Source: Bacteroidales bacterium
Lineage (GTDB): Bacteria > Bacteroidota > Bacteroidia > Bacteroidales > P3
DNA: 64,000 nt
NCBI GenBank assembly: GCA_017480225.1
Contig: JAFVBB010000010.1
Location: 184,748 to 248,747, forward strand
Direction: 5' to 3'
Shown here: in pieces, positions 1-64,000 of the stretch
Layout of the letters: every line of letters begins with the position of its first letter
Position numbering within the stretch: the first letter of the stretch is position 1
Translations under genes and position numbers: made by a program
The notes under the pieces: model-generated
Seen by the model: only the letters and a program-made list of their open reading frames with translations
Databases searched by the model: none
Told to the model about the DNA's origin: nothing

Positions 1-2
1 AC

Positions 3-440
3 CTTTGCAAGTACATACAGCAGCAGCTGGGACTGCTGGGCATCGAGGTGCAGGTCGACGTGAACCCTCCAGCCGCCCTGCGCGAGCAGATTGCACAGGG
101 ACGCTCGCCGTGGTTCAGGGGCTCGTGGGTAGCCGACTACCCCGACGCCGAGAACTACCTGTCGCTGTTCTACAGCCCCAACCGTGCCCCTGCTGGCCCC
201 AACTACACACGCTTCTCTTTACCTGCCTACGACCGCACGTACGAGCAGGCGCGCTCGTGCACCGACCCCGCGCGGCGCACAGAGCTCTACCGCAGGCTCG
301 ACAGCCTGGCCATGGCCGAGGCGCCGTTGATGGTGCTCTACTACGACCAGGCGCTGCACTTCACCCACCGCCGCCTGCATGGCCTTTGCACAAATGCAAT
401 GAACAGCCTCGACTTGAGGCATGTGTGGTTCGAACAGTAA
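3..440 (+). CDS. ABC transporter substrate-binding protein, family 5 (C-terminal part)
   Basis: This is the 3' end of a gene that enters from the left edge; the frame is open from base 3 to the TAA at 438-440. The roughly 145 visible residues look like the C-terminal lobe of the extracytoplasmic peptide/nickel-type solute-binding proteins (SBP family 5). A segment reading WVADYPDAENYL is followed by YSPNRAPAGPN, an ARRTELYRRLD helix and an EAPLMVLYYDQA strand, the usual end pattern of this family. It would present peptides or related ligands to a permease that is not in the window. The methionines near base 48 are internal and not the start. The ligand cannot be told. Confidence 0.8.
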   Translation, partial: LCKYIQQQLGLLGIEVQVDVNPPAALREQIAQGRSPWFRGSWVADYPDAENYLSLFYSPNRAPAGPNYTRFSLPAYDRTYEQARSCTDPARRTELYRRLDSLAMAEAPLMVLYYDQALHFTHRRLHGLCTNAMNSLDLRHVWFEQ

Positions 441-466
441 GAGATGGGGGTGGAGGCTGCGTGCCG

Positions 467-1081
467 TCACATCTTCACGCGGCCGCCTTTGTAGAAATGG
501 GTGTTCCAGTACTTGCTTTCAAGACTGCTCACACTGACGCCATTACTGGTCGATGAGTGGGCGAAAAGATTGTTTTTCAAGTATATGCCCACGTGCGACA
601 CCTTACCTTTCGAATTTGTGAAGAACAGAAGGTCGCCCTCGCGCAACTGGCTCCGCCCGATGAGGCTCACGTCGCCCAGCATGTCGTTGGCGGTGCGGTG
701 AAGGGTTACGCCGTACACGTCGCGGTAGACCGTGCCCACAAATGCCGAACAGTCGATGCCGGAGCGGTCGGTGCCGCCATACTTGTAGGGCACGCCGAGC
801 CACGAGTTCACCGTCTCGTAGAGCAGAGCGTTGTCGCCGTTGTCGCACTTCAGCCCCAGCGCGTTGCTGCAACCGTCGACAGGGGCGGGCTTGGGCTGCA
901 CCGGGGTGGCGATGACAGGCGTTTCGCGCACCATCTCGTCGGCGTAGAGTTTGCCTATGATGAAGTCCTCATCCTCAAGGTCGCGGGCAAGAAACTTCTG
1001 CAGCGACTCGCACGAGGCGCACAGGGCGCAGCACAGCAGCAGCGTCGCAGTCTTCAGAACAGAGGCAGGCTTCATCGTCAT
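467..1081 (-). CDS. NlpC/P60 family lipoprotein (cell-wall peptidase)
   Basis: This is a secreted cysteine peptidase of the NlpC/P60 (C40) family, which cuts peptidoglycan stem peptides in the periplasm. A lipoprotein signal peptide ends in LCASC, so it is probably anchored in the envelope. The NlpC/P60 domain occupies about residues 85-200, with the nucleophile in DCSAF, the first His in HVGIY and the third catalytic position in FAHSS. It is the last gene of a three-gene minus-strand operon with an FtsB-like protein and a lytic transglycosylase, all acting on the wall or divisome. An upstream GTG at 1093 overlaps the previous stop; ATG codons at 1081 and 1075 give a cleaner signal peptide. 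Confidence 0.88.
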   Translation of the reverse strand: MTMKPASVLKTATLLLCCALCASCESLQKFLARDLEDEDFIIGKLYADEMVRETPVIATPVQPKPAPVDGCSNALGLKCDNGDNALLYETVNSWLGVPYKYGGTDRSGIDCSAFVGTVYRDVYGVTLHRTANDMLGDVSLIGRSQLREGDLLFFTNSKGKVSHVGIYLKNNLFAHSSTSNGVSVSSLESKYWNTHFYKGGRVKM

Positions 1082-1089
1082 GGCGCGGT

Positions 1090-1371
1090 TCACTTGATTA
1101 CGAAAATATCCTCGTCGGCACGCTTCATGTAGTAGTTCTCGCGGCCATATCGCTCGCGCTCGTCGAGGCTCGACAGCATGGCCGCATTGTTCAGGCTGTC
1201 CTGCACTATGGCCTCGCGCAAGGCGGCCTCCTCGGCGTGCAGCTCGCGCACCTGCCTGCCAACGCGCCTGGCCACCATCAAGTTGTACTCGTCAAGAAAG
1301 AATATCAGCGCCACGAACACCAGTGTGGCAATCACATACTTGTTGGTCAATACCTTGAGCGTCTTCTTCAT
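1090..1371 (-). CDS. FtsB/DivIC family septum formation initiator
   Basis: This small bitopic membrane protein has 93 residues. A short cytoplasmic start is followed by one hydrophobic segment (about residues 12-28, ending LIFFLDEYN) and then a charged helix likely to form a coiled coil (about 35-65). The ERERYGRENYYMKRADEDIF tail matches the conserved end of FtsB/DivIC proteins, where this region contacts FtsQ and FtsL partners at the septum. It lies between a lytic transglycosylase gene (24 nt upstream) and an NlpC/P60 lipoprotein gene that overlaps its stop, which fits a wall-growth operon. Confidence 0.85.
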   Translation of the reverse strand: MKKTLKVLTNKYVIATLVFVALIFFLDEYNLMVARRVGRQVRELHAEEAALREAIVQDSLNNAAMLSSLDERERYGRENYYMKRADEDIFVIK

Positions 1372-1395
1372 GGGTAGCAGGATGCTTGGCGGGCG

Positions 1396-2643
1396 TCAGA
1401 TCTTCAGTTTCTGCCCTACGTGAATATTGTCGTTTTTCAATCCGTTGCGCTTCTTCAAAGTGGCCACGCTCACCCCGTGCTTGGCAGCTATCTTGCTCAA
1501 GGTGTCACCTTTGCGCACAGTGTAGTAGTGGCCGCTGCCCTGACTGGTGCTGCCTCCGCGCGACGGCTCGATGCGCACAGGCCTGCGCTGCAGGCTGTCG
1601 GCGGTGAGGGCATAGATGGAATCCTGCCCGGCAATGAACGCGTCGAGCGCCGAGGTGGGCAGCATGAGCGAGTAAAGACCCGTCGAGGCCGGGATGAACC
1701 CAACCCTGTACTGCGGATTAAGCTCGCGCAGAGCCTCTTGGTCCACACCAGTGACCTCGGCCACGTGGCACAGCATGGCATCGCGCGCCAGCATCACCGT
1801 GTCGGTGCGCACTGGCAGCTCCAGGCGCGTGGGGCGCAGGCCGTGCTCCTCATAGTAGGTCATCACGTAGGCCGCTGCAATATAGGCCGGTATGTAGCCA
1901 CGCGTCTCGCGCGGCAGGTTGTTGTATATCTCCCAGAAGCCGGTCTTGCCGCCACTGCGGGCTATGGCCTTCTTCACATTGCCCGGCCCGCAGTTGTAGG
2001 CCGCCATGGCAAGCGTCCAGTCGCCGAAGATGTCGTGCAGATCCTTCAGGAACCTGGCCGCCGCCACCGTCGACTTCTCGGCGTCGCGTCGCTCGTCGAG
2101 CACCGAGTTCACCTCCAGATCGTACAGTTTGCCAGTGCCATACATGAATTGCCACAACCCGGCGGCACCGGCGCGCGAGGTGGCCTGAGGGTTGAGGGCG
2201 CTCTCCACGATGGTGAGGTACTTCACCTCCTCCGGCACCCCGAAGCGATCCAGCGTCTGCTCAAACATGGGGAAATAGCGCTCCTGCTGCATAAGCGTCA
2301 AGTCGAGCCTGCGCGACATGATGCGCAGGTACAGCCTGATGTGAGCCCTGACAACACTGTTCATCGTCATCGGCACCACGGTGTGCATCTCGGAGAGCCT
2401 GCGCTCTATCACAGAGTCGGGCACCTCGTCGAAGTCCTCGACAGCAAATGTCGACGAACTGCGCAGCGTGTGGTGCGCATAGCGGCGCATATAGTAACTG
2501 TTCAGCAAGGAGTCGTACGACGAACTGTAACGCGCAGCCATCACCTCGGCATCGCTGGCGGCATCGACATGCTGGCCAAAAGCCAACACCGTGTATATCA
2601 TTGCCGTAAGCAGCACGGCAAATCCAATCAAGCTGTGCTTCAT
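1396..2643 (-). CDS. Lytic murein transglycosylase with C-terminal LysM domain (MltD-like)
   Basis: This protein cleaves the glycan strand of peptidoglycan. After a signal sequence there is an SLT domain (about residues 120-260) with the catalytic Glu in TIVESALNP, then GLWQFMYGTG and AAYNCGPGN, all hallmarks of family 1 lytic transglycosylases. The last 45 residues form one LysM wall-binding repeat beginning YTVRKGDTLSKIA. The order signal-SLT-LysM and the length (415 aa) fit MltD-type enzymes of Bacteroidetes. The ATG at 2643 is preferred over an in-frame codon at 2670 because it puts a hydrophobic signal directly at the N terminus. It is the first gene of the operon with ftsB-like and NlpC/P60 genes. 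Confidence 0.88.
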   Translation of the reverse strand: MKHSLIGFAVLLTAMIYTVLAFGQHVDAASDAEVMAARYSSSYDSLLNSYYMRRYAHHTLRSSSTFAVEDFDEVPDSVIERRLSEMHTVVPMTMNSVVRAHIRLYLRIMSRRLDLTLMQQERYFPMFEQTLDRFGVPEEVKYLTIVESALNPQATSRAGAAGLWQFMYGTGKLYDLEVNSVLDERRDAEKSTVAAARFLKDLHDIFGDWTLAMAAYNCGPGNVKKAIARSGGKTGFWEIYNNLPRETRGYIPAYIAAAYVMTYYEEHGLRPTRLELPVRTDTVMLARDAMLCHVAEVTGVDQEALRELNPQYRVGFIPASTGLYSLMLPTSALDAFIAGQDSIYALTADSLQRRPVRIEPSRGGSTSQGSGHYYTVRKGDTLSKIAAKHGVSVATLKKRNGLKNDNIHVGQKLKI

Positions 2644-2851
2644 GTGTTGGTTAACGCCTTGCGCGTACAATTATTATGCGGCACGCAAAAAAAAGAGCCA
2701 GGCAGCAACCTCCGGCATCCACCGCCTCGTCGCAAATCGCGCCACAGTAGTCGCAACGGCCACACCCCAAGCCGCAAACAACAGCCAACAGCTACCCAAG
2801 CGAGGATTAAACCCATGTCAAACACAAGTCAACAACTAACCAACAACTGCA

Positions 2852-2987
2852 CAACTCCTACAAAAGTAGTACTTGACAAGGCGATGGGTAGGTGATGAGT
2901 AGGAGTTGAGTAGGAGTTGGTCTATCCTTAATGCTGATTATCAGTATCTTGTATATATAACAATTACCCCCTGCCCGTAATTTTTAT
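2852..2987 (+). repeat. Family 1 intergenic element, copy A (four 11-bp units)
   Basis: A short left arm (CAACTCCTAC, 2852-2861) is followed by exactly four head-to-tail 11-bp units at 2875-2885 (GACAAGGCGAT), 2886-2896 (GGGTAGGTGAT), 2897-2907 and 2908-2918 (both GAGTAGGAGTT), then GGTC, a short CTGATTATCAG palindrome and a TTACCCCCTGCC end. The left arm is complementary to the GTAGGAGTTG of the units, so a stem can form. It lies between the divergent lytic transglycosylase and XRE regulator genes. No reading frame runs through it. Three more copies are in this window. Confidence 0.9.
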
Positions 2988-3240
2988 ATCTGACTGATTT
3001 ACTGCGTATTGTGTAAAATACTAATATCTTGCCAATTCAGGCCCAACAAATCCACAATAACGTTTCGCCTTTGAGGCAACGCAACCAGACCTCGACCTCA
3101 AAGAAGCCTGCCGACCGTCATCGGCAGCGCCATCTGCAAAGTAGCCGCACGAAATATCGCCGCTAATGGGCTATCCCGACCCGGCACGACAAAATGTACG
3201 TCAAGGGACACGATAGGCGAACAGAAGGGAAATCCGTATG
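2988..3240. other. Non-coding stretch, no supported gene
   Basis: This part of the 1-kb divergent gap lies between repeat copy A and the regulator's operators. No open frame here has plausible codon use or a recognisable product, and no tRNA fold is apparent. Base composition changes from GC-rich to strongly AT-rich towards its right end. Confidence 0.5.
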
Positions 3241-3255
3241 TTTACATTTGTACAA
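3241..3255. promoter_or_regulatory. Candidate operator (TTTACA-TT-TGTACA)
   Basis: This is a near-perfect inverted repeat of the TTACA-N2-TGTAA type, about 400 nt upstream of the XRE regulator. It is the most distal of several related palindromes. Binding by the neighbouring regulator is inferred from proximity only. Confidence 0.45.
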
Positions 3256-3310
3256 ACAGCATGAGGGCTTACAGCACTTCATCTTTTACATTGTTACAAT
3301 TTACACATCA

Positions 3311-3324
3311 TTTACATTTGTAAA
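3311..3324. promoter_or_regulatory. Candidate operator, perfect palindrome TTTACA-TT-TGTAAA
   Basis: This is a perfect 6-2-6 palindrome. A half-matching site (ACATCTGTAA) follows at 3334-3343, and an imperfect one lies at 3284-3300. The cluster upstream of a helix-turn-helix gene suggests an operator array. Confidence 0.55.
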
Positions 3325-3555
3325 ACACCCACCACATCTGTAACGAATGTTAATTTGTGCCATTCATTACCGATATATTCATATACGGGTGGCATTATCA
3401 GTATTTTATGTAATACGAATTAAGTATTACTTAAACATATTCCCAATACTGAAGCAAAACTTACACTTAACAATATTTTCGAGTGTTAATTATTGTTTTA
3501 TAGTTATATATGTCTGTCAATTATACTATAAATCGAATAGTAGGGCCGGTTTATT

Positions 3556-3571
3556 TTTGTAAGTTTACAAA
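3556..3571. promoter_or_regulatory. Candidate operator, perfect palindrome TTTGTAA-GT-TTACAAA
   Basis: This 7-2-7 palindrome lies just upstream of the -33 element of the regulator promoter. Its half sites are those of the other operators in the opposite relative orientation. Confidence 0.55.
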
Positions 3572-3576
3572 TTTAA

Positions 3577-3608
3577 TTTGTATAGTTTTACCGAATGTTG
3601 TATCTTTG
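3577..3608 (+). promoter_or_regulatory. Bacteroidetes-type promoter of the XRE regulator
   Basis: TTTG at 3577-3580 and TATCTTTG at 3601-3608 are separated by 20 nt, a close match to the Bacteroidetes primary sigma consensus. The start codon at 3645 is 36 nt downstream of the -7 box. Palindromes flank the promoter on both sides. Confidence 0.7.
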
Positions 3609-3628
3609 TAAAACAAACAGACACGCCA

Positions 3629-3640
3629 TTACATCTGTAA
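3629..3640. promoter_or_regulatory. Candidate operator TTACA-TC-TGTAA next to the start codon
   Basis: This perfect 5-2-5 palindrome ends four bases before the ATG of the XRE regulator and just downstream of its promoter. The position suits autorepression. Confidence 0.6.
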
Positions 3641-3644
3641 GAAA

Positions 3645-4172
3645 ATGATAAACAGGATAAATCTAATTTTGAAGGCAAAAAACATCACCGCAAAACAGTT
3701 TGCCGAGGAGATTGGAATACAGCCGTCGGGCATGTCGCACATCATGGGCGGGCGCAACAACCCCAGCCTCGAGTTTGTCTCGAAGGTGCTGCGCCGCTAC
3801 CCCGAGCTTGATGCCAACTGGCTGCTGCTTGGCCGTGGCGAGATGTATGCCTCAGGCGCTGCCGCAAGTCCGGCTCCTGCCCCGCCCTCTTCGCCTGAAC
3901 CCACGCTCTTCAGCGCCGGGCCGGAAGACGGCGGCACACCAATCATTGACGAGGTGGTAAGAAATGAGGAGTATGCCCCCTCGCCTGCCCTCAACGCGGC
4001 CGTGGCTACGGCTGGCGTGACAAGCAGCCACACTGACGAAGACAGCAGCAAGCCGGCCGCAAGACCTGCGGCCACCGTCGCCCCACGCCGCGCGAAGCGC
4101 ATAATAATAATGTATGGAGACGGAACATTCAGCGAATACCTGCCGGACGGCGTGGCCGCAGACCGTCAGTAG
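3645..4172 (+). CDS. XRE-type helix-turn-helix transcriptional regulator
   Basis: This 175-residue DNA-binding protein has an N-terminal helix-turn-helix (about residues 5-60) that includes TAKQFAEEIGIQPSGMSHI and a NWLLLGRGEMY end, typical of the phage-repressor-like XRE proteins common in Bacteroidetes. The rest is a Pro/Ala-rich linker and a short basic tail ending in a YGDGTFSEYLP segment; no peptidase or ligand domain is visible. Palindromes upstream suggest that it represses its own promoter. The gene's first 60 bases are AT-rich like the upstream region. It converges on rarA, with a 7-nt overlap of the stop codons. The targets are unknown; I see no prophage genes nearby. Confidence 0.85.
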   Translation: MINRINLILKAKNITAKQFAEEIGIQPSGMSHIMGGRNNPSLEFVSKVLRRYPELDANWLLLGRGEMYASGAAASPAPAPPSSPEPTLFSAGPEDGGTPIIDEVVRNEEYAPSPALNAAVATAGVTSSHTDEDSSKPAARPAATVAPRRAKRIIIMYGDGTFSEYLPDGVAADRQ

Positions 4173-5419
4173 CCGTACTTCTCGCCCCAGCGGGCACGCA
4201 GCTGCTGGCGAGCGTCCTGCTCGCGCGGAGTGGTGCCGGGCTCGTAGAAGCGGCTGCCCTCAAGCCCCTGAGGCAGATACTCTTGCAAGGCAAAGTTGTT
4301 CTCGAAGTCGTGGGCATACTTGTAGCCCTCGCCGTAGCCCAGCCGCTTCATCAGCTTGGTAGGTGCATTGCGGATATGCAAAGGCACAGGCAGGTCACCC
4401 CACTGAGCCACTGCCTGCTCGGCATTCTTCAGGGCCATATAGGTGGCATTGCTCTTGGCGGAGCAGGCCAGGTAGCAGGCGCACTGCGACAGGTTGATGC
4501 GGCACTCAGGGTAGCCTATCTTGCTGACCGCGTCAAAGGTGGCGTTGGCAAGCAAAAGCGCGTTGGGGTTGGCGTTACCGATGTCCTCGCTGGCAAAGAT
4601 GAGCATACGCCTCGCGATGAACAGCGGGTCTTCGCCACCGGCAATCATCCTGGCCAGCCAGTAGACCGCGCCGTTGGGGTCGGAGCCCCGCATACTCTTG
4701 ATAAAGGCCGAGATGATGTCGTAGTGCATCTCGCCCTGCTTGTCGTAGTAAGCCAGGTTTTGCTGTATCACCTCGGAAGTCACGGCGTTGGTCACCTCAA
4801 CCCTGCCGCCACCGGCACGGTTGACCACCAGTTCCAGGGCGTTGAGCAGCTTGCGGGCATCGCCGCCGCTGACGCGCATCAGGGCGTCGGCCTCGCTCAC
4901 CACCACCTCGATTCCATGGGTAGAATAGTGGCGCACGGCGCTGTCGATGAGCCTGCGCATGTCGTCCTCGCCAAACTCCTTGAGCACAAACACCTGGCAC
5001 CGCGAGAGCAACGCCGAGATAACCTCAAAGGAGGGGTTCTCGGTAGTGGCGCCGATGAGGGTGATGGTGCCGCGTTCCACGGCGCCCAGCAGTGAGTCCT
5101 GCTGCGCCTTGTTGAAACGGTGTATCTCGTCGATGAAAAGGATTGCCCCCTGCTCCTGCCTGGCCTTCTCAATAACCTCGCGCACCTCTTTGACGCCGCT
5201 GCTGATGGCGCTCAATGTGTGGAACGGGCGTTGCAACGTGTTTGAGATGATGTATGCCAGTGTCGTCTTGCCAATGCCCGGCGGCCCCCAGAAAATCATT
5301 GACGGAATGTTGCCACCCTCGATAAGGGTGCGCAACGGAGCCCCCTGCCCCACCAAATGCTGCTGCCCGATGTAACCGTCGAGGGTTCGCGGGCGCAGCA
5401 ATTCGGCAAGAGGAGTCAT
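4166..5419 (-). CDS. rarA: Replication-associated recombination protein A (RarA/MgsA)
   Basis: This is an AAA+ ATPase of the clamp-loader class that acts at stalled replication forks. The 417-residue product shows Walker A GPPGIGKTT near residue 46, Walker B LFIDEIHRFNKAQQD, and the C-terminal tetramerisation region with the conserved YLPQGLEG segment. The family's N-terminal signature PLAELLRPRTLDGYIGQ supports the ATG at 5419; the open frame extends 306 nt further upstream, but that part does not resemble RarA. It follows queA by 26 nt on the same strand, so the two are probably co-transcribed. Confidence 0.95.
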   Translation of the reverse strand: MTPLAELLRPRTLDGYIGQQHLVGQGAPLRTLIEGGNIPSMIFWGPPGIGKTTLAYIISNTLQRPFHTLSAISSGVKEVREVIEKARQEQGAILFIDEIHRFNKAQQDSLLGAVERGTITLIGATTENPSFEVISALLSRCQVFVLKEFGEDDMRRLIDSAVRHYSTHGIEVVVSEADALMRVSGGDARKLLNALELVVNRAGGGRVEVTNAVTSEVIQQNLAYYDKQGEMHYDIISAFIKSMRGSDPNGAVYWLARMIAGGEDPLFIARRMLIFASEDIGNANPNALLLANATFDAVSKIGYPECRINLSQCACYLACSAKSNATYMALKNAEQAVAQWGDLPVPLHIRNAPTKLMKRLGYGEGYKYAHDFENNFALQEYLPQGLEGSRFYEPGTTPREQDARQQLRARWGEKYGY

Positions 5420-5445
5420 GGTGGTATGGGTTAGAAAGAGAAGTG

Positions 5446-6501
5446 TCAGATAATGAGCATTGCGTCGCCGTATGTAGAGAAGCGGTACTTCTCCTTTACA
5501 GCCTGCTGGTAGGTGCGCATGAGCAATTCCGGCCCGGCAAAGGCGCTGACCATAATGAACTGGCTGCTCATGGGATGGTGGAAATTGGTGACCATCATGT
5601 CGGCGATGGTGAATTCGTAGGGCGGATATATGAATTTGTTGGTCCAGCCTTCGTAGGGGCGCACAGTGCCTGGGATGGTCACCGCGCTTTCCAGCGCCCT
5701 CATGGTGGTCGTGCCAATGCAGCACACGCGGTGTCCGGTCTGCTTGGCGTGCTCGATGGCGTCGCAGGCAGCCTGGTCCACATACATCTCCTCCGCATCC
5801 ATGCGGTGCTTCGACAGGTCCTCCACCTCAATATCCTTAAACTCACCCATGCCGGTATGCAGCGTCACCTCTACCCACCTCACATCCTTGATCTCCATCC
5901 GCTTAAGCAACTCTCGGCTAAAATGCAGGCCTGCTATCGGGGCAGCAACACTGCCCTCGCGCTTTGCGTAGATTGTCTGGTAGTTCTCGGCGTCGCTCTT
6001 TTCTATGTCGCGCAGGCGGCGCAGCTCGTCAGGCAGCGGGGTGCGTCCCATCCCGCGCACTATATGTATAAACTCATCGTGAGAACCGTCGAAAAGAAAG
6101 CGTATGGTGCGTCCACGGCTGGTGGTGTTGTCCACGACCTCAGCCACAAGCGCGTCGTTGGTTCCGAAGTACAGCTTGTTGCCTATTCTTATCTTTCGCG
6201 CCGGATCGACAATGACATCCCATAGGCGCATCTCCTCGTTGAGCTCGCGCAGCAGCAGCACCTCTATGCGGGCACCTGTTTTTTCCTTCTCGCCCTCGAG
6301 CAGGGAGGGGAATACCCTGGTGTTGTTTGCCACCACAACGTCATCGGTGTCAATATACTCAATAAAATCCTTGAATTGGCGGTGCTCTATCTCGCCCGTG
6401 TCGCGATGCAACACAAGCATTCGGGCGTCATCACGGTTACGCAGCGGCTTTTCTGCTATGAGTTCCTTTGGCAGGTTGAATCTGAATTGCGAAAGTTTCA
6501 T
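5446..6501 (-). CDS. queA: S-adenosylmethionine:tRNA ribosyltransferase-isomerase
   Basis: QueA transfers and isomerises the ribosyl group of S-adenosylmethionine onto preQ1 at tRNA position 34, giving epoxyqueuosine. The 351-residue product has the family length and signatures: the N-terminal [26 protein letters not shown], and [14 protein letters not shown] near the C terminus. The start at 6501 is chosen because the QueA N terminus begins there; upstream codons in the same open frame look non-coding. It is followed at 26 nt by rarA. Confidence 0.95.
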
Positions 6502-6602
6502 TTCTTGTCTTCGGTCACTATTTCGCAATGTAACGCAACTATTTCCTTTTTGTTTTGTGCAACCGAAAAAAATGTGCCGCAGGGTTCCAACCTGCAACGA
6601 AA

Positions 6603-6635
6603 GAGCCCACCGCCACAACCAGCGGCAATGGGCTC
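6603..6635 (-). terminator. Hairpin terminator after the ECF sigma operon
   Basis: Complementary arms GAGCCCACCGCCAC and GCGGCAATGGGCTC form a stem with two or three wobbles. Read on the minus strand, it follows the lipoprotein stop codon and runs into TTTCGTTGC, so it is a modest intrinsic terminator ahead of queA. Confidence 0.55.
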
Positions 6636-6663
6636 ATAGGTTTGGCACCGACCGTTTTACTTT

Positions 6664-7857
6664 CTACAGACGCTTCTCGACGAACAAAATCGCGCTCCAT
6701 TCGTCCACGTCGTCGATGCCAAAGACCGGCATGTAGGCGAGGATGCCTATCTGGCTGCCTTCACGATAGACGCTGCGGAACTGTGCCGATGTCGTGGCGG
6801 CACGCCACAGGTAGCGTAGCAGTATGTCGGCTGAGAGGTCGTCTATGGCCACCTCATCCTCTATCGAGCGCAACTCGCCTATCGTGCAGTTGATGCCATA
6901 GAACATGTTCGCGCCTGGAAAGTCGACTTTTGAAAGTTGCGTGGCGAAGTCGGTCTCAAACATAGGATAGGCAATATGGCTTCCACCCATCCACGACGAG
7001 ACAGCGCTGAATATGGTGTCGCCCGTCGGGTTGTACACAACATGCATTCCCCTGTTGCCGTCCTCATCGTCTACTATTGCGAAGGGCATGGCTGTGTTGA
7101 GGTTGTCCACACCCACCAGGGTGTCTATATGCACACCGCAGGCCTGCATAGTCATCAAGTTCACCTTCAGCTGCATAACTACACCTGTTGCCTCCTCTTC
7201 CACCTCGATGGCCAGAAAGCTCTTGCCGCTGGCGTCGCTCAGGCTTGATACGCTGCCGCAAAGGGTCACCGTGTCGCCGACAATGTGCTCCAGGCCGCGA
7301 AGGGTGACCGTTGGGTTGTCAGCCCACAAAAGGCTGCCGTGGTTGTAGATGAGCAGCGTGGTGTCGGCATTGACGCGCAGGGCATAGACCAGTCCGGGCA
7401 GGGGCACATCGCCCATTGCCGGATTGTCGGCCACAGTGACCACACCTGTGTAGCAACCATAGCTCTGCACGGCCGCCGCGGCATAGGCCCTGCCGCTGTA
7501 GGTGCCGCTCTGCTTGTCGAAGGTTATCGTCACCGTCTTGCCTTCCATCTCTTTCTTCTTCATCCATTCCTTCATCTTCTCGCGGTCCTTGGTGACGAGG
7601 GTCTCTTCCTTCTTTGAGGCGTGCTTGGTGAGGTCGCTGTTGTCGGCATTGCGGAACTGCACCACACTGCCGCTCTCAGCGTAGGAGCAAAGGTTGTCGA
7701 GCATGTCGTCCCACTGCTGCTCGGTAGTGAGGGTGACCGATGAGATCTTGCTGTCGACAGCGTAGACTATTGTGCGGTCAACCTCCTTCTCGTCGTGGCA
7801 GCCCGCCAAGGCGAGCAGCAGTCCCAGCAGCATGGTTGTTCTCAAGAAATGTTTCAT
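6664..7857 (-). CDS. Secreted lipoprotein of unknown function (ECF sigma operon)
   Basis: I do not recognise a family for this 397-residue product. It starts with a lipoprotein signal peptide (hydrophobic LLLGLLLA, lipobox LAGC) and has no later membrane segment, so it is an envelope lipoprotein. The body appears to be beta-rich and may contain repeated strand blocks around residues 40-130 and 140-240. The ATG at 7857 is chosen for the signal peptide. It is the last gene of a tight operon (sigma factor, small membrane protein, secreted protein, this gene), 11 nt after its neighbour, which suggests a role in the response that the sigma factor controls. Confidence 0.75.
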   Translation of the reverse strand: MKHFLRTTMLLGLLLALAGCHDEKEVDRTIVYAVDSKISSVTLTTEQQWDDMLDNLCSYAESGSVVQFRNADNSDLTKHASKKEETLVTKDREKMKEWMKKKEMEGKTVTITFDKQSGTYSGRAYAAAAVQSYGCYTGVVTVADNPAMGDVPLPGLVYALRVNADTTLLIYNHGSLLWADNPTVTLRGLEHIVGDTVTLCGSVSSLSDASGKSFLAIEVEEEATGVVMQLKVNLMTMQACGVHIDTLVGVDNLNTAMPFAIVDDEDGNRGMHVVYNPTGDTIFSAVSSWMGGSHIAYPMFETDFATQLSKVDFPGANMFYGINCTIGELRSIEDEVAIDDLSADILLRYLWRAATTSAQFRSVYREGSQIGILAYMPVFGIDDVDEWSAILFVEKRL

Positions 7858-7868
7858 CTCCGTAGTTG

Positions 7869-8273
7869 TTATTTGTTGTCTATTTTGTTCATTTGGAAAT
7901 CGGCCAGCGCGTCGTACTGCCGCCTGTCGGTCAGCATGTAGAAGCACAGGGTGCGCCGCTCGTGCGAGGCAACGGCCTTGCGGCAGGGCTTGCCGTCCCA
8001 CCGTTTGCGCGTGGCAGGCTGGGCGGCGTCGCCCAGCCACGAGGTCACCCCTTCGCGGCCGCGTATGTTGTGCTCGGCGCAGAGCTTGTCCCATGCCTTG
8101 TCGTCGTCGGCCACCAGGATGAGCACATCTACCTTCACGCTGTCGTTCAGCCTGAAGCCGCTCACCTCGGCCACCGTCAGGTTGTCGCGTCCGGCATAGT
8201 GCCTGTAGAGCGCACTTTGAGCCGAGGCGACAAGGGGCAGCAGCGCCAGCAGTATGAGAGCAAAGCGTTTCAT
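7869..8273 (-). CDS. Small secreted protein of unknown function (ECF sigma operon)
   Basis: This 134-residue protein has a clear signal peptide (KRFALILLALLPLVASA) and a short soluble domain with no family I can name. The segment KVDVLILVADDDKAWDKLCAEHNI looks like an alpha/beta core, and there are two Cys in the mature part (near PCRKAV and LCFYML). Its start overlaps the stop of the upstream gene by 4 nt (ATGA type), so translation is probably coupled. Context suggests an exported effector of the sigma-factor operon. Confidence 0.7.
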   Translation of the reverse strand: MKRFALILLALLPLVASAQSALYRHYAGRDNLTVAEVSGFRLNDSVKVDVLILVADDDKAWDKLCAEHNIRGREGVTSWLGDAAQPATRKRWDGKPCRKAVASHERRTLCFYMLTDRRQYDALADFQMNKIDNK

Positions 8274-8554
8274 ATGGCCTGTATCGTTAGCATCTCACCG
8301 GCCACCTGCGCCCAGTAGGCGTCGCTTTGGCCATCACGATTGCAGTACACCTTGTCGAAGTCCTGAGCCGACTTGGAGTGCATCATGGGCAGGGCCACCC
8401 CCGCCACCAGCAGCAGGGCCGCCACCCCGAGCGAAGCCCGCGCCGTGACCCGCCTGCGCTGCAGCCACGAGGGGTACTCCCTGGCCATCTTCTCGCCGTA
8501 GCGGCCAGCCTCAGCCATCTGCCACAACTGTTCGAATTTGTCTTCCTCTATCAT
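8270..8554 (-). CDS. Small single-pass membrane protein, possible anti-sigma factor
   Basis: The product has 94 residues: a charged cytosolic N-terminal half (about residues 1-37), one membrane helix around 40-58 (LGVAALLLVAGVALPMM) and a short C-terminal part. It overlaps the upstream ECF sigma gene by 4 nt and the downstream gene by 4 nt. The position directly after an ECF sigma gene and the topology fit a small anti-sigma protein, but no zinc-binding HxxxCxxC motif is visible, so the role is inferred from context. Confidence 0.65.
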   Translation of the reverse strand: MIEEDKFEQLWQMAEAGRYGEKMAREYPSWLQRRRVTARASLGVAALLLVAGVALPMMHSKSAQDFDKVYCNRDGQSDAYWAQVAGEMLTIQAI

Positions 8555-9021
8555 GGGTTCATTTCTTTCCTCAATTTTTCCTTCACCCTCACCAGCCTGA
8601 CGCTCACGTTCTTTTCCGTCATCCCGAGCCTGACCGCTATCTCCGCGTAGCTGTAGCCCTGCAGCTGCAGGGTGACCAGCGTGCGGTCCGGCTCGTCGAG
8701 CATGGCAATCTGCTCGTAGAGGGCATTCACCAGGCTCCTGTCCTCGGCGGGTGTGTCCACGCCCTCCGGCAGTTCCTCGGTGGGCTTGCTCGACCGCAAC
8801 GTGTCGACCGCGGCATTGTGCGCCACCCGCCAAACCCACACCGCCTGCTGCGGCCCCGGGGGAATGGCCATGAGCCGCTCGCGCTGCTTCCATAGCATAA
8901 GCACTGCGTCCTGTACCAGGTCCTCAACCTCGACGCCACGCCGGCTGAAGCGCCGGCAGATCGAGAAGAGCATTCCGCGGTAGCGTTTCAGCAGTTGCTC
9001 GAATGCCTCTTGCCGTTCCAT
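8551..9021 (-). CDS. ECF-type RNA polymerase sigma-70 factor
   Basis: This is an extracytoplasmic-function sigma factor of 156 residues. Region 2 is seen as FEQLLKRYRGMLFSICRR and VEDLVQDAVLMLWKQR, and region 4 as LDEPDRTLVTLQLQGYSYAEIAVRLGMTEKNVS, the DNA-binding helix-turn-helix for the -35 element. The ATG at 9021 fits the family better than one at 9048. It heads an operon with a small membrane protein and two exported proteins, a common arrangement in which the sigma factor responds to envelope signals. Its target promoters are not identifiable from this window. Confidence 0.9.
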   Translation of the reverse strand: MERQEAFEQLLKRYRGMLFSICRRFSRRGVEVEDLVQDAVLMLWKQRERLMAIPPGPQQAVWVWRVAHNAAVDTLRSSKPTEELPEGVDTPAEDRSLVNALYEQIAMLDEPDRTLVTLQLQGYSYAEIAVRLGMTEKNVSVRLVRVKEKLRKEMNP

Positions 9022-9094
9022 ACCTCTATTAACGTAATCCGCGGCCAATTCACTACACCCTGCGGCAAATTTTTATCAGCCACCGCCAAACAAC

Positions 9095-9129
9095 TTGCCG
9101 GCAGGCCGCTTGGCGCGGCCTGCCGGCAA
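9095..9129 (-). terminator. Strong hairpin after the M13 peptidase gene
   Basis: A perfect 15-bp stem (TTGCCGGCAGGCCGC and its complement) with a 5-nt loop lies 46 nt after the peptidase stop on the minus strand. The following T-run is weak (GTTGTTTGG). It probably ends or attenuates the transcript before the sigma operon. Confidence 0.65.
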
Positions 9130-9175
9130 TGAAAGGTATTGGCAGTGTGGGCACTATGGCCACACGGCTGCTTGA

Positions 9176-11233
9176 CTACCAAAGGATGGCGCGTTTCTCG
9201 GGGGCAATCCACATGCCGTCGCCCTCCTTGATGCCGAAGGCCTCGACAAACTCGGTGACCTGCGGCAACGCGACGTTGACGCGGTTGCGGCCCAGCGAGT
9301 GCACATCCATCTGTGTGAGCTGCAAGGCAGCCTTCGGACGAATGTTGCTGGCCCACACAGCGGCGTAGGCAAGGAAGAAGCGCTGCTCGGGCGTGAAGCC
9401 ATCCATCTCGGACTTGTTCAGCTGGCTCTTCGCCATGGCGTTCTGCATGGCCAGGAAGCTGACGTGCAGGCCACCGTTGTCGGCAATGTTCTCGCCGAGG
9501 GTGAGCTCGCCGTTGCCGTGGATGAGGCCGAGCTCGGGATCGTCGAGGGCCACGCACTCGTTGAAGGCATCGATGAGGGCCTTCTTGTTGGTGTTGAAGT
9601 TGGTGGCGTCATCCTCGCTCCACCAGTCGTTCAGGTTGCCGTCCTTGTCATACTGGCGGCCCTGGTCGTCGAAGCCGTGGGTGAGCTCATGGCCGATAAC
9701 CACGCCGATGGCGCCGTAGTTGGCGGCATCGTCGGCACCGAACTGGAAGAACGGCGGCTGCAGTATGGCGGCCGGGAAGCATATCTCGTTGGTGGTGGGA
9801 TTGTAGTAGGCGTTGACGGTCTGCGGGGTCATGAGCCACTCGTCCTTGTCAACGGGCTTGTTGATCTTGCCGAGCATGTAGTCCATGTCGAACTCGTTGC
9901 TGCGCACCACGTTGGCATAGTAGCTGTCGTCCTTCACCTCGAGCTTGCTGTAGTCGCGCCACTTGTTGGGGTAGCCTATCTTGACGTAGATGGTGGAGAG
10001 CTTCTCGTGGGCGTTGGCCTTGGTCTGGTCGGTCATCCACTGGGCCATGTCGATGCGCTGGCCGAGGGCCACGATGAGGTTCTGCACGAGGGTCTCCATG
10101 CGGCTCTTGGCCTCGGCGGGGAAGTAGCGCTCCACATAGAGCTGGCCGAGAGCCTCGCCCATGGCGCCGTCGACGGTGGCGGTGACGCGCTTCCAGCGCG
10201 GACGGTTCACCTCGCGGCCGCTCATCAGCTTGCCGTAGAAGTCGAAGTTGGCCTCGACGAAGTCGTCGCTCAGGTAGGCAGCGGCCGAGTTGATCTCGTG
10301 CCAGGCGAAGTAGGCTTTGAGGACGTTGATGTCGGTCTTCTCATAGAGGCTGCTGAGGTCAGCAAAATATTTCGGCTGGGCAATGTTGAAGGTCTCGGTG
10401 CCCTCCTCTATCCCCATGGCCTTGAAATAGCCTCTCCAGTCGATGGCAGGGGCGAGTTTTGCGGCCTGGTCGAAGTTGTAGCGGTTGAATGTGGCCATCG
10501 GGTCGCGGTTTTCGAGGCGCGTGTTCTGGTACTTGGCCAGACGGGTCTCGAAGTCCATGACCATCTTTGCGAGTTTGGCAGCGTCGGTGCCGCTCATCTC
10601 GTCGTAGCCAGCCAGAGCGAACTCTTTGGTCATCAGGTCCACATAGCCCTGGCGGATGGCCTTGTTGTTGCCATCGTCGGTGAGGTAGTAGTCGCGGTCG
10701 CCCAAACCGAGGCCGCCCTGGTAGGCCCAGGCGATGCACTGCTTGGCATCGTCCTTGTCGGCCTCGCCGAAGACGCCGAAGAGCACGTGGTCGCCACGGC
10801 GGTGGAGGCGCAGCAGCTCCGCCCACAGCTCGGGACGGGTCTTCACGTCAACAACCTCTTGCAGGTAGGGCTTCAGCGGCTCGGCACCCTGCTCCTGCAG
10901 GCGCACGCTGTCCATGCCGACGTTGTAGAAGGTGGCAATCTTGTCGGCCAACGAGCCCTTGGTGTTCTTCATGGAGCTGATGGAGTCGATGATGCCGCGA
11001 ATGTTCTTCTGCGCGTTCTCGGCCAGCACGTCGAAGGCGCCGTAGCGCGAGTGCTCGGCATCGAGCGGGTTGTTCTCCATCCAGCCGCCGCAGGCGTACT
11101 GGTAGAAGTCGTCCTGCAGACGGGCCGTGGTGTCGAAGTTGTCGAGGCTCACACCGGAGGTGAGCTCCTTCTTCTGCTGACAACCGGTAGCGATTACTGC
11201 CATGGATGCAATGGTTAAAAGGGTTTTTTTCAT
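9176..11233 (-). CDS. M13 family zinc metallopeptidase (PepO/neprilysin-like lipoprotein)
   Basis: This is an envelope endopeptidase of the neprilysin family. The 685-residue product starts with a lipoprotein signal (MAVIATGC) and has the M13 N-terminal domain, with DDFYQYACGGWMENN near residue 40. The zinc site HELTH is followed by GFDDQGRQYD, the third zinc ligand lies in GENIADNGG, and the C terminus has the conserved RVNVALPQ region. Length and motif order match full-length bacterial PepO enzymes. A near-consensus promoter lies just upstream and a strong hairpin follows the stop, so it is probably monocistronic. Confidence 0.95.
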   Translation of the reverse strand: MKKTLLTIASMAVIATGCQQKKELTSGVSLDNFDTTARLQDDFYQYACGGWMENNPLDAEHSRYGAFDVLAENAQKNIRGIIDSISSMKNTKGSLADKIATFYNVGMDSVRLQEQGAEPLKPYLQEVVDVKTRPELWAELLRLHRRGDHVLFGVFGEADKDDAKQCIAWAYQGGLGLGDRDYYLTDDGNNKAIRQGYVDLMTKEFALAGYDEMSGTDAAKLAKMVMDFETRLAKYQNTRLENRDPMATFNRYNFDQAAKLAPAIDWRGYFKAMGIEEGTETFNIAQPKYFADLSSLYEKTDINVLKAYFAWHEINSAAAYLSDDFVEANFDFYGKLMSGREVNRPRWKRVTATVDGAMGEALGQLYVERYFPAEAKSRMETLVQNLIVALGQRIDMAQWMTDQTKANAHEKLSTIYVKIGYPNKWRDYSKLEVKDDSYYANVVRSNEFDMDYMLGKINKPVDKDEWLMTPQTVNAYYNPTTNEICFPAAILQPPFFQFGADDAANYGAIGVVIGHELTHGFDDQGRQYDKDGNLNDWWSEDDATNFNTNKKALIDAFNECVALDDPELGLIHGNGELTLGENIADNGGLHVSFLAMQNAMAKSQLNKSEMDGFTPEQRFFLAYAAVWASNIRPKAALQLTQMDVHSLGRNRVNVALPQVTEFVEAFGIKEGDGMWIAPEKRAILW

Positions 11234-11270
11234 ATTGTTACGTTTGTTTGTTTTTCAGCAAAACAGGGTG

Positions 11271-11301
11271 CAAAAATACTACTTTCTTCCCGATGGACAA
11301 A
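11271..11301 (-). promoter_or_regulatory. Bacteroidetes-type promoter of the M13 peptidase gene
   Basis: On the minus strand TTTG (11301-11298) and TATTTTTG (11278-11271) are separated by 19 nt, the exact consensus spacing. The start codon is 37 nt downstream. Confidence 0.75.
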
Positions 11302-11403
11302 CTTTTTATCTTTTTTTATGATAATTCGCCTCCTGGCGAACCACCCCCGCAGGCAGCCCCACGGCCGCATCATCAACCAGTCATGCACATGCCTTCACCT
11401 GCC

Positions 11404-11540
11404 CAACTCCTACCAAAGCAGGTGCTGATTAGGCGATGGGTAGGAGTTGAGTAGGAGATGAGTAGGAGTTGGTCTGTCCTCATGGCTGATTTACAGCTAT
11501 TTGCATATTACTCTCTTACCCCCTGCCGACAATTTTTATA
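11404..11540 (+). repeat. Family 1 intergenic element, copy B (four 11-bp units)
   Basis: The left arm CAACTCCTAC (11404-11413) precedes four units at 11427-11437 (GATTAGGCGAT), 11438-11448 (GGGTAGGAGTT), 11449-11459 (GAGTAGGAGAT) and 11460-11470 (GAGTAGGAGTT). Then come GGTC, GCTGATTTACAGC and TTACCCCCTGCC. It lies between the divergent M13 peptidase and valS genes. The remainder of this roughly 490-nt gap holds the peptidase promoter on the left and a short GC-rich hairpin near 11580-11600; I see no gene in it. Confidence 0.92.
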
Positions 11541-11726
11541 ACAAACACATTGCCAGCACCTTACAAAATACGACAAAAATCCGGCCGACGGCCGGGCGAC
11601 GGCGCGGCCACAGTCGGGAGGCCTGTGCCGGGCCAAAACTTTTTTTGACGGCACATAATAATTCGCGGGGGCGGTCGTTAAGGCAGTCATACTAAACACC
11701 AACCACGTTAGAGATCAGACAACATT

Positions 11727-14423
<2,697 letters not shown>

Positions 14424-14444
14424 CGGCTTGCAGGTGCAAAAGGA

Positions 14445-14480
14445 GAAGCCCCGGCCGATGACGTCCGGGGCTTCACTTTT
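14445..14480. terminator. Bidirectional terminator between valS and the peroxidase gene
   Basis: GAAGCCCCGG (14445-14454) pairs perfectly with CCGGGGCTTC (14465-14474), and ACTTTTTAGG follows on the plus strand. It sits between two convergent stop codons and probably serves valS mainly. Confidence 0.8.
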
Positions 14481-14498
14481 TAGGCGTGAATGCAGGGC

Positions 14499-15134
14499 TC
14501 AGAGCAGAGCCTCGATGCACTCAGCCACGCGGCTCATGGGGTCGGTGGGCTCGAAACGGGCAACGACGTTGCCCTCGCGGTCGACCACAAACTTGGTGAA
14601 GTTCCACTTGATGTCGGGGTTGGCCGCATAGTCAGGGTCCTGTGCGCGGAAGGCGGCGTCGAGGTAGGCACCGCGCGGGTCGGTAGTGTCGAAACCGCCA
14701 AACGGAGCCTTGCCCTTGAGCCAAGTGTAGAGGGCTATAGCCGAGTCGCCGTTGACGCACACCTTGTCCATCTGCGCGAAGGTAGTGTTGTAGGTGCCGG
14801 TGCAGAAGGCCCTGATCTCGTCGTTGCTGCCGGGAGCCTGCGCGCCGAACTGGTTGCAGGGGAAGTCGAGCACCTCAAGGCCGCGCCCATGGAAGCGGGT
14901 GTAGAGAGCCTGGATGTCCTCGTACTGCGGAGTGAAGCCGCACTCAGTGGCAGTGTTGACCACAAGAAGCACCTTGCCCTTGTAGTCGGCCAGCGGCACT
15001 TGGACGCCATTGCCATCGGCAACGGTGAATTGGTAGATGTTGTCGGCCGGGGCGACGCTCGCCGACTGCTGCCTGCAGCCACCGAGGAGAAGAAGCGCCG
15101 CGGCGGCAAAAGCCATAATGTTGATGTGTTTCAT
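14499..15134 (-). CDS. Glutathione peroxidase family lipoprotein
   Basis: This is a thiol peroxidase of the glutathione-peroxidase fold. The N terminus is a lipoprotein signal (LLLLGGC), so the 211-residue protein is probably envelope-anchored and may be thioredoxin- rather than glutathione-linked. Catalytic features are the peroxidatic Cys in NTATECGFTPQY, the Gln in FPCNQFGAQAPG and the Trp in WNFTKF. No selenocysteine codon is present. The ATG at 15134 is chosen for the signal peptide. It diverges from truA, with back-to-back promoters. The role is detoxification of hydroperoxides at the cell surface, by family analogy. Confidence 0.9.
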   Translation of the reverse strand: MKHINIMAFAAAALLLLGGCRQQSASVAPADNIYQFTVADGNGVQVPLADYKGKVLLVVNTATECGFTPQYEDIQALYTRFHGRGLEVLDFPCNQFGAQAPGSNDEIRAFCTGTYNTTFAQMDKVCVNGDSAIALYTWLKGKAPFGGFDTTDPRGAYLDAAFRAQDPDYAANPDIKWNFTKFVVDREGNVVARFEPTDPMSRVAECIEALL

Positions 15135-15241
15135 TTTGTTGTGTGTTTGTGTGTCAATTCCGTCATTGCAGATGCCGCAAACATTCACCAACAGACAGAC
15201 GACCAATCCATTGCGACAATAGCGACACCATCTGCGAGGGG

Positions 15242-15271
15242 CAAAGTTACTAAAAAAAACGCAGCCGCAAA
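15242..15271 (-). promoter_or_regulatory. Promoter of the glutathione peroxidase gene
   Basis: On the minus strand TTTG (15271-15268), an 18-nt spacer and TAACTTTG (15249-15242) fit the Bacteroidetes consensus. The -33 element lies in the loop of an imperfect hairpin (15253-15288) that also sits just upstream of the truA -7 box, so the two divergent promoters may influence each other. Confidence 0.65.
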
Positions 15272-15292
15272 GGCTGGCTGTGTTTTTTTTAG

Positions 15293-15300
15293 TAATTTTG
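15293..15300 (+). promoter_or_regulatory. -7 box of the truA-prmA operon
   Basis: TAATTTTG lies 12 nt upstream of the truA start codon, which implies a very short or leaderless 5' end. The preceding T8 run belongs to the adjacent hairpin; no clear TTTG lies at the -33 position. Confidence 0.55.
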
Positions 15301-15311
15301 CACCCCAATTT

Positions 15312-16103
15312 ATGGGACGCTACTTCCTACACATGGCCTACAACGGAGCGAACTACTGCGGCTGGCAGACACAGCCCGGACTGCCCACCGTGCAGCAAAC
15401 GCTCGAAGATTCCCTCGCCACGCTGCTGCGGCAGCAGGTGGGCGTGGTGGGCTGCGGACGCACTGACAGCGGCGTGCACGCCAGCGATTTCTACGCCCAC
15501 TTCGACTGCGACGGTGTTGAACCCGACTGCGGGCAGCTGGCATTCAAGCTGAACAACCTGCTGCCGGCTGACATTGCCGTTTTCAGCATAGCCCGCGTGG
15601 CCGACAACGCCCACGCCAGGTTCGACGCCACGGCACGCACCTACCGCTACTACGTAAGCCGAAAACGCCTGCCATTCAAGCAGGGGCAGTACTGCCGAAT
15701 ATACTTCGACCCTGACGTCGACTTGATGAACCGAGCGGCTGATGTGCTGATGGAGTACGACGATTTTACTTCGTTTGCCAAGCTGCACACGCAGGTGAAA
15801 ACCAACATCTGCCACCTCACCGAGGCCCGCTGGACAACCACAGAAGACGGCCTGGTGTTCACCATCACCAGCAATCGCTTCCTGCGCAACATGGTGCGTT
15901 CTGTCACCGGGACGCTGCTCGACGTGGGTCGGGGAAAAATCACAATAGACGGACTGCGACAGATTGTGGAGCGCAAGGACCGTTGCGCGGCGGGAGCCAG
16001 TATGCCGGCGTGCGGGCTGTTCCTGTGCAAGGTGAACTATCCGGAGAGCCTTGCCTCAATCATTGACAGCAACACACAACAGAATCGAGATGAAATACAT
16101 TGA
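15312..16103 (+). CDS. truA: tRNA pseudouridine(38-40) synthase
   Basis: TruA isomerises uridines 38-40 in the anticodon arm of many tRNAs. The 263-residue product contains the catalytic Asp in GCGRTDSGVHA, the N-terminal YNGANYCGWQTQP and the C-terminal NRFLRNMVRSVTGTLLDVG. The start is the ATG at 15312, which gives the family N terminus; the open frame continues far upstream without resemblance to any family. It overlaps the downstream prmA start by 14 nt, so the two are translated from one transcript. Confidence 0.95.
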   Translation: MGRYFLHMAYNGANYCGWQTQPGLPTVQQTLEDSLATLLRQQVGVVGCGRTDSGVHASDFYAHFDCDGVEPDCGQLAFKLNNLLPADIAVFSIARVADNAHARFDATARTYRYYVSRKRLPFKQGQYCRIYFDPDVDLMNRAADVLMEYDDFTSFAKLHTQVKTNICHLTEARWTTTEDGLVFTITSNRFLRNMVRSVTGTLLDVGRGKITIDGLRQIVERKDRCAAGASMPACGLFLCKVNYPESLASIIDSNTQQNRDEIH

Positions 16104-16923
16104 AGTGACATTCACCCTGGACGAAACAGGCTTCTTCCGCGACATGCTGGTGGACCAACTCGGCAATGAAGGCCCCTATGAGAGCTTCGTCGATACTGCA
16201 GACGGGCTGAAGGCCTACGTCCGTGCCGACGAATATGACCCAAAGTTCCTGGCCGTCACAGCCGAGACCTTCCCCCTGCCCCTGAAATACAGCGTGGCCG
16301 AAATGGAAGACCGCGACTGGAATGCCGAGTGGGAGAAAAACCACGAGGCAGTACTGGTCAAGTACAGCGGCGGATCGGTGTGGGTGAGGGCTCCATTCCA
16401 CCAGCACCGCAACGACGTCGACTACGAGATAATAATTGAGCCCAAGATGAGTTTCGGAACCGCCCACCACCCGACAACCTACATGATGCTGGGCTATGTG
16501 GCCGAGCTGGACATGGTAGGCAAGCGGATGCTCGACATGGGGTGCGGCACAGCTGTGCTTGCCATACTGGCTAAAATGCGTGGCGCAACGCAGGTGGAGG
16601 GCATCGATGTGGACGAATGGGCCTTCGCCAACGCAAGGGAGAACGCCACGGCAAACAACGTAAGCATCAAGTTGAGGCTGGGCGATGCCAGTTCGATAGA
16701 CGGCGAGTTCGACGTGATAACAGCCAACATAAACCGCAACATACTGCTTGCCGACATGGAACGCTACGCCAACGCACTGGCAAGCGGCGGCAAGCTGCTT
16801 TTGAGCGGCTTCTACCCAACCGATGAGGGTGTGCTGCTGGCCGAGGCCAACAGGTTAGGCATCACGCTGTGCAGCCGCAAGACGCGCGAGGGCTGGTCGG
16901 CACTGGAACTTGTCAAGAAGTGA
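16090..16923 (+). CDS. prmA: Ribosomal protein L11 methyltransferase
   Basis: PrmA is an S-adenosylmethionine-dependent methyltransferase that trimethylates ribosomal protein L11. The 277-residue product has an N-terminal substrate domain and a Rossmann-fold domain with motif I LDMGCGTAVLAI, the acidic VEGIDVDEWA loop, and TANINRNILL at the NPPY-like position. PGMSFGTAHH-type sequence (here PKMSFGTAHHPTT) is diagnostic of PrmA. It starts inside the end of truA. Confidence 0.93.
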   Translation: MKYIEVTFTLDETGFFRDMLVDQLGNEGPYESFVDTADGLKAYVRADEYDPKFLAVTAETFPLPLKYSVAEMEDRDWNAEWEKNHEAVLVKYSGGSVWVRAPFHQHRNDVDYEIIIEPKMSFGTAHHPTTYMMLGYVAELDMVGKRMLDMGCGTAVLAILAKMRGATQVEGIDVDEWAFANARENATANNVSIKLRLGDASSIDGEFDVITANINRNILLADMERYANALASGGKLLLSGFYPTDEGVLLAEANRLGITLCSRKTREGWSALELVKK

Positions 16924-17030
16924 GTGCGCCCAGCCGCGTGAACTATTGGAAACCAATACATACCGCATATAAATCGACATCATCAGACCTCTTCGCAAAA
17001 AAAAGTGTGACGCATGTGAATTATTTTGCG

Positions 17031-17038
17031 TAATTTTG
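17031..17038 (+). promoter_or_regulatory. -7 box of the trigger factor gene
   Basis: TAATTTTG lies 54 nt upstream of the tig start, with a second near-match (TTATTTTG) directly before it. The 170-nt gap after prmA holds nothing else that I can recognise. Confidence 0.6.
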
Positions 17039-17092
17039 CACTTTCATTCGCAATCAAGAATGCACATATATACAACAAATTAAAGATAACCG

Positions 17093-18448
17093 ATGAACAT
17101 CACAAGAGAGCAATTGGGTGAGTTGGAGTACCTCGTGAAGGTTGAAATCGAGGAAAAAGACTACATCGAGAAGGTAAAAAAAGAACTGAAAGACTACCAA
17201 AAGAAAGCCACCATCCCCGGCTTCCGCCGCGGCATGGCCCCGATGGCACTGATACAACGCATGTACAAGGCGGCCCTGGTTGGTGACACTGTGCAGAACG
17301 AACTCAACACCAGCCTCTTCAAGTATATCGACGACGAGAAGTTGCACATCCTTGGAATGCCCATGAGCAACGACGAGCGCACCGGCGAGGTTGATTTCGG
17401 CAGCGGTACCGACTTTACTTTCTATTTCAACATTGCGGTGGCACCCGAGTTCGATATCGACTGGAGCAACATCAACGTGGTTTACAATCAGATAAAAGTA
17501 AGTTCGAAAGACGTTGAGGCCGAGATCAGCAACATGTGCACACGTTATGGCCGCTTCGAGACCCCGGAAACCGTTGGCAAGGGAGACATCATTTATGGCC
17601 GACTGGTAGAACTCGACAAGAAGGGTGAACACAAGGAGGGTGGCGTCGAAACCTTCGTAAGCCTCAATATGCTCAACCTCAAGGATGAGGAACAACTGCC
17701 TCTGTTCGAAGGCAAGAAGGCCGACGACGTGGTGCGCTTCAACATGGCCAAGGCTTTTGCCACTGCCGACATAGAGCACGCGCTTCGCATAGACACAGCC
17801 GCCGCAAAGAAGTTCAAGAGCGATGTCGAGCTTACGCTGAGCGGCATTTCGCGCGTCATACCCCACGAGGTTGATGCCGACCTGTTCAAACTGGCCTTCC
17901 CCACGCAGGACATCCAAGATGCCGACGCATTCTCGAAAGCTGTCAAAAAGCAGATAGAGCATGACAACGGCAAGCAGAGCGACTATCTCTATGTAAATCA
18001 GGTGCGCAAGGCATTAATTGACCAGTTCAACGCAACCATCCCCGAAGACTTCCTTAAACGCTGGTTCGCAAGCCGTGGCGAGGAGGGAATGACTCCGGAA
18101 CGCATTGAGGAAGAATGGGCCGAGAAGTACCTGCCCTCTCTCAAGTGGGAACTTATTGAAAGCAAACTTGAGGAGATAAAGCCGGTCGAACCCACCAGTA
18201 ACCAGATTGTAGACTACATCAAGGACATTCTGCGCCGCAACGACAAGCCTGCCGAAGACGAAACCGCCGAGCAGACCGAACAGCGCCTTGAGCAGGCTGC
18301 CCGCAGCATTGCCGCCGACCGCAAGAATATTTCACAGGTAATAGATACGCTCTATGCCGACAACCTTGCCACCCTCCTGAAAGAGCAGTGCAAACCCACT
18401 GTCGAGAAGGTGAGTGCCAAGGAGTTTGGCGAAAGAGCCAGTGCCTGA
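17093..18448 (+). CDS. tig: Trigger factor (ribosome-associated chaperone)
   Basis: Trigger factor binds at the ribosomal exit tunnel and holds nascent chains. The 451-residue product has the ribosome-binding signature in its N domain (IPGFRRGMAPMALIQ, the GFRxGxxP motif), a degenerate PPIase-like middle domain (about residues 150-240; DIIYGRLVELDKKG) and a long helical C-terminal domain. In Bacteroidetes the PPIase active site is usually not conserved, and the same appears true here. It has its own promoter and a large hairpin terminator. Confidence 0.93.
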   Translation: MNITREQLGELEYLVKVEIEEKDYIEKVKKELKDYQKKATIPGFRRGMAPMALIQRMYKAALVGDTVQNELNTSLFKYIDDEKLHILGMPMSNDERTGEVDFGSGTDFTFYFNIAVAPEFDIDWSNINVVYNQIKVSSKDVEAEISNMCTRYGRFETPETVGKGDIIYGRLVELDKKGEHKEGGVETFVSLNMLNLKDEEQLPLFEGKKADDVVRFNMAKAFATADIEHALRIDTAAAKKFKSDVELTLSGISRVIPHEVDADLFKLAFPTQDIQDADAFSKAVKKQIEHDNGKQSDYLYVNQVRKALIDQFNATIPEDFLKRWFASRGEEGMTPERIEEEWAEKYLPSLKWELIESKLEEIKPVEPTSNQIVDYIKDILRRNDKPAEDETAEQTEQRLEQAARSIAADRKNISQVIDTLYADNLATLLKEQCKPTVEKVSAKEFGERASA

Positions 18449-18466
18449 CAGCCTTGACGGCAGACA

Positions 18467-18522
18467 CGAAAGGTTGGTCGGCCCAATGCACACCCTAAGC
18501 GCATTGGCCTATCGACCTTTCG
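18467..18522 (+). terminator. Long hairpin between tig and the outer membrane protein gene
   Basis: The arms CGAAAGGTTGGTCGGCCC and its near-complement ending at 18522 form a stem of about 22 bp with an 11-nt loop, followed by CTTTATAAAC. It probably terminates tig. The downstream start codon is only 24 nt away, so it could also act as a leader structure for the next gene. Confidence 0.7.
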
Positions 18523-18545
18523 CTTTATAAACAATGCAACACAAC

Positions 18546-19748
18546 ATGAAGAAGACTGTATTGACAATCGTGGCCATCATTGGTGCAGCCTGCGCCATGG
18601 CACAAGAGAACGATGGCCTGGTCTACCCCAACACCTTCTACGCCTCGGCGTCGGTCGGAGGAACTGCCTACTCACACAGTGGCACGGCCAGCTTCGGTGC
18701 ACCATCCGTCGACATCACAGGCGGCGTGTGGTTGGCCAGTCCTTTGGCTTTCCAACTGGCAGCCGACGGCATCATGGCACCAGCCTCCAACGGAAACGAC
18801 GCGCTGTTCTTCGCCTTCAGTGCCGAGTTCAAATGGGACGTCAACTCAACCTTCTTCCACATCTACAACAAACGTTTCCTCAGCCCCATACCTTTCTATC
18901 CTGTAGTTGGACTTGGCCCCATGCTGCGTGTCAACACTACCGGCACCGGAGCCCTTGACTACTCACTGGACATTTCTCTTGGACTACAGGCTCCCATGCG
19001 AATAAACGACCACATGGACGCCGTTCTGCAATACAAGTGCTTCCTGTTGCCACAGGGCTTCGACAACTCACATGGCGACAACTACATCCATACACTCGGC
19101 TTGGGTGTACAACTGCGGCAGGGTGCCGATCCCTACCATCGCCGCACCGAACGCTACACTCGCTCCATAGCCGAAGACTGGTTCATGGGGGTGGGTATTG
19201 GGCCAAACTACTCCGCATTCGACATCTTCACCAACCCCAACCGTGGCGGCCTGTCGATGGTTGGCATCAGCCCAGAATTGATGGTTGGGCGCAACTTCAG
19301 CAGCTTTTGGGCATTACGCCTGTCGCTGTGCGGTCTGTCGGCGCACGAGCATTACGACACTGTGAATGAAGCGGCCGGAGCATCATACCGCTACTCTTTC
19401 TTCCACGCCGACCTCATGCTCAACATCAGCAATCTCATCCTGCGCGGACGCGGCGTGAGGTTCAATGCCCTGCCCTATCTCGGAGCAGGCCCCATTTGGC
19501 GCTACGACATGATGAAGTTCGAGGTGGCGGCAAACGCGGGAGTCACCCTGCGCTACTTCATCAGCCGCAAAAGCGACATCTACATGGACATGCGCTACGT
19601 GATGGTGACCCCGTCGCTGGCTGGCGGATTAGGGCCCTCCGGGCACAGCTATGGATGCGGCCTGCCCAGCGTCACATTCGGCTATATCTACAACTTCGGA
19701 CATAACACAACCCGCTACCGCATCCCACTCGACAAACTGGTGAAATAA
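18546..19748 (+). CDS. Outer membrane beta-barrel protein with two barrel-like halves
   Basis: This is an exported beta-barrel protein of 400 residues. A signal peptide (TVLTIVAIIGAACAMA) precedes two halves of similar plan, about residues 25-205 and 215-400. Each half has an opening strand (TFYASASVGG; WFMGVGIGP), a hairpin around a SPLAFQL / SSFWALRL strand, a YPVVGLGPMLR / LPYLGAGPIWR strand pair and a closing LGLGVQLR / VTFGYIYNFG strand. Alternating hydrophobic residues fit outer-membrane strands. The ATG at 18546 is preferred over one 12 nt upstream. It is followed at 13 nt by porX, which suggests a link to the secretion or envelope response. The function is unknown. Confidence 0.75.
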   Translation: MKKTVLTIVAIIGAACAMAQENDGLVYPNTFYASASVGGTAYSHSGTASFGAPSVDITGGVWLASPLAFQLAADGIMAPASNGNDALFFAFSAEFKWDVNSTFFHIYNKRFLSPIPFYPVVGLGPMLRVNTTGTGALDYSLDISLGLQAPMRINDHMDAVLQYKCFLLPQGFDNSHGDNYIHTLGLGVQLRQGADPYHRRTERYTRSIAEDWFMGVGIGPNYSAFDIFTNPNRGGLSMVGISPELMVGRNFSSFWALRLSLCGLSAHEHYDTVNEAAGASYRYSFFHADLMLNISNLILRGRGVRFNALPYLGAGPIWRYDMMKFEVAANAGVTLRYFISRKSDIYMDMRYVMVTPSLAGGLGPSGHSYGCGLPSVTFGYIYNFGHNTTRYRIPLDKLVK

Positions 19749-19761
19749 CAACATCCAACCC

Positions 19762-21306
19762 ATGAGCACCACTATACTTTGGGCAGACGACGAAATCGAC
19801 CTGCTGCGCCCACACATTTTGTTCCTTGAGGAGAAAGGCTACACCGTGACTCCAGTGATGTCCGGGCGCGACGCACTCGACGAGATAGAGGCATCACTGC
19901 CCGACCTCGTGTTCCTCGACGAACAGATGCCTGGCATGTCGGGCATCGACACCCTGAAAGCCATTAAGCAGCGCCACCCTCAGCTGCCGGTGGTCATGAT
20001 TACCAAGAGTGAGGAAGAGCACATCATGGACGATGCCTTGGGCGGCAAAATATCCGACTATCTCATCAAACCTGTCAACCCAAACCAAATACTCCTCACC
20101 GTAAAGAAACACACCGAGCGCGCCAGGCTGCAAAGCGAGAGCAGCACCATGAGCTACCAGCAGCAGTTCCGCGAGATCGGTATGCAGATAGGCAGCCTGC
20201 GTACGGCTTCACAGTGGATGGAGATGTACCGCCGGCTGGTATACTGGGACATCGAGCTGGCCTCCACCGACGACGACAACATACACGGCATCTTCCTCGA
20301 CCAACGGCGCGAGGCAGAGGCGCAATTCTGCCGTTTCTACGAGGCAAACTACACCGACTGGCTTGCCGGTCGTGGCGAGAAGCCACTAATGAGCCAGACT
20401 GTGCTGCGTGAACGGCTCTTCCCCATGCTCGACCGCCCAACATTCCTTATCGTCATCGACAACTTCCGTTACGACCAGTGGAAGTATGTGCAACCGCTGG
20501 TGGAACGCTATTTCCGCGTCGAAGCCGACGAGATGTACTGCACTATTCTGCCCACCACAACCCAGTTTGCACGCAACGCCATGTTCGCAGGGCTGATGCC
20601 ATCGGAGATTGAGCGCAAATACCCGCAATACTGGGTCAACGAGGACGAGCAGGGCTGGAAGAACCAGTATGAGAACGAGCTCCTCGACGAGAACCTGCGA
20701 CGCAACGGCATCGGAATCAAGCACACATACAACAAGGTGCTCAACGCGCAGTTCGGGAAGAAACTGGTCGACCGCCTGCCTGAACTGATGCAGTCCAGGC
20801 TTAACGTGATTATTTACAATTTCATCGACATGCTTTCGCACGCGCGCACCGACAGCGACATCGTGCGCGAGTTGGCTGAGAACGAGCGTGCCTACCGCTC
20901 GCTGACCCTTTCGTGGATGGAGCATTCGCCACTGCTTGAGATAATGAAAGCCCTTTCGGAGCGCGACGTGCGAGTGGTCATCACCACCGACCACGGCTCG
21001 GTGAGGGTCGACAAACCAGTGAAGGTCAAGGGCGATCGCGGCGTGAGCGTCAACCTGCGCTACAAGCAAGGCCGACTGCTCGACTACAACCCGCGCGAGG
21101 TGTTTGAGGTAAAAGAACCGGCCACCGTCTTCCTGCCGCGCAGACACGTCACCAGCCCCTACATCTTCGCGCGCGGAGCCGAATTCTTCGCCTACCCGAA
21201 CAACTACAACGAATACGTGCGCTATTACACAGGCACCTTCCAGCACGGAGGCCTCTCCATGGAGGAATGCCTGGTGCCATTCGTCAGCCTGCGGCCAAGG
21301 GGTTAG
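19762..21306 (+). CDS. porX: PorX, type IX secretion response regulator with PglZ domain
   Basis: PorX is the response regulator of the PorXY two-component system, which controls type IX secretion in Bacteroidetes. The 514-residue product has an N-terminal receiver domain with acidic residues D9-D10, phospho-acceptor D53 (VFLDEQMPG) and K103 (LIKPVN). A helical linker is followed by a PglZ/alkaline-phosphatase-like domain with VIDNFRYDQW, ILPTTTQFA (candidate nucleophile Thr around 265-267) and ITTDHGS. Length and order match characterised PorX, whose PglZ domain is a phosphodiesterase. It follows an outer membrane protein gene at 13 nt and overlaps topB by 4 nt at the 3' end. Confidence 0.93.
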   Translation: MSTTILWADDEIDLLRPHILFLEEKGYTVTPVMSGRDALDEIEASLPDLVFLDEQMPGMSGIDTLKAIKQRHPQLPVVMITKSEEEHIMDDALGGKISDYLIKPVNPNQILLTVKKHTERARLQSESSTMSYQQQFREIGMQIGSLRTASQWMEMYRRLVYWDIELASTDDDNIHGIFLDQRREAEAQFCRFYEANYTDWLAGRGEKPLMSQTVLRERLFPMLDRPTFLIVIDNFRYDQWKYVQPLVERYFRVEADEMYCTILPTTTQFARNAMFAGLMPSEIERKYPQYWVNEDEQGWKNQYENELLDENLRRNGIGIKHTYNKVLNAQFGKKLVDRLPELMQSRLNVIIYNFIDMLSHARTDSDIVRELAENERAYRSLTLSWMEHSPLLEIMKALSERDVRVVITTDHGSVRVDKPVKVKGDRGVSVNLRYKQGRLLDYNPREVFEVKEPATVFLPRRHVTSPYIFARGAEFFAYPNNYNEYVRYYTGTFQHGGLSMEECLVPFVSLRPRG

Positions 21307-23096
21307 GATGGCTGGCCACCGGCCATGACCTCGTGCACTATGCCGGCCACCATCTGCTTTAGCTCGTCGATAAACTGCGCCGCCGGAAACCGGTGTGCCT
21401 CAATGTCGCGCAGTTTCTTCTCCCACTGCCCTGTAAGCTCGACGCTTTTCAGCAGGTCGTTCTTTATCGTGGCTATCAGCTCAATGCCAGTCTCTGTCGG
21501 CACCAGGCTTTTGCGCACCTTGCTGATATATTGCCTTTTGTAGAGTGTCTCTATGATTGCCGCCCTCGTCGACGGCCGCCCTATGCCGTTGGCCTTCAGG
21601 GCATCGCGCAACTCGTCGTCGGCCACCGTCTTGCCCGCCGTCTCCATGGCGCGAAGAAGAGTGGCCTCGGTGTAGGGCTTTGGCGGCGTGGTCTGCTTCT
21701 CCGCAAGCTGTGGCTCATGGGGGCCGCTCTCGCCCTTCTTGAAATCAGGCAGTGCCTGCTCCTCGTCGTCTTTCCTGCCCTCGTCGTCTGCCGCGGCCTG
21801 CCTTCCGCCGAACACCGCGCGCCAGCCTTCATCAAGTATCTGCTTGCCGGTAGCCTTGAACTCCACTTCCTCCACCTCGCCCAGCACAGTAGTCGTCGAG
21901 AACTTGCAGTCGGGGTAGAACACAGCCACAAACCGTCGCGCCACCATGTCGAACACGCGCTTCTCGTCGAGGCTCAGGCTTGCGCTTTGCGGGTCTTGGC
22001 CGGTGGGGATGATGGCATGGTGGTCGGTGACCTTGCTGCTGTCGAACACCTTCTTGCTCTTGCGCAGCCTCGAGCCCATAAGCGGTGCCACCAGCGGAGC
22101 GTATGGCACCAGGCCCTGCAATATTCGCGGACAGCGGGCGTAGATGTCGTCGCTGAGGTAGGTGGTGTCCACGCGCGGATAGGTGGTGAGTTTCTTCTCG
22201 TAGAGGCTTTGTATGATTTTCAGAGTGTCGTCAGCCGAAAGCGAGTACTTCTTGTTGCACTCCACCTGCAGCGACGTCAAGTCAAAAAGCCTGGGCGGAG
22301 CCTCCGTACCAGCCTTCTGCTGCACGTCGGCCACCGTGAAGTCCTTGCCCCTCACCGCAGCCAAGGCCCGCTCGCCGTCGTCAATCTTCTTGATCTTCCC
22401 TTTGGTACTGGTGAACACCACGCCGCGATAGAGCGTCGACAGCACCCAGTACTTCTCCGGCTTGAAGTTGGCAATCTCGAAGTGGCGGCTCACAATCATG
22501 GCCAGCGTCGGGGTCTGCACGCGGCCTATCGAGAGCACCTGTCCCCGGCGCGTGGCGAACTTGAGGGTGTAGAGGCGCGTGGCGTTCATGCCAAGCAGCC
22601 AGTCGCCTATGGCGCGGCACAGGCCAGCCTCGTAGAGGCTTTGGTACTCCTCCTGCGGTTTTAGGCTGGCAAACGCCTCGCGGATGGCCTCCTCCGTGAG
22701 GCTCGACACCCACAGCCGCATCACAGGGCAGCGTGCCTGCGCCTTCTGCATCACCCACCGCTGTATCAGCTCGCCCTCCTGCCCCGCGTCGCCACAGTTG
22801 ATGATGCTGTCGGCAGACTGCATCAGCCGCTCTATGGTGCGGAACTGCTTCTCGTAGCCGTCGTTGTCAATGAGCTTGATTCCGAACCTTGGCGGCACCA
22901 TTGGCAGCGCGGACAGGCTCCACTTGCGCCAGTAGTCGGTGTAGTCGTGCGGCTCCTTGAGGCAGCACAGGTGGCCGTAGGTCCATGTAACCTGGTAGCC
23001 GTTGCCCTCCATGTAGCCGCTGTGGCTCTCGGTGGCACCAAGCACACGCGCAATCTCGCGCGCCACCGACGGCTTCTCTGCGATGCACACAATCAT
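21303..23096 (-). CDS. topB: DNA topoisomerase III
   Basis: This is a type IA topoisomerase that decatenates and relaxes DNA via single-strand passage. The 597-residue product has the N-terminal Toprim domain (VCIAEKPSVAREIA, INCGDAGQEGELIQR) and the topoisomerase core with SIGRVQTPTLA. The active-site region LTTYPRVDTTYLS contains the nucleophilic Tyr. The C-terminal part is short, without extra zinc fingers. An acidic, low-complexity insert lies around residues 435-465. Its start overlaps the upstream DUF2400 stop by 4 nt. Confidence 0.93.
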   Translation of the reverse strand: MIVCIAEKPSVAREIARVLGATESHSGYMEGNGYQVTWTYGHLCCLKEPHDYTDYWRKWSLSALPMVPPRFGIKLIDNDGYEKQFRTIERLMQSADSIINCGDAGQEGELIQRWVMQKAQARCPVMRLWVSSLTEEAIREAFASLKPQEEYQSLYEAGLCRAIGDWLLGMNATRLYTLKFATRRGQVLSIGRVQTPTLAMIVSRHFEIANFKPEKYWVLSTLYRGVVFTSTKGKIKKIDDGERALAAVRGKDFTVADVQQKAGTEAPPRLFDLTSLQVECNKKYSLSADDTLKIIQSLYEKKLTTYPRVDTTYLSDDIYARCPRILQGLVPYAPLVAPLMGSRLRKSKKVFDSSKVTDHHAIIPTGQDPQSASLSLDEKRVFDMVARRFVAVFYPDCKFSTTTVLGEVEEVEFKATGKQILDEGWRAVFGGRQAAADDEGRKDDEEQALPDFKKGESGPHEPQLAEKQTTPPKPYTEATLLRAMETAGKTVADDELRDALKANGIGRPSTRAAIIETLYKRQYISKVRKSLVPTETGIELIATIKNDLLKSVELTGQWEKKLRDIEAHRFPAAQFIDELKQMVAGIVHEVMAGGQPS

Positions 23097-23872
23097 AGGC
23101 CGACCTGTTTTTCGCGCTGCACGCCGTAGCCGAACAGGGCGAAGTCGGCACGCAGCGGGTCGTCGGGGAACACGCCGGCAACCGTGGCCGTAAGCCGCAG
23201 CGCCGCGCCCATCGATGCCGTGCGCCCATGGCAGAGGCCCAGGCGCGCCGCCTCGGTGAGCACATGGGTGTCGAGCGGCATTATCAGCGACCGCCTGTCA
23301 ACGAAGCCGCTCCACAGCCCGAGGTCGACCGGCGAGCCGTCACGAGCCATCCACCGCAGGAACATGCACAGCCGCTTGCAGGCCGAGACCGTGCCGCCAG
23401 GCACAACCCGGCCGTCGCCGTGGGCGGAGAACCACGACGTCGTCAGCGCAAGGGCGCGCATCGCCGTGCCGTCGCCATGGCGGGCCACGTATGCGCCCAG
23501 CGAGCCGTGCTCGGCCAACAGCTGCCTGTAGGCGCCGAGGAAGGCGTTCATGGCGCCGTTGCTGTAGAGCCTGTAGAACGGGCTGCTGTCACCTGGGCGC
23601 AGCACCTGCGCGTAGGCGCCCTCGAGCACCCAGCGGTGCATCGCTCCGCCGCACAAGTCGAACAGCAGGCCTATCTTCTTCATGAACTGCGGCCTGCTGC
23701 CGTAGCTCAGCGCCTGGGCCACGAAGGCCACCGCCTCGCGGTCGGCGTCGCCAGTGCACTGGTGCATCCACCACGAGGGGTCACCCTCGAGGAAGGCCGC
23801 CGTCTCGTAGCGTCCGGCCAAGTCCACGAGCAACTGCCGGGTGTGGTCGTCAATGGGTTGGGTTGTAGTCAT
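23093..23872 (-). CDS. DUF2400 / TIGR02757 family protein
   Basis: This conserved Bacteroidetes protein of 259 residues has unknown biochemical function. Recognisable family segments are DPSWWMHQ, FVAQALSYGSRPQFMKKI, SACKRLCMFLRWMARD, DLGLW and the PLDTHV block. The fold resembles helix-hairpin-helix DNA glycosylases by sequence pattern (KRLCMFLRWM followed by a conserved Asp), but this is inference. It overlaps topB by 4 nt, and translational coupling with a topoisomerase gene supports a DNA-related role. Confidence 0.85.
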   Translation of the reverse strand: MTTTQPIDDHTRQLLVDLAGRYETAAFLEGDPSWWMHQCTGDADREAVAFVAQALSYGSRPQFMKKIGLLFDLCGGAMHRWVLEGAYAQVLRPGDSSPFYRLYSNGAMNAFLGAYRQLLAEHGSLGAYVARHGDGTAMRALALTTSWFSAHGDGRVVPGGTVSACKRLCMFLRWMARDGSPVDLGLWSGFVDRRSLIMPLDTHVLTEAARLGLCHGRTASMGAALRLTATVAGVFPDDPLRADFALFGYGVQREKQVGL

Positions 23873-23919
23873 AGCGGTCGGTCGCAGCGGGGCACCCGCC
23901 CACGCTGCCTACAAACAAG

Positions 23920-23949
23920 AAGACTCCGCCGTCGGATGGTCGGAGCCTT
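23920..23949 (-). terminator. Hairpin terminator after rpmE2
   Basis: On the minus strand AAGGCTCCG pairs with CGGAGTCTT around a 12-nt loop (one G-U pair), followed by CTTGTTTG. It lies about 100 nt after the L31 stop and ahead of the DUF2400 start. Confidence 0.55.
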
Positions 23950-24048
23950 CAAGTCTAAAACAAATTACCTTTTCTTTGTCAAGGCAAAGGGACGGCCTGT
24001 GGCCACCCCGGTCGGCGCGACGCGGGGACGAAAGCCCCGCCCGCCACC

Positions 24049-24312
24049 TTACTCCGCCTTCTTGGCGTAGCGTTTGTACTTCGACATGAACTTGTCGACG
24101 CGGCCTGCGGTGTCGACGAGCTTCAGCTTGCCGGTGAAGAAGGGGTGCGACGTGTTTGAAATCTCAAGCTTCACAACCGGGTACTCCTTGCCGTCGGTGA
24201 AAACGACGGTCTCCTTGGTGCTGGCGCAGCTCTTGGTGAGGATCATGTTGTCGTTTGACATGTCCTTGAACACCACCAGGCGATAGTTTTCGGGATGGAT
24301 TCCTTTTTTCAT
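24049..24312 (-). CDS. rpmE2: 50S ribosomal protein L31 type B
   Basis: This is a large-subunit ribosomal protein of 87 residues. It begins with [17 protein letters not shown] and has the type B core [22 protein letters not shown]. The CxxC zinc ligands of type A L31 are absent; the only Cys is in SCAST, so this is the zinc-independent paralogue, as is usual in Bacteroidetes. It has a near-perfect promoter upstream and is probably a single-gene unit. Confidence 0.96.
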
Positions 24313-24385
24313 CGTGTCTGTTTTTGCCGTCTAGCCAACTGGTTGCCAGACGATTGTTATTATTCGTGTTACAATTTTCGTGGTG

Positions 24386-24416
24386 CAAAGTTACGAACAT
24401 TTCCCGACATGGCAAA
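24386..24416 (-). promoter_or_regulatory. Consensus Bacteroidetes promoter of rpmE2
   Basis: On the minus strand TTTG (24416-24413), a 19-nt spacer and TAACTTTG (24393-24386) match the consensus exactly. The start codon is 74 nt downstream, leaving room for a leader of about 65 nt. Confidence 0.8.
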
Positions 24417-24584
24417 ACAAAACCGCACCTTTTCAGCAAAATATTTATCAACAGCCTCCCCTGCCCCGCCCCGAAACACATGCAAGCACGACACCGCGCG
24501 GACGCGAAACCGGCAATGAGAGCAAGACTGCCATCAGACTGATTGATATACAACGCATTACACAAACCGAGAAGCCACAAGAAA

Positions 24585-24707
24585 GCAGGGGGCAAATCCT
24601 TAATCTGAAAAGGACTGTAAATCAACCATAAAGCAAGACCAACTCCTACTCAACTCCTACTCATCGCCTACCCAACACTTAGTCATGCACTACTCTAGTA
24701 GGAGATG
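24585..24707 (-). repeat. Family 1 intergenic element, copy C (reverse orientation)
   Basis: Read on the minus strand, CATCTCCTAC (24707-24698) precedes four 11-bp units ending at 24641: GACTAAGTGTT, GGGTAGGCGAT and two GAGTAGGAGTT. GGTC, TTGATTTACAG and GCCCCCTGC follow. It is the only copy in this orientation and lies between the divergent rpmE2 and pfkA genes. The rest of the roughly 565-nt gap holds the rpmE2 promoter and, at 24802-24813, a GCGCACAATAAA motif ahead of pfkA. Confidence 0.9.
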
Positions 24708-24877
24708 ACAAGATGAAGAGCAGTACTTGACAAGTATTTCACCTTGCCTTGACAGCGCTTTGGCAGGCGGCACTGAGCGGGGCGGAAATCATTTTGGCAC
24801 GGCGCACAATAAACCCGGCACAGCGGCGTTGTAAGGGCTGCTAACCGGAATTGACAAACATACACAACTAAACAATC

Positions 24878-25978
24878 ATGGCACTAAAACGAGTGATGGT
24901 TCTGACCGGCGGCGGCGACTGCCCGGGACTGAACGCAGTGATAAGGGGCATCGTGAAGAGAGCCGCGCAGGCGAGCGAGTGGGAGGTAATAGGCTGCGTG
25001 GAGTCGTTCAACGGTGTGCTCCGCGAGCCGACAGAGGTAGTTATGCTCGGCGAGAAAGATGTGGAGGGTCTGCAGATACAGGGCGGCACCATACTGGGCA
25101 CCACCAACAAGGGCGGCCCATTCGCCTGGCCGGTGAAGGAGCCCGACGGCTCGTGGACCACCGTGGACCGCAGCGACGAGATGCTGCGCAAGCTGCAGTA
25201 CATGGAAGTGGACGCCGTGATCAACATCGGCGGCGACGGCTCGCAGCGCATCTCGCTCGGCCTGGCGCAGAAGGGGCTGAACGTGGTCGGCGTGCCGAAG
25301 ACCATCGACAACGACCTCTCGCTCACCGACTACACCTTCGGCTTCCAGACCGCCGTGCAGATATGCACCGACGCCATCGACAAGCTGGTGACCACCGCAG
25401 CCTCGCACAACCGAGTGTTCATACTTGAGGTGATGGGGCGCGACGCGGGCTGGATAGCCCTGCACAGCGCCATTGCGGGCGGCGCCGACGTGTGCCTCAT
25501 ACCCGAGATACCATACGACATAGAGAAGGTGAAGGCCAGGATAGAGCAGCGCTACAACAAGCGCCACGGCTACTGCATCATAGTGGTGGCCGAGGGCGCC
25601 GTGCCGAAGGGCGGCAGCGTGGTGGGCACCGACATCGGCGAGGTGGGCTACCAGCACGTGAAGCTGGGCGGCGTGGGCGAGCAGCTGGCCGCCGACCTCA
25701 AGGCAGCAGGCGTGGAGCACGACATACGCTACACCATTCTCGGCCACCTGCAGCGCGGCGGTACCCCGATAGCCTTCGACCGCGTGCTGGCCACCGAGTT
25801 TGGCGTGCGCGCCATGGAGTTCGTCATGGAGGGGCGCTTCGGCCAAATGGTGGCCTACCACCACCCCGACGTCGTAGGCATACCCCTCGAGGAGGCCGTC
25901 CGCGAGCAGAACCTCGTGGCTCCCGACAGCCGGCTTGTGCACACCGCCAAGGGTGTGGGCATAGAGTTCGGCGACTGA
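24878..25978 (+). CDS. pfkA: 6-phosphofructokinase (group III type)
   Basis: This enzyme phosphorylates fructose 6-phosphate in glycolysis. The 366-residue product has the nucleotide loop TGGGDCPGLNA, NIGGDGSQ, PKTIDNDLS, EVMGRDAGWIAL and GHLQRGGTPIAFDR. The residue after GGD is Gly (as in ATP-dependent enzymes; PPi enzymes have Asp), while the PKTIDND site has Lys where classical ATP enzymes have Gly. That Gly/Lys pair is typical of ATP-using members of the longer group III PFKs, so ATP is the likely donor. A GC-rich motif at 24802-24813 may be part of its promoter. Confidence 0.94.
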   Translation: MALKRVMVLTGGGDCPGLNAVIRGIVKRAAQASEWEVIGCVESFNGVLREPTEVVMLGEKDVEGLQIQGGTILGTTNKGGPFAWPVKEPDGSWTTVDRSDEMLRKLQYMEVDAVINIGGDGSQRISLGLAQKGLNVVGVPKTIDNDLSLTDYTFGFQTAVQICTDAIDKLVTTAASHNRVFILEVMGRDAGWIALHSAIAGGADVCLIPEIPYDIEKVKARIEQRYNKRHGYCIIVVAEGAVPKGGSVVGTDIGEVGYQHVKLGGVGEQLAADLKAAGVEHDIRYTILGHLQRGGTPIAFDRVLATEFGVRAMEFVMEGRFGQMVAYHHPDVVGIPLEEAVREQNLVAPDSRLVHTAKGVGIEFGD

Positions 25979-26042
25979 AGCCCGCGCCTCGTGGCCGTTG
26001 CCTCAGCCCGCACCACGGCAACAGCCATCACAAACAACAACA

Positions 26043-26741
26043 ATGGAGAAGAAGACCATCAACGCCATGTTCTTCAACGGCAGCCCCCGGAAGAACAAAA
26101 ACACCGCCGACATGCTGCAGAGCGCCATGCGCGGCGCCGAGACCGCAGGGGCTGCGACAGAACTCGTACATCTCTACGACATCGACTTCAAAGGCTGCAA
26201 TAGCTGCTTCGCCTGCAAGCTGAAGAACTCGAAGTGCGACGGCGTGTGCGCCATCAAGGACGACCTGCGCCCCGTGCGTGAACGCGCCCGCAAGGCCGAC
26301 GTCATCGTGCTGGGCTCGCCGGTGTACTACAGTTACCCCACCGGCGTGACGCGCGCTTTCATGGAGCGGCTGCTGTTCCCCATCGGCACATACCTGTACG
26401 AGAAGCCCGAAGGCGGGGGCAATGGCCACCTGGGCCGCCACATCACCCTACGCGACAAGGTGATTCCCTCAGCCATGATACTCACCATGAACTGCCCCGA
26501 GGACTATATGCGCCCAATTGGCTACCCGCCCATCCTCGACGAGAACGCCAAATGCATGGAGGACATCCTGGGCTACAGCGAGACCCTCTACGTGTGCAAC
26601 ACCTACCAGTTCAGCGACTACTCGCGCTACGACTTCAACCTCTTCAGCGAGGAGGAGAAGCGGAAGTATCGCGACGAGCACTACAGCGTCGACCTGGAAA
26701 GGGCTTTCACGCTGGGCAAGCGGCTGGTGGAGATGGTCTGA
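26043..26741 (+). CDS. NAD(P)H-dependent flavodoxin-fold oxidoreductase
   Basis: This cytosolic FMN-binding oxidoreductase of the NADPH-dependent FMN reductase/flavodoxin-like superfamily has 232 residues. The phosphate-binding loop is FFNGSPRKNKNTADML; a Cys-rich stretch CNSCFACKLKNSKC follows, as in iron-sulfur-flavoprotein relatives; GSPVYYSYPTG is the second FMN loop. The start is the ATG at 26043 after an A/C-rich leader. It sits 64 nt after pfkA and may be co-transcribed. It ends in a strong bidirectional terminator shared with the convergent rubredoxin-fusion operon, which carries a second such oxidoreductase. Confidence 0.85.
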   Translation: MEKKTINAMFFNGSPRKNKNTADMLQSAMRGAETAGAATELVHLYDIDFKGCNSCFACKLKNSKCDGVCAIKDDLRPVRERARKADVIVLGSPVYYSYPTGVTRAFMERLLFPIGTYLYEKPEGGGNGHLGRHITLRDKVIPSAMILTMNCPEDYMRPIGYPPILDENAKCMEDILGYSETLYVCNTYQFSDYSRYDFNLFSEEEKRKYRDEHYSVDLERAFTLGKRLVEMV

Positions 26742-26789
26742 AGGTCTGCCACTGCACAGCCCTCCTTAATCTGGCACCGACAAAAAACA

Positions 26790-26822
26790 CGCAGCCCCGC
26801 AGCAAAATCCTGCGGGGCTGCG
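26790..26822. terminator. Strong bidirectional terminator
   Basis: A perfect 13-bp stem (CGCAGCCCCGCAG and complement) with a 7-nt loop is flanked by AAAAAA on the left and CTTTCT on the right. It lies between convergent genes. Confidence 0.85.
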
Positions 26823-26849
26823 CTTTCTGCCGTCGGGTGCAAAGCAGGC

Positions 26850-27791
26850 TCAAGCCTTGTTGAACTTCTCTTTCCCCTGTTTGCAGCGCGGGCAGCGCCA
26901 GTCGTCGGGCAGATCCTCGAAGGCCACACCGTCGTGCTCGGCCGGGTCGTAGACGTAGCCACAGATGGAGCACACACGCTTGCCGGAGGCCTCATTCTGC
27001 CCGAGGTCCATCTCGGCGGGCACGGTGGGCACGGGGTGGTCGAGATCCATCACGCGCCTGGCCTCGAGGTTCTCGTAGCCCTGCGGGGTGTGGGTGCCGC
27101 AATACACGGTGGGGTGGTTGCGGACAAATTCGCGCACGCGGTCCAGCGTCTCGCGCGCGGCCTGCCTGTCGTCGAAGACCACAGAAAGCTTGTTTTCGTA
27201 CAGTGCCTCGTCGACATAGGTGATGTCACCGTGGAGCATATAGAACAAGCCCTCGTTCTCGACCACCACCAGGCTGTTGCCGTTGGTGTGGCCCTTGGCC
27301 TTGACCATGCGTATGCCGTCGCATATCTTCTGGCTTTCGGGGAAATTGTGATATGGGCCGTCGGTGAAATGCACTGGGACAAGGTTGGCTACGCCCTCAA
27401 GCTCAGCAACACCCATCTCCTCGGCGCCCACATAGACCCTCGCATTGGGGAACGAGCGCAGCTCGCCGCTATGGTCGGCGTGCTTGTGGGTGAGGAGGAT
27501 TCTGGTCACCTGCTCCGGCTTGTAGCCCAGGGCTGCAAAAGCCTCCATGTAGCTGCATATGTCGCGGCCGGTGAATGCCAGCGACTTCTCGTCGGGCTTC
27601 TCCTCCGGAGTGCCTGCCGGAAGGCCGGTGTCGACAAGGATCACCTCCGAGCCGGTGTCGACCAGATAGTTTTGCAAACTGCCCCTGTAGCGAACATTGA
27701 GGTCGAACTTGTCCATTCCCTCTTCGCCACCGAAAGCAAACGGCTGGCTGTAGAAGCCGTCCTTGCGGAATTTTACTGCTTTGATCTCCAT
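26850..27791 (-). CDS. Metallo-beta-lactamase-fold hydrolase fused to rubredoxin
   Basis: This is a two-domain protein of 313 residues. Residues about 20-250 form a metallo-beta-lactamase fold with the metal motif THKHADHSG, a later His in KGHTNGNS, Asp in [10 protein letters not shown] and His in GTHTPQG, close to the AttM-like lactonase branch. The last 50 residues are a rubredoxin, with both Cys pairs in [11 protein letters not shown] and [10 protein letters not shown], which bind one iron. A redox rather than purely hydrolytic role is suggested by this domain and by the flavodoxin-type genes on both sides. It follows the FMN reductase gene by 10 nt. Confidence 0.88.
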
Positions 27792-27801
27792 ATCTAAAAG
27801 A

Positions 27802-28338
27802 TTATAAAGTTTTGCCCACCAGGTATGCCTCATCGTAGGCCTGAGTGCCGACCACCTCGCCTTTCTCGGTGGCACCGCCGCCGTAGACGCGTGCACGGAC
27901 GCGCATGTCGTCGAAACAGTCGACGAAGCCCTGCATGGCGTCCATGGCACGGTCGAGCTGCGCATGGCTGTCATCCATGGCTGTGACCATGTAGACCACA
28001 TCCTTGCCGCGCAGGTGACCGTAGAGAGGGTTGAGTCTGTCGAGAAATGTCTTCATTTGGCCAGTCACGCTGTAGTAATACACAGGTGTGCAAAGCACAA
28101 GCACGTCGGCCTCGAGCACACGTGGCAGCAGGGCATTGATGTCGTCGCGCTGCACGCAGGCCTTCCTGTCGGGCAGGCAGGCCAGGCATCCGTGGCAGAA
28201 GCCCATTCTCAAATCGCGTATATAGACAGTCTCAACGGTGTGGCCCGCCTCTACGGCACCTGAAGCCAGCCGCGCGGCCAGCAGGTCGCTGTTGCCATTC
28301 TTGCGCGGGCTGCCGCAAATGATCAGTATTCTCTTCAT
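27802..28338 (-). CDS. Flavodoxin-family NADPH-dependent FMN reductase
   Basis: This 178-residue flavoprotein has the FMN phosphate loop [14 protein letters not shown], a [14 protein letters not shown] cluster that could hold an iron-sulfur centre or redox disulfides, and [19 protein letters not shown]. It precedes the metallo-beta-lactamase/rubredoxin gene by 10 nt. Electron transfer from NAD(P)H via FMN to rubredoxin is a reasonable inference. The start may be either of two ATG codons 6 nt further upstream (28344) or the one used here. Upstream, at 28397-28409, lies a GGGCACAATAATC motif also seen before other genes in the window. Confidence 0.87.
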
Positions 28339-28344
28339 CATCAC

Positions 28345-28548
28345 TTAAGTTTTTGGTAAACATACCCATTTGCCCCGACAACGCGCCACACGATCAGATT
28401 ATTGTGCCCGGCGAGACTCCGGTACGCGTCGGCTTTCAGTCAGCGATTGACAAACTGTTGACACCACAAGCGGACAGACGCGGCATATTCACACGTAAAA
28501 CATTGTGACCTACGCGCATACTAATTTTTTTACATGCAATTGAAAAAC
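28345..28548. other. Intergenic region between the FMN reductase and purH
   Basis: This is a divergent gap of about 325 nt in all. No gene or RNA fold is apparent. It lacks the 11-bp arrays found in most other divergent gaps; two TTGACA hexamers 11 nt apart (28447 and 28458) are the only periodic feature. Confidence 0.5.
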
Positions 28549-28583
28549 TTTGGCCAAACTATCGAAAAAAAGCAGTACATTTG
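28549..28583 (+). promoter_or_regulatory. Promoter of the purH-mreB operon
   Basis: TTTG (28549-28552) and TACATTTG (28576-28583) are separated by 23 nt, slightly longer than usual. The purH start is 86 nt after the -7 box, so a leader of about 80 nt is likely. I see no purine riboswitch core in it. Confidence 0.6.
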
Positions 28584-28669
28584 CACATTGCAACATTCCC
28601 GCACCATTGTGCCTAAACGACACATGGATAGGGGGTTGTATTTTTTGGCTTGATTATAAAAACAACAAC

Positions 28670-30223
28670 ATGGAACCCATACGCATAAAATCAGCTCTCA
28701 TCTCCGTCTACTACAAGGACGGCCTGGAGAGTATCGTTAAAGCCCTCGACGCCGAAGGAGTGACCATCTACTCGACCGGCGGCACCTACAAGTTCATACA
28801 TGACCTCGGCATAGAGCCCATCGCCGTGGAGACACTGACCGGCTATCCGTCCATTCTTGGAGGTCGCGTAAAGACACTGCACCCGAAGGTGTTCGGCGGC
28901 ATACTTGCCCGCCGCGACATATACAGCGACGGCGAGCAGCTGGCCGAATACGAGATACCGGAGATTGACCTTGTGATTGTCGACCTCTACCCCTTCGAGC
29001 AGACCGTGGCCAGCAAAGCCCCGGAGCAGGACATCATTGAGAAGATAGACATCGGCGGCATCAGCCTCATCCGCGCGGCGGCAAAGAATTTCAACGACGT
29101 GGTGATTGTGCCGGCAGTGGACTACTACAAAGAGTTCCTCGACATCTATACCGCCCAGCAGGGCTGCACCACACTGGAGCAGCGCCACCGCTTCGCGACC
29201 TACGCTTTCGGCGTGAGCAGCCACTACGACACAGCCATCCTCAGCCACTTCAAAAAGGTAGAAGGCTGTGAAGAGAACAGCATGGAGGTGTTGCAGTCGG
29301 CATTCAAAGCCGGTTTCCCGCACAACGAGCTGCGCTACGGCGAGAACCCTCACCAAAAGGGCGTCTTCTACGGCGATCTGGACGGCTGCTTCGACAAACT
29401 GAACGGCAAGGAGATTAGTTATAACAACCTGGGCGACATCGACGCGGCCTGCGCGCTGATCGACGACTTCGCCGGGCAGACGGCCTTCGCCATACTGAAG
29501 CACAACAACGCCTGCGGCATGGCCGTGCGCCCCACCCTCCTTGAAGCTTGGAAAGATGCCCTGGCTGGCGACCCCGTGAGCGCCTTCGGAGGGGTGCTCA
29601 TCACCAACCAGCGCATCACAAAAGAGGTGGCCGAGGAGATGCACAAGATATTCTTCGAAGTGTGCATAGCTCCAGCCTACGACGACGACGCCCTCGAAGT
29701 GCTGCGCGGCAAGAAGAACCGCATCATCCTGCGTCGCAAAAACTTCCACATGGCCAACCCGACATTCCGCTCGGTGCTTAACGGAATACTGGTGCAGGAG
29801 CGCGACACGGTGGTGCCCACATCGGCCGACATGCAGCAAAGCGTCACAAGCACCGCCATCACCGCCAGCCAGGCCGACGACCTGGCCTTTGCGACCATAC
29901 TCGTGAAGCACACGAAGAGCAACGCCATCGTGCTGGCCAAGAACTGCCAGCTGCTTGCCAGCGGCACAGGCCAGACCAGCCGCGTAGACGCGCTGCGCCA
30001 GGCCATAGCCAAGGCTCAGAGCTTCGGCTTCGACCTTCATGGCGCCGTCATGGCCAGCGATGCATTCTTCCCATTCCCCGACTGCGTGGAGATTGCCCAC
30101 GAGGCAGGCATCACAGCTGTGGCGCATCCAGGAGGCAGCATACACGACCAGGACAGCATCGATTACTGCGAGAAGAACCACATGGGCATGGCAATCACCG
30201 GAAAGCGCCACTTCAAGCACTAA
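28670..30223 (+). CDS. purH: Bifunctional AICAR formyltransferase / IMP cyclohydrolase
   Basis: PurH performs the last two steps of IMP synthesis. The 517-residue product has the N-terminal MGS-like cyclohydrolase domain (SALISVYYKDGLESIVKAL, STGGTYKFI, GGRVKTLHPKVFGG) and the formyltransferase domain with ELRYGENPHQKG, LKHNNACGMAV and the C-terminal AVAHPGGSIHDQD. The ATG at 28670 gives the normal N terminus. It precedes mreB by 36 nt, a conserved neighbour pair in Bacteroidetes. Confidence 0.96.
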   Translation: MEPIRIKSALISVYYKDGLESIVKALDAEGVTIYSTGGTYKFIHDLGIEPIAVETLTGYPSILGGRVKTLHPKVFGGILARRDIYSDGEQLAEYEIPEIDLVIVDLYPFEQTVASKAPEQDIIEKIDIGGISLIRAAAKNFNDVVIVPAVDYYKEFLDIYTAQQGCTTLEQRHRFATYAFGVSSHYDTAILSHFKKVEGCEENSMEVLQSAFKAGFPHNELRYGENPHQKGVFYGDLDGCFDKLNGKEISYNNLGDIDAACALIDDFAGQTAFAILKHNNACGMAVRPTLLEAWKDALAGDPVSAFGGVLITNQRITKEVAEEMHKIFFEVCIAPAYDDDALEVLRGKKNRIILRRKNFHMANPTFRSVLNGILVQERDTVVPTSADMQQSVTSTAITASQADDLAFATILVKHTKSNAIVLAKNCQLLASGTGQTSRVDALRQAIAKAQSFGFDLHGAVMASDAFFPFPDCVEIAHEAGITAVAHPGGSIHDQDSIDYCEKNHMGMAITGKRHFKH

Positions 30224-30259
30224 CCCAACACACATACATCCATTACAATACAAGACAAA

Positions 30260-31282
30260 ATGGGACTCCTGTCATTTTTCAATAAAGAGATAGCGATGGA
30301 TCTCGGCACCGCCAACTCCATCGTGATATACAACGGCAAGATTGTGGTCAACGAGCCCTCCATTGTGGCCTACGACCGCAACAACCGCAAGATAATAGCT
30401 GTAGGCAAGCAAGCGCAGATGATGGAAGGGCGCACCGACCGCAACATAGAGACCATTCGACCACTGCGCGGCGGTGTAATTGCAGACTTCGAGATGGCGC
30501 AACAGCTCATTCGCCAGCTCATCGCCAAGGCCGGTGTAGGGAGGTCGATACTGCCGCCCTCGCTGCGTATGGTAATTTGCATACCCAGCGGCATCACCAA
30601 CGTTGAGGAACGTGCTGTGCGCGAGAGCGCCGAGCAGGCCGGAGCCAAAGAAATCCGCATGATCCATGAGCCCATGGCGGCTGCCATCGGCGCTGACATC
30701 GACGTGCTCAAACCGCAGGGCCACATGGTGGTAGACATCGGAGGCGGCACTGCCGAGATTGCCGTCATATCACTCGGCGGCATTGTTTGCAACAATTCCA
30801 TACGCATCGCTGGCGACGTGTTCAACGACAACATTGTGGACTATATGAAGCGCCAGCACAACATGGTTATCGGCATACGCACTGCCGAGGAGGTAAAGAT
30901 GAAGGTTGGCGCCGCCGTGAGCGAACTGGCCGAGCCGCCGGAGGACTTCTGCACCACAGGGCGTGACCAGCTAACCGGCCTGCCAAAGCAAATCAGCGTC
31001 AACTACAAGGAAATTGCCCACGCACTCGACAAGAGTATTGCAAGCATAGAGCAGGCCATACTCGACACACTTGCCATCACTCCGCCCGAACTGGCCTCGG
31101 ACATCTACACCACCGGCATACACCTGGCTGGCGGCGGCGCGCTGCTGCGCGGACTGGACCAGCGCGTGAAGAGCAAGACCAAGCTCGATGTGCATATTGT
31201 ACCCGAACCGCTCAGCGCTGTGGCGCGCGGCACAGGCAAGGCACTGAAGAACTTCAACACCTACCAGTTTTTGGTGAGGTAA
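30260..31282 (+). CDS. mreB: Rod shape-determining protein MreB
   Basis: This is an actin-like ATPase that guides lateral wall synthesis. The 340-residue product has the phosphate 1 motif IAMDLGTANSIV, VVDIGGGTAEIAVISL (phosphate 2), HLAGGGALLRGLD (adenosine loop) and the MreB segment HEPMAAAIG. It follows purH as in many Bacteroidetes, but the next gene is gcvT rather than mreC/mreD, so the usual mre operon is interrupted here. Confidence 0.95.
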   Translation: MGLLSFFNKEIAMDLGTANSIVIYNGKIVVNEPSIVAYDRNNRKIIAVGKQAQMMEGRTDRNIETIRPLRGGVIADFEMAQQLIRQLIAKAGVGRSILPPSLRMVICIPSGITNVEERAVRESAEQAGAKEIRMIHEPMAAAIGADIDVLKPQGHMVVDIGGGTAEIAVISLGGIVCNNSIRIAGDVFNDNIVDYMKRQHNMVIGIRTAEEVKMKVGAAVSELAEPPEDFCTTGRDQLTGLPKQISVNYKEIAHALDKSIASIEQAILDTLAITPPELASDIYTTGIHLAGGGALLRGLDQRVKSKTKLDVHIVPEPLSAVARGTGKALKNFNTYQFLVR

Positions 31283-31324
31283 AGACTTAATCAGTAAAGA
31301 ACAAACAAACAACACACATACATA

Positions 31325-32431
31325 ATGAAGACAACCCCATACACCGACCTCCACATCGCGCTCGGCGCGAAGATGGCCGAATTCGCAGGCTACAACATGC
31401 CTATCCAGTACACCACACTGATTGAGGAGCACAACAATGTGCGCAACAATGTCGGTGTGTTCGACGTGAGCCACATGGGTGAGTTCCGCGCCCGCGGTCC
31501 CGTGGCCAAACACTTCATGCAGTACGTCACCACCAACAACGTTGAGGACCTCTTCGACGGCAAGGTGCAGTACACCTGCCTGCCCAACGGTCAGGGCGGC
31601 GTGGTAGACGACATGCTGGTCTATCGCGTGCATGACGACGAGTACTTCATGGTTCCCAACGCTGCCAATATCGACAAAGACTGGGCTTGGATGAGCCAAA
31701 TTGCCGACAAGATGGGCATGGAGCTCGGCCGCGACTTCGTGAACGAGAGCGAGCAGTGGGCACAGCTGGCCGTGCAGGGTCCCAACGCACTGAAGGCCAT
31801 GCAGAAGCTCACCGACGAGAACATCGTCGACATGGAATACTACACCTTCAAGATACTCACCTTTGCGGGCATCCCCGACATCATTCTCTCCACCACCGGA
31901 TACACCGGCGCTGGCGGATGCGAAATCTACATTCCGCGCGAGAAAGCCATCGAGGTGTGGAACGCCGTCTTTGAGGCAGGCAAGGAATATGGCATCATGC
32001 CCGCAGGCCTGGGTTGCCGCGACACACTGCGTCTTGAGAAGGGCTTCGCCCTTTACGGCCACGAGATGGACGACACCGTCAGCCCACTCGAGGCTCCGCT
32101 GGCCTTCATCGTCAAGCTGAAAGCCGAGAACAACAGCTTCATCAACAAAGAACTCCTCCTGGCACAGAAAGCCGCAGGCTTCAAGCGCAAAGTGGCTGGC
32201 TTCGAGATGGTGGATCGCGGCATTGCCCGCAACGGATACGAGGTGTGCGACGCAGAGGGCAACAAGATAGGCGAGGTGCGCAGCGGATCACCCAGCCCGA
32301 GTACTGGCAAGAACATTGGTACCGCTCTCATCAAGGCCGAGTTCGCCAAGGTCGGCACCGAGATTTACATCAAAATCCGCGAGAAACTGGTCAAGGCCGT
32401 CACCGTAAAGATGCCCTTCTACGAAGGTTGA
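31325..32431 (+). CDS. gcvT: Aminomethyltransferase (glycine cleavage T protein)
   Basis: GcvT transfers the methylene group from the aminomethyl-lipoyl H protein to tetrahydrofolate. The 368-residue product shows the family N terminus TPYTDLHIALGAKMAEFAGYNMP, the folate-site GVFDVSHMGEF, TGYTGAGGCEIYIP and the catalytic-region GLGCRDTLRLEKGF. It lies 42 nt after mreB and ends in a strong terminator. No other glycine cleavage genes are in the window. Confidence 0.95.
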   Translation: MKTTPYTDLHIALGAKMAEFAGYNMPIQYTTLIEEHNNVRNNVGVFDVSHMGEFRARGPVAKHFMQYVTTNNVEDLFDGKVQYTCLPNGQGGVVDDMLVYRVHDDEYFMVPNAANIDKDWAWMSQIADKMGMELGRDFVNESEQWAQLAVQGPNALKAMQKLTDENIVDMEYYTFKILTFAGIPDIILSTTGYTGAGGCEIYIPREKAIEVWNAVFEAGKEYGIMPAGLGCRDTLRLEKGFALYGHEMDDTVSPLEAPLAFIVKLKAENNSFINKELLLAQKAAGFKRKVAGFEMVDRGIARNGYEVCDAEGNKIGEVRSGSPSPSTGKNIGTALIKAEFAKVGTEIYIKIREKLVKAVTVKMPFYEG

Positions 32432-32451
32432 TTACCAAAGACTGTCAACAC

Positions 32452-32485
32452 AAAGCCCCGCGAAACAGCTGTTTCGCGGGGCTTT
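32452..32485. terminator. Strong bidirectional terminator after gcvT
   Basis: A perfect stem of about 15 bp (AAAGCCCCGCGAAAC and complement) with an AGCT loop lies between gcvT and the convergent end of the signalling cassette, with T-rich sequence on the right and A-rich on the left. Confidence 0.88.
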
Positions 32486-32498
32486 CCTTTCGAGCCAA

Positions 32499-34130
32499 CT
32501 ATGCGCCATGATGGCGTTGTTTGGCCTTGATGCGTCGCTTTTCGTAGTCTATTGGCCTGTGCCCGTCGAGCATGGAGGTCCTGACTGTGTTGATGGTCAT
32601 TTTCGTGTCGCAGTATGCCAGCACTTCGAGGTTGAACACAAGCCGCCTGGCATATTCCCTTATTTCGGCGTCGGCCTTGATGCGGCGAGCCTCGAGAGCC
32701 TTTTTCACCGACTCACGCTCGGCGTCGGTGGCAATCTTCATCTTCTCACGCTCCTCGTCGGTGAGGGTGCACAACTTCTGAACGCGTTCCACCACCTCGT
32801 TGTCGCGCACGCCGATGCCGTTAGCCGCTGGCTTGCCTTCGGCGTCACAGCCTGTGCCAACCGATTTGGCAAAGCGATTCATGTCCATGGTCGAAAGAAG
32901 CACACTCATGTTGGTCTCCAGCACACTGACGGCTCCTTTCCGTTGCCACCGCATCATGATGTCGACTAATGACGTTATGAGCCTCTCCTCTAGTCCGGTC
33001 CACTTCGACTGCTCGAGCCACTTGGAATGCTTGTCGAGGCTGCTCTCACGGTAGTCGTCGATACTGCTCAAAAGGTCGGCCATCGACACCGGCCCCAAAT
33101 TGGTGAGGGCGTAGGTTATCGTCATGGCTGGATCGGCAAACTCCTCGCTTGGCAGGGCGGCGGTCGTCGCACTGATACGGCTCACAATATACTCTGACAG
33201 ACTGATGCACGATTCGGTCCTCACCTTGCGCAGCGTGCGCTTGGTGATGTCGGCTCCATTGGCCAGCCTGGCAACCTCGCCTTCAAGAGAGCGGCCAATC
33301 CAGCGCGGCAGCAGCCGTTGCACGCTTCGTATCGCACGCTGGCGCCGCTCAGCGCGCTTCACACTGGCCACCTCCTTCTCGTAGAGCTTGTTGACGCACA
33401 CATCGACGTAGTACTCAATATCGAACACGTTGGCTATTATCCGGCTCGATATTTCCATAAGGTTTTTGCCCAGCACGCGCAGACGCACCCGCTCGCCGTC
33501 GGCGGCAAAAAGCGACGCCTCGGGCGGTACAACATATGAGCTGTGTGGCAGCGGCTTGTCGGCCAACATTATTTCCGAAGCCTCGGCCAGATAGTTGTTG
33601 TACTCCACAATAAGCTCGTGTGTCTCCGACACCTTGTCGTAGAGTTCAGGCATACCATAAATCTCGTACTTTTCGGGCAGAGTCTTACCCATGGGCAGGC
33701 GCATGTTGCAGAGCATCACCCGCGCCGGATATCGATTGTAGAAGTAAAGATCCTCGCCGCGTCGGCTCTCCTGGCTAACGTCGATTATCGACTGCCAGTC
33801 CTTACCACGCTCGAAGAGGATGAGCAGCGGCACATAGTTGTCGTAGACCTTCTTTACCAGTGGCCAAAGCGAGGGGTGGCGGTTGTTTGACTCTTCGAGC
33901 GAGCGTGCCGACTGACGCTGATAGATGTAGCCCTTGTAGGCATAGACGGCGGCCAGCACGCCAGCCACCGCCGCCACCACACCCATGGCCATAGCCAAAA
34001 TCGACACACGTCCGTCAACCACATCCAGCATATCGGTCAGCGAGTGCTTGGGACGAGTGTGCTGCGACACCTCGGAAAGGGTATCGTGTATGCGCCCCAT
34101 CTGCTGGAATATTAGAGAATCGTTTTCCAT
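32499..34130 (-). CDS. Membrane protein of unknown function, end of the kinase cassette
   Basis: I do not recognise a family for this 543-residue protein. One membrane helix lies at about residues 44-64 (ILAMAMGVVAAVAGVLAAVYA), preceded by a soluble N terminus and followed by a large, mostly helical cytosolic or periplasmic region. Charged helical stretches near 255-300 (KRAERRQRAIRSVQR) and 450-505 (DEEREKMKIATDAERESVKKALEARR) may form coiled coils. It begins 13 nt after the tetra-CxxC miniprotein and ends at a terminator. As the only clear membrane-anchored product of the cassette, it is a candidate input or output partner of the two kinases; this is inference from position. Confidence 0.75.
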   Translation of the reverse strand: MENDSLIFQQMGRIHDTLSEVSQHTRPKHSLTDMLDVVDGRVSILAMAMGVVAAVAGVLAAVYAYKGYIYQRQSARSLEESNNRHPSLWPLVKKVYDNYVPLLILFERGKDWQSIIDVSQESRRGEDLYFYNRYPARVMLCNMRLPMGKTLPEKYEIYGMPELYDKVSETHELIVEYNNYLAEASEIMLADKPLPHSSYVVPPEASLFAADGERVRLRVLGKNLMEISSRIIANVFDIEYYVDVCVNKLYEKEVASVKRAERRQRAIRSVQRLLPRWIGRSLEGEVARLANGADITKRTLRKVRTESCISLSEYIVSRISATTAALPSEEFADPAMTITYALTNLGPVSMADLLSSIDDYRESSLDKHSKWLEQSKWTGLEERLITSLVDIMMRWQRKGAVSVLETNMSVLLSTMDMNRFAKSVGTGCDAEGKPAANGIGVRDNEVVERVQKLCTLTDEEREKMKIATDAERESVKKALEARRIKADAEIREYARRLVFNLEVLAYCDTKMTINTVRTSMLDGHRPIDYEKRRIKAKQRHHGA

Positions 34131-34143
34131 TCTTTGACGTAAA

Positions 34144-34323
34144 CTATTTCATTCGTAAATCGTAGCCACACACGCCGCAGTAATTGTCGCCGTGGTTGGG
34201 AGTACCGCATAAGGGACAGAAAGCTGCCACCTTCGGCTCGGCTGAGAGAGACCTGCCGCACACTGGACAGACGGTCTGTGTGTCGCTTACGGCCGCTTCG
34301 CAATAGTTGCAGAGTTTAAGCAT
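34144..34323 (-). CDS. 59-residue double zinc-ribbon protein
   Basis: This small gene reads from an ATG at 34323 to a TAG at 34144. The product has four CxxC pairs: CNYC, CPVC, CPLC and CGVC, the last followed by GYDLRMK. Two zinc ribbons can therefore form in a protein of only 59 residues. It lies 8 nt after the upstream kinase gene and 13 nt before the membrane-protein gene, so it belongs to the same transcript. Zinc ribbons of this kind often mediate protein contacts. The partner is unknown, though ribbon modules accompany kinases in related systems. Confidence 0.85.
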   Translation of the reverse strand: MLKLCNYCEAAVSDTQTVCPVCGRSLSAEPKVAAFCPLCGTPNHGDNYCGVCGYDLRMK

Positions 34324-34331
34324 ATCTTATG

Positions 34332-35681
34332 CTAATATGTTAAGGATCTTGAAGCCACGTCAGACTGCAGCTTGCCCCACATCATACCACGTGCCAGCAC
34401 CCTGGAGCCAGTTGGCACAATGAACGGACCGGTGTAGCGGAAGCCGTTCTTGCGCGTAGGCACTGTGCCGTCGGTGGTGTAGAATATAGAGGCATTGGGA
34501 GTGCTGCACTCCAAAGTCACCTTCCAGCCGCGACGGCCTGACTCCACCTTCACTGTGGGCAGGGACACTTTTCCTTTCACGACAGGCGACACGTTGAGCT
34601 CATGTATCGACATCTTGGATCCATATAATACTTCCAGCACAATGCCGTCGTCATCAATCATGAACGGCTCTGTGTATGGCCGCGCCCTACCCTCACCGAG
34701 GCGGTAATGCAGCCTCGCCAATGGAGTGTAATTGAAGAGCGAAACGATGGCATGGTCGGGGTAACGGTCTATGATAACCTCCGGCTCGGGCTGTTCCCGC
34801 AAGGGCCTGACGACCAACTTTGCACTGCCGAGTGTGTTTATTACCTCGTCGAGTGAGGGACGCGAGTCCGGTCTGTAGCTCAACATCGACGCAAGCAACT
34901 TGCGCAGCGACTCCGGGATGTCGAAGGGGATGGAGGGCATCTTGTCATGAATGCACAGCTCGCAGGGCACTTCGGGCAGCAGGTGGGCTGCATATTTCTG
35001 TCCGAAGAGCAACTCAAATATTATCAGCCCCAGGGCAAAGATGTCACTCTTGGGAGTAAGTCGCGGAGGGCGCACTTTGTCGAAGCGGCAGTTGTAGTTG
35101 AAGAGCTCGGGCGAATAGTAGGGCGGAGTGCCGACCACCGAGCCCGGCTCGGGCGGGTCGCTGGCAGGAAAGGCCGAATCCAGGTCGATGAGCTTTAGCG
35201 TAAGGTGGTCGCCCTTGGGGTGCAGCAGCACATTCTCAGGCTTGAGGTCGGCAAAGACCAGGTCTTCGGCCTCGAAGGGCTTGAGCGCATAGGCAAGAGC
35301 CTTGGCCAGCTGCACCCGCCCGGCCAGGTCGACCTTGTGGAAGAGGGAGCCCGTGTCGAGCGTGAAGCCCGACCACAAGTCGGTGACCACAAACAGTTGC
35401 CTGCCTTCGTTGAAGAAGCGGTGCGTGTATGAGCAACTTGCGCCAGGCAGGGTGTGCTTGTTCACAGCTGTGTACACCGCGATGCGCCGACGCGTGTAGG
35501 CCACCGACGTGGGGTTGTTCACATCGTAGCGTTGCTCGATAAGTTCCTTCATGAAGAAGCGCTTGCCGTTGCCGTCGCGCACATAGGCCACTTTCGACAT
35601 GCCGCCACCGTTGCCTGGCAGAAGGTCGACCACGTAGTACTCGCCACCACTGCCACATTTGTGCACTTCGCCCTGCTTCAT
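34332..35681 (-). CDS. Ser/Thr protein kinase with C-terminal chitobiase-type modules (kinase 2)
   Basis: This is a Hanks-type kinase of 449 residues with no membrane segment. Residues 15-290 form the kinase domain: glycine loop GNGGGMSKVAYV, ATP-site K45 (FFMKEL), catalytic loop D145-K147-N150 (in FADLKPENVLL, with FAD replacing HRD), metal site LIDLD (DFG replaced by DLD), and TPPYYSPEL. After it come a degenerate module (about 300-365, HYRLGEGRARPYTEPF) and a canonical CHB_HEX_C-type module (374-449, IFYTTDGTVPTRKNG then YTGPF). Its start overlaps the stop of the other kinase gene by 4 nt. Both kinases share this layout and are likely paralogues. Confidence 0.85.
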   Translation of the reverse strand: MKQGEVHKCGSGGEYYVVDLLPGNGGGMSKVAYVRDGNGKRFFMKELIEQRYDVNNPTSVAYTRRRIAVYTAVNKHTLPGASCSYTHRFFNEGRQLFVVTDLWSGFTLDTGSLFHKVDLAGRVQLAKALAYALKPFEAEDLVFADLKPENVLLHPKGDHLTLKLIDLDSAFPASDPPEPGSVVGTPPYYSPELFNYNCRFDKVRPPRLTPKSDIFALGLIIFELLFGQKYAAHLLPEVPCELCIHDKMPSIPFDIPESLRKLLASMLSYRPDSRPSLDEVINTLGSAKLVVRPLREQPEPEVIIDRYPDHAIVSLFNYTPLARLHYRLGEGRARPYTEPFMIDDDGIVLEVLYGSKMSIHELNVSPVVKGKVSLPTVKVESGRRGWKVTLECSTPNASIFYTTDGTVPTRKNGFRYTGPFIVPTGSRVLARGMMWGKLQSDVASRSLTY

Positions 35682-37120
35682 CGCTTCAGAGGCTTGCCAC
35701 TGCGGTCAAGTCCTTCGGGGCTTACGCGCCCATCGCCGTCGACGCACACGGCACGAACCCAGAAGTTGCCGGCAACCTTGAACGGGCTGGTGTAGAGCGT
35801 GGACGATGCCGAGGGCTTGCTGCCGTCGGTGGTGTAATGGACAGGAAGCGACGCCTCGATGGTAACCTCGCCATCCCAGCGGTACCTCAGCACTGGGGCA
35901 GCCGGGCCTGCAAGCACTGGGCCGGCCGAGCCTGCAGTGGAATCAGCGGACACGGACAGCCTCTTCCAAGCCATGGGCAGAGTGGCGGGCACGTCAAGGC
36001 CGGGCATGATGGCCAGCGCACATACGTTGGTCTCGCCATCGGGCATGGCAAACGGGCCGGTGTAAACCGTGCTGGAGGCGGTGGGGCGCGAACCGTCGAG
36101 CGTGTAGTGTATCCTCACGCGCGGGTCAGCCCCTTCGGGCAGAGCCATATTCACCTTGCCGTCGTCCACAGTTATCTTTGGCGCCGACTTGGGGTGGCTG
36201 CCTCGCAGAGCCTTGATAACTTCTAGCGGCGAGGGGCGCCTCATATGGTCTTTCTGCAACATGCGGCGCACCAAGGCCGCCACGTCGTCGCTCAATCCGT
36301 CGGGCAACACGATGTCGGCATCGCTTTCGGCCTCCCAAGCGGCTCCTCCGTCCACACCGGCGGTTGGACGCTGGCCAGTCATGTACTCGCAGAATATCAC
36401 CCCAAGCGCAAAGATGTCGCTCTTCGGGGTCATGCGGGTTCCAAGTCGTGCCAAGGTGGCGCGGTCGTCGTCCTCCATGTCGTTCACGTCGATTTCACCT
36501 GCAAAGTCGTTGTATTCCGCCAGCTCCGGCGACCAGTAATCACCCGTGCCCTTGATGTCCTTCGGCGGCAGGCCAGAGCGGTAGCACTCGTCAAGGTCAA
36601 TCAGCTGCACCCGCAAGCCCGCGCCATCGCGTTTCACGAGGATGTTGTCGGGTTTAAGGTCGCTGTGCACAATGCCGTTGGAATAGAATGGGACATAACT
36701 CCGCATCAGATCGCACAGCAACGCATACTTCTCGTCTGCCGGCAGCGCGACTATCTGCTCCACCGTGAGGGTTGTCGCGTCCACGAAAGGATAGACGGTA
36801 TAGAAATAGGTGTCCACTCGGAAGAAGTCAACGATGGGCACACACGATGATGTCTCGCCCAGCGACCTGCGTATTTGTCCATACACCTTCTGCTTCTCGG
36901 CAAACCATTCGTCGAGCGGCTTCTGCATTGCGGCTAAATACTCCGCAGAAAAAGTCGGGTCGTTGGGGTAGGTCTCTATCAGTCTCTTAACGAAGAACAG
37001 CGAGCCGGATGCCTCGCACTTGGCCGTAGCGGCCTGCGACACACCCTTAAAAGCCTCACGCACCACGTAGACACGCGCCGGGCCGCTCACAACCTCTCCA
37101 TCCTTAAATTTCATTGCCAT
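35678..37120 (-). CDS. Ser/Thr protein kinase with two chitobiase-type modules (kinase 1)
   Basis: This soluble Hanks-type kinase has 480 residues. The kinase domain (about 1-305) shows K45 (FFVKRL), D154-K156-N159 (VHSDLKPDNILV), LIDLDECY at 173-180, and GTGDYWSPEL for the activation segment end; HRD and DFG are altered to HSD and DLD, but the catalytic Asp, Lys and Asn remain. An acidic insert lies near 208-222 (DVNDMEDDD). Two CHB_HEX_C-type modules follow at about 313-390 and 408-470, each with HYT-DGS-P and YT-PF. Such modules usually occur in exported glycan-binding proteins, but no signal or membrane helix is present here. It follows the PP2C gene by 20 nt. Confidence 0.87.
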   Translation of the reverse strand: MAMKFKDGEVVSGPARVYVVREAFKGVSQAATAKCEASGSLFFVKRLIETYPNDPTFSAEYLAAMQKPLDEWFAEKQKVYGQIRRSLGETSSCVPIVDFFRVDTYFYTVYPFVDATTLTVEQIVALPADEKYALLCDLMRSYVPFYSNGIVHSDLKPDNILVKRDGAGLRVQLIDLDECYRSGLPPKDIKGTGDYWSPELAEYNDFAGEIDVNDMEDDDRATLARLGTRMTPKSDIFALGVIFCEYMTGQRPTAGVDGGAAWEAESDADIVLPDGLSDDVAALVRRMLQKDHMRRPSPLEVIKALRGSHPKSAPKITVDDGKVNMALPEGADPRVRIHYTLDGSRPTASSTVYTGPFAMPDGETNVCALAIMPGLDVPATLPMAWKRLSVSADSTAGSAGPVLAGPAAPVLRYRWDGEVTIEASLPVHYTTDGSKPSASSTLYTSPFKVAGNFWVRAVCVDGDGRVSPEGLDRSGKPLKR

Positions 37121-37140
37121 GATGCAATCTGTTATTTTTG

Positions 37141-38844
37141 TTATTGCTGATGTTCGTCTGCTGCCAGCTTGGGCATCATTTCCCTGTATTTGCGGTAGTA
37201 TTTACTGTTAGACCGCTTCGAGCCGTATTCATACTCATCCAGCTCGGCCTTCTTCTGCTTCCACTCGTCGTCGAGCCTGCTCTTGCTTTGGCTCATCTCT
37301 TCCACACTCAGCCCCTGTCCGGCCATCGCTCCGAGCTGCCTCTCCATCGCTTCCTTTTTCTTTTGCAATTCGTCAATCTGCCTGTTCAGCTCATCAAGCG
37401 CCTGTTGCAGCTCGCCACGCTGCTTGCCGTTCTCCTTGGCCAGATTAATCTTTTCCAGCATCTCCTTGCGCTGGGCCATGAGACCGTCGGTTTCGTCGCG
37501 GCGACGCTGCAACTCCTGCTCATATTCGCTGCGCCAGGCGCAGAAGTCGCCAAAGATGTCGTCGCGGCCAAGCCTGGCATTCAACGCACGCGAGGCCACA
37601 GCCATCACGTCGGTGCCAATCACCACGGCCGCCATTGATATGTCGTCGTGGAAGCCGTTGCTCATTATGCCTTCCCGCAGCTGCAAGCCCCACTGCTCGG
37701 GGGTCTCGGCCACTATGGTTGTGCGGACCATCTGCTCGAAGAGTATGGGGTTGGTGAAGTAGCCGAAGCAGCCGTCGGTGGCGGCCATTAGCAGCAACGG
37801 ACGGTCGGCACTGAAATGCAGCCTTAGCGGCTTCTCCACGTTCACCTTGAACGGCTTGTCCAGACACACGGTTTGAGCCATCTTCAAGTCCATGTTCTCC
37901 GGCGCGAAGGGGTCGCCGTTGGGCGCGTCAGCGTCGTCGGTGGTGAGGAAGTACATGCCGTCGGGGTTGAAGAGGTAGACACGCGAATCGCCCACCCAGA
38001 AGGTGGTGGCCTCCACTGTGCACGCGTCGCCGTCGGCCTTGAAGAGGCAGCCTGCCACCGTGGTGGGGAACTCGCTGGTGAGCGAATTGAACCTCAGCCC
38101 CTGCGGAGGCTCCTCGCCGGGCTTGAGGTAGACACGCCAGTCGGCGGTGAGCCCGCGCATCTGCTCCTTGATGTACTTCTCATCGAAGCGATTTAGGAAC
38201 TCCGCTATGGGGTCGCTTTCGCGCAGGCACATGAGGAAGAGTGCATTCACCACCTCACGCAGCGTTCTCGAAGCAACCCAGGCGGCGGTGTGGGTGACGT
38301 GGGTTTTACTGTTTTCGTACAATCTGGCGCCTGCTCCACCCAGCCCGTCGAACACGCACAGCAGGCCTATGCCCTTCTTGTCGTCGAAGATGTATATCGG
38401 GTCGCTGTCCTCGCCGGCCTCGTCTTTCTTCTGAATGTTGAACTCTTTGAGCCTTATCATCGGGGCCGGCACCACCTGTTCCTCTTCAACCTGCGACGCT
38501 CCGTCGGCGGACACTTCAGCTTCTTGCCGCTCCTCTACATGCATGGCGGCAGGCTCTTCTGTTTCTTCGTCGGCAGGCACTTCTGCGGCAGGTTCCCCAG
38601 GCTGGGTCTCCACTTCCGCCGCAACCTTTTCGGCCTGCTGTTGCTCTTCCTCATGTGCGGTGGCAGACTCTTCCACCAGTATCTGCTCCACCGGCGCTTC
38701 CACCGCCCAAGCTGCTGGGCCGGCACCCGCGGTTGCCTCCCCGGCAGCAAAAGTCGGCCCGGCCGGTTCCTCACTCACCGTCTGCCCGGCGGTCGTCATG
38801 GGGTCGGGCAATCCTTGTTGGCCATTATGCATTTCTTCGCTCAT
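37141..38844 (-). CDS. PP2C-type Ser/Thr phosphatase with acidic linker and coiled coil
   Basis: This 567-residue protein has three parts. Residues about 10-130 are a Glu/Ala/Pro-rich, low-complexity acidic region. About 135-415 form a PP2C (PPM) phosphatase with the metal residues in CVFDGLGG (D166), VGDSRVYLF, AATDGCFGYF and DDISMAAVVIG. About 430-545 are a charged coiled coil (QRRRDETDGL, KENGKQRGELQQAL). It would reverse phosphorylation by the kinases encoded immediately downstream. An in-frame ATG at 38952 would add 36 residues, but that stretch is AT-rich with codon use unlike the gene, and the AAAACAAAACA leader favours 38844. Confidence 0.87.
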   Translation of the reverse strand: MSEEMHNGQQGLPDPMTTAGQTVSEEPAGPTFAAGEATAGAGPAAWAVEAPVEQILVEESATAHEEEQQQAEKVAAEVETQPGEPAAEVPADEETEEPAAMHVEERQEAEVSADGASQVEEEQVVPAPMIRLKEFNIQKKDEAGEDSDPIYIFDDKKGIGLLCVFDGLGGAGARLYENSKTHVTHTAAWVASRTLREVVNALFLMCLRESDPIAEFLNRFDEKYIKEQMRGLTADWRVYLKPGEEPPQGLRFNSLTSEFPTTVAGCLFKADGDACTVEATTFWVGDSRVYLFNPDGMYFLTTDDADAPNGDPFAPENMDLKMAQTVCLDKPFKVNVEKPLRLHFSADRPLLLMAATDGCFGYFTNPILFEQMVRTTIVAETPEQWGLQLREGIMSNGFHDDISMAAVVIGTDVMAVASRALNARLGRDDIFGDFCAWRSEYEQELQRRRDETDGLMAQRKEMLEKINLAKENGKQRGELQQALDELNRQIDELQKKKEAMERQLGAMAGQGLSVEEMSQSKSRLDDEWKQKKAELDEYEYGSKRSNSKYYRKYREMMPKLAADEHQQ

Positions 38845-38919
38845 TGTTTTGTTTTCCCTGAATTTGTTTGCTATGTTGAGCATTGTATTAACAACACCAG
38901 CTATCCAATTGCACACATA

Positions 38920-38943
38920 CGATATGACTTTCGATATGACTTT
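38920..38943 (-). repeat. Tandem 12-bp direct repeat upstream of the PP2C gene
   Basis: CGATATGACTTT occurs twice in direct succession (38920-38931 and 38932-38943), about 75-100 nt upstream of the preferred PP2C start, in an AT-rich segment. It may be a binding site or part of an internal promoter within the cassette. Confidence 0.6.
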
Positions 38944-38952
38944 ATTTCTCAT

Positions 38953-39261
38953 TGATAGCTCTTCTTGGTTAAGGTTTGCTTCTGCAGCCAGCCTTTGCAG
39001 CTCTCAGCAGCCTGCCGGCAGTCGCACAAGGCGATTGTCATGTTCCTGCACCTCACGGCACATCGTCCCCTCTGGCGGCGCCGCAGGCAACGCGACGCGC
39101 GTGCACACTGGCGGACAGTGCCATTGTTGGGCGATTGCCGGCCGACGCACCGATGCAAAGCTCGGTGCCGATGTTATTTGCCCCGCTGCCGCAAGGAGTG
39201 GTAACCGGCCAGCGGCTGGCGGCCACGGATGCGGCCGCCAGCTCCAGCCTGGGTGCAAGGG
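38953..39261 (-). other. Gap within the cassette, no confident gene
   Basis: Between the vWA stop and the PP2C leader are about 300 nt without a convincing gene. A minus-strand frame of 69 codons (39158-38949) exists, but its Arg/Cys-rich composition looks like chance. A strong inverted repeat with GCGGCCGCCAG arms lies at about 39215-39243. If the cassette is one transcript, this region could hold processing or attenuation structures. Confidence 0.4.
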
Positions 39262-39960
39262 TCAGACAGAACCCACAATGGAGTTGATGATGTCGCCATA
39301 CTGCACATCGCCCAGTCCCACCGAGGCCTCGGTGACAGCACCGATGGTCTGGTTCCAGTTGGTCATTATCTTGTTCCATACATCCTCGTCGGGAGCGAAG
39401 AGAACAAGACGCTTGGCGGCCTGCTTCAGCTTGCTCTTCGGCCCCATCTGGCCAACGGGCATCCACAACTCGGTGAGTTCCTGGAAACTCTTGGGGCCAT
39501 TCTTCGGGTAGAGGTCGTTGTCCTTGCCCACTTGTTTCTCGAGCGGATGGGCGTCGGCGTCGGTGAACATCACGATGATGTGGCGCTGACGGTCGCCGGT
39601 GCGCACCCAGTCGGTCTCCTGAATGGCCATGCCGAGCACCTCGAGCTGGTTCTCCGGGTAGTCGCCGCCGCCGTCGGCCACAAGGCCATTGAGGAATTCC
39701 TTGTAGCGTTCGGCGTCGTCGCTGCCCTGGTCGCTGAGCACGAAGAAGTCGCTCTGCTGCAGCGCGGCGAAGCCGTCGACAGCAAAGTCGCGGAAGGCTA
39801 TCACCTTCACCCTGACCTGCGACACATCCTTTTTGGCCGCCTGTAGGGCCGTCTGAAGGTCGGGCCAGAACTTAAGCGCATTATCACGGACCGTGTCGAT
39901 GCAGGGCTGCATACTGCCGGTGACGTCGATGCACATCACAATGTCAACTTTGTAATCCAT
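39262..39960 (-). CDS. von Willebrand factor A domain protein of the kinase cassette
   Basis: This is a single-domain vWA protein of 232 residues with no signal peptide. The metal-ion-dependent adhesion site is DVTGSM (residues 12-17), with later conserved elements in VIAFRDFAV, ADGGGDYPENQLEVL and IVMFTDADAHPL. The DVTGSM plus GGGDxPE combination is typical of cytosolic vWA proteins associated with kinases and of TerY-like proteins, rather than of adhesins. It lies between the YbjN-like and PP2C genes on the same strand. By analogy with the TerY-P triad, it may be a scaffold or substrate of the kinase/phosphatase pair. Confidence 0.87.
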   Translation of the reverse strand: MDYKVDIVMCIDVTGSMQPCIDTVRDNALKFWPDLQTALQAAKKDVSQVRVKVIAFRDFAVDGFAALQQSDFFVLSDQGSDDAERYKEFLNGLVADGGGDYPENQLEVLGMAIQETDWVRTGDRQRHIIVMFTDADAHPLEKQVGKDNDLYPKNGPKSFQELTELWMPVGQMGPKSKLKQAAKRLVLFAPDEDVWNKIMTNWNQTIGAVTEASVGLGDVQYGDIINSIVGSV

Positions 39961-40050
39961 ACTGTACTTTTTCTATTTGTTACTGTTTGTTTTATTTCTG
40001 TACTGTTTCATACGGCGGAGCCTGTCGGGCCGAAGCCGCCGCCTATCACC

Positions 40051-40099
40051 AGCCCCATGCGGTCAGAGAGAGTGCGCCGGGCAGGCGCAGCATGGGGCT
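40051..40099. other. Hairpin between the YbjN-like and vWA genes
   Basis: AGCCCCATGC (40051-40060) is complementary to GCATGGGGCT (40090-40099), with an inner GCGCC/GGCGC pairing. It lacks a T-run on the minus strand, so it is more likely an mRNA-processing or partial termination structure than a full terminator. Confidence 0.45.
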
Positions 40100-40133
40100 G
40101 CCCACGGCGTAGTAGTCTGCCACTGGAGGTTGC

Positions 40134-40589
40134 TTAAACGAACCTGGAAACGTCGGGTTCCTCGACGAATCTCACCAGCTCGGCGATGTATTGAAGCGCG
40201 TTGTTTACAGTCAGTTTCAGCACATTCTCAACCATAAAGGCTTCCGACACCTCCTCATCGAGCAGCTCGCCGCGTTTCACGATGATTGTACCTTTGTCAT
40301 TCATGATGGCGGAGACTATGCTGTACTCACCGTTGAGCTCGTTGATTTTCATCAGCGCCTTGGCGCGGGCGTCGCTGGGCACCACGAAGCCTTCCGGGGA
40401 GGCGCCTATCAAAAGAACTTGATCATCGATGACCGTAAAGATGAAGCGGATATTGTAGCGGCAATCGTCGTCGGCGCCGAAATCCACTGAAATGCTACCA
40501 TCGTCGTAGACAGAGGTGCTGCGAAATCCGCAACGGTCGAGCAGCAGTGCGCGGATTTTTTCTGGTGTGGGATTCTTGATCTTTTTCAT
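40134..40589 (-). CDS. YbjN-like / type III chaperone-fold protein
   Basis: This acidic cytosolic protein has 151 residues. The alternation of a leading helix (TPEKIRALLLDRCGF), paired strands (YNIRFIFTVIDDQVLLIGASP), a helix (ARAKALMKINELNGEYSIVSAIM) and a further strand-helix pair (TIIVKRGELLDEEVSEAF) resembles YbjN-family domains, which adopt a fold related to type III secretion chaperones. Such domains usually bind partner proteins. It lies 26 nt after the first zinc-ribbon gene and ahead of the vWA gene. The YbjN assignment is from the strand-helix pattern and is not certain. Confidence 0.65.
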   Translation of the reverse strand: MKKIKNPTPEKIRALLLDRCGFRSTSVYDDGSISVDFGADDDCRYNIRFIFTVIDDQVLLIGASPEGFVVPSDARAKALMKINELNGEYSIVSAIMNDKGTIIVKRGELLDEEVSEAFMVENVLKLTVNNALQYIAELVRFVEEPDVSRFV

Positions 40590-40615
40590 TAAGCTATTGT
40601 TTTTTTACACGTTCA

Positions 40616-40834
40616 TTATCCCTTTTCGCTGAACAGCTTTGCCAACTGCGCCTCAAGGCTGTCGGCCTGCCGCTTCGCGCAGGCAGAGCGCGCCGCGTCG
40701 AGCCGCGCACTGACAAGTTTTAATGCACCGTCCACACGCGGCGCGTCAAAACATACCTGCTTTCCGCACCAAGGGCAGAAAACAGCCTCGTCGGCTATGC
40801 CGTCGCACCCGCAACTGTTACACTTCTGACTCAT
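40616..40834 (-). CDS. 72-residue zinc-ribbon protein, first gene of the kinase cassette
   Basis: This short protein starts with a zinc ribbon (CNSCGC near residue 5 and CPWCGK near 20) followed by a helix of about 40 residues (GALKLVSARLDAARSACAKRQADSLEAQLAKLF). The ATG at 40834 is chosen because the ribbon begins right after it and a good promoter lies 28 nt upstream; upstream codons in the frame run through that promoter. It heads the minus-strand series of eight genes ending at 32499. A role as an adaptor is plausible but unproven. Confidence 0.75.
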   Translation of the reverse strand: MSQKCNSCGCDGIADEAVFCPWCGKQVCFDAPRVDGALKLVSARLDAARSACAKRQADSLEAQLAKLFSEKG

Positions 40835-40862
40835 GCCTGTTTTTTCTGTGTGTATTTCGGGT

Positions 40863-40895
40863 GCAAATTTACGCACTATTTTCAAGAAAACCAAA
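40863..40895 (-). promoter_or_regulatory. Promoter of the kinase cassette
   Basis: On the minus strand TTTG (40895-40892), a 21-nt spacer and TAAATTTG (40870-40863) fit the Bacteroidetes consensus. A run of ten G (40909-40918) lies 14 nt upstream of the -33 element. Confidence 0.7.
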
Positions 40896-40908
40896 CAAAA
40901 AAACGCGT

Positions 40909-40918
40909 GGGGGGGGGG
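40909..40918. repeat. G10 homopolymer tract next to the cassette promoter
   Basis: Ten consecutive G residues on the plus strand (C on the transcribed strand of the cassette). Tracts of this length are prone to slippage. No other run of this length was noticed in the window. Confidence 0.85.
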
Positions 40919-41052
40919 TAAATGGTTGATGCTGTGGCAATTATTTTTCACCTCACGACAGCCGATCCGGCCCTGCAGGCCATCGGCGGCCGCAGCGCCG
41001 GGGAGAATTCGGGCATCTCACCCCCACTCACCGACGCCGCCCCGGCGACGTC

Positions 41053-41145
41053 TGTTCTCCGATTGATGTCCGATTGTTCTTCGATTGTTCTCCGATACAA
41101 AATCGAAGAACAATCGAAGAACAATCGGAGAACAATCGAAGAACA
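41053..41145. repeat. Family 2 element, copy 1 (inverted arrays, 4 + 4 units of 11 bp)
   Basis: The left array has four units (TGTTCTCCGAT, TGATGTCCGAT, TGTTCTTCGAT, TGTTCTCCGAT), then a 5-nt spacer ACAAA, then the right array of ATCGAAGAACA twice, ATCGGAGAACA and ATCGAAGAACA. The arrays are complementary, giving a 44-bp stem with a few mismatches. A tail of about 75 nt (to about 41222) is also partly shared with copy 2. It lies between the divergent zinc-ribbon and chromate transporter genes. The rest of this gap of about 460 nt has no gene. Confidence 0.93.
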
Positions 41146-41293
41146 GACGGCGTTGACATTAACCTGATGCTTTTTCTGCCTGGCTTTCAGCATGTTGCAG
41201 GAATTAACAATCATAACTTACTCTAAATGAAGCATCAAGCCGATTTTTGAGGCGTGGGTGTAATAACCCAGGGTGGGCGGGCGTTAGTGGTGC

Positions 41294-41839
41294 ATGGTTA
41301 GGAAAAGCGACTTGTTCTGGAGTTTCTTCAAGGTTGGCACCTTCACCATCGGCGGCGGCTACGCCATGATACCGCTCATGCAGAGCGAGCTGGTGGAGCG
41401 CCACGGCTGGCTGGGCGAGGAGGAGTTTCTCGACGACGTGGCCCTGGCGCAGTCGATGCCGGGCGTGTTCGCGGTGAACATGGCAGCCATGACGGGCTAC
41501 CGGCTGCGGCGGCTGGGCGGGGCGGCGGCGGCCATTGCCGGCAACGTGCTGATGCCCATTGTCTTCATCCTGCTGCTGGCCACGGTGTTCCGCGCCTTCG
41601 GCGACAATGTGTACGTGCAGCGCGTGTTCATGGGGCTGCGGCCGTGCGTGGTGGCGCTGATTGCCGCCCCTGTGTTCAACATGGCGCGGAGCGCGAAGGT
41701 GGCGTGGAGCAACGCGTGGATACCGGCCGCCAGCGCGGCGGCGGTGTGGCTGCTGGGGGTGAACCCGGTGCTGGTGGTGCTGGCGGCGGCGGCTGGCGGC
41801 TGGCTGTGGTGGCGGGTGGCGAAAGGGGGCAGGCCATGA
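41294..41839 (+). CDS. Chromate transporter family protein, first half
   Basis: This is a membrane protein of the CHR family, 181 residues, with about five hydrophobic helices. The N-terminal signature FFKVGTFTIGGGYAMIPLMQ and ALAQSMPGVFAVNMA match the short-chain CHR proteins that work as a pair of half-transporters. It overlaps the second half by 4 nt (ATGA), so the two are made together. CHR proteins export chromate in known cases; the physiological substrate here is not evident. Confidence 0.88.
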   Translation: MVRKSDLFWSFFKVGTFTIGGGYAMIPLMQSELVERHGWLGEEEFLDDVALAQSMPGVFAVNMAAMTGYRLRRLGGAAAAIAGNVLMPIVFILLLATVFRAFGDNVYVQRVFMGLRPCVVALIAAPVFNMARSAKVAWSNAWIPAASAAAVWLLGVNPVLVVLAAAAGGWLWWRVAKGGRP

Positions 41840-42414
41840 TCTTCGCGCAGCTGTTCTGGAGCTTCCTCGTCATCGGGGCGTTCTGCTTCGGCGGCGGCTA
41901 CTCGATGGTGGCCATGATACAGGCCGAGGTGGTGGGGCGGCGCGGTTGGATGACGGCGTCGGAGTTCACCGACCTGCTGGCCGTGAGCCAGATGACGCCC
42001 GGGCCGGTGGGCATCAACACGGCCACCTATGCCGGCTATTCGGCGGTGCTCGGGGCGGGCTACCCGCAGTGGGCGGCCGTGTGCGGCAGCCTGCTGGCCT
42101 CGCTGGCGGTGGTGGCGGTGCCGGTGGCGCTGGTGCTGGGCGTGGGCGGCTGGCTGCTGACCAACAAGAAAAGGGGTGGCGTGGCGGCGGTGATGCGCGC
42201 GCTGAGGCTGGCGGTGGTGGGTCTGGTGGCGGCGGCGGCGCTGGGGCTGATGGGCAGCGAGTCGTTCGGCGTGCCCGGGGCGAACAGGCGCTTTGTGTCG
42301 TCGGTGGCCATTTTCGCCGTGGTGTTCCTCCTCTCGGTGTGGCGCAAGGCGGGGCCGCTGCTTCTGATAGCGGCGTCGGGCGTGGCCGGGCTGGTGGTGT
42401 TCTCTCTGCCGTGA
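41836..42414 (+). CDS. Chromate transporter family protein, second half
   Basis: The partner half-transporter has 192 residues, with signatures FLVIGAFCFGGGYSMVAMIQ and AVSQMTPGPVGINTATYAGY. The MTPGP element marks the second-type CHR domain. About five hydrophobic stretches follow. The pair is a normal two-gene system rather than a frameshifted single gene, because each half has its own family N terminus and the overlap is of the ATGA type. It converges with the ABC-F gene, whose stop is 8 nt away. Confidence 0.88.
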   Translation: MIFAQLFWSFLVIGAFCFGGGYSMVAMIQAEVVGRRGWMTASEFTDLLAVSQMTPGPVGINTATYAGYSAVLGAGYPQWAAVCGSLLASLAVVAVPVALVLGVGGWLLTNKKRGGVAAVMRALRLAVVGLVAAAALGLMGSESFGVPGANRRFVSSVAIFAVVFLLSVWRKAGPLLLIAASGVAGLVVFSLP

Positions 42415-42421
42415 GCGGGGG

Positions 42422-44272
42422 CTACATCAACTCGTCCAGCTCGAGCCAGCGCAGCTCCTTCTCGTCGAGCAGCGCCATCACCTCGCCTATCCTCACGCTG
42501 GCCGCCGAGGCCTCGTCGGGGCTTTGCGGCGAGCAGAGCAGGCGCTCCAGTGCGGCGCGCTCGGCGCCGAGGGCGTCAATTTCGGCCGTGAGGGTCTCGT
42601 ATTCGCGCTGCTCCTTGTAGGTGGCGCGGCGGCGCTGGGGCTGCTGGCGCTCCCTGGCCGGGGCGGCCTCGCGGGGCTGCTGCTGGCGCTGCCGTTTCTG
42701 CTCCAGCTCGCGCTCCTGGCGGTAGTCGGTGTAGTCGCTGTGGTAGTCGCGTATGCGGCCGTCGCCCTCGAACACCAGCAGGTGGTCCACGATGTGGTCC
42801 ATGAACGAGCGGTCGTGGCTGACGATGACGAGGCAGCCCTTGTACGAGCGCAGGAACTGCTCCAGGGTCTGCAGGGTGTAGATGTCGAGGTCGTTGGTGG
42901 GCTCGTCGAGGATGAGGAAGTTGGGGTTGGCCATGAGCACCAGGAGCAGATAGAGGCGCCGGCGCTCGCCGCCGCTGAGGTTGCCGAAGTAGTTGTACTG
43001 CGTGGTGCCGTCGAAGCCGAAGTGCGAGAGGAACTGGTGCGCCGTCATGCTGCGCCCGCCCTCCAGCTCGATCTGCTCGGCCACGTCCTTCACCAGGTCT
43101 ATCACACGGCGGTCGGCGGGCGCGCGCAGGCCTTCCTGCGTGTAGTAGCCAAACTGTATGGTCTGCCCCACCGACACGCGCCCCGACTGGGGGCGCAGCT
43201 GCCCGGTCATGATGTTGAGCAGCGTGCTCTTGCCCGCGCCGTTCGGCCCCACGATGCCCGTCTTCTCGCCGCGCTTGAAGAGGTAGGTGAAGTCGTCTAT
43301 CAGCGTGCGCCCGGCGGCGGAGTGGTGTATGTTGTACAGCTCGAGTATCTTGCCACCGATGCGCTCAGTCTTGACGGTGAACTGCGGGCGGGTGTCGTCG
43401 AAGCGCGTGTGCGCCTTGCGCTCCAGCTCGTGGAAGGCGTCGATGCGGGCCTGCGCCTTGGTGCCGCGCGCCTGCGGCATACGCCGCATCCACTCCAGCT
43501 CGGTGCGGTACAGGCTCTTGGCCTTGGCCACCTCGGCGCGCTCGTTGGCCTCGCGCTCAGCCTTCTTCTCCAGGTAGTAGGCGTAGACGCTGCCCTGCTG
43601 CGCCGCAGGCCGGTAGTGGTAGAGGCGCGCGTTGTCGAGCTCGAAGATGTCGTGGCACACGTTGTCAAGGAAATAGCGGTCGTGGGTCACCATCAGCAAT
43701 GCCAGCCGCTGTCGCGAGAGGAACTCCTCGAGCCACTCGATCATGCCTATGTCAAGGTGGTTGGTTGGCTCGTCGAGCACCAGTAGCGAGTGGGCCGCCG
43801 CCCCCTCGCCGGTGCACTCGATGAGCAGGCGGCAGAGGGCTGCCTTCTTCTGCTCGCCGCCGCTGAGGGTGGACATGGGGCGCTCCATCATCGGCGCCAC
43901 GCCCATGCGGGTGGTTATCTCCTCCACCCGCTGCTCGAATGCCCAGGGATCCTCGTTGTCGGGGCGGGCAGACTGGCCTATGAACTCGCCAACGCTGCGC
44001 CACGCGCCGAGGCCGTCGTCGCCCGACTGCGGCAGGTAGGCCAACCGCAGCCCGGCACGCAGGGTCACGCTGCCGCTGTCCTGCAGGGTGTTGTGACCCG
44101 GCAGCCCGGCGGCGGTCATGATGATGTTGAGCAGCGTGGTCTTGCCGTAGCCGTTGCGCGCAATGAGGGCGCACTTCTGCCCGGCGCCGATGCCGAAGCT
44201 GATGTCCTCGAAGAGCAGCTTGTCGCCGAAGCTCTTGGTGAGGTTGTCAACGGTAAGCAGTGCGTCAGCCAT
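42422..44272 (-). CDS. ABC-F family ATPase (Uup-like)
   Basis: This is a soluble duplicated ATP-binding cassette protein without membrane domains, 616 residues. The first cassette has Walker A ARNGYGKTT, signature LSGGEQKK and Walker B LLVLDEPTNHLD; the second has VGPNGAGKST, LSGGERRR and FLILDEPTNDLD. The inter-domain linker with MRRMPQARGTKAQARIDAF matches Uup/EttA-like translation factors, and the charged C-terminal helix (last 80 residues) fits Uup, which acts on ribosomes or DNA repair intermediates. The first Walker A has Ala in place of the first Gly, which appears common in Bacteroidetes Uup. It overlaps the acyltransferase gene by 8 nt. Confidence 0.92.
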   Translation of the reverse strand: MADALLTVDNLTKSFGDKLLFEDISFGIGAGQKCALIARNGYGKTTLLNIIMTAAGLPGHNTLQDSGSVTLRAGLRLAYLPQSGDDGLGAWRSVGEFIGQSARPDNEDPWAFEQRVEEITTRMGVAPMMERPMSTLSGGEQKKAALCRLLIECTGEGAAAHSLLVLDEPTNHLDIGMIEWLEEFLSRQRLALLMVTHDRYFLDNVCHDIFELDNARLYHYRPAAQQGSVYAYYLEKKAEREANERAEVAKAKSLYRTELEWMRRMPQARGTKAQARIDAFHELERKAHTRFDDTRPQFTVKTERIGGKILELYNIHHSAAGRTLIDDFTYLFKRGEKTGIVGPNGAGKSTLLNIMTGQLRPQSGRVSVGQTIQFGYYTQEGLRAPADRRVIDLVKDVAEQIELEGGRSMTAHQFLSHFGFDGTTQYNYFGNLSGGERRRLYLLLVLMANPNFLILDEPTNDLDIYTLQTLEQFLRSYKGCLVIVSHDRSFMDHIVDHLLVFEGDGRIRDYHSDYTDYRQERELEQKRQRQQQPREAAPARERQQPQRRRATYKEQREYETLTAEIDALGAERAALERLLCSPQSPDEASAASVRIGEVMALLDEKELRWLELDELM

Positions 44273-44855
44273 TGCGTTGCGACAGTATTTCGTGTGTCAG
44301 CCGGTAATTTGGAAAGACCCCCTGCTCTACGGCTCCTATGGCGGAGATGACCTTGGCGGGCACACCGCCCACCGTGCACCCGTCGGGCACCGACTGGTTC
44401 ACCACCGCATTGGCGCCGATGGCCACATTGCTGCCTATGGTGATGGGGCCGAAGAGCTTGGCGCCGGGACCCACATAGACGTTGTCGCCCAGCACCGGGG
44501 TTCCGCCGTAGTCGGCTATCGACGTCCCCACGTGCAGGCGGCAGTTGGAGCCCACCCGCGCCGAGGGGTTGACAGTCAAGGTGCCGCGATGCGCCAGGCA
44601 CAGGCCGGGGCCGAAGACATTCTTCGGCACGGTGAAGCCCAGCCTCACCGCCAGGCGGTGGTTGACCACCTCGAGCAGCAGCCTGCTCACCACGCGCCAG
44701 CGGCGGCAGTTGCAGAGGTACTCTATGCGGCGCAGCCGCAGCTGGAAGCGCAGGTGGTCGAGCCGCAGCCAGTCGACGAGGGTGAGCCTGCGCAGGCCGT
44801 GGGCGGCCAGGTCGGCGCGGACGTAATGGCGGTAGTCGTCGCGTGAGGCTATCAT
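44265..44855 (-). CDS. Hexapeptide-repeat acyltransferase (serine acetyltransferase-like)
   Basis: This 196-residue protein ends in a left-handed beta-helix of hexapeptide repeats (about 100-185: LTVNPSARVGSNCRLHVGTSI, GDNVYVGPGAKLFGPITIGSNVAIGANAVV), followed by VGGVPAKVI, the acetyl-CoA-site end typical of CysE-like transferases. The N-terminal half is helical and Arg-rich and differs from true CysE, which has a longer regulatory domain. It is more like the short transferases of capsule or LPS clusters. It is preceded by an acid phosphatase gene (4-nt overlap) and followed by ABC-F. Confidence 0.82.
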   Translation of the reverse strand: MIASRDDYRHYVRADLAAHGLRRLTLVDWLRLDHLRFQLRLRRIEYLCNCRRWRVVSRLLLEVVNHRLAVRLGFTVPKNVFGPGLCLAHRGTLTVNPSARVGSNCRLHVGTSIADYGGTPVLGDNVYVGPGAKLFGPITIGSNVAIGANAVVNQSVPDGCTVGGVPAKVISAIGAVEQGVFPNYRLTHEILSQRNG

Positions 44856-45553
44856 GGGCAGAGGCGTTTGTATTCTTTCCGCGCACGTTTCATAAGGCGC
44901 TGGAAGCGGCGGTCGGCGTGCAGCCTGGCCACGGCGGCGCTGGCCGCCAGCCGCGCCGCGTCGACGTCGCTCTGCCAGTGGAACCCCGCAATGACGCGGC
45001 TCTGTCCGAACATGTAGCCGCGGGCCAGTATGGTGTCGGCGCGCTCAGGCGCCAGCTCGGTGAGCAGCAGCGCCGCGCTCCAGCCCAGGATGGTGTGGCC
45101 GGAGGGGTAGGAGCCGTTGTGGCGCAGCGCCTCCTCGTCGCCGGGGGCGATGGTCGGCTCGCCGAAGTAGACGTAGGGGCGCGTGCGGTTGTAGTGGTCC
45201 TTGGGCAGCTTGCCCACCTGGTCGGTGGTGAGCAGCCCCAGCAGCAGCATACGGTAGATGGCGGGCGTGGCCTCGGCCGAGAGCTCGAGCCCCACCGGCT
45301 CGCTGAACTCGCGGCATACCGTCTCCACGCTCCACACGGCGTCGCGCCGCGCAATGGCCAGCCGCGCGCTGTCGGCGCGCTCGGCCACGCCACGGCGGTA
45401 TTGCGCGCGGTCGTAGGCGAAAGCCGCCGAGGCGGTGTCGGGCGGCGGCGGCAGGAAACGGACGGCGTTGGGCATCTGCCGCGGCGTCAGCAGTGGCTCC
45501 TGCGCCAGGGCGGCCAGCGGCAGCAGCGCCAGCAGGAAAGCAATGTGTCTCAT
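44852..45553 (-). CDS. Class A acid phosphatase (PAP2 superfamily, PhoN-like)
   Basis: This is a periplasmic phosphomonoesterase of 233 residues with a signal peptide (LLALLPLAALA). The three PAP2 motifs are KDHYNRTRP, GSYPSGHT and SRVIAGFHWQSDVDAAR, which together mark class A bacterial nonspecific acid phosphatases. It overlaps the upstream DUF1232 gene and the downstream acyltransferase gene by 4 nt each, so the four genes form one operon. Its role is probably phosphate scavenging or lipid phosphate removal; the substrate cannot be read from the sequence. Confidence 0.92.
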   Translation of the reverse strand: MRHIAFLLALLPLAALAQEPLLTPRQMPNAVRFLPPPPDTASAAFAYDRAQYRRGVAERADSARLAIARRDAVWSVETVCREFSEPVGLELSAEATPAIYRMLLLGLLTTDQVGKLPKDHYNRTRPYVYFGEPTIAPGDEEALRHNGSYPSGHTILGWSAALLLTELAPERADTILARGYMFGQSRVIAGFHWQSDVDAARLAASAAVARLHADRRFQRLMKRARKEYKRLCP

Positions 45554-45942
45554 TCTTCTGTGTTGGTGTCGGATGGTTTGTCGGCAGGCATCAGCCGCTC
45601 GGTCTGGCGGCGGGCCTGCTCGTTGATGGCGGGGGTGAGGTTGCGCTGCACAGCCTTCAGGGCAAGGCTTATGGCCGCAATGTCGTCGGTGAGACCCAGC
45701 AGCGGAAGGAAGTCGGGCACCAGGTCGGCGGGCAGTATGAGGTAGCCCAGCGCGCCGATGATGACCGTCTTGTCCTTCAGCGGCACGTCGCCCGACTGCA
45801 GCACATAGTACAGCTGCAGCGCCGGGTAAAGCAGCGCCGACCCGGCCTTGGCGGCCACGCGCCGCAGCTTGCGCCAGAACGACTGCTCGTCGTAGTGACG
45901 GCCGTAGCGGTGGGCATTGTCGAGGGTGAACTTCTCAGCCAT
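45550..45942 (-). CDS. DUF1232 (YkvA-type) membrane protein
   Basis: This small protein of 130 residues carries the DUF1232 core DKTVIIGALGYLILPADLVPDFLPLLGLTDD, with the LPxDLxPD motif between two hydrophobic stretches. Family members are predicted membrane proteins with unknown role. It is the first gene of the operon. A GGCGGCACAATATTG motif at 45971-45985 on the minus strand lies about 30 nt upstream of the start, resembling motifs ahead of several other genes here. Confidence 0.85.
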   Translation of the reverse strand: MAEKFTLDNAHRYGRHYDEQSFWRKLRRVAAKAGSALLYPALQLYYVLQSGDVPLKDKTVIIGALGYLILPADLVPDFLPLLGLTDDIAAISLALKAVQRNLTPAINEQARRQTERLMPADKPSDTNTEE

Positions 45943-46040
45943 ACTTGGCTACACAACGCCGCCCGCAGGGCAATATTGTGCCGCCCGGCGAATAAAAAAG
46001 TGGCTGTGGCGCGGCGCCGCAGCCACGCGCCAGGACCGCC

Positions 46041-46133
46041 TGTTCTCCGATTGATGTCCGATTGTTCTTCGATTGTTCTCCGATACAAAATCGAAGAACA
46101 ATCGAAGAACAATCGGAGAACAATCGAAGAACA
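46041..46133. repeat. Family 2 element, copy 2 (inverted arrays, 4 + 4 units of 11 bp)
   Basis: All 93 bases are identical to copy 1: four TGTTCTCCGAT-type units, the ACAAA spacer and four ATCGAAGAACA-type units. A diverged tail to about 46210 continues the similarity (starting GACGG and including CTGATGC and TTTTCTG). It lies between the divergent DUF1232 and SDR genes. The rest of the gap, about 420 nt in all, holds the two promoters and no gene. Confidence 0.93.
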
Positions 46134-46332
46134 GACGGCCTTGACACGGGCCTGATGCCTTTTCTGACTGGTTCTGAATGGGTTGCAAAAACTCAACACT
46201 CATAACCACCTATCAATCAGCCTCTCAGCATCACCACCCTGCGCCCCTATCCTCCCCCGCTCCGCGGCGGGCGTCGCGGCTGGAAAAAAGCAGCCTTCCG
46301 CACATCACCCTGCCGGTGACGGTTTTTTTGCG

Positions 46333-46340
46333 TAACTTTG
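46333..46340 (+). promoter_or_regulatory. -7 box of the SDR gene
   Basis: TAACTTTG lies 24 nt upstream of the SDR start codon. No clear TTTG lies at the expected -33 distance. Confidence 0.55.
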
Positions 46341-46364
46341 CCGGGCTAACCAACAGTGAAGAAT

Positions 46365-47195
46365 ATGGATAAAAAGGTGATTCTCATCACAGGTGCAAGC
46401 AGCGGCATAGGCTACAGCACAGCCTTGGAGCTGGCGCGCCGCGGCCACACCGTCTACGCCGCCGCGCGGCGCACAGCCCTGATGGAGCCTCTCAAGGCCG
46501 AGGGCGTGACCCCCATGGGCATGGATGTGTGCGACGAGCAGTCGATGGCCGACGGCGTGGCGCGCGTGCTGCGCGAGCAGGGACGGATAGACGTGCTGGT
46601 GAACAACGCCGGCTTCGGCTACTTCGGCGCCGTGGAGACGGTGGCCATGGAGGAGGCCCGGCGCCAGCTGGAGGTGAACCTCTTCGGCCTGGCGCGGCTC
46701 TGCCAGCTGGTGCTGCCGTCGATGCGTGCCCAGGGCGCAGGGCGAATAGTGAACATCTCGTCGATAGCCGGGCGCATGGTGTTCCTGATGGGCGGCTGGT
46801 ACCACGTGTCGAAGTATTCGGTCGAGGCGCTGAGCGACGCCATGCGCCTGGAGCTTAAGCCATTCGGCATCGAGGTGTCGATGGTGGAGCCCGGGCCGAT
46901 AAAGACCGACTGGGGGCTGATCGCGGCCGACCACCTGCGCGAGTGCTCGCAAGGCACGGCTTACGAGGCGGCAGCCTCCAGCTGGTCGCAGTCGATGCAC
47001 AATGCCTACAGCGCCAACTGGTTCTCCGGGCCGCAGGCGGTCACCAAGGCCATAGTGCGCGCCGTGGAGAGCCGCCGCCCGCGGGCACGCTACCAGGCCG
47101 GGCGCTTCGCACGCACAGCCCTGGTGGCGAAAGCCCTGTTGCCCACCCGTGCCTACGACGCCATGGCGCGCCGCGTGGGCAGGATCAAACTTTAG
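46365..47195 (+). CDS. Short-chain dehydrogenase/reductase
   Basis: This is a classical SDR of 276 residues using NAD(P). The nucleotide motif is TGASSGIGYS, with NNAGFG in the middle, catalytic Ser in NISSIAGR and the Tyr/Lys pair in YHVSKYSVEAL, then PGPIKTDW. An Arg pair after the second strand (AARRTAL) suggests NADPH. The substrate is unknown. The ATG at 46365 is preferred to a GTG 9 nt upstream. It converges with the PlsC-like gene, overlapping its stop by 4 nt. Confidence 0.9.
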   Translation: MDKKVILITGASSGIGYSTALELARRGHTVYAAARRTALMEPLKAEGVTPMGMDVCDEQSMADGVARVLREQGRIDVLVNNAGFGYFGAVETVAMEEARRQLEVNLFGLARLCQLVLPSMRAQGAGRIVNISSIAGRMVFLMGGWYHVSKYSVEALSDAMRLELKPFGIEVSMVEPGPIKTDWGLIAADHLRECSQGTAYEAAASSWSQSMHNAYSANWFSGPQAVTKAIVRAVESRRPRARYQAGRFARTALVAKALLPTRAYDAMARRVGRIKL

Positions 47196-48757
47196 TCGTC
47201 GCGGCCCATCAGCCCCGACATGAGCCGCTGCAGCTGCTCGGCCACGTCGCGCTTGGCCTCGCGCGGCGGCAGCGCCGGGTTGTACCGCACCGGGCTGCCG
47301 ATGCTGAAGGTGCGGCGGCGGTGGTCGCTGTAGATGGGGTAGAAGAGCAGGCTGCGGCCTGTGGCGTCGTGGTAGAGTTTGCCAATGTGGGCAAACCCCG
47401 TGTAGAGGTTGCGCAGGCCGGCCTCCGGGTCGTCGGCCAGCCGCTTTGGTTTTTCGGGGAAGAGCAGCAGGTTGTCGCCCTCTTCCAGCGCCTGCAGGCT
47501 GAGGTCGAAGGTGGTGGTCGCGTCGCGCGAGTTGCCCCGCACCACGGGTATGGGGCGGAACGAGAGCAGCAGCCTCACCACCATCCTGGCAAACGCCCTG
47601 TAGAGCCAGCGCGCGGCCTTGCGCCCCAGCAGCCGCTTCACCCACGGAAAGCTCAACTCAATCTCGCGCGCGGCCATTGCCTCGTCGAGCATACGGTTGT
47701 GTATCCATGGGCGAAAATAGGTTGGCAGGTAGAGGGCGGCCACAATGGGGCCGTAGAGGAAGCCGTGGTTGCAGACGAAGACCGAGGGGTAGTCGGCGGT
47801 GCGCAGGTTCTCGCGGCCAACGATTTTGTGCAGGAAGAAGGGCATTGCCAGCCAGCACAGCAGTCGCGAGCCGAAGGGAGCCTTCTTGCCGAGCAGACGC
47901 TGCAGGTTGGCCTTCATGCGCTCGTTTGAGGTGCGCGCCTGCAGGTAGTGGGTCAGCCGCTCGCGGTTGTGGCGGTCGAGCGGGTTGCGAAGGGCGAAAT
48001 AGAAGGCCACCAGCATGAGCAGCACCGGCAGTTGCATCATCGTCACCTCCACGATGCGCGGAGCGCTGCCCTGCTGCAGCCATGGGTTGCCCCAGAGCCA
48101 CACGGCCATGACCAGCATCGTCACACCGCCCGACACCAGCGACGACCGCCTGCCCAGCTGCGACATGCCCCGCTCCACCGCCTTGTCGCCGCCGGGCTCG
48201 CCCGACAGGCGTCCCACGGCCGTGAAGTCCTCGGCCAGCTGAATCAGCCCGGCACCGGTGAGCACAATGCCGTAGAGCCACACTATGCTCCACACCAGGC
48301 CGCCCACAGCCGAGCCGGTGGTGAGCAGGAAGATGTCGCCCAGCACCCACACCGCCGCGCCCACCGCGAACTCGGCAAGCGCCATGCCCGACCAGCGCCC
48401 CCTGACATGGCGCGCAAAGAGCCCGCCGGCAAGCGTCATCAGCAGCAGCGTGCCGGCAAGCACCAGGTAGCGCAGCCACCGGTCAACGTCGCCCATGAGC
48501 AGCAGCTCGTGGCAGAAGAACATGGTCACACCGAGCTCCATGGCCGCCCTGGCGTAGAGGCTCATCCGCGAGAACATGCGGTAGGCCGCCAGCCCGGCCA
48601 GTGGGTCGTCGGCGGAGGAAGGCCGCAGGCCAGCGGCCACAAACATAAAAGCATAGCAGGCAAAAGCGCCCACAAACGGATTGCCCAGCAGGAAATCGGC
48701 CAAGGCCATGCTGCCAAGCAGTGCGAACAGGTGCAAGGAGATTATCGGATTACGCAT
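47192..48757 (-). CDS. Multi-pass membrane protein with C-terminal PlsC-type acyltransferase domain
   Basis: This is a 521-residue fusion. Residues about 1-255 hold roughly eight hydrophobic segments. Residues about 300-515 resemble lysophospholipid acyltransferases (PlsC) with VCNHGFLYGP, SFRPIPVVRG and LLLFPEKPKRL. The usual NHxxxxD catalytic motif is NHGFLYG here, so the Asp is replaced by Gly and activity is uncertain. It would act at the inner membrane on glycerolipid or a related acceptor. It starts 4 nt after the hydE stop, as the last gene of a four-gene operon. Confidence 0.8.
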   Translation of the reverse strand: MRNPIISLHLFALLGSMALADFLLGNPFVGAFACYAFMFVAAGLRPSSADDPLAGLAAYRMFSRMSLYARAAMELGVTMFFCHELLLMGDVDRWLRYLVLAGTLLLMTLAGGLFARHVRGRWSGMALAEFAVGAAVWVLGDIFLLTTGSAVGGLVWSIVWLYGIVLTGAGLIQLAEDFTAVGRLSGEPGGDKAVERGMSQLGRRSSLVSGGVTMLVMAVWLWGNPWLQQGSAPRIVEVTMMQLPVLLMLVAFYFALRNPLDRHNRERLTHYLQARTSNERMKANLQRLLGKKAPFGSRLLCWLAMPFFLHKIVGRENLRTADYPSVFVCNHGFLYGPIVAALYLPTYFRPWIHNRMLDEAMAAREIELSFPWVKRLLGRKAARWLYRAFARMVVRLLLSFRPIPVVRGNSRDATTTFDLSLQALEEGDNLLLFPEKPKRLADDPEAGLRNLYTGFAHIGKLYHDATGRSLLFYPIYSDHRRRTFSIGSPVRYNPALPPREAKRDVAEQLQRLMSGLMGRDD

Positions 48758-48761
48758 ACAG

Positions 48762-49781
48762 TCAGGTGTTGCTATTTATTCCTACGTGGTCGCCGCGCTC
48801 TGACGGCACCTCGTAGCCCAGGGCCTCCATCCTGGCACGCAGGTCTGCGGCGCTTTCGGCAGCCTCCATGCCAGTGGAGAGTTTGTTGTTGTAGATTGAA
48901 TACAGCGAGCGCGTGGCCGCCGGTGAAAGGTTGGGCATCACAACGTTGGCGCCAGCCCTCACAGCCCGCTCGCGCCCGTCGGGGGCCATTGTGCCCAGGG
49001 CTGAGGTGGCTGGAAGCAGCACATCGGGCAGCAACAGGCGGATGACGGCCAGCAGCCTAACGGTAGCCTCGACGCTGCCAGCCCGGCGATTGGCGAAGGG
49101 AGTGCCGGCGGCCGGTATGAACGGGCCGATGCCAACCATCTCTGGCCGGAAGTCGGCAAGGAAGCGCAGGTCGTCCATCACGGTGGCAAGCGTCTGCCCT
49201 GGCGAGCCCACCATGAAGCCGCAGCCCACCTGATAGCCCAGCTCGCGCAGCCATCGCAGGCACTGCATACGATTGTCGAAGCTCATCGATGCCGGGTGCA
49301 GGGTGGCGTAGTGGCGGCGGTTGGCCGTCTCATGGCGCAGCAGGTAGCGGTCGGCCCCGGCCTTGCGCAGCAGCTCGTAGCTCGCACGGCTTCGCTCACC
49401 GAGCGAGAGGGTCACCGCGCAGTCGGGGAACTCGCGCTTTATCTCCGCCACGAGGGCGCAGAGCCGGGCGTCGTCGAACCAGGCGTCCTCGCCGCCCTGC
49501 AGCACGAAGGTGCGGAAGCCCAGCCTGTAGCCCTCGCGGCAGCACCCCACTATGTCGGCCTGCGACAAGCGGTAGCGGCGCGTCAGGTCGTTGTCGCGGC
49601 GTATGCCACAGTAGAGGCAGTTGTTGCGGCAGTGGTTGCTCACCTCTATCAGGCCGCGCATGAAGACACGCCGCCCATACACGCGGTCGCGCACCGCAGC
49701 CGCCTCGGCGTAGAGCGCGTCGACGGCGGCGGGGTCGGACGTGGTGAGCAGCCGCTCAATATCACTTAATGACATACTCAT
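48762..49781 (-). CDS. hydE: [FeFe]-hydrogenase maturase HydE (radical SAM)
   Basis: HydE is a radical S-adenosylmethionine enzyme needed to build the dithiomethylamine-bridged diiron site of [FeFe]-hydrogenase. The 339-residue product has the cluster motif CRNNCLYC (CxxxCxxC), followed by GIRRDN, the GGED motif in FVLQGGEDAW, the substrate-region LRHETAN, and GFMVGSPGQT, all HydE features that distinguish it from BioB. No hydrogenase, hydF or hydG lies in the window. The first ATG (49781) overlaps the upstream gene by 20 nt; an ATG 6 nt later is also possible. Confidence 0.87.
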   Translation of the reverse strand: MSMSLSDIERLLTTSDPAAVDALYAEAAAVRDRVYGRRVFMRGLIEVSNHCRNNCLYCGIRRDNDLTRRYRLSQADIVGCCREGYRLGFRTFVLQGGEDAWFDDARLCALVAEIKREFPDCAVTLSLGERSRASYELLRKAGADRYLLRHETANRRHYATLHPASMSFDNRMQCLRWLRELGYQVGCGFMVGSPGQTLATVMDDLRFLADFRPEMVGIGPFIPAAGTPFANRRAGSVEATVRLLAVIRLLLPDVLLPATSALGTMAPDGRERAVRAGANVVMPNLSPAATRSLYSIYNNKLSTGMEAAESAADLRARMEALGYEVPSERGDHVGINSNT

Positions 49782-51162
49782 ACACCGAGTCGCGTTCCTG
49801 ATCCTTGTAGACGGGAAGTATCTTGATGTGCGTGCCGCGCGAAAGGTTGATGGGACCCATGTAGATGGCGCTGCGGCGCGTGGGGGTGGAGAGGTCGGTG
49901 GTGTAGAAGATGTAGGTGTTAGGCACCTCGGTGGTTATGGCCACGTTGGCCACGTGGTCGTCCACACGCCTGGCCGTGAACGACGGGGTGAACGACCCCT
50001 CGCAGTAGGTGTAGCCCTTCACGCCGAGGCGGTCTTTCTGGTCCTCAACCCTGCGGCGGAAGCGCGTCCAGTCCTTGTTGTCGCGACCGCTCCACAGGCA
50101 CTCGCCCACAGCCAGCATACGCGGCAGCAGCATGTACTCGGCCTGACGGTCGGAGTCCATGCGTGCGGTCGACATGCGGCAGAGGCCACCGAGGATGTTT
50201 GCCTCCACGTGGCTGTTGGTGCCCAGCGGCGCAGGCTCGTAGCTATAGGTGGTGTGGAGGGTGGTCAGGCCCGGCTCCGCGCCGGGCTGGTAGCGCGGGT
50301 CGGCCTGGTAGACGGCCAGGTCGAAGCACCCGGCAGGGCTCATCACCACACGCATACCGGCGCGTGCCGAGTCGAGGCCGCCGCGCTGCGTGAGGCACAC
50401 CTGGGGCAGCGAGGCCGCGTCGCACCCGAAGAGGGCGAGCATGGCACTGTCGGCCAGGCTGTCGCAGAGCATGGGCACCACGCCTACATGGCGCTCGGCG
50501 GCATAGGCGGCCAGCGACTGGAGCTCGGCCTCGCTGTAGGCCGCGTCGGCCGAAGGCAGGTTGAGCCACAGCCGGTTCATCTTGTAGGCCGAGGCCACGT
50601 CGACCCATCGCTTGATGGTCTTCGTGCTGAAGGCCAGGTGCGACGCGTCGAGCTGCAGTCCGCGCCAGCCGAAGCGCGGGCGGTCGAGCACCGTGCACTC
50701 CGGCAGCGATATGGCCGAATAGCTGGTCACCGTCACGTCGGGCGGCAGCATCTGCAGCAGCGACTGGAAGCCATAGAAGAGGCCGCGCTCGGTGTTGGCG
50801 CGCAGCGTGACACCGCCGGAGCGCACCTCGAGCAGGTAGCCCTCGTCGGCAAGCTCGGGGTTCACGGTGTCGTAGAGGGCAAGGGCTATGTCGCTGCTGC
50901 GCGATGCGGGCACCAGCCGGGGGCGCATCTTCGAGTGGCGCAGCGACTGCATGATGTAGCGCACCGTGGCCGAGTTCTGCCCCACCCCGACCACGCTCAC
51001 ACGCGGGCTGGAGCGCAGCGTGAACGAGCCCTCGCGCTGCACCTCGAACAGCGGCTCGGGCACGATGGAGAGCTCGCGCACCGACCCCTTGCGGCCGCAC
51101 GAGGCCGCCGCCAGCGCCGCCGCCAGGAGCAGCAGCAGGCCAATTCTTCTCGTCGTTGTCAT
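49762..51162 (-). CDS. GH20-like lipoprotein with the catalytic core missing
   Basis: This 466-residue lipoprotein (signal ends AAASC) has the layout of glycoside hydrolase family 20: an N-terminal GH20b-like domain to about residue 150, PRFGWRGLQLDASHLAFS starting the barrel, KMNRLWLNL, and then a C-terminal barrel part (MSPAGCFDLAVYQADP, EYMLLPRMLAVGECLWSG, KDWTRFRRRVEDQKDRLGVKGY). Only about 50 residues link these, where active enzymes have well over 100 including the catalytic Asp-Glu (GGDE); no such pair is present. The last 65 residues are a CHB_HEX_C-type module (IFYTTDLSTPTRRS). It is probably an inactive glycan-binding derivative. Confidence 0.8.
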   Translation of the reverse strand: MTTTRRIGLLLLLAAALAAASCGRKGSVRELSIVPEPLFEVQREGSFTLRSSPRVSVVGVGQNSATVRYIMQSLRHSKMRPRLVPASRSSDIALALYDTVNPELADEGYLLEVRSGGVTLRANTERGLFYGFQSLLQMLPPDVTVTSYSAISLPECTVLDRPRFGWRGLQLDASHLAFSTKTIKRWVDVASAYKMNRLWLNLPSADAAYSEAELQSLAAYAAERHVGVVPMLCDSLADSAMLALFGCDAASLPQVCLTQRGGLDSARAGMRVVMSPAGCFDLAVYQADPRYQPGAEPGLTTLHTTYSYEPAPLGTNSHVEANILGGLCRMSTARMDSDRQAEYMLLPRMLAVGECLWSGRDNKDWTRFRRRVEDQKDRLGVKGYTYCEGSFTPSFTARRVDDHVANVAITTEVPNTYIFYTTDLSTPTRRSAIYMGPINLSRGTHIKILPVYKDQERDSVYEYVIK

Positions 51163-51189
51163 GCCTGCATTAACGCCGCAGGCCGCGCT

Positions 51190-51876
51190 TTATTGTGGCA
51201 GGGCGCGCAAGAGGTCGTCCTTGTGCTCCTTGCTCACGCGGAAACTTTCGCGCGCCTTGACCACCGCCCGGCGGCGCACCCATGGCTGCAGGCTGTCGAC
51301 CACGGGGCGCGCGGCGTCCCACTGCTTGGCCAGCGCCGTGGCGAAATACCAGGCCTGCATCATGCGCACGTAGTACTCCTCGCGGTCCAGCCCGGCCACC
51401 CACTGCAGCTGCTCCGGGCTGAAAAGGTCGTCGAGGAAATAGGCCTCGAGCACCCCGATGCCGAAGCGCACCGAGTACGGCCATTGGGACTGCATCCAGC
51501 GGCGCACGTGCGCCAGCGTGGTCTCCGGCCGCGAGGCCAGCACGCGGGGGCGCAGGCAGTCGCAGGTGGCCCAGTTGTTGATGTGCGGCAGCAGGCTGTC
51601 AACCATCTCTATGCAGCGGTCGTAGTCCTTCACGCGACTCACCAGCACGGCGTGGATCTGGTTCTCCTCGAAGTAGAGGTGTGGCAGGCTGGCGAGGAAC
51701 GGGGCGGAGCGGGGCTCCACCTCGAGGGCCAGCCTCCTCACCTGCGGCATCCGCACCCCGATGACACTGGAGCCGTCGCCGACGGGCACCACGCGCCTGA
51801 TGAACCCTGTGTAGTCCTCGTCGCGCATGGCCAGCAGGCGCTGCCTCACCTCGGTCACTATTTCTGTCTTTTCCAT
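51190..51876 (-). CDS. DNA alkylation repair protein (AlkD-type HEAT-repeat glycosylase)
   Basis: This 228-residue all-helical protein belongs to the DNA alkylation repair family (AlkD/COG4912), whose members remove bulky or cationic alkylated bases. Family landmarks are VIGVRMPQVRRLA near residue 40, FEENQIHAVLVSRVKD, INNWATCDCL (the NxxxCD region) and VRFGIGVLEAYFL. The ATG at 51876 is chosen; the frame continues upstream into repeat copy 3. It is the first gene of the operon that continues with the GH20-like gene after 27 nt. Confidence 0.88.
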   Translation of the reverse strand: MEKTEIVTEVRQRLLAMRDEDYTGFIRRVVPVGDGSSVIGVRMPQVRRLALEVEPRSAPFLASLPHLYFEENQIHAVLVSRVKDYDRCIEMVDSLLPHINNWATCDCLRPRVLASRPETTLAHVRRWMQSQWPYSVRFGIGVLEAYFLDDLFSPEQLQWVAGLDREEYYVRMMQAWYFATALAKQWDAARPVVDSLQPWVRRRAVVKARESFRVSKEHKDDLLRALPQ

Positions 51877-51925
51877 TGTCTTAAACTTGGTCTCCAGCCG
51901 CGGCCAACAAGCGTCCAGGGCCGGT

Positions 51926-52018
51926 TGTTCTGCGATTGATGTCCGACTGTTCTCCGATTGTTCTTCGATTGCTAATCGAAGAACAATCGAAGAACAATCG
52001 GAGAACAATCGAAGAACA
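51926..52018. repeat. Family 2 element, copy 3 (inverted arrays, 4 + 4 units of 11 bp)
   Basis: The left array is TGTTCTGCGAT, TGATGTCCGAC, TGTTCTCCGAT, TGTTCTTCGAT; the spacer is TGCTA; the right array is identical to copies 1 and 2. Unit number, unit length and the 5-nt spacer length are kept although left units and spacer have changed. It lies upstream of the alkylation repair gene and after the nitroreductase stop, both on the minus strand. The tail of copies 1 and 2 is not clearly present. Confidence 0.92.
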
Positions 52019-52068
52019 GACGGTGTTTATACGGCGTCAATGCCCCTTGCGGGGTGGCCGCTGGAGCC

Positions 52069-52743
52069 TCAACCGGCCCAGGTGAAGTTGCCCTCGCCCG
52101 CGCCAAGCTCGAAGTGCAGCTTCACGATGCCAAGGTCGAGCTTGAGGTAGGAGCCGACGAGGCTGAAGCGCGTCTCGGCCTTCACCTTCGAGCCCGGCAG
52201 CAGGGTGAAGTGGAACTTCTGCATGTTCATGGCGGTGGGCGCCAGCATGGCGGCCTCGAGGCCACGGTTGAACCACCCGGGCACCTCGCCCTCGGCGGAG
52301 AAGAACTGCGAGGCGGGCTTCATTGGGTGCTGCGTGCCCTGGGTGATGCCGTAGCCGAGGGCCACGACGCCCAGCAGCACCTCGCCCTGGGCCACGGTGT
52401 AGCAGCCGGGCTGCTTCTTGAAGGTGAGCCCCACCCAGCAGCTGTTGAGCCCCAGCGTCTGCGCCAGGAGCACGATGCGCTCGCCGTAGTAGCCTGCGGC
52501 CTCGTCGCTTCCGCGCGGGCACACCACGGCCATGTAGTTGGCCACGCCGCTGAACTTGCCGTACTTGGCCAGGCCGCCGCTGAAGGCCTGCGGCTCATCG
52601 GCCACCAGTTGCAGGTGCAGGCCGCCCTCGCGGTTGGCCTGGGCAATGGCCTCGCGCAGGCATTCCAGCTTGGCGGGCTCGATTGGGTCGGGTCTGTACT
52701 GCCTCACCGAGTGGCGGGCAGCGATGGCTTCTTGCAGTGTCAT
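52069..52743 (-). CDS. Nitroreductase family protein
   Basis: This is an FMN-dependent oxidoreductase of 224 residues. The N terminus LQEAIAARHSVRQYRPDPIE is the standard FMN-binding opening of nitroreductases. A middle region with LLAQTLGLNSCWVGLTF and a later MLAPTAMNMQKFHF (the APTAxNxQ type) complete the fold. The order of these two blocks resembles the nitroreductase subfamily found in anaerobes. The physiological substrate is unknown. The start at 52743 is supported by a promoter 31 nt upstream. Confidence 0.87.
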   Translation of the reverse strand: MTLQEAIAARHSVRQYRPDPIEPAKLECLREAIAQANREGGLHLQLVADEPQAFSGGLAKYGKFSGVANYMAVVCPRGSDEAAGYYGERIVLLAQTLGLNSCWVGLTFKKQPGCYTVAQGEVLLGVVALGYGITQGTQHPMKPASQFFSAEGEVPGWFNRGLEAAMLAPTAMNMQKFHFTLLPGSKVKAETRFSLVGSYLKLDLGIVKLHFELGAGEGNFTWAG

Positions 52744-52773
52744 TGTCGATGTGTGTGTTTGTTGTTTGCGGCG

Positions 52774-52805
52774 CAAAAATACCACTTTTCCGCAAAGCGG
52801 CCAAA
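52774..52805 (-). promoter_or_regulatory. Promoter of the nitroreductase gene
   Basis: On the minus strand TTTG (52805-52802), a 20-nt spacer and TATTTTTG (52781-52774) match the Bacteroidetes consensus. Confidence 0.7.
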
Positions 52806-52931
52806 ACTACTGCACAACAAAGTGTGCGGCAGCGCGTTACGATGGCACGGCGGCAAGTTTTTCGGCCTTCGCATACGAAAACGGAGGCTTTGTCGTTGTA
52901 GAGGTCGACAAACAACAAACCGACAGCGACG

Positions 52932-54488
52932 ATGAAGATACACATAGTACAGCACGACATACGCACCCTCCGCATGGAAGACAACCTGCGCTGGATCAAG
53001 GCCGAGCTCGACTCGCCCCAGAGCCGCGAGGCGCTGCTCACCGTCTTTCCGGCCTGCACCGTGTGCGGGCACCCGCTCTACGCCGCAGCAGGCTATACCG
53101 ACACGATAAAGAGCGCGCAGGACGTTCTGCAGAGGCTGGTGGCCATGAGCGAGCACCGCGCCTTCCTGGTGGGGATGCCGCTGCAGATGCAGGACAAGGG
53201 GCTGTGCAACGCCATAGTCTTCGTGCAGAACGGCGCCCTGCGGGCGGTGGTGACGAAGAAATACCTCGGCGTGGAGGAGCAGAAGTACTTCGTGCGCGGC
53301 GAGGGCGTGCAGGTGATTGACTTCCACGACCAGCGCATGGCGATAGGCTTCTACGAGGACCTGAAGGAGCTGCTGAAAGGGCACGTGGATCCGTGCGACA
53401 TGGTGGTGTGCTGCGGAGGGCAGGTGTTCGACTACCGCCGCCCCTACCGTATGCGCTACCGCATGAGCAAGATAGTGGAGACGCTGGGCGCGGGCGTGGT
53501 GTACGTGAACCGCATCGGCGGCGAGGGCTCCTACATCTTCGGCGGAGGGTCGATGGCCATGAACGCGGCGGGCCAGCTGCTGTGCCAGCTGCCCTACTTC
53601 GAGGAGGCCTGCCACACGGTTGACATGCAGCTGCTGGAGAGCGTGGACGACGAGAAGCCCGAGGCCGTGGAGCTGGTGTACAAGGCCCTGGTGAGCGGCC
53701 TGCACGACTACTTCGCCAAGAATGGCCTGCAGCGGGCGGTGCTGGGCTTGAGCGGGGGCATTGACTCGGCCCTGGTGGCGGCGCTGGCCGTCGACGCGCT
53801 CGGCGCGGAGAATGTGCACGGCCTGCTCATGCCCAGCCGCTACAGCAGCGACCACTCGGTGGCCGACGCCGTGGAGCTGGCCTGCAACCTCGGCATGAGC
53901 TACGACATTGTGCCCATACAGCCCATGTTCGACCAGTTCCGCGAGGCACTGGCCCCGGTGTTCGACGGCCGCGCCGAGGACGTCACCGAGGAGAACATGC
54001 AGGCACGCATACGCGGCACAATCGTGATGAGCTACGCCAACAAGTTCGGCGCGCTGGCACTGAACACCACCAACCGCTCGGAGGCAGCCATGGGCTACGG
54101 CACGCTGTACGGCGACTCGTGCGGCTCGCTGGCGGTGATAGCCGACCTTTACAAGACCGAGGTCTACCAGCTGAGCGAATGGATCAACCGCAACGGCATA
54201 CGCATACCGCAGAACAGCATTGACAAGGCACCCAGCGCCGAGTTGCGCCCGGGTCAGAAAGACAGCGACTCGCTGCCCGACTACGACACGCTCGACGCCG
54301 TGCTGGGGCTCTACCTGGACGAGGCGATGTGCGAGGACGAGATTGTGGACGAGGGCTTCGACCGCGAGCTGGTGAGGCGCATTATCAAACTAATGGCGCG
54401 CAACGAATGGAAACGGCTGCAGTTTGCGCCGCAGCTGAAGGTGAGCCCCATGAGCCTCGGCCTCGACCGCCGCTGGCCGATAAGCTGA
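52932..54488 (+). CDS. nadE: NAD+ synthetase with degenerate N-terminal glutaminase domain
   Basis: NadE converts deamido-NAD to NAD. The 518-residue product has an N-terminal nitrilase-like domain (about 1-235) and a C-terminal synthetase domain with the PP-loop LGLSGGIDSALV (SGGIDS at 274-279), ALNTTNRSE and KAPSAELRPGQKD. In the glutaminase half the catalytic Glu (normally FPE) is Ala41 in VFPACTV and the catalytic Cys (normally ICED) is Tyr141 in IGFYEDL, while the Lys near 109 is kept. The enzyme probably uses free ammonia, or the domain has become structural. A helicase gene follows after 23 nt. Confidence 0.9.
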   Translation: MKIHIVQHDIRTLRMEDNLRWIKAELDSPQSREALLTVFPACTVCGHPLYAAAGYTDTIKSAQDVLQRLVAMSEHRAFLVGMPLQMQDKGLCNAIVFVQNGALRAVVTKKYLGVEEQKYFVRGEGVQVIDFHDQRMAIGFYEDLKELLKGHVDPCDMVVCCGGQVFDYRRPYRMRYRMSKIVETLGAGVVYVNRIGGEGSYIFGGGSMAMNAAGQLLCQLPYFEEACHTVDMQLLESVDDEKPEAVELVYKALVSGLHDYFAKNGLQRAVLGLSGGIDSALVAALAVDALGAENVHGLLMPSRYSSDHSVADAVELACNLGMSYDIVPIQPMFDQFREALAPVFDGRAEDVTEENMQARIRGTIVMSYANKFGALALNTTNRSEAAMGYGTLYGDSCGSLAVIADLYKTEVYQLSEWINRNGIRIPQNSIDKAPSAELRPGQKDSDSLPDYDTLDAVLGLYLDEAMCEDEIVDEGFDRELVRRIIKLMARNEWKRLQFAPQLKVSPMSLGLDRRWPIS

Positions 54489-54511
54489 AAAAGCACAGCA
54501 GACAGCACGGC

Positions 54512-56605
54512 ATGACCGAGACCAATCCGCAACTTGAGCTGGCACGGCGCTATGTGGAGCGCACCGGCACCAGCCTCTTCCTCACCGGCAAGGCCGGGAC
54601 GGGCAAGACCACGTTCCTGCGCCAGCTTGACGAGCAGTGCCCCAAGCGGCACATCGTGGTGGCCCCGACTGGGGTAGCCGCCGTCAACGCGCGCGGCGTG
54701 ACGATACACTCGTTCTTCCAGCTGCCCTTCGACCCGTACCTTCCCGATGTGAAAGAGCTGGTGACCGAATACCAGATGCCCAGCCGCCACCTCAAGGTGA
54801 GCAAGAACAAACTGTCGATAATGCGCTCGCTGGAGCTGCTCATCATCGATGAAATATCGATGGTGCGCGCCGACCTGCTCGACGCCGTCGACATGACGCT
54901 GCGCCGCGCGCGCCACTCGGAGCTGCCCTTTGGAGGGGTGCAGCTGCTGATGGTGGGCGACGTGCACCAGCTGGCGCCGGTGGTGACAGAGCGCGAGCAA
55001 CCCTACATGAACCAGGTCTACCCCTCGCCGTTCTTCTTCAACAGCAAGGCGCTGCGGCGCATGAGGTACGTCACAATAGAGCTCACCACCGTCTACCGCC
55101 AGCAGGACGAGGCGTTCGTGAGGATGCTCAACACCGTGCGCGACGGCAACATCGACGCCCCCACCCTGGAGGCGCTCAACAGCCGGGTGGGCGCGGGCGG
55201 CAGCGACCCGACGATAATCACGCTCACAACCCACAACCACCAGGCCGACACCATCAACCGCGCACGGATGCTGGCGCTTGAAGGCGAGAGCCGCACGGTG
55301 GAGGCCACGGTGCAGGGCAACTTCCCTGAGTCGATGTATCCTGTGGAGGCCAAGATGACGCTGAAGGTGGGCGAGCGGGTGATGTTCACGAAGAACGACT
55401 CGTCAGGGCGCCACGCCTACTACAACGGCAAGCTGGGCACGGTGAGCGGCTTCGACGACGACGGCAATGTGATCGTGGACTGCGACGACGGCGACAGCGT
55501 GACCGCGACCCGCGAGTCGTGGGAAAACATGAAATACACCGTCAACAACCGCACCAACACCATAGAGCAGAAGGTTGACGGCTCGTTCATGCAGTTCCCG
55601 CTACGCCCCGCCTGGGCGGTGACCATACACAAGGCGCAGGGACTCACCTTTGATCGCGTGCGCATCAATGCGTCAGAAGCCTTCGCCTATGGGCAGGTAT
55701 ATGTAGCCTTGAGCCGCTGCCGCACACTGGAGGGGCTGTCGCTCATCTCGCCAATCACCCCCGGCACAGCCTTTTCCGACAGCGACGTGCAGCAGTTCTG
55801 TGCGGCGCAGCCCACCTTCGAGCAGTCTTCAGCCGCGGTAGGCAACGCTGAGCGGCAATACTACTACGAGCAGCTGGCGGAACTGTTTGGGGCACATGGA
55901 CTGGCCGACGGAGCCGAGCGGCTGGCCGATGCCTTTGGCAAAATGGCGGAGATATTTCCGAGGCAGTACCAGGCGATGCAGCAGTTGAAGAGCACGGCCG
56001 GCGCGCTTGCGTCGGTGGGCGAGAAGTTCATGAGCCAGTTGCTGCAGCTCGACCAGTCGCAGCACGCGGAGCGCATAGCCAAGGCCGCCGACTACTATGC
56101 CGCTCAGCTGGCTTCGATGGCAGGGCTGCTGCGACAGGCCGGCACCGTCGAGGTAGACAACAAAGAGACCGAAGCCAGGCTTAGCGACGCGAGGACAACG
56201 CTGGCCGAGCGGCTGCACGTGAAGCAGTCGTGCATACAGAGCGTCAGGGAGCATGGCTTCGACGTGCGCCTTGTGCAGGAGGCCAAATTGGCAAAACCCG
56301 CAAAGACACCGAAGAAAGCGGCCGAGCGCCACAAGGTGGAGGTACAGTACACTGAACCCAGCCATTCTTCCGAAGAGCTGGAAACCCTGCTTTCAGCATG
56401 GCGCAAGGCAAAGGCCGAGCAGATGAACGTGCCAGCATTCGTGGTGCTTCACCAAAAGACACTGGTGGCCGTGGCCTCCGCCATGCCGCGCACCACAGAG
56501 CAACTGCTGCGTGTGCCCGGCATGGGCCGCAAGAAGACAGAGACCCTGGGAGCAGAGCTGCTTACTATTATCAACGCATATCTGGAAAGCCAGGGTCTGC
56601 AATAA
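54512..56605 (+). CDS. PIF1-like DNA helicase with C-terminal HRDC domain
   Basis: This is a superfamily 1B helicase of 697 residues. Motif I is LTGKAGTGKTTFL, motif Ia APTGVAAVNA with TIHSFF, motif II LIIDEISMV, motif III VGDVHQLAPV, motif IV VYRQQDEAF, and late motifs AVTIHKAQGLTFDRV and YVALSRCR. After about residue 450 come helical regions (possible helix-turn-helix near 560-600, TLAERLHVKQSCIQSV) and an HRDC nucleic-acid-binding domain in the last 80 residues (SEELETLLSAWRKAKAEQM, LLRVPGMGRKKTETLG). The ATG at 54512 is chosen. It likely acts in DNA repair or replication and shares a transcript with nadE. Confidence 0.92.
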   Translation: MTETNPQLELARRYVERTGTSLFLTGKAGTGKTTFLRQLDEQCPKRHIVVAPTGVAAVNARGVTIHSFFQLPFDPYLPDVKELVTEYQMPSRHLKVSKNKLSIMRSLELLIIDEISMVRADLLDAVDMTLRRARHSELPFGGVQLLMVGDVHQLAPVVTEREQPYMNQVYPSPFFFNSKALRRMRYVTIELTTVYRQQDEAFVRMLNTVRDGNIDAPTLEALNSRVGAGGSDPTIITLTTHNHQADTINRARMLALEGESRTVEATVQGNFPESMYPVEAKMTLKVGERVMFTKNDSSGRHAYYNGKLGTVSGFDDDGNVIVDCDDGDSVTATRESWENMKYTVNNRTNTIEQKVDGSFMQFPLRPAWAVTIHKAQGLTFDRVRINASEAFAYGQVYVALSRCRTLEGLSLISPITPGTAFSDSDVQQFCAAQPTFEQSSAAVGNAERQYYYEQLAELFGAHGLADGAERLADAFGKMAEIFPRQYQAMQQLKSTAGALASVGEKFMSQLLQLDQSQHAERIAKAADYYAAQLASMAGLLRQAGTVEVDNKETEARLSDARTTLAERLHVKQSCIQSVREHGFDVRLVQEAKLAKPAKTPKKAAERHKVEVQYTEPSHSSEELETLLSAWRKAKAEQMNVPAFVVLHQKTLVAVASAMPRTTEQLLRVPGMGRKKTETLGAELLTIINAYLESQGLQ

Positions 56606-56634
56606 TTCCGACCGACAATCACACAACAACATCT

Positions 56635-57243
56635 ATGGACAAGTTAAGTTACGCCCTCGGCCACAACATTGGCCACCAACTGACAGGCATGGGCTTGAAA
56701 GACAGCCTCGCAATAGACGACTACATGGCAGGCATTACCGACGTGCTGCGCGGCGACAGCCCCAAAATGAGCGTCGAGGAGGTGCACCAGGTGCTGGAGG
56801 AGTTCTTCAACAACCTGGAAAAGAGACAGCAACAGGAGGCCGCCGAGCGCGGCAAGGCGGCTCGCGAGGACGGCGAGCGCTTCCTGGCGCAGAATGCCAG
56901 TCGCAAAGGAGTCACCGTCACCGCCAGCGGACTGCAATATGAGGTCATCACCGAAGGCCATGGGCGCAGTCCGAAAGCCACAGACACCGTAAGATGCCAC
57001 TATGAAGGCACCCTCACCGACGGCACGGTGTTCGACTCAAGCTACCGCCGCGGTCAGCCCGCCGAGTTCGGTCTGCAACAGGTGATAGCAGGCTGGACGG
57101 AAGGCGTGCAACTGATGAAAGAGGGCGCAAAATACCGCTTTTTCATACCCTGGCAGCTGGCCTACGGCGAGCGGGGCGCGGGACAGGCCATACCCCCATA
57201 TTCGGCACTGGTATTCACTGTGGAACTGATCAAAGTGCTTTGA
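56635..57243 (+). CDS. FKBP-type peptidyl-prolyl cis-trans isomerase
   Basis: This proline isomerase of 202 residues has an N-terminal FkpA/Mip-type helical dimerisation part (about 1-85: LSYALGHNIGHQL, VLEEFFNNLEKRQQQEAAERGKA) and a C-terminal FKBP domain with VRCHYEGTLTDGTVFDSSY, VIAGWTEGVQLMKEGAKYRFFIPWQLAYG and IPPYSALVFTVELI. No signal peptide is evident from the ATG at 56635, so it is probably cytosolic, unlike many Mip-type relatives. It lies 29 nt after the helicase gene. Confidence 0.93.
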   Translation: MDKLSYALGHNIGHQLTGMGLKDSLAIDDYMAGITDVLRGDSPKMSVEEVHQVLEEFFNNLEKRQQQEAAERGKAAREDGERFLAQNASRKGVTVTASGLQYEVITEGHGRSPKATDTVRCHYEGTLTDGTVFDSSYRRGQPAEFGLQQVIAGWTEGVQLMKEGAKYRFFIPWQLAYGERGAGQAIPPYSALVFTVELIKVL

Positions 57244-57246
57244 CCG

Positions 57247-58179
57247 ATGAAGATAGTATGCGTGGAGCCGCTGGGCATCAGCGGCGAGAGGTTCAGGTCG
57301 CTGCAAGCCCACTACAAGGCCATGGGGCACAGTCTGGACTACTACATGGACCGCCGCGAGGACGAGGATTCGCTTGCCGACCGTATGCGCGAGGCCGACA
57401 TTGCGGTAATCAGCAACATCAGGCTGACGCGCACCGTGCTCTCACAGTGTACGCGGCTTAGGTACATCAGCGTGGCCTTCACCGGGCTTGACCACATAAA
57501 TCTCGACTACTGCGCCGAGCGTGGCATAGAGGTGCAGAACGCCGCAGGCTACAGCACCACCGCCGTGAGCGAGCTGGCGCTGGCACTGATGCTCGACCTG
57601 CTGCGCGGTGTCACCATGACCGACGGCGGCATACGGCACGGCGGCTCGCGCGGGACAATGCTCGGCGGCGAGCTGCGCGGGCGCACGGTGGGCATAGTCG
57701 GAACCGGAGCCATTGGCACCGCCACCGCACGGCTGGCGCTGGCCTTCGGAGCAAAGGTAGTGGCCTACAGCCGCACCGAGCGCGACGAGGTGAGGTCGAT
57801 GGGCGTGGAATACATGCCGCTCGCACAGCTTCTTCGCCAGGCCGACATTGTGAGCCTACACGTGCCGTTGTGCGAGGCCACGCGTGGACTTATCGGCAAG
57901 GAAGAGTTGCTGGCAATGAAACCCACCGCCCTGCTGGTCAACACTGCCCGTGGACCAGTGTGCGACATCGAGGCCGTGGCAGCCGCCCTGCGCGACGGCA
58001 CGCTTGCCGGTGCGGCATTCGATGTGTTCGAGCACGAGCCTCCGCTCGACGCAAACCACCCGCTGCTGTCGGCGCCTCGCTGCATCTGCACACCCCACAT
58101 AGCCTTCGCCACCGAGGAGAGCTTCGAGGCTCGCGCAGCCATAGTGTTCGGCCACGTGGACGACTACCTGCTGAACTGA
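57247..58179 (+). CDS. D-2-hydroxyacid dehydrogenase
   Basis: This NAD-dependent oxidoreductase of 310 residues belongs to the D-isomer 2-hydroxyacid dehydrogenases (glycerate/hydroxypyruvate reductase-like branch). The dinucleotide motif is GIVGTGAIGTATA, and the catalytic Arg lies in NTARGPV, Glu in DVFEHEPPL and His in TPHIAF. Substrate-side residues do not let me distinguish D-lactate, glycerate or phosphoglycerate. It starts 3 nt after the FKBP stop and converges on the glycosyltransferase gene, with a 16-nt overlap. Confidence 0.9.
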   Translation: MKIVCVEPLGISGERFRSLQAHYKAMGHSLDYYMDRREDEDSLADRMREADIAVISNIRLTRTVLSQCTRLRYISVAFTGLDHINLDYCAERGIEVQNAAGYSTTAVSELALALMLDLLRGVTMTDGGIRHGGSRGTMLGGELRGRTVGIVGTGAIGTATARLALAFGAKVVAYSRTERDEVRSMGVEYMPLAQLLRQADIVSLHVPLCEATRGLIGKEELLAMKPTALLVNTARGPVCDIEAVAAALRDGTLAGAAFDVFEHEPPLDANHPLLSAPRCICTPHIAFATEESFEARAAIVFGHVDDYLLN

Positions 58180-59180
58180 CCCTTGAGGTCGGAGAAACGG
58201 CGGCGGCGCAGCAGGTAATATTCCGGCAGCAGCCATCCGCCATAGATTTGCGGCACCGTCATGGTGCCGTTTTTCATACGCTTTTCGTCAAGACGGCCGC
58301 GACGGTTGCGGAACTCACGGTGAGCCTTGCGCACAGCTCTGTACTCGCCCACATGACCCTCCATCAGGAACTTCACAGCCGCCACCCTGTCCAGCCACAT
58401 GCGCAGCGCCAGCACCCTGCCGCGGCGTCCGGCAGGCAGGTTCTTGTAGAGCATGGAGAGGTTGTTGCGGAAATTGAGCTCGGTCTTGAAAGGCGACGAT
58501 TTGGGCAGTGTGCCGCCGCCCACGTGGTACACCCGCGACGACGGACAGTAGCGCACACGGTAGCCCGCCAGCATCACCCGCCAGCAGAAATCGATTTCCT
58601 CCATGTGGGCGAAGAAGTCGCCGTCCAGGCCGCCAACCTCGCGCCACACATCGGAACGCACAAACATGCAGGCCCCGGTGGCCCAGAAGATGTCGCGCTC
58701 GTCGTCGTACTGGCCGCTGTCTTTCTCGAGCGTAGAGAACAGGCGTCCGCGGCAGAAGGGGTATCCGTAGCGGTCGATGAAGCCTCCTGCGCCACCGGCA
58801 TATTCGAAGGTGTCCTTGCAGTCGTACATCATCAGCTTTGGCTGTGCCACGGCCACGCGCGGCTCGCACTCCATCATGTCCACCACCGGTTCTATCCAGC
58901 CCGGCGTGCACTCCACGTCGCTGTTGAGCAGCACGTAGTAGTCGGCCTCCACCTGCCGCAGAGCCAGGTTGTAGCCCTCGGCAAAGCCGTGGTTCTTGTC
59001 CAACGCCACCACACGCACTCCCGGAAACTCCGAGGCCAGCAGGTCGAGGCTGCCGTCGGTGGAACCATTGTCGGCCACCACCACCTCGGCGTCGCCGCTG
59101 CAGTCAATCACCGACGGCAGGAAGCGGCGCAGCATGTCGCGTCCGTTCCAGTTTAGGATAACCACCGCCACATGCCTCAT
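58164..59180 (-). CDS. Glycosyltransferase family 2
   Basis: This is a nucleotide-sugar-dependent transferase of 338 residues with a GT-A fold. The N terminus VAVVILNWNGRDMLRRFLPSV is followed by VADNGSTDGS, LLNSDVECTPGW (the DxD-like metal site), WATGACMFVRSDV and FFAHMEEIDFCWR, typical of rhamnosyl- or related GT2 enzymes in O-antigen or exopolysaccharide synthesis. No membrane helix is evident. It overlaps the upstream acyltransferase gene by 4 nt, suggesting a joint role in lipopolysaccharide assembly. Confidence 0.92.
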   Translation of the reverse strand: MRHVAVVILNWNGRDMLRRFLPSVIDCSGDAEVVVADNGSTDGSLDLLASEFPGVRVVALDKNHGFAEGYNLALRQVEADYYVLLNSDVECTPGWIEPVVDMMECEPRVAVAQPKLMMYDCKDTFEYAGGAGGFIDRYGYPFCRGRLFSTLEKDSGQYDDERDIFWATGACMFVRSDVWREVGGLDGDFFAHMEEIDFCWRVMLAGYRVRYCPSSRVYHVGGGTLPKSSPFKTELNFRNNLSMLYKNLPAGRRGRVLALRMWLDRVAAVKFLMEGHVGEYRAVRKAHREFRNRRGRLDEKRMKNGTMTVPQIYGGWLLPEYYLLRRRRFSDLKGQFSR

Positions 59181-60028
59181 TTCTCTATGATTTTAATTGT
59201 TCCGTCCTTCTGTATGCGGCCGTTGCGGGTCAGTTTCCAGCGCTGGTGGCTCCACAGCCAGTGCTCCGGGCGCTCGGCCACGAGCCGCTCCAGCCTGCGC
59301 GCGTAGGCCTCAACAATCGAGTATTGAGCAGCCTCCTGCGGGCGCTCACAGAGAGGCTCGAAGGTCACGTCGTAGTAGCCGCGCCGCGTGCGCCTGACGG
59401 TGTAGAACAGCACCGGGTAGTTGTATTTGCGGGCAAAATACTCTATGCCGTAGAGGAACGCCGTGTCGCGGCCCAGGAACTGCGTCCAGTAGCTGCGATG
59501 GGGGTTGCTGGGACTTTGGTCGCCAAGCATCATCAGCGCCACCGGCACGTGGCAGCGGTCGTAGAATGCCACGTGCTGCCTCACGTCGGTCTGGTCGACC
59601 ACCTGTGTGCCGTAGCGCGTGCGCCGACGTCCGATAAAAGAGGCTGTGGCCTTGTCGTTGAGCGGTTTGCCCACCCCTATGCCGTGGTGAAGCACCTGCA
59701 TGTTGAGCGAGGTCACCATGTACTCCCAGTTGCCGTAGTGCGCCGAGGCAATAATCACCGACTGCCCACGCTCGTAATAGCGGTCGAGCACTTGGCGGTT
59801 GGTGAAGCGGTAGTGCCGCTTGAGGAAAGGCGGCGTGGCGAAAAGTACGTTGTACGCGCCTTCCACCAGCAGGTCGCACAGGTGCAGGTAGTAGCGCCGC
59901 TCCATGGCACGGAGCTCGTCCTTGCCGCGTTGCGGGAAGCACTTTTCGAGGTTGTCGCGCACCACAGCGCGTCGATAGCGGGCTATGTGGTAGACGAAAA
60001 GGTAGAGTATGTCGGCCAGCAGACGCAT
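59177..60028 (-). CDS. Lipid A biosynthesis-type lauroyl/palmitoyl acyltransferase (LpxL/HtrB family)
   Basis: This inner-membrane acyltransferase of 283 residues adds a secondary acyl chain to lipid A or a related lipid. The HxxxxE catalytic motif is SAHYGNWEYM; the N-terminal YRRAVVRDNLEKCFP and the later LGDQSP and FLGRDTAFLYGIEYFARKY are typical of LpxL/HtrB relatives. The first 20 residues are hydrophobic and can anchor it. It follows the GWxTD gene by 21 nt and precedes the glycosyltransferase. Confidence 0.9.
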   Translation of the reverse strand: MRLLADILYLFVYHIARYRRAVVRDNLEKCFPQRGKDELRAMERRYYLHLCDLLVEGAYNVLFATPPFLKRHYRFTNRQVLDRYYERGQSVIIASAHYGNWEYMVTSLNMQVLHHGIGVGKPLNDKATASFIGRRRTRYGTQVVDQTDVRQHVAFYDRCHVPVALMMLGDQSPSNPHRSYWTQFLGRDTAFLYGIEYFARKYNYPVLFYTVRRTRRGYYDVTFEPLCERPQEAAQYSIVEAYARRLERLVAERPEHWLWSHQRWKLTRNGRIQKDGTIKIIEK

Positions 60029-60049
60029 AGCGCTTGAGGGTCAGGGCGG

Positions 60050-61564
60050 TTAGTAGCCGCGTTCAAACTGCGCCCCCACCGCGCCCACAACGCCCTCGGG
60101 CACCTGGTTGTTGCTCAGCCGGCGCTCCCAGCCGTACTCCTGCCGCTCGCCGCGGGCGTTGCTGTTGAGCAGTGTGTAGTAGCCGGAGCGGAACTGGTCC
60201 CAGAAGAGGAAGACGCGGTTCTTGTCGTCGCCCAATATCTGGTTGTAGCGCCACAGCTGGTAGGGCAAGTAGAAAGCCTGGTTGGGCGAGCCGTCGCCAG
60301 TCCTTTCAATCTTGTTGCCGATGTCGGTCATCGAGCCCGCGTTGTACATGTTGCCCTGTGCGTGGCCCATCACGGCGAAGTTCTTCTCGTCGCGGATGTA
60401 GTCGGGCGGGCCGTACTGCAGGTACACCCTCCCGCGGTCGGTCATGATGCCGCGCGTCATCGGGAAGCTGAAGTGCTCCTGCACGTAGTCTATGCGCTCC
60501 TTGTAGGCCAGCCATTTCGACTCGGCGTTGAGCCTGTCGCGGCTCACCCAGAAGTTGTACAGGAAGGCCTGCTTGGCCTCAACGCCGGGATGCCCAGCCA
60601 CCTCGCGCGCGCTGCGCCGCTCCTGCTCGCTGGCTATCGGGTAGAGAGCGTCGAGGTAGAGGTTCAGCTCGGCCTCGTCGGTGTAACGACCCACGAAGGT
60701 GGTGGCGAAGTCGCTGATGCCCATCGGCTTCACGCCAGGGTTGGAGCGGAAGAACGGAAGGCGGCGGAAGAGCATCGTCTGGCCGTCGCGGTTGCGCAGC
60801 TCGACCACGAGGTTGTAGTTGCCCGACGGCAGCTCGCTGATGTCCACGCTGCCCAGCACCGGCACCGTGGCCGCGGGCGTCTTGCGCGAGGCGCGCTGCG
60901 TCGTCTCCACGCGGAAGCCCGTCTCGCGCTCCTCGACGTAGGCCATGGCCACGAAAGCGTCGCCGCCAACCTCGCGGTCAATGTTGTACACCTCGTAGTA
61001 GTAGTTCAGCTCGGACATGCTCTCGGGTATGAAGTCGTCGATGTAGGGCTCCAGGTCGTAGCCTCCGCGCGAGATCATGCCCTGCCTTGTGGTGGGCTTC
61101 ACCGAGGCGATGAGCTGCAGGTTCGACAGCGCGGGCTGGTTCCTGTCGTAGGCCACCACCACCTTCTCGTTGACCACCAGCGGCTTGGAATCGGTGCCGA
61201 GGTCACGCATGGAGATGTCGAGGTCGTAGATGCCGTTTTGCGCCGCGAAGCGCTGCACGTCGAGGATGTTGAACCCCACCGAGTCGGGCGAGGGCACAAC
61301 CGGGGTGGACAGGGTGTACTTCTTCACGAAGCACACCGAGTCGGCCTGCCGCAGCAGCAGCGTCACCTCGGCCTCGGCCTTGTAGCCGCCGCCCGGCTGC
61401 TCGGCGAACTGCATGGTCCACGCGTCGAAAAGCAGCCGCGTCTCCACATACGGCGTGTTGTCCGACGTGCGGAAGAAAGTGCCATAGTCGAACATCGCCT
61501 GCATCTGCGCCCAGGCTCCGCCGCACAGCGTCAGGGCCACGATGGCCATAATAGTCCTTCTCAT
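60050..61564 (-). CDS. GWxTD domain-containing exported protein
   Basis: This 504-residue protein has a signal peptide (IMAIVALTLCGGAWA) and beta-rich N-terminal domains. The C-terminal part matches the GWxTD domain family, with the conserved block TDRGRVYLQYGPPDYIRDE and a following region ending in WRY and FLFWDQ. Such proteins are widespread in Bacteroidetes and of unknown function. The ATG at 61564 is chosen for the signal peptide; the frame extends further upstream. On the minus strand a GCGCACAATAATTCG motif (61615-61601) lies about 40 nt upstream. It heads an operon with an acyltransferase and a glycosyltransferase. Confidence 0.85.
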   Translation of the reverse strand: MRRTIMAIVALTLCGGAWAQMQAMFDYGTFFRTSDNTPYVETRLLFDAWTMQFAEQPGGGYKAEAEVTLLLRQADSVCFVKKYTLSTPVVPSPDSVGFNILDVQRFAAQNGIYDLDISMRDLGTDSKPLVVNEKVVVAYDRNQPALSNLQLIASVKPTTRQGMISRGGYDLEPYIDDFIPESMSELNYYYEVYNIDREVGGDAFVAMAYVEERETGFRVETTQRASRKTPAATVPVLGSVDISELPSGNYNLVVELRNRDGQTMLFRRLPFFRSNPGVKPMGISDFATTFVGRYTDEAELNLYLDALYPIASEQERRSAREVAGHPGVEAKQAFLYNFWVSRDRLNAESKWLAYKERIDYVQEHFSFPMTRGIMTDRGRVYLQYGPPDYIRDEKNFAVMGHAQGNMYNAGSMTDIGNKIERTGDGSPNQAFYLPYQLWRYNQILGDDKNRVFLFWDQFRSGYYTLLNSNARGERQEYGWERRLSNNQVPEGVVGAVGAQFERGY

Positions 61565-61701
61565 CGCTTTGTTGTTTTGCCATGCAAACGCGCGCCGCGC
61601 CGAATTATTGTGCGCACGGCTCACATATTTTGGCCCGTGCCGCCCCGGCCGGGGTGAGAACGCCGCGTCAATCACTGATGAAATACTGCCCAAGAACTAC
61701 C

Positions 61702-61836
61702 CATCTCCTACTCATGCAGGTGTTGATTAGTAGTTGATTAGTAGTTGAGTAGGAGTTGAGTAGGAGTTGGTCTATACTTAATGCTGATTTACAGCGGTTT
61801 GCACACTTGTATTTTACCCCCTGCCTCTGTTTTTCG
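61702..61836 (+). repeat. Family 1 intergenic element, copy D (four 11-bp units)
   Basis: The left arm CATCTCCTAC is followed by units at 61725-61735 and 61736-61746 (both GATTAGTAGTT), then 61747-61757 and 61758-61768 (both GAGTAGGAGTT), then GGTC, GCTGATTTACAGC and TTACCCCCTGCC. It lies between the divergent GWxTD and moxR genes. The rest of the roughly 465-nt gap, from 61840 to 62030, shows no gene. Confidence 0.92.
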
Positions 61837-62030
61837 CAAATTATTGGTTGTCTGAGTATTGCAAGGATGTTCTATTTCTGGCCGTCACGGGCGGGGTGCC
61901 TCGGCGCGACGCCACGAGGCCGGGCAGCACAGACGGCCGCCTGACAAACAAAAAAAGTTAAAAGCGCAATAAGTGGCGACATTTCTTGTTATAGGCACAG
62001 CAACACTTGAAAGGAAAACAAACTGACGAT

Positions 62031-63035
<1,005 letters not shown>

Positions 63036-63068
63036 CGCGACGTCGACCTACCTTGAAATCGCAGAAGA

Positions 63069-63938
63069 ATGGACGAGGACATCATAAAGCGTGTACGCAA
63101 GATTGAGATAAAGGCCCGCGGGCTGAGCCAGCAGATGTTCAGCGGCGAGTACCACTCGGCGTTCAAAGGGCGCGGAATGGCGTTCAGCGAGGTGCGCGAG
63201 TACCAGTATGGCGACGACGTGCGCAACATCGACTGGAACGTCACCGCCCGCTTGGCGCACCCCTACGTCAAGGTGTTCGAGGAGGAGCGCGAGCTGACGG
63301 TGATGCTGCTGGTCGACGTGAGCGGCAGCGGACGCTTCGGCACACGCTCGCAGTTCAAGGAAGAGCTGGCCGCCGAGGTGGCCGCGACGCTGGCGTTCAG
63401 CGCCATTGCCAACAACGACAAGGTGGGGCTCATCCTCTTCAGCGACCACGTGGAGCGCTTCATACCCCCGAAGAAAGGGCGCCAGCACATACTGCGCATC
63501 ATTCGCGAGCTGATCACCTTCCGCCCGGAGAGCAACGGCACCGACATAGCCAGCGCCCTGGGCTACTTCCACAACATCATCAAAAAGCGCTGCACGGCGT
63601 TCCTCATCAGCGACTTCTACGACCAGGGCTACTCCGACGCGCTTAAGCTCTGCGCCAGGCGCCACGACCTGGTGGCCCTGAGGCTGGTCGACGCCGCCGA
63701 GGAGCACTGCCACAACCTGGGGCTGGTGAAGATGTACGACCCGGAAAGCAGCCGCACGCTGTGGGTCGACACCTCGAGCGCCTCGGTGCGGCGAGCCGCC
63801 GACGCACGCCACCAGGCACGCGCCGCCGAGACGGAGCGCACCATGCGCCGCTACGGCGTGGATATGGCCACGATGCGCACCGGCGAGGACTTCGTGGCGC
63901 CGCTGCGCACACTATTGAACCGAAGAAGCCAGCAATGA
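63069..63938 (+). CDS. DUF58 domain protein (vWA-like, MoxR partner)
   Basis: This is a cytosolic protein of 289 residues with the DUF58 signature GRGMAFSEVREYQYGDDVRNIDWN, followed by a vWA-like core with MLLVDVSGSGRFG (a DxSxS metal site) and VGLILFSDHVERFIPP. It is the usual partner of MoxR in the Bat operon, whose products are linked to aerotolerance and cell-envelope integrity in Bacteroides. Its TGA stop overlaps the next gene's ATG. Confidence 0.93.
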   Translation: MDEDIIKRVRKIEIKARGLSQQMFSGEYHSAFKGRGMAFSEVREYQYGDDVRNIDWNVTARLAHPYVKVFEEERELTVMLLVDVSGSGRFGTRSQFKEELAAEVAATLAFSAIANNDKVGLILFSDHVERFIPPKKGRQHILRIIRELITFRPESNGTDIASALGYFHNIIKKRCTAFLISDFYDQGYSDALKLCARRHDLVALRLVDAAEEHCHNLGLVKMYDPESSRTLWVDTSSASVRRAADARHQARAAETERTMRRYGVDMATMRTGEDFVAPLRTLLNRRSQQ

Positions 63939-64000
63939 TTAGAACAAGCAGAACAGCAACCCTGATACTGGCCGCCGTGTGCCTGCTGGCGCTGCCCGCC
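63935..64000 (+). CDS. Exported protein of the MoxR operon (5' end only)
   Basis: The gene starts at an ATG that overlaps the DUF58 stop (ATGA) and runs off the right edge after 22 codons. The visible part is the start of a signal peptide (TLILAAVCLLALPA). In Bacteroidetes this position is usually an exported protein of unknown function ahead of the batA/batB vWA genes. Confidence 0.7.
   Translation, partial: MIRTSRTATLILAAVCLLALPA

What the first reader, a model, noticed from the sequence alone, without database searches (positions are those of the whole stretch)
2852..61836. Family 1: four dispersed elements, each with exactly four 11-bp units
Copies at 2852-2987 (+), 11404-11540 (+), 24585-24707 (-) and 61702-61836 (+) share one plan: a short CAACTCCTAC-like left arm, four head-to-tail 11-bp units in perfect phase, GGTC, a CTGATTTACAG-like palindrome and a CCCCCTGC end. 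Units 3 and 4 are almost always GAGTAGGAGTT; units 1 and 2 vary (GACAAGGCGAT, GATTAGGCGAT, GACTAAGTGTT, GATTAGTAGTT; then GGGTAGGTGAT, GGGTAGGAGTT, GGGTAGGCGAT, GATTAGTAGTT). The fixed number of four and the decay from one end differ from ordinary microsatellites, whose copy number drifts. I know of no named repeat family with this structure.
Basis: seen in the sequence. Interest (0 to 1): 0.85.

Follow-up and report, generated by a model that had tools for sequence, protein, structure and literature searches.

The report
Eleven-base repeat arrays between genes
This rumen-type bacterium carries well over a hundred and fifty copies of two kinds of short intergenic DNA element built from 11-base units in exact register, which look like multi-part docking sites for an unknown DNA-binding protein that were spread as non-coding mobile DNA.

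Summary
The four copies are real. In each, the 'left arm' is itself an array of at least four 11-bp units in inverted orientation, facing five right-hand units of which the innermost is degenerate. I found 56 copies in the genome: 54 with five right units, one with six, one with four. The same window holds a second family (F2: TGTTCTTCGAT / ATCGAAGAACA) on the same plan; 111 distinct copies were read, 92 of them 4+4, all with a 5-bp centre. Arrays with other unit sequences occur in many sampled congeners; 65 other Bacteroidales loci show only background.

No placed copy lies in a predicted gene. F1 copies differ freely at many positions but are nearly invariant in the last two units plus GGT. 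A search blind to that core listed no core-less copy. F1 folds little better than shuffles and its arms do not covary clearly; F2 folds very stably. The shared property is the 11-bp register of the double helix, so multi-protomer DNA binding is my best explanation. In one relative such an array lies in a dispersed 425-bp element with one sharp end, so MITE-like spread is likely. The protein and any function are unknown.

The parts
2809..2974 (+). F1 copy 1, L0 to CCCCCTGC
   Evidence: ends are soft, set where conservation fades over 55 copies
2820..2863 (+). F1 copy 1, left array L1-L4 (inverted 11-bp units)
2864..2918 (+). F1 copy 1, right array R1-R5
2934..2944 (+). F1 copy 1, CTGATTATCAG palindrome
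11361..11526 (+). F1 copy 2
11372..11415 (+). F1 copy 2, left array L1-L4
11416..11470 (+). F1 copy 2, right array R1-R5
11486..11496 (+). F1 copy 2, CTGATTTACAG palindrome
24585..24750 (-). F1 copy 3
24696..24739 (-). F1 copy 3, left array L1-L4
24641..24695 (-). F1 copy 3, right array R1-R5
61659..61824 (+). F1 copy 4
61670..61713 (+). F1 copy 4, left array L1-L4
61714..61768 (+). F1 copy 4, right array R1-R5
41053..41145 (+). F2 copy a: 4 units, 5 bp, 4 inverted units
46041..46133 (+). F2 copy b: 4 + 5 bp + 4
51926..52018 (+). F2 copy c: 4 + 5 bp + 4
41146..41236 (+). F2 copy a, right module (GACGG...CTGGCTTTCAG...CATAA)
46134..46224 (+). F2 copy b, right module

Best explanation
F1 and F2 are two families of non-coding dispersed elements, on one plan, whose working part is a double-stranded DNA platform for a repeated DNA-binding protein. 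Each 11-bp unit (about one helical turn) is one protomer site. Protomers bind side by side on one face of the helix as two inverted rows meeting at a 4-5 bp centre (F2: 4+4; F1: five right units and at least four left), next to a palindrome at fixed distance. An assembly of set size explains the fixed unit number and register. Shown: architecture, copy numbers, register, uneven conservation, position outside predicted genes. Inferred: protein binding and assembly. Also inferred: spread as non-autonomous mobile elements (a related element in one congener has one sharp end), tolerated or kept upstream of transcription units.
For: Family-blind signal at period 11 in the window. F1 unit logo G-A-N-W-A-G-N-N-G-W-T in right units and, reverse-complemented, in left ones; position 10 of the right units and its partner in the left arm are almost only A or T, either way round, as would fit contact with the duplex (the reading is inference). 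Consensus symmetry at the centre without clear covariation between arms: paired fraction .526 observed against .513 expected at that axis. Many columns are as random as the flanks while R4-GGT carries 28 changes in 1375 sites, 17 of them at one A/T column. A model of L0-R3 only finds the 56 known copies, and all 150 rows listed fall on them: no core-less copies among these. F2 copies found through the right module alone: the centre varies while the inner arms are nearly invariant in 80 rows; 92 of 111 are 4+4 and 111 of 111 have a 5-bp centre. Precedent: CarH tetramers bind tandem 11-bp direct repeats, strict and degenerate, three or four per operator (PMC9304148, passages). Spread: seven loci in G012 begin at the same terminal palindrome; arrays of different sequences upstream of moxR in 12 of 29 relatives at the looser threshold.
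Against: No binding protein found and no binding or expression data. No functional theme among the 25 most frequent families of 94 neighbouring proteins. F2 folds into a very stable hairpin (z about -12.5), which a duplex platform does not need. Other families in the genus have up to about 13 same-direction units, so a fixed number is not universal. Low variation in F2 arms could come from recent spread or gene conversion. Of four F1-like G012 sites with a flank orthologous to an F1 site here, only one (L281) has the orthologous copy as its most similar of 55, and narrowly so in reverse (47 against 45 of 66 bases). F1 and F2 have no sharp ends, and no target duplication could be defined.
Confidence: 0.5

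Rival explanations
1. Purely selfish MITE-like repeats: a transposase recognises the array, copies burst from several sources, and low variation reflects recent spread and gene conversion, with no present role.
For: Turnover of unit sequences between congeners; dispersed 425-bp element with a sharp left end in G012; different families beside the same genes; no functional theme; F2 also lies in 13 convergent spacers.
Against: F1 copies are saturated at many columns yet the core is nearly invariant, and no decayed copies were listed. No terminal inverted repeats, target duplications or parent transposase seen for F1 or F2, though transposases other than Y1 were not sought.
Confidence: 0.28
2. 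Operators of a dedicated global regulator (CarH-like logic): F1 and F2 are the regulons of two related transcription factors.
For: Position outside predicted genes, mostly 90 bp or more from start codons; fixed geometry; 34 of 52 placeable F1 copies in divergent spacers.
Against: Neighbours show no common function; orientation toward genes is mixed, 10:7 in F1 tandem spacers and 4:12 in a 31-copy F2 sample; distances vary; orthologous genes do not consistently carry the same family.
Confidence: 0.12
3. RNA or single-stranded DNA hairpins (structured RNA, terminator, attC- or REP-like).
For: The three F2 copies of the window are near-perfect palindromes folding at -41 to -49 kcal/mol as DNA, z about -12.5.
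Against: The four F1 copies on the same plan fold little better than shuffles, z -0.6 to -1.9, with no clear covariation over 55 copies; no Rfam match in the window; no Y1 transposase in the held genome.
Confidence: 0.07
4. Ordinary minisatellites made by slippage.
For: Some relatives' arrays have 8-13 same-direction units; 19 of 111 F2 copies differ by one whole unit.
Against: F1 and F2 keep number, inverted plan, centre length and flanking modules over 56 and 111 sites.
Confidence: 0.03

Closest known systems
BrickBuilt and other tandem-repeat MITEs of Porphyromonas gingivalis (PMC4596501; abstract and passages seen)
   Same: Bacteroidales; intergenic, dispersed, tandem repeats with non-repeat flanking parts; non-coding.
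   Different: 23-nt direct repeats in variable number, 19 copies, small terminal inverted repeats most like those of ISPg1 and ISPg9; here 11-bp units, inverted arrays, near-fixed number, no terminal inverted repeats seen, 56 and at least 111 copies.
CarH/CarA operators (PMC9304148; passages seen)
   Same: Tandem 11-bp direct repeats, strict and degenerate, three or four per operator, bound on one face of the DNA.
   Different: Operators of carotenoid genes; consensus nnnnTnnACAn is not seen in the unit consensus here; not a dispersed repeat and no inverted second array of the same kind (as far as the passages show).
ParR/parC of plasmid R1 (recalled; search listing only)
   Same: Arrays of 11-bp iterons bound by a repeated DNA-binding protein (recalled).
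   Different: One plasmid centromere, direct repeats, not dispersed (recalled).
REP/BIME elements with RAYT transposases (recalled)
   Same: Many short intergenic imperfect palindromes per genome (recalled).
   Different: No 11-bp arrays (recalled); no Y1 transposase in this genome.
TAACTGA direct repeats of Beggiatoaceae (PMC4679880; abstract seen)
   Same: 169 sets of short intergenic direct repeats of unknown function in one genome; also in five Bacteroidetes.
   Different: [quoted passage not shown] no inverted arrays described in the abstract beyond one indirect repeat.

Membership tests
MITE (non-autonomous DNA transposon) | short, non-coding, many dispersed intergenic copies | tested here: met
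MITE (non-autonomous DNA transposon) | terminal inverted repeats and sharp ends | tested here: not met
   F1 and F2 conservation fades at both ends; a related G012 element has a sharp left end
MITE (non-autonomous DNA transposon) | target site duplication | tested here: inconclusive
   none evident by eye at three G012 copies; F1 and F2 ends too soft to test
MITE (non-autonomous DNA transposon) | parent transposase with the same ends | not tested
   only Y1_Tnp was sought in the genome
REP/RAYT | Y1 (RAYT) transposase in the genome | tested here: not met
   PF01797: 0 matches in the held genome, 97.6% complete; control found it in 5 of 14 genomes
BrickBuilt | 23-nt unit in variable number, leader and tail | tested here: not met
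   11-bp unit in near-fixed number
CarH-type operator | tandem 11-bp direct repeats in phase | tested here: met
CarH-type operator | consensus nnnnTnnACAn | tested here: not met
   unit logos, compared by eye with the consensus quoted in PMC9304148
CarH-type operator | cognate MerR/B12 protein binds | not testable with these tools
   needs binding data
Structured RNA family | match to a curated covariance model | tested here: not met
   window only, gathering thresholds
Structured RNA family | compensatory changes across copies | tested here: not met
   F1 only: mean z 0.2; a few single pairs up to z 2.4; not tested for F2
Minisatellite | unit number spread by slippage | tested here: not met
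   54 of 56 F1 and 92 of 111 F2 at the modal number

The most novel reading that the evidence does not exclude
A genus-wide, sequence-specific chromosome-organising system: dedicated proteins polymerise in a set number on 11-bp unit arrays placed between transcription units, and the unit sequence of the copies in a genome shifts together as the protein's specificity changes, so that each species has its own code on one architecture.
Probability: 0.2. Interest if true: 0.85.

Novelty: new variant of a known kind. Interest (0 to 1): 0.6.

Why it matters
If the arrays are bound as proposed, a 2-Mb genome carries well over 150 nucleoprotein sites on one plan, about one per 12 kb, outside predicted genes, with unit sequences that differ between species on a similar geometry: a natural series for studying how a protein and over a hundred sites change specificity together. 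If they are only mobile, they are a MITE type recognised by its 11-bp array rather than by terminal repeats, which searches for terminal inverted repeats would miss.

Tried and rejected
Covariation between F1 arms: no clear signal. REP/RAYT: no Y1 transposase. Exact 26-mer in genome contigs: 0 stretches, with the tool's warning that records of this or a very near genome may be left out. The 23-mer in viral contigs: one contig (L265), where short tandem copies lie at a gene junction; not pursued as related. F2 pattern in viral contigs: 0. F1 against plasmids and F2 against phages: no match; F1 against phages and F2 against plasmids were not run.

A looser period scan (22 of 33) was less selective: on 29 valS loci period 9 gave 12 regions and period 11 gave 8, and some hits were masked stretches or A-rich DNA, such as L253. 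In the stricter scan period 7 also gave 25 regions in the 15 genus loci, so period 11 is distinctive against periods 10, 12 and 13 and against other Bacteroidales (22 regions in 270 kb versus 5 in 1.2 Mb), not against every period; some of the 22 are two arms of one element and a few look AT-rich.

Position conservation with G012 was judged inconclusive: the own-genome loci compared were not a random sample (52 chosen for F1, 30 for F2, plus the window), and of four F1-like sites only L281 had the orthologous copy as most similar of 55; for L269 and L282 the alignment register is doubtful. I first took F2 arm spacings as varying copy number; one search showed mostly 4+4. Divergent enrichment of F1 is strong against all window gene pairs (Fisher p 1e-7) but not against the 17 window spacers over 100 bp (p 0.25). 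Literature searches listed no description of these arrays in the held open-access library; that does not show they are unpublished.
Full report
What is there. The four copies exist as stated. Lined up on the last unit, each has five right-hand 11-bp units R1-R5 (R1 degenerate, R4-R5 mostly GAGTAGGAGTT), then GGTC, a CTGATTTACAG-like palindrome starting 15 bases after R5, and a CCCCCTGC stretch. To the left lies an inverted array of at least four units (L1-L4, pattern AWCNNCTNNTC), with weaker conservation one unit further out (L0).

Census of F1. The window's genome (G000, 2.05 Mb, 22 contigs) has 88 exact GAGTAGGAGTTG matches against 1 for the reversed control. I read 55 copies by a script that required R5 and GG, plus L052, which has GAT for GGT. 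Because that script could bias the result, I built a sequence model from L0-R3 only and searched the genome. All 150 rows listed fall on these 56 copies and all 56 are found (recount); one of them, at C11:229968, matches only model positions 30-86. The search scored 150 of 481 first-look candidates and left its weakest rows unlisted, so strongly decayed copies could still exist. Right-unit number: 54 with five, L071 six, L052 four.

Constraint. Mean pairwise identity over 55 copies: flanks .27-.30, L0-L3 .51-.58, L4 .72, R1 .58, R2 .69, R3 .78, R4 .94, R5 .99, GGT 1.00, next 12 bases .58, palindrome .75. Several interior columns are as random as the flanks, yet R4-GGT has 28 changes in 1375 sites, 17 at a single A/T column. 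That pattern is easiest to explain by constraint on each copy in place; gene conversion is not excluded. Unit position 10 is almost only A or T; the A/T state of R3 and R4 is strongly coupled (32 A-T, 16 T-A, 6 T-T, 1 A-A), which may reflect two subfamilies.

The second family. F2 in the same window (41053, 46041, 51926) has the same plan: four units, 5-bp centre, four inverted units, then a module containing CTGGTTTTCAG. The first 31 F2 rows came from top BLAST matches and the window, hence biased; I therefore built a model of the right module alone from 29 of them, which gave 144 rows including partial and opposite-strand ones, with 150 of 873 candidates scored, and fetched 80 further stretches. 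Of 113 rows two are duplicates: 111 distinct elements, 92 with 4+4, 11 with 3+4 or 4+3, 8 with 4+5 or 5+4, and a 5-bp centre in all (the finder allowed 0-12 and preferred 5 on ties). At least three model hits were not fetched, so 111 is a minimum. In the 80 module-found rows the inner arms are nearly invariant except a purine at unit position 5; the second left unit has a variant form, the outermost units vary more, and the centre varies.

Position. Genes were called with a simple codon-usage script, not a standard gene finder. F1: 34 divergent, 17 tandem, 1 convergent, 3 contig edge, 0 in genes, of 55; L052 was not placed. F2: 40, 56, 13, 4 and 0 of 113 rows including the two duplicates. Distances to start codons are mostly 90 bp or more; exceptions include 13 bp for one F1 copy and 4 of 136 F2 distances under 60. 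In the window 6 of 8 divergent spacers hold an element. F1 is more divergent-biased than F2 (p 0.0007, duplicates included). Orientation is mixed. Ninety-four neighbouring proteins show no theme in the 25 most frequent families.

Relatives. The closest named relatives are mostly ruminant-gut Bacteroidales, including 'bacterium P3', now Candidatus Hemicellulosilyticus sp. P3; a contig of the same length as P3's (212,730) stands among the same-genus genomes (G030), so P3 probably belongs to the genus. F1-like 23-mers (up to 3 mismatches) occur in 8 of 36 congeners and in none of 24 other genomes of the order; the reversed control gave one match in each of two congeners. A family-blind scan of 15 genus loci (270 kb) finds 22 period-11 regions against 0-1 at periods 10, 12 and 13 but 25 at period 7; 65 other Bacteroidales loci (1.2 Mb) show 5 at period 11. 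Unit sequences differ widely: TTGTCCAGTTG 4+4, TGTGCTATATA arrays, and direct arrays of up to about 13 units. Upstream of moxR, 12 of 29 relatives' loci have period-11 regions at the looser threshold, of different sequences and distances; in the rows shown (its output was cut), spacers with an array are mostly longer than those without, with exceptions such as L249 and L262.

Mobility. In G012 a 425-bp non-coding element carrying an array of CTCCGACTCAA-like units is repeated, four loci at 91-97% identity, and seven loci begin at the same terminal palindrome. Its right end is less clear and I saw no target duplication. It is absent from G000 at that search's threshold. Four F1-like sites of G012 have a flank orthologous to that of an F1 site in G000; three other G012 sites with such a flank hold a different family. 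Only for L281 is the orthologous own copy (L082) the most similar of 55, and in reverse L281 leads the seven G012 copies compared only narrowly (47 against 45 of 66 bases). Vertical descent is thus possible for one pair and undecided for the rest.

Structure. As DNA, the three F2 copies of the window fold at -41 to -49 kcal/mol (z about -12.5), whereas the four F1 copies are close to shuffles (z -0.6 to -1.9). F1 arms pair at the consensus level but with little covariation. What both families share is helical register, not hairpin strength.

Interpretation. CarH shows that tandem 11-bp repeats, strict and degenerate, can be read by side-by-side protomers on one face of the DNA (PMC9304148, passages); F1 and F2 fail the CarH consensus and are not filed as CarH operators. 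BrickBuilt (PMC4596501, abstract and passages) is the nearest described repeat in the order that I found and differs in unit, number and ends. I therefore rate a mobile-derived, multi-protomer DNA-binding platform as most likely (0.5), a purely selfish repeat next (0.28). The binding protein, the means of spread and any benefit to the cell are not shown.

Noticed in passing
window 41053-41145, 46041-46133, 51926-52018: Second family (F2) on the same plan with a different unit; at least 111 copies genome-wide; the window copies are near-perfect long palindromes.
   Followed up: yes
L278:2476-2899 (G012) and copies L267, L276, L277: A 425-bp dispersed non-coding element with a sharp left palindrome TTAGGTCGCGCACGACCTAA and an 11-bp array inside; truncated and array-only matches exist.
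   Followed up: partly
L276:2985-4340: AAA_14/DUF4143 ATPase gene lying between pieces of the G012 repeat.
   Followed up: no
L168:400-1730: Three arrays within 1.3 kb, one inverted and one of about 13 direct units like GGGGCATCGCA, with a repeated downstream stretch.
   Followed up: no
15 genus loci L155-L169: Period-7 regions are also more frequent here (25 in 270 kb) than in other Bacteroidales loci (30 in 1.2 Mb).
   Followed up: no
F1 units R3 and R4, 55 copies: Near-exclusive coupling of the A/T state at position 10 of neighbouring units (48 of 55 copies opposite).
   Followed up: partly
L265:7940-8215: A viral contig carries short GAGTTGAGTAG tandem copies at a gene junction.
   Followed up: no
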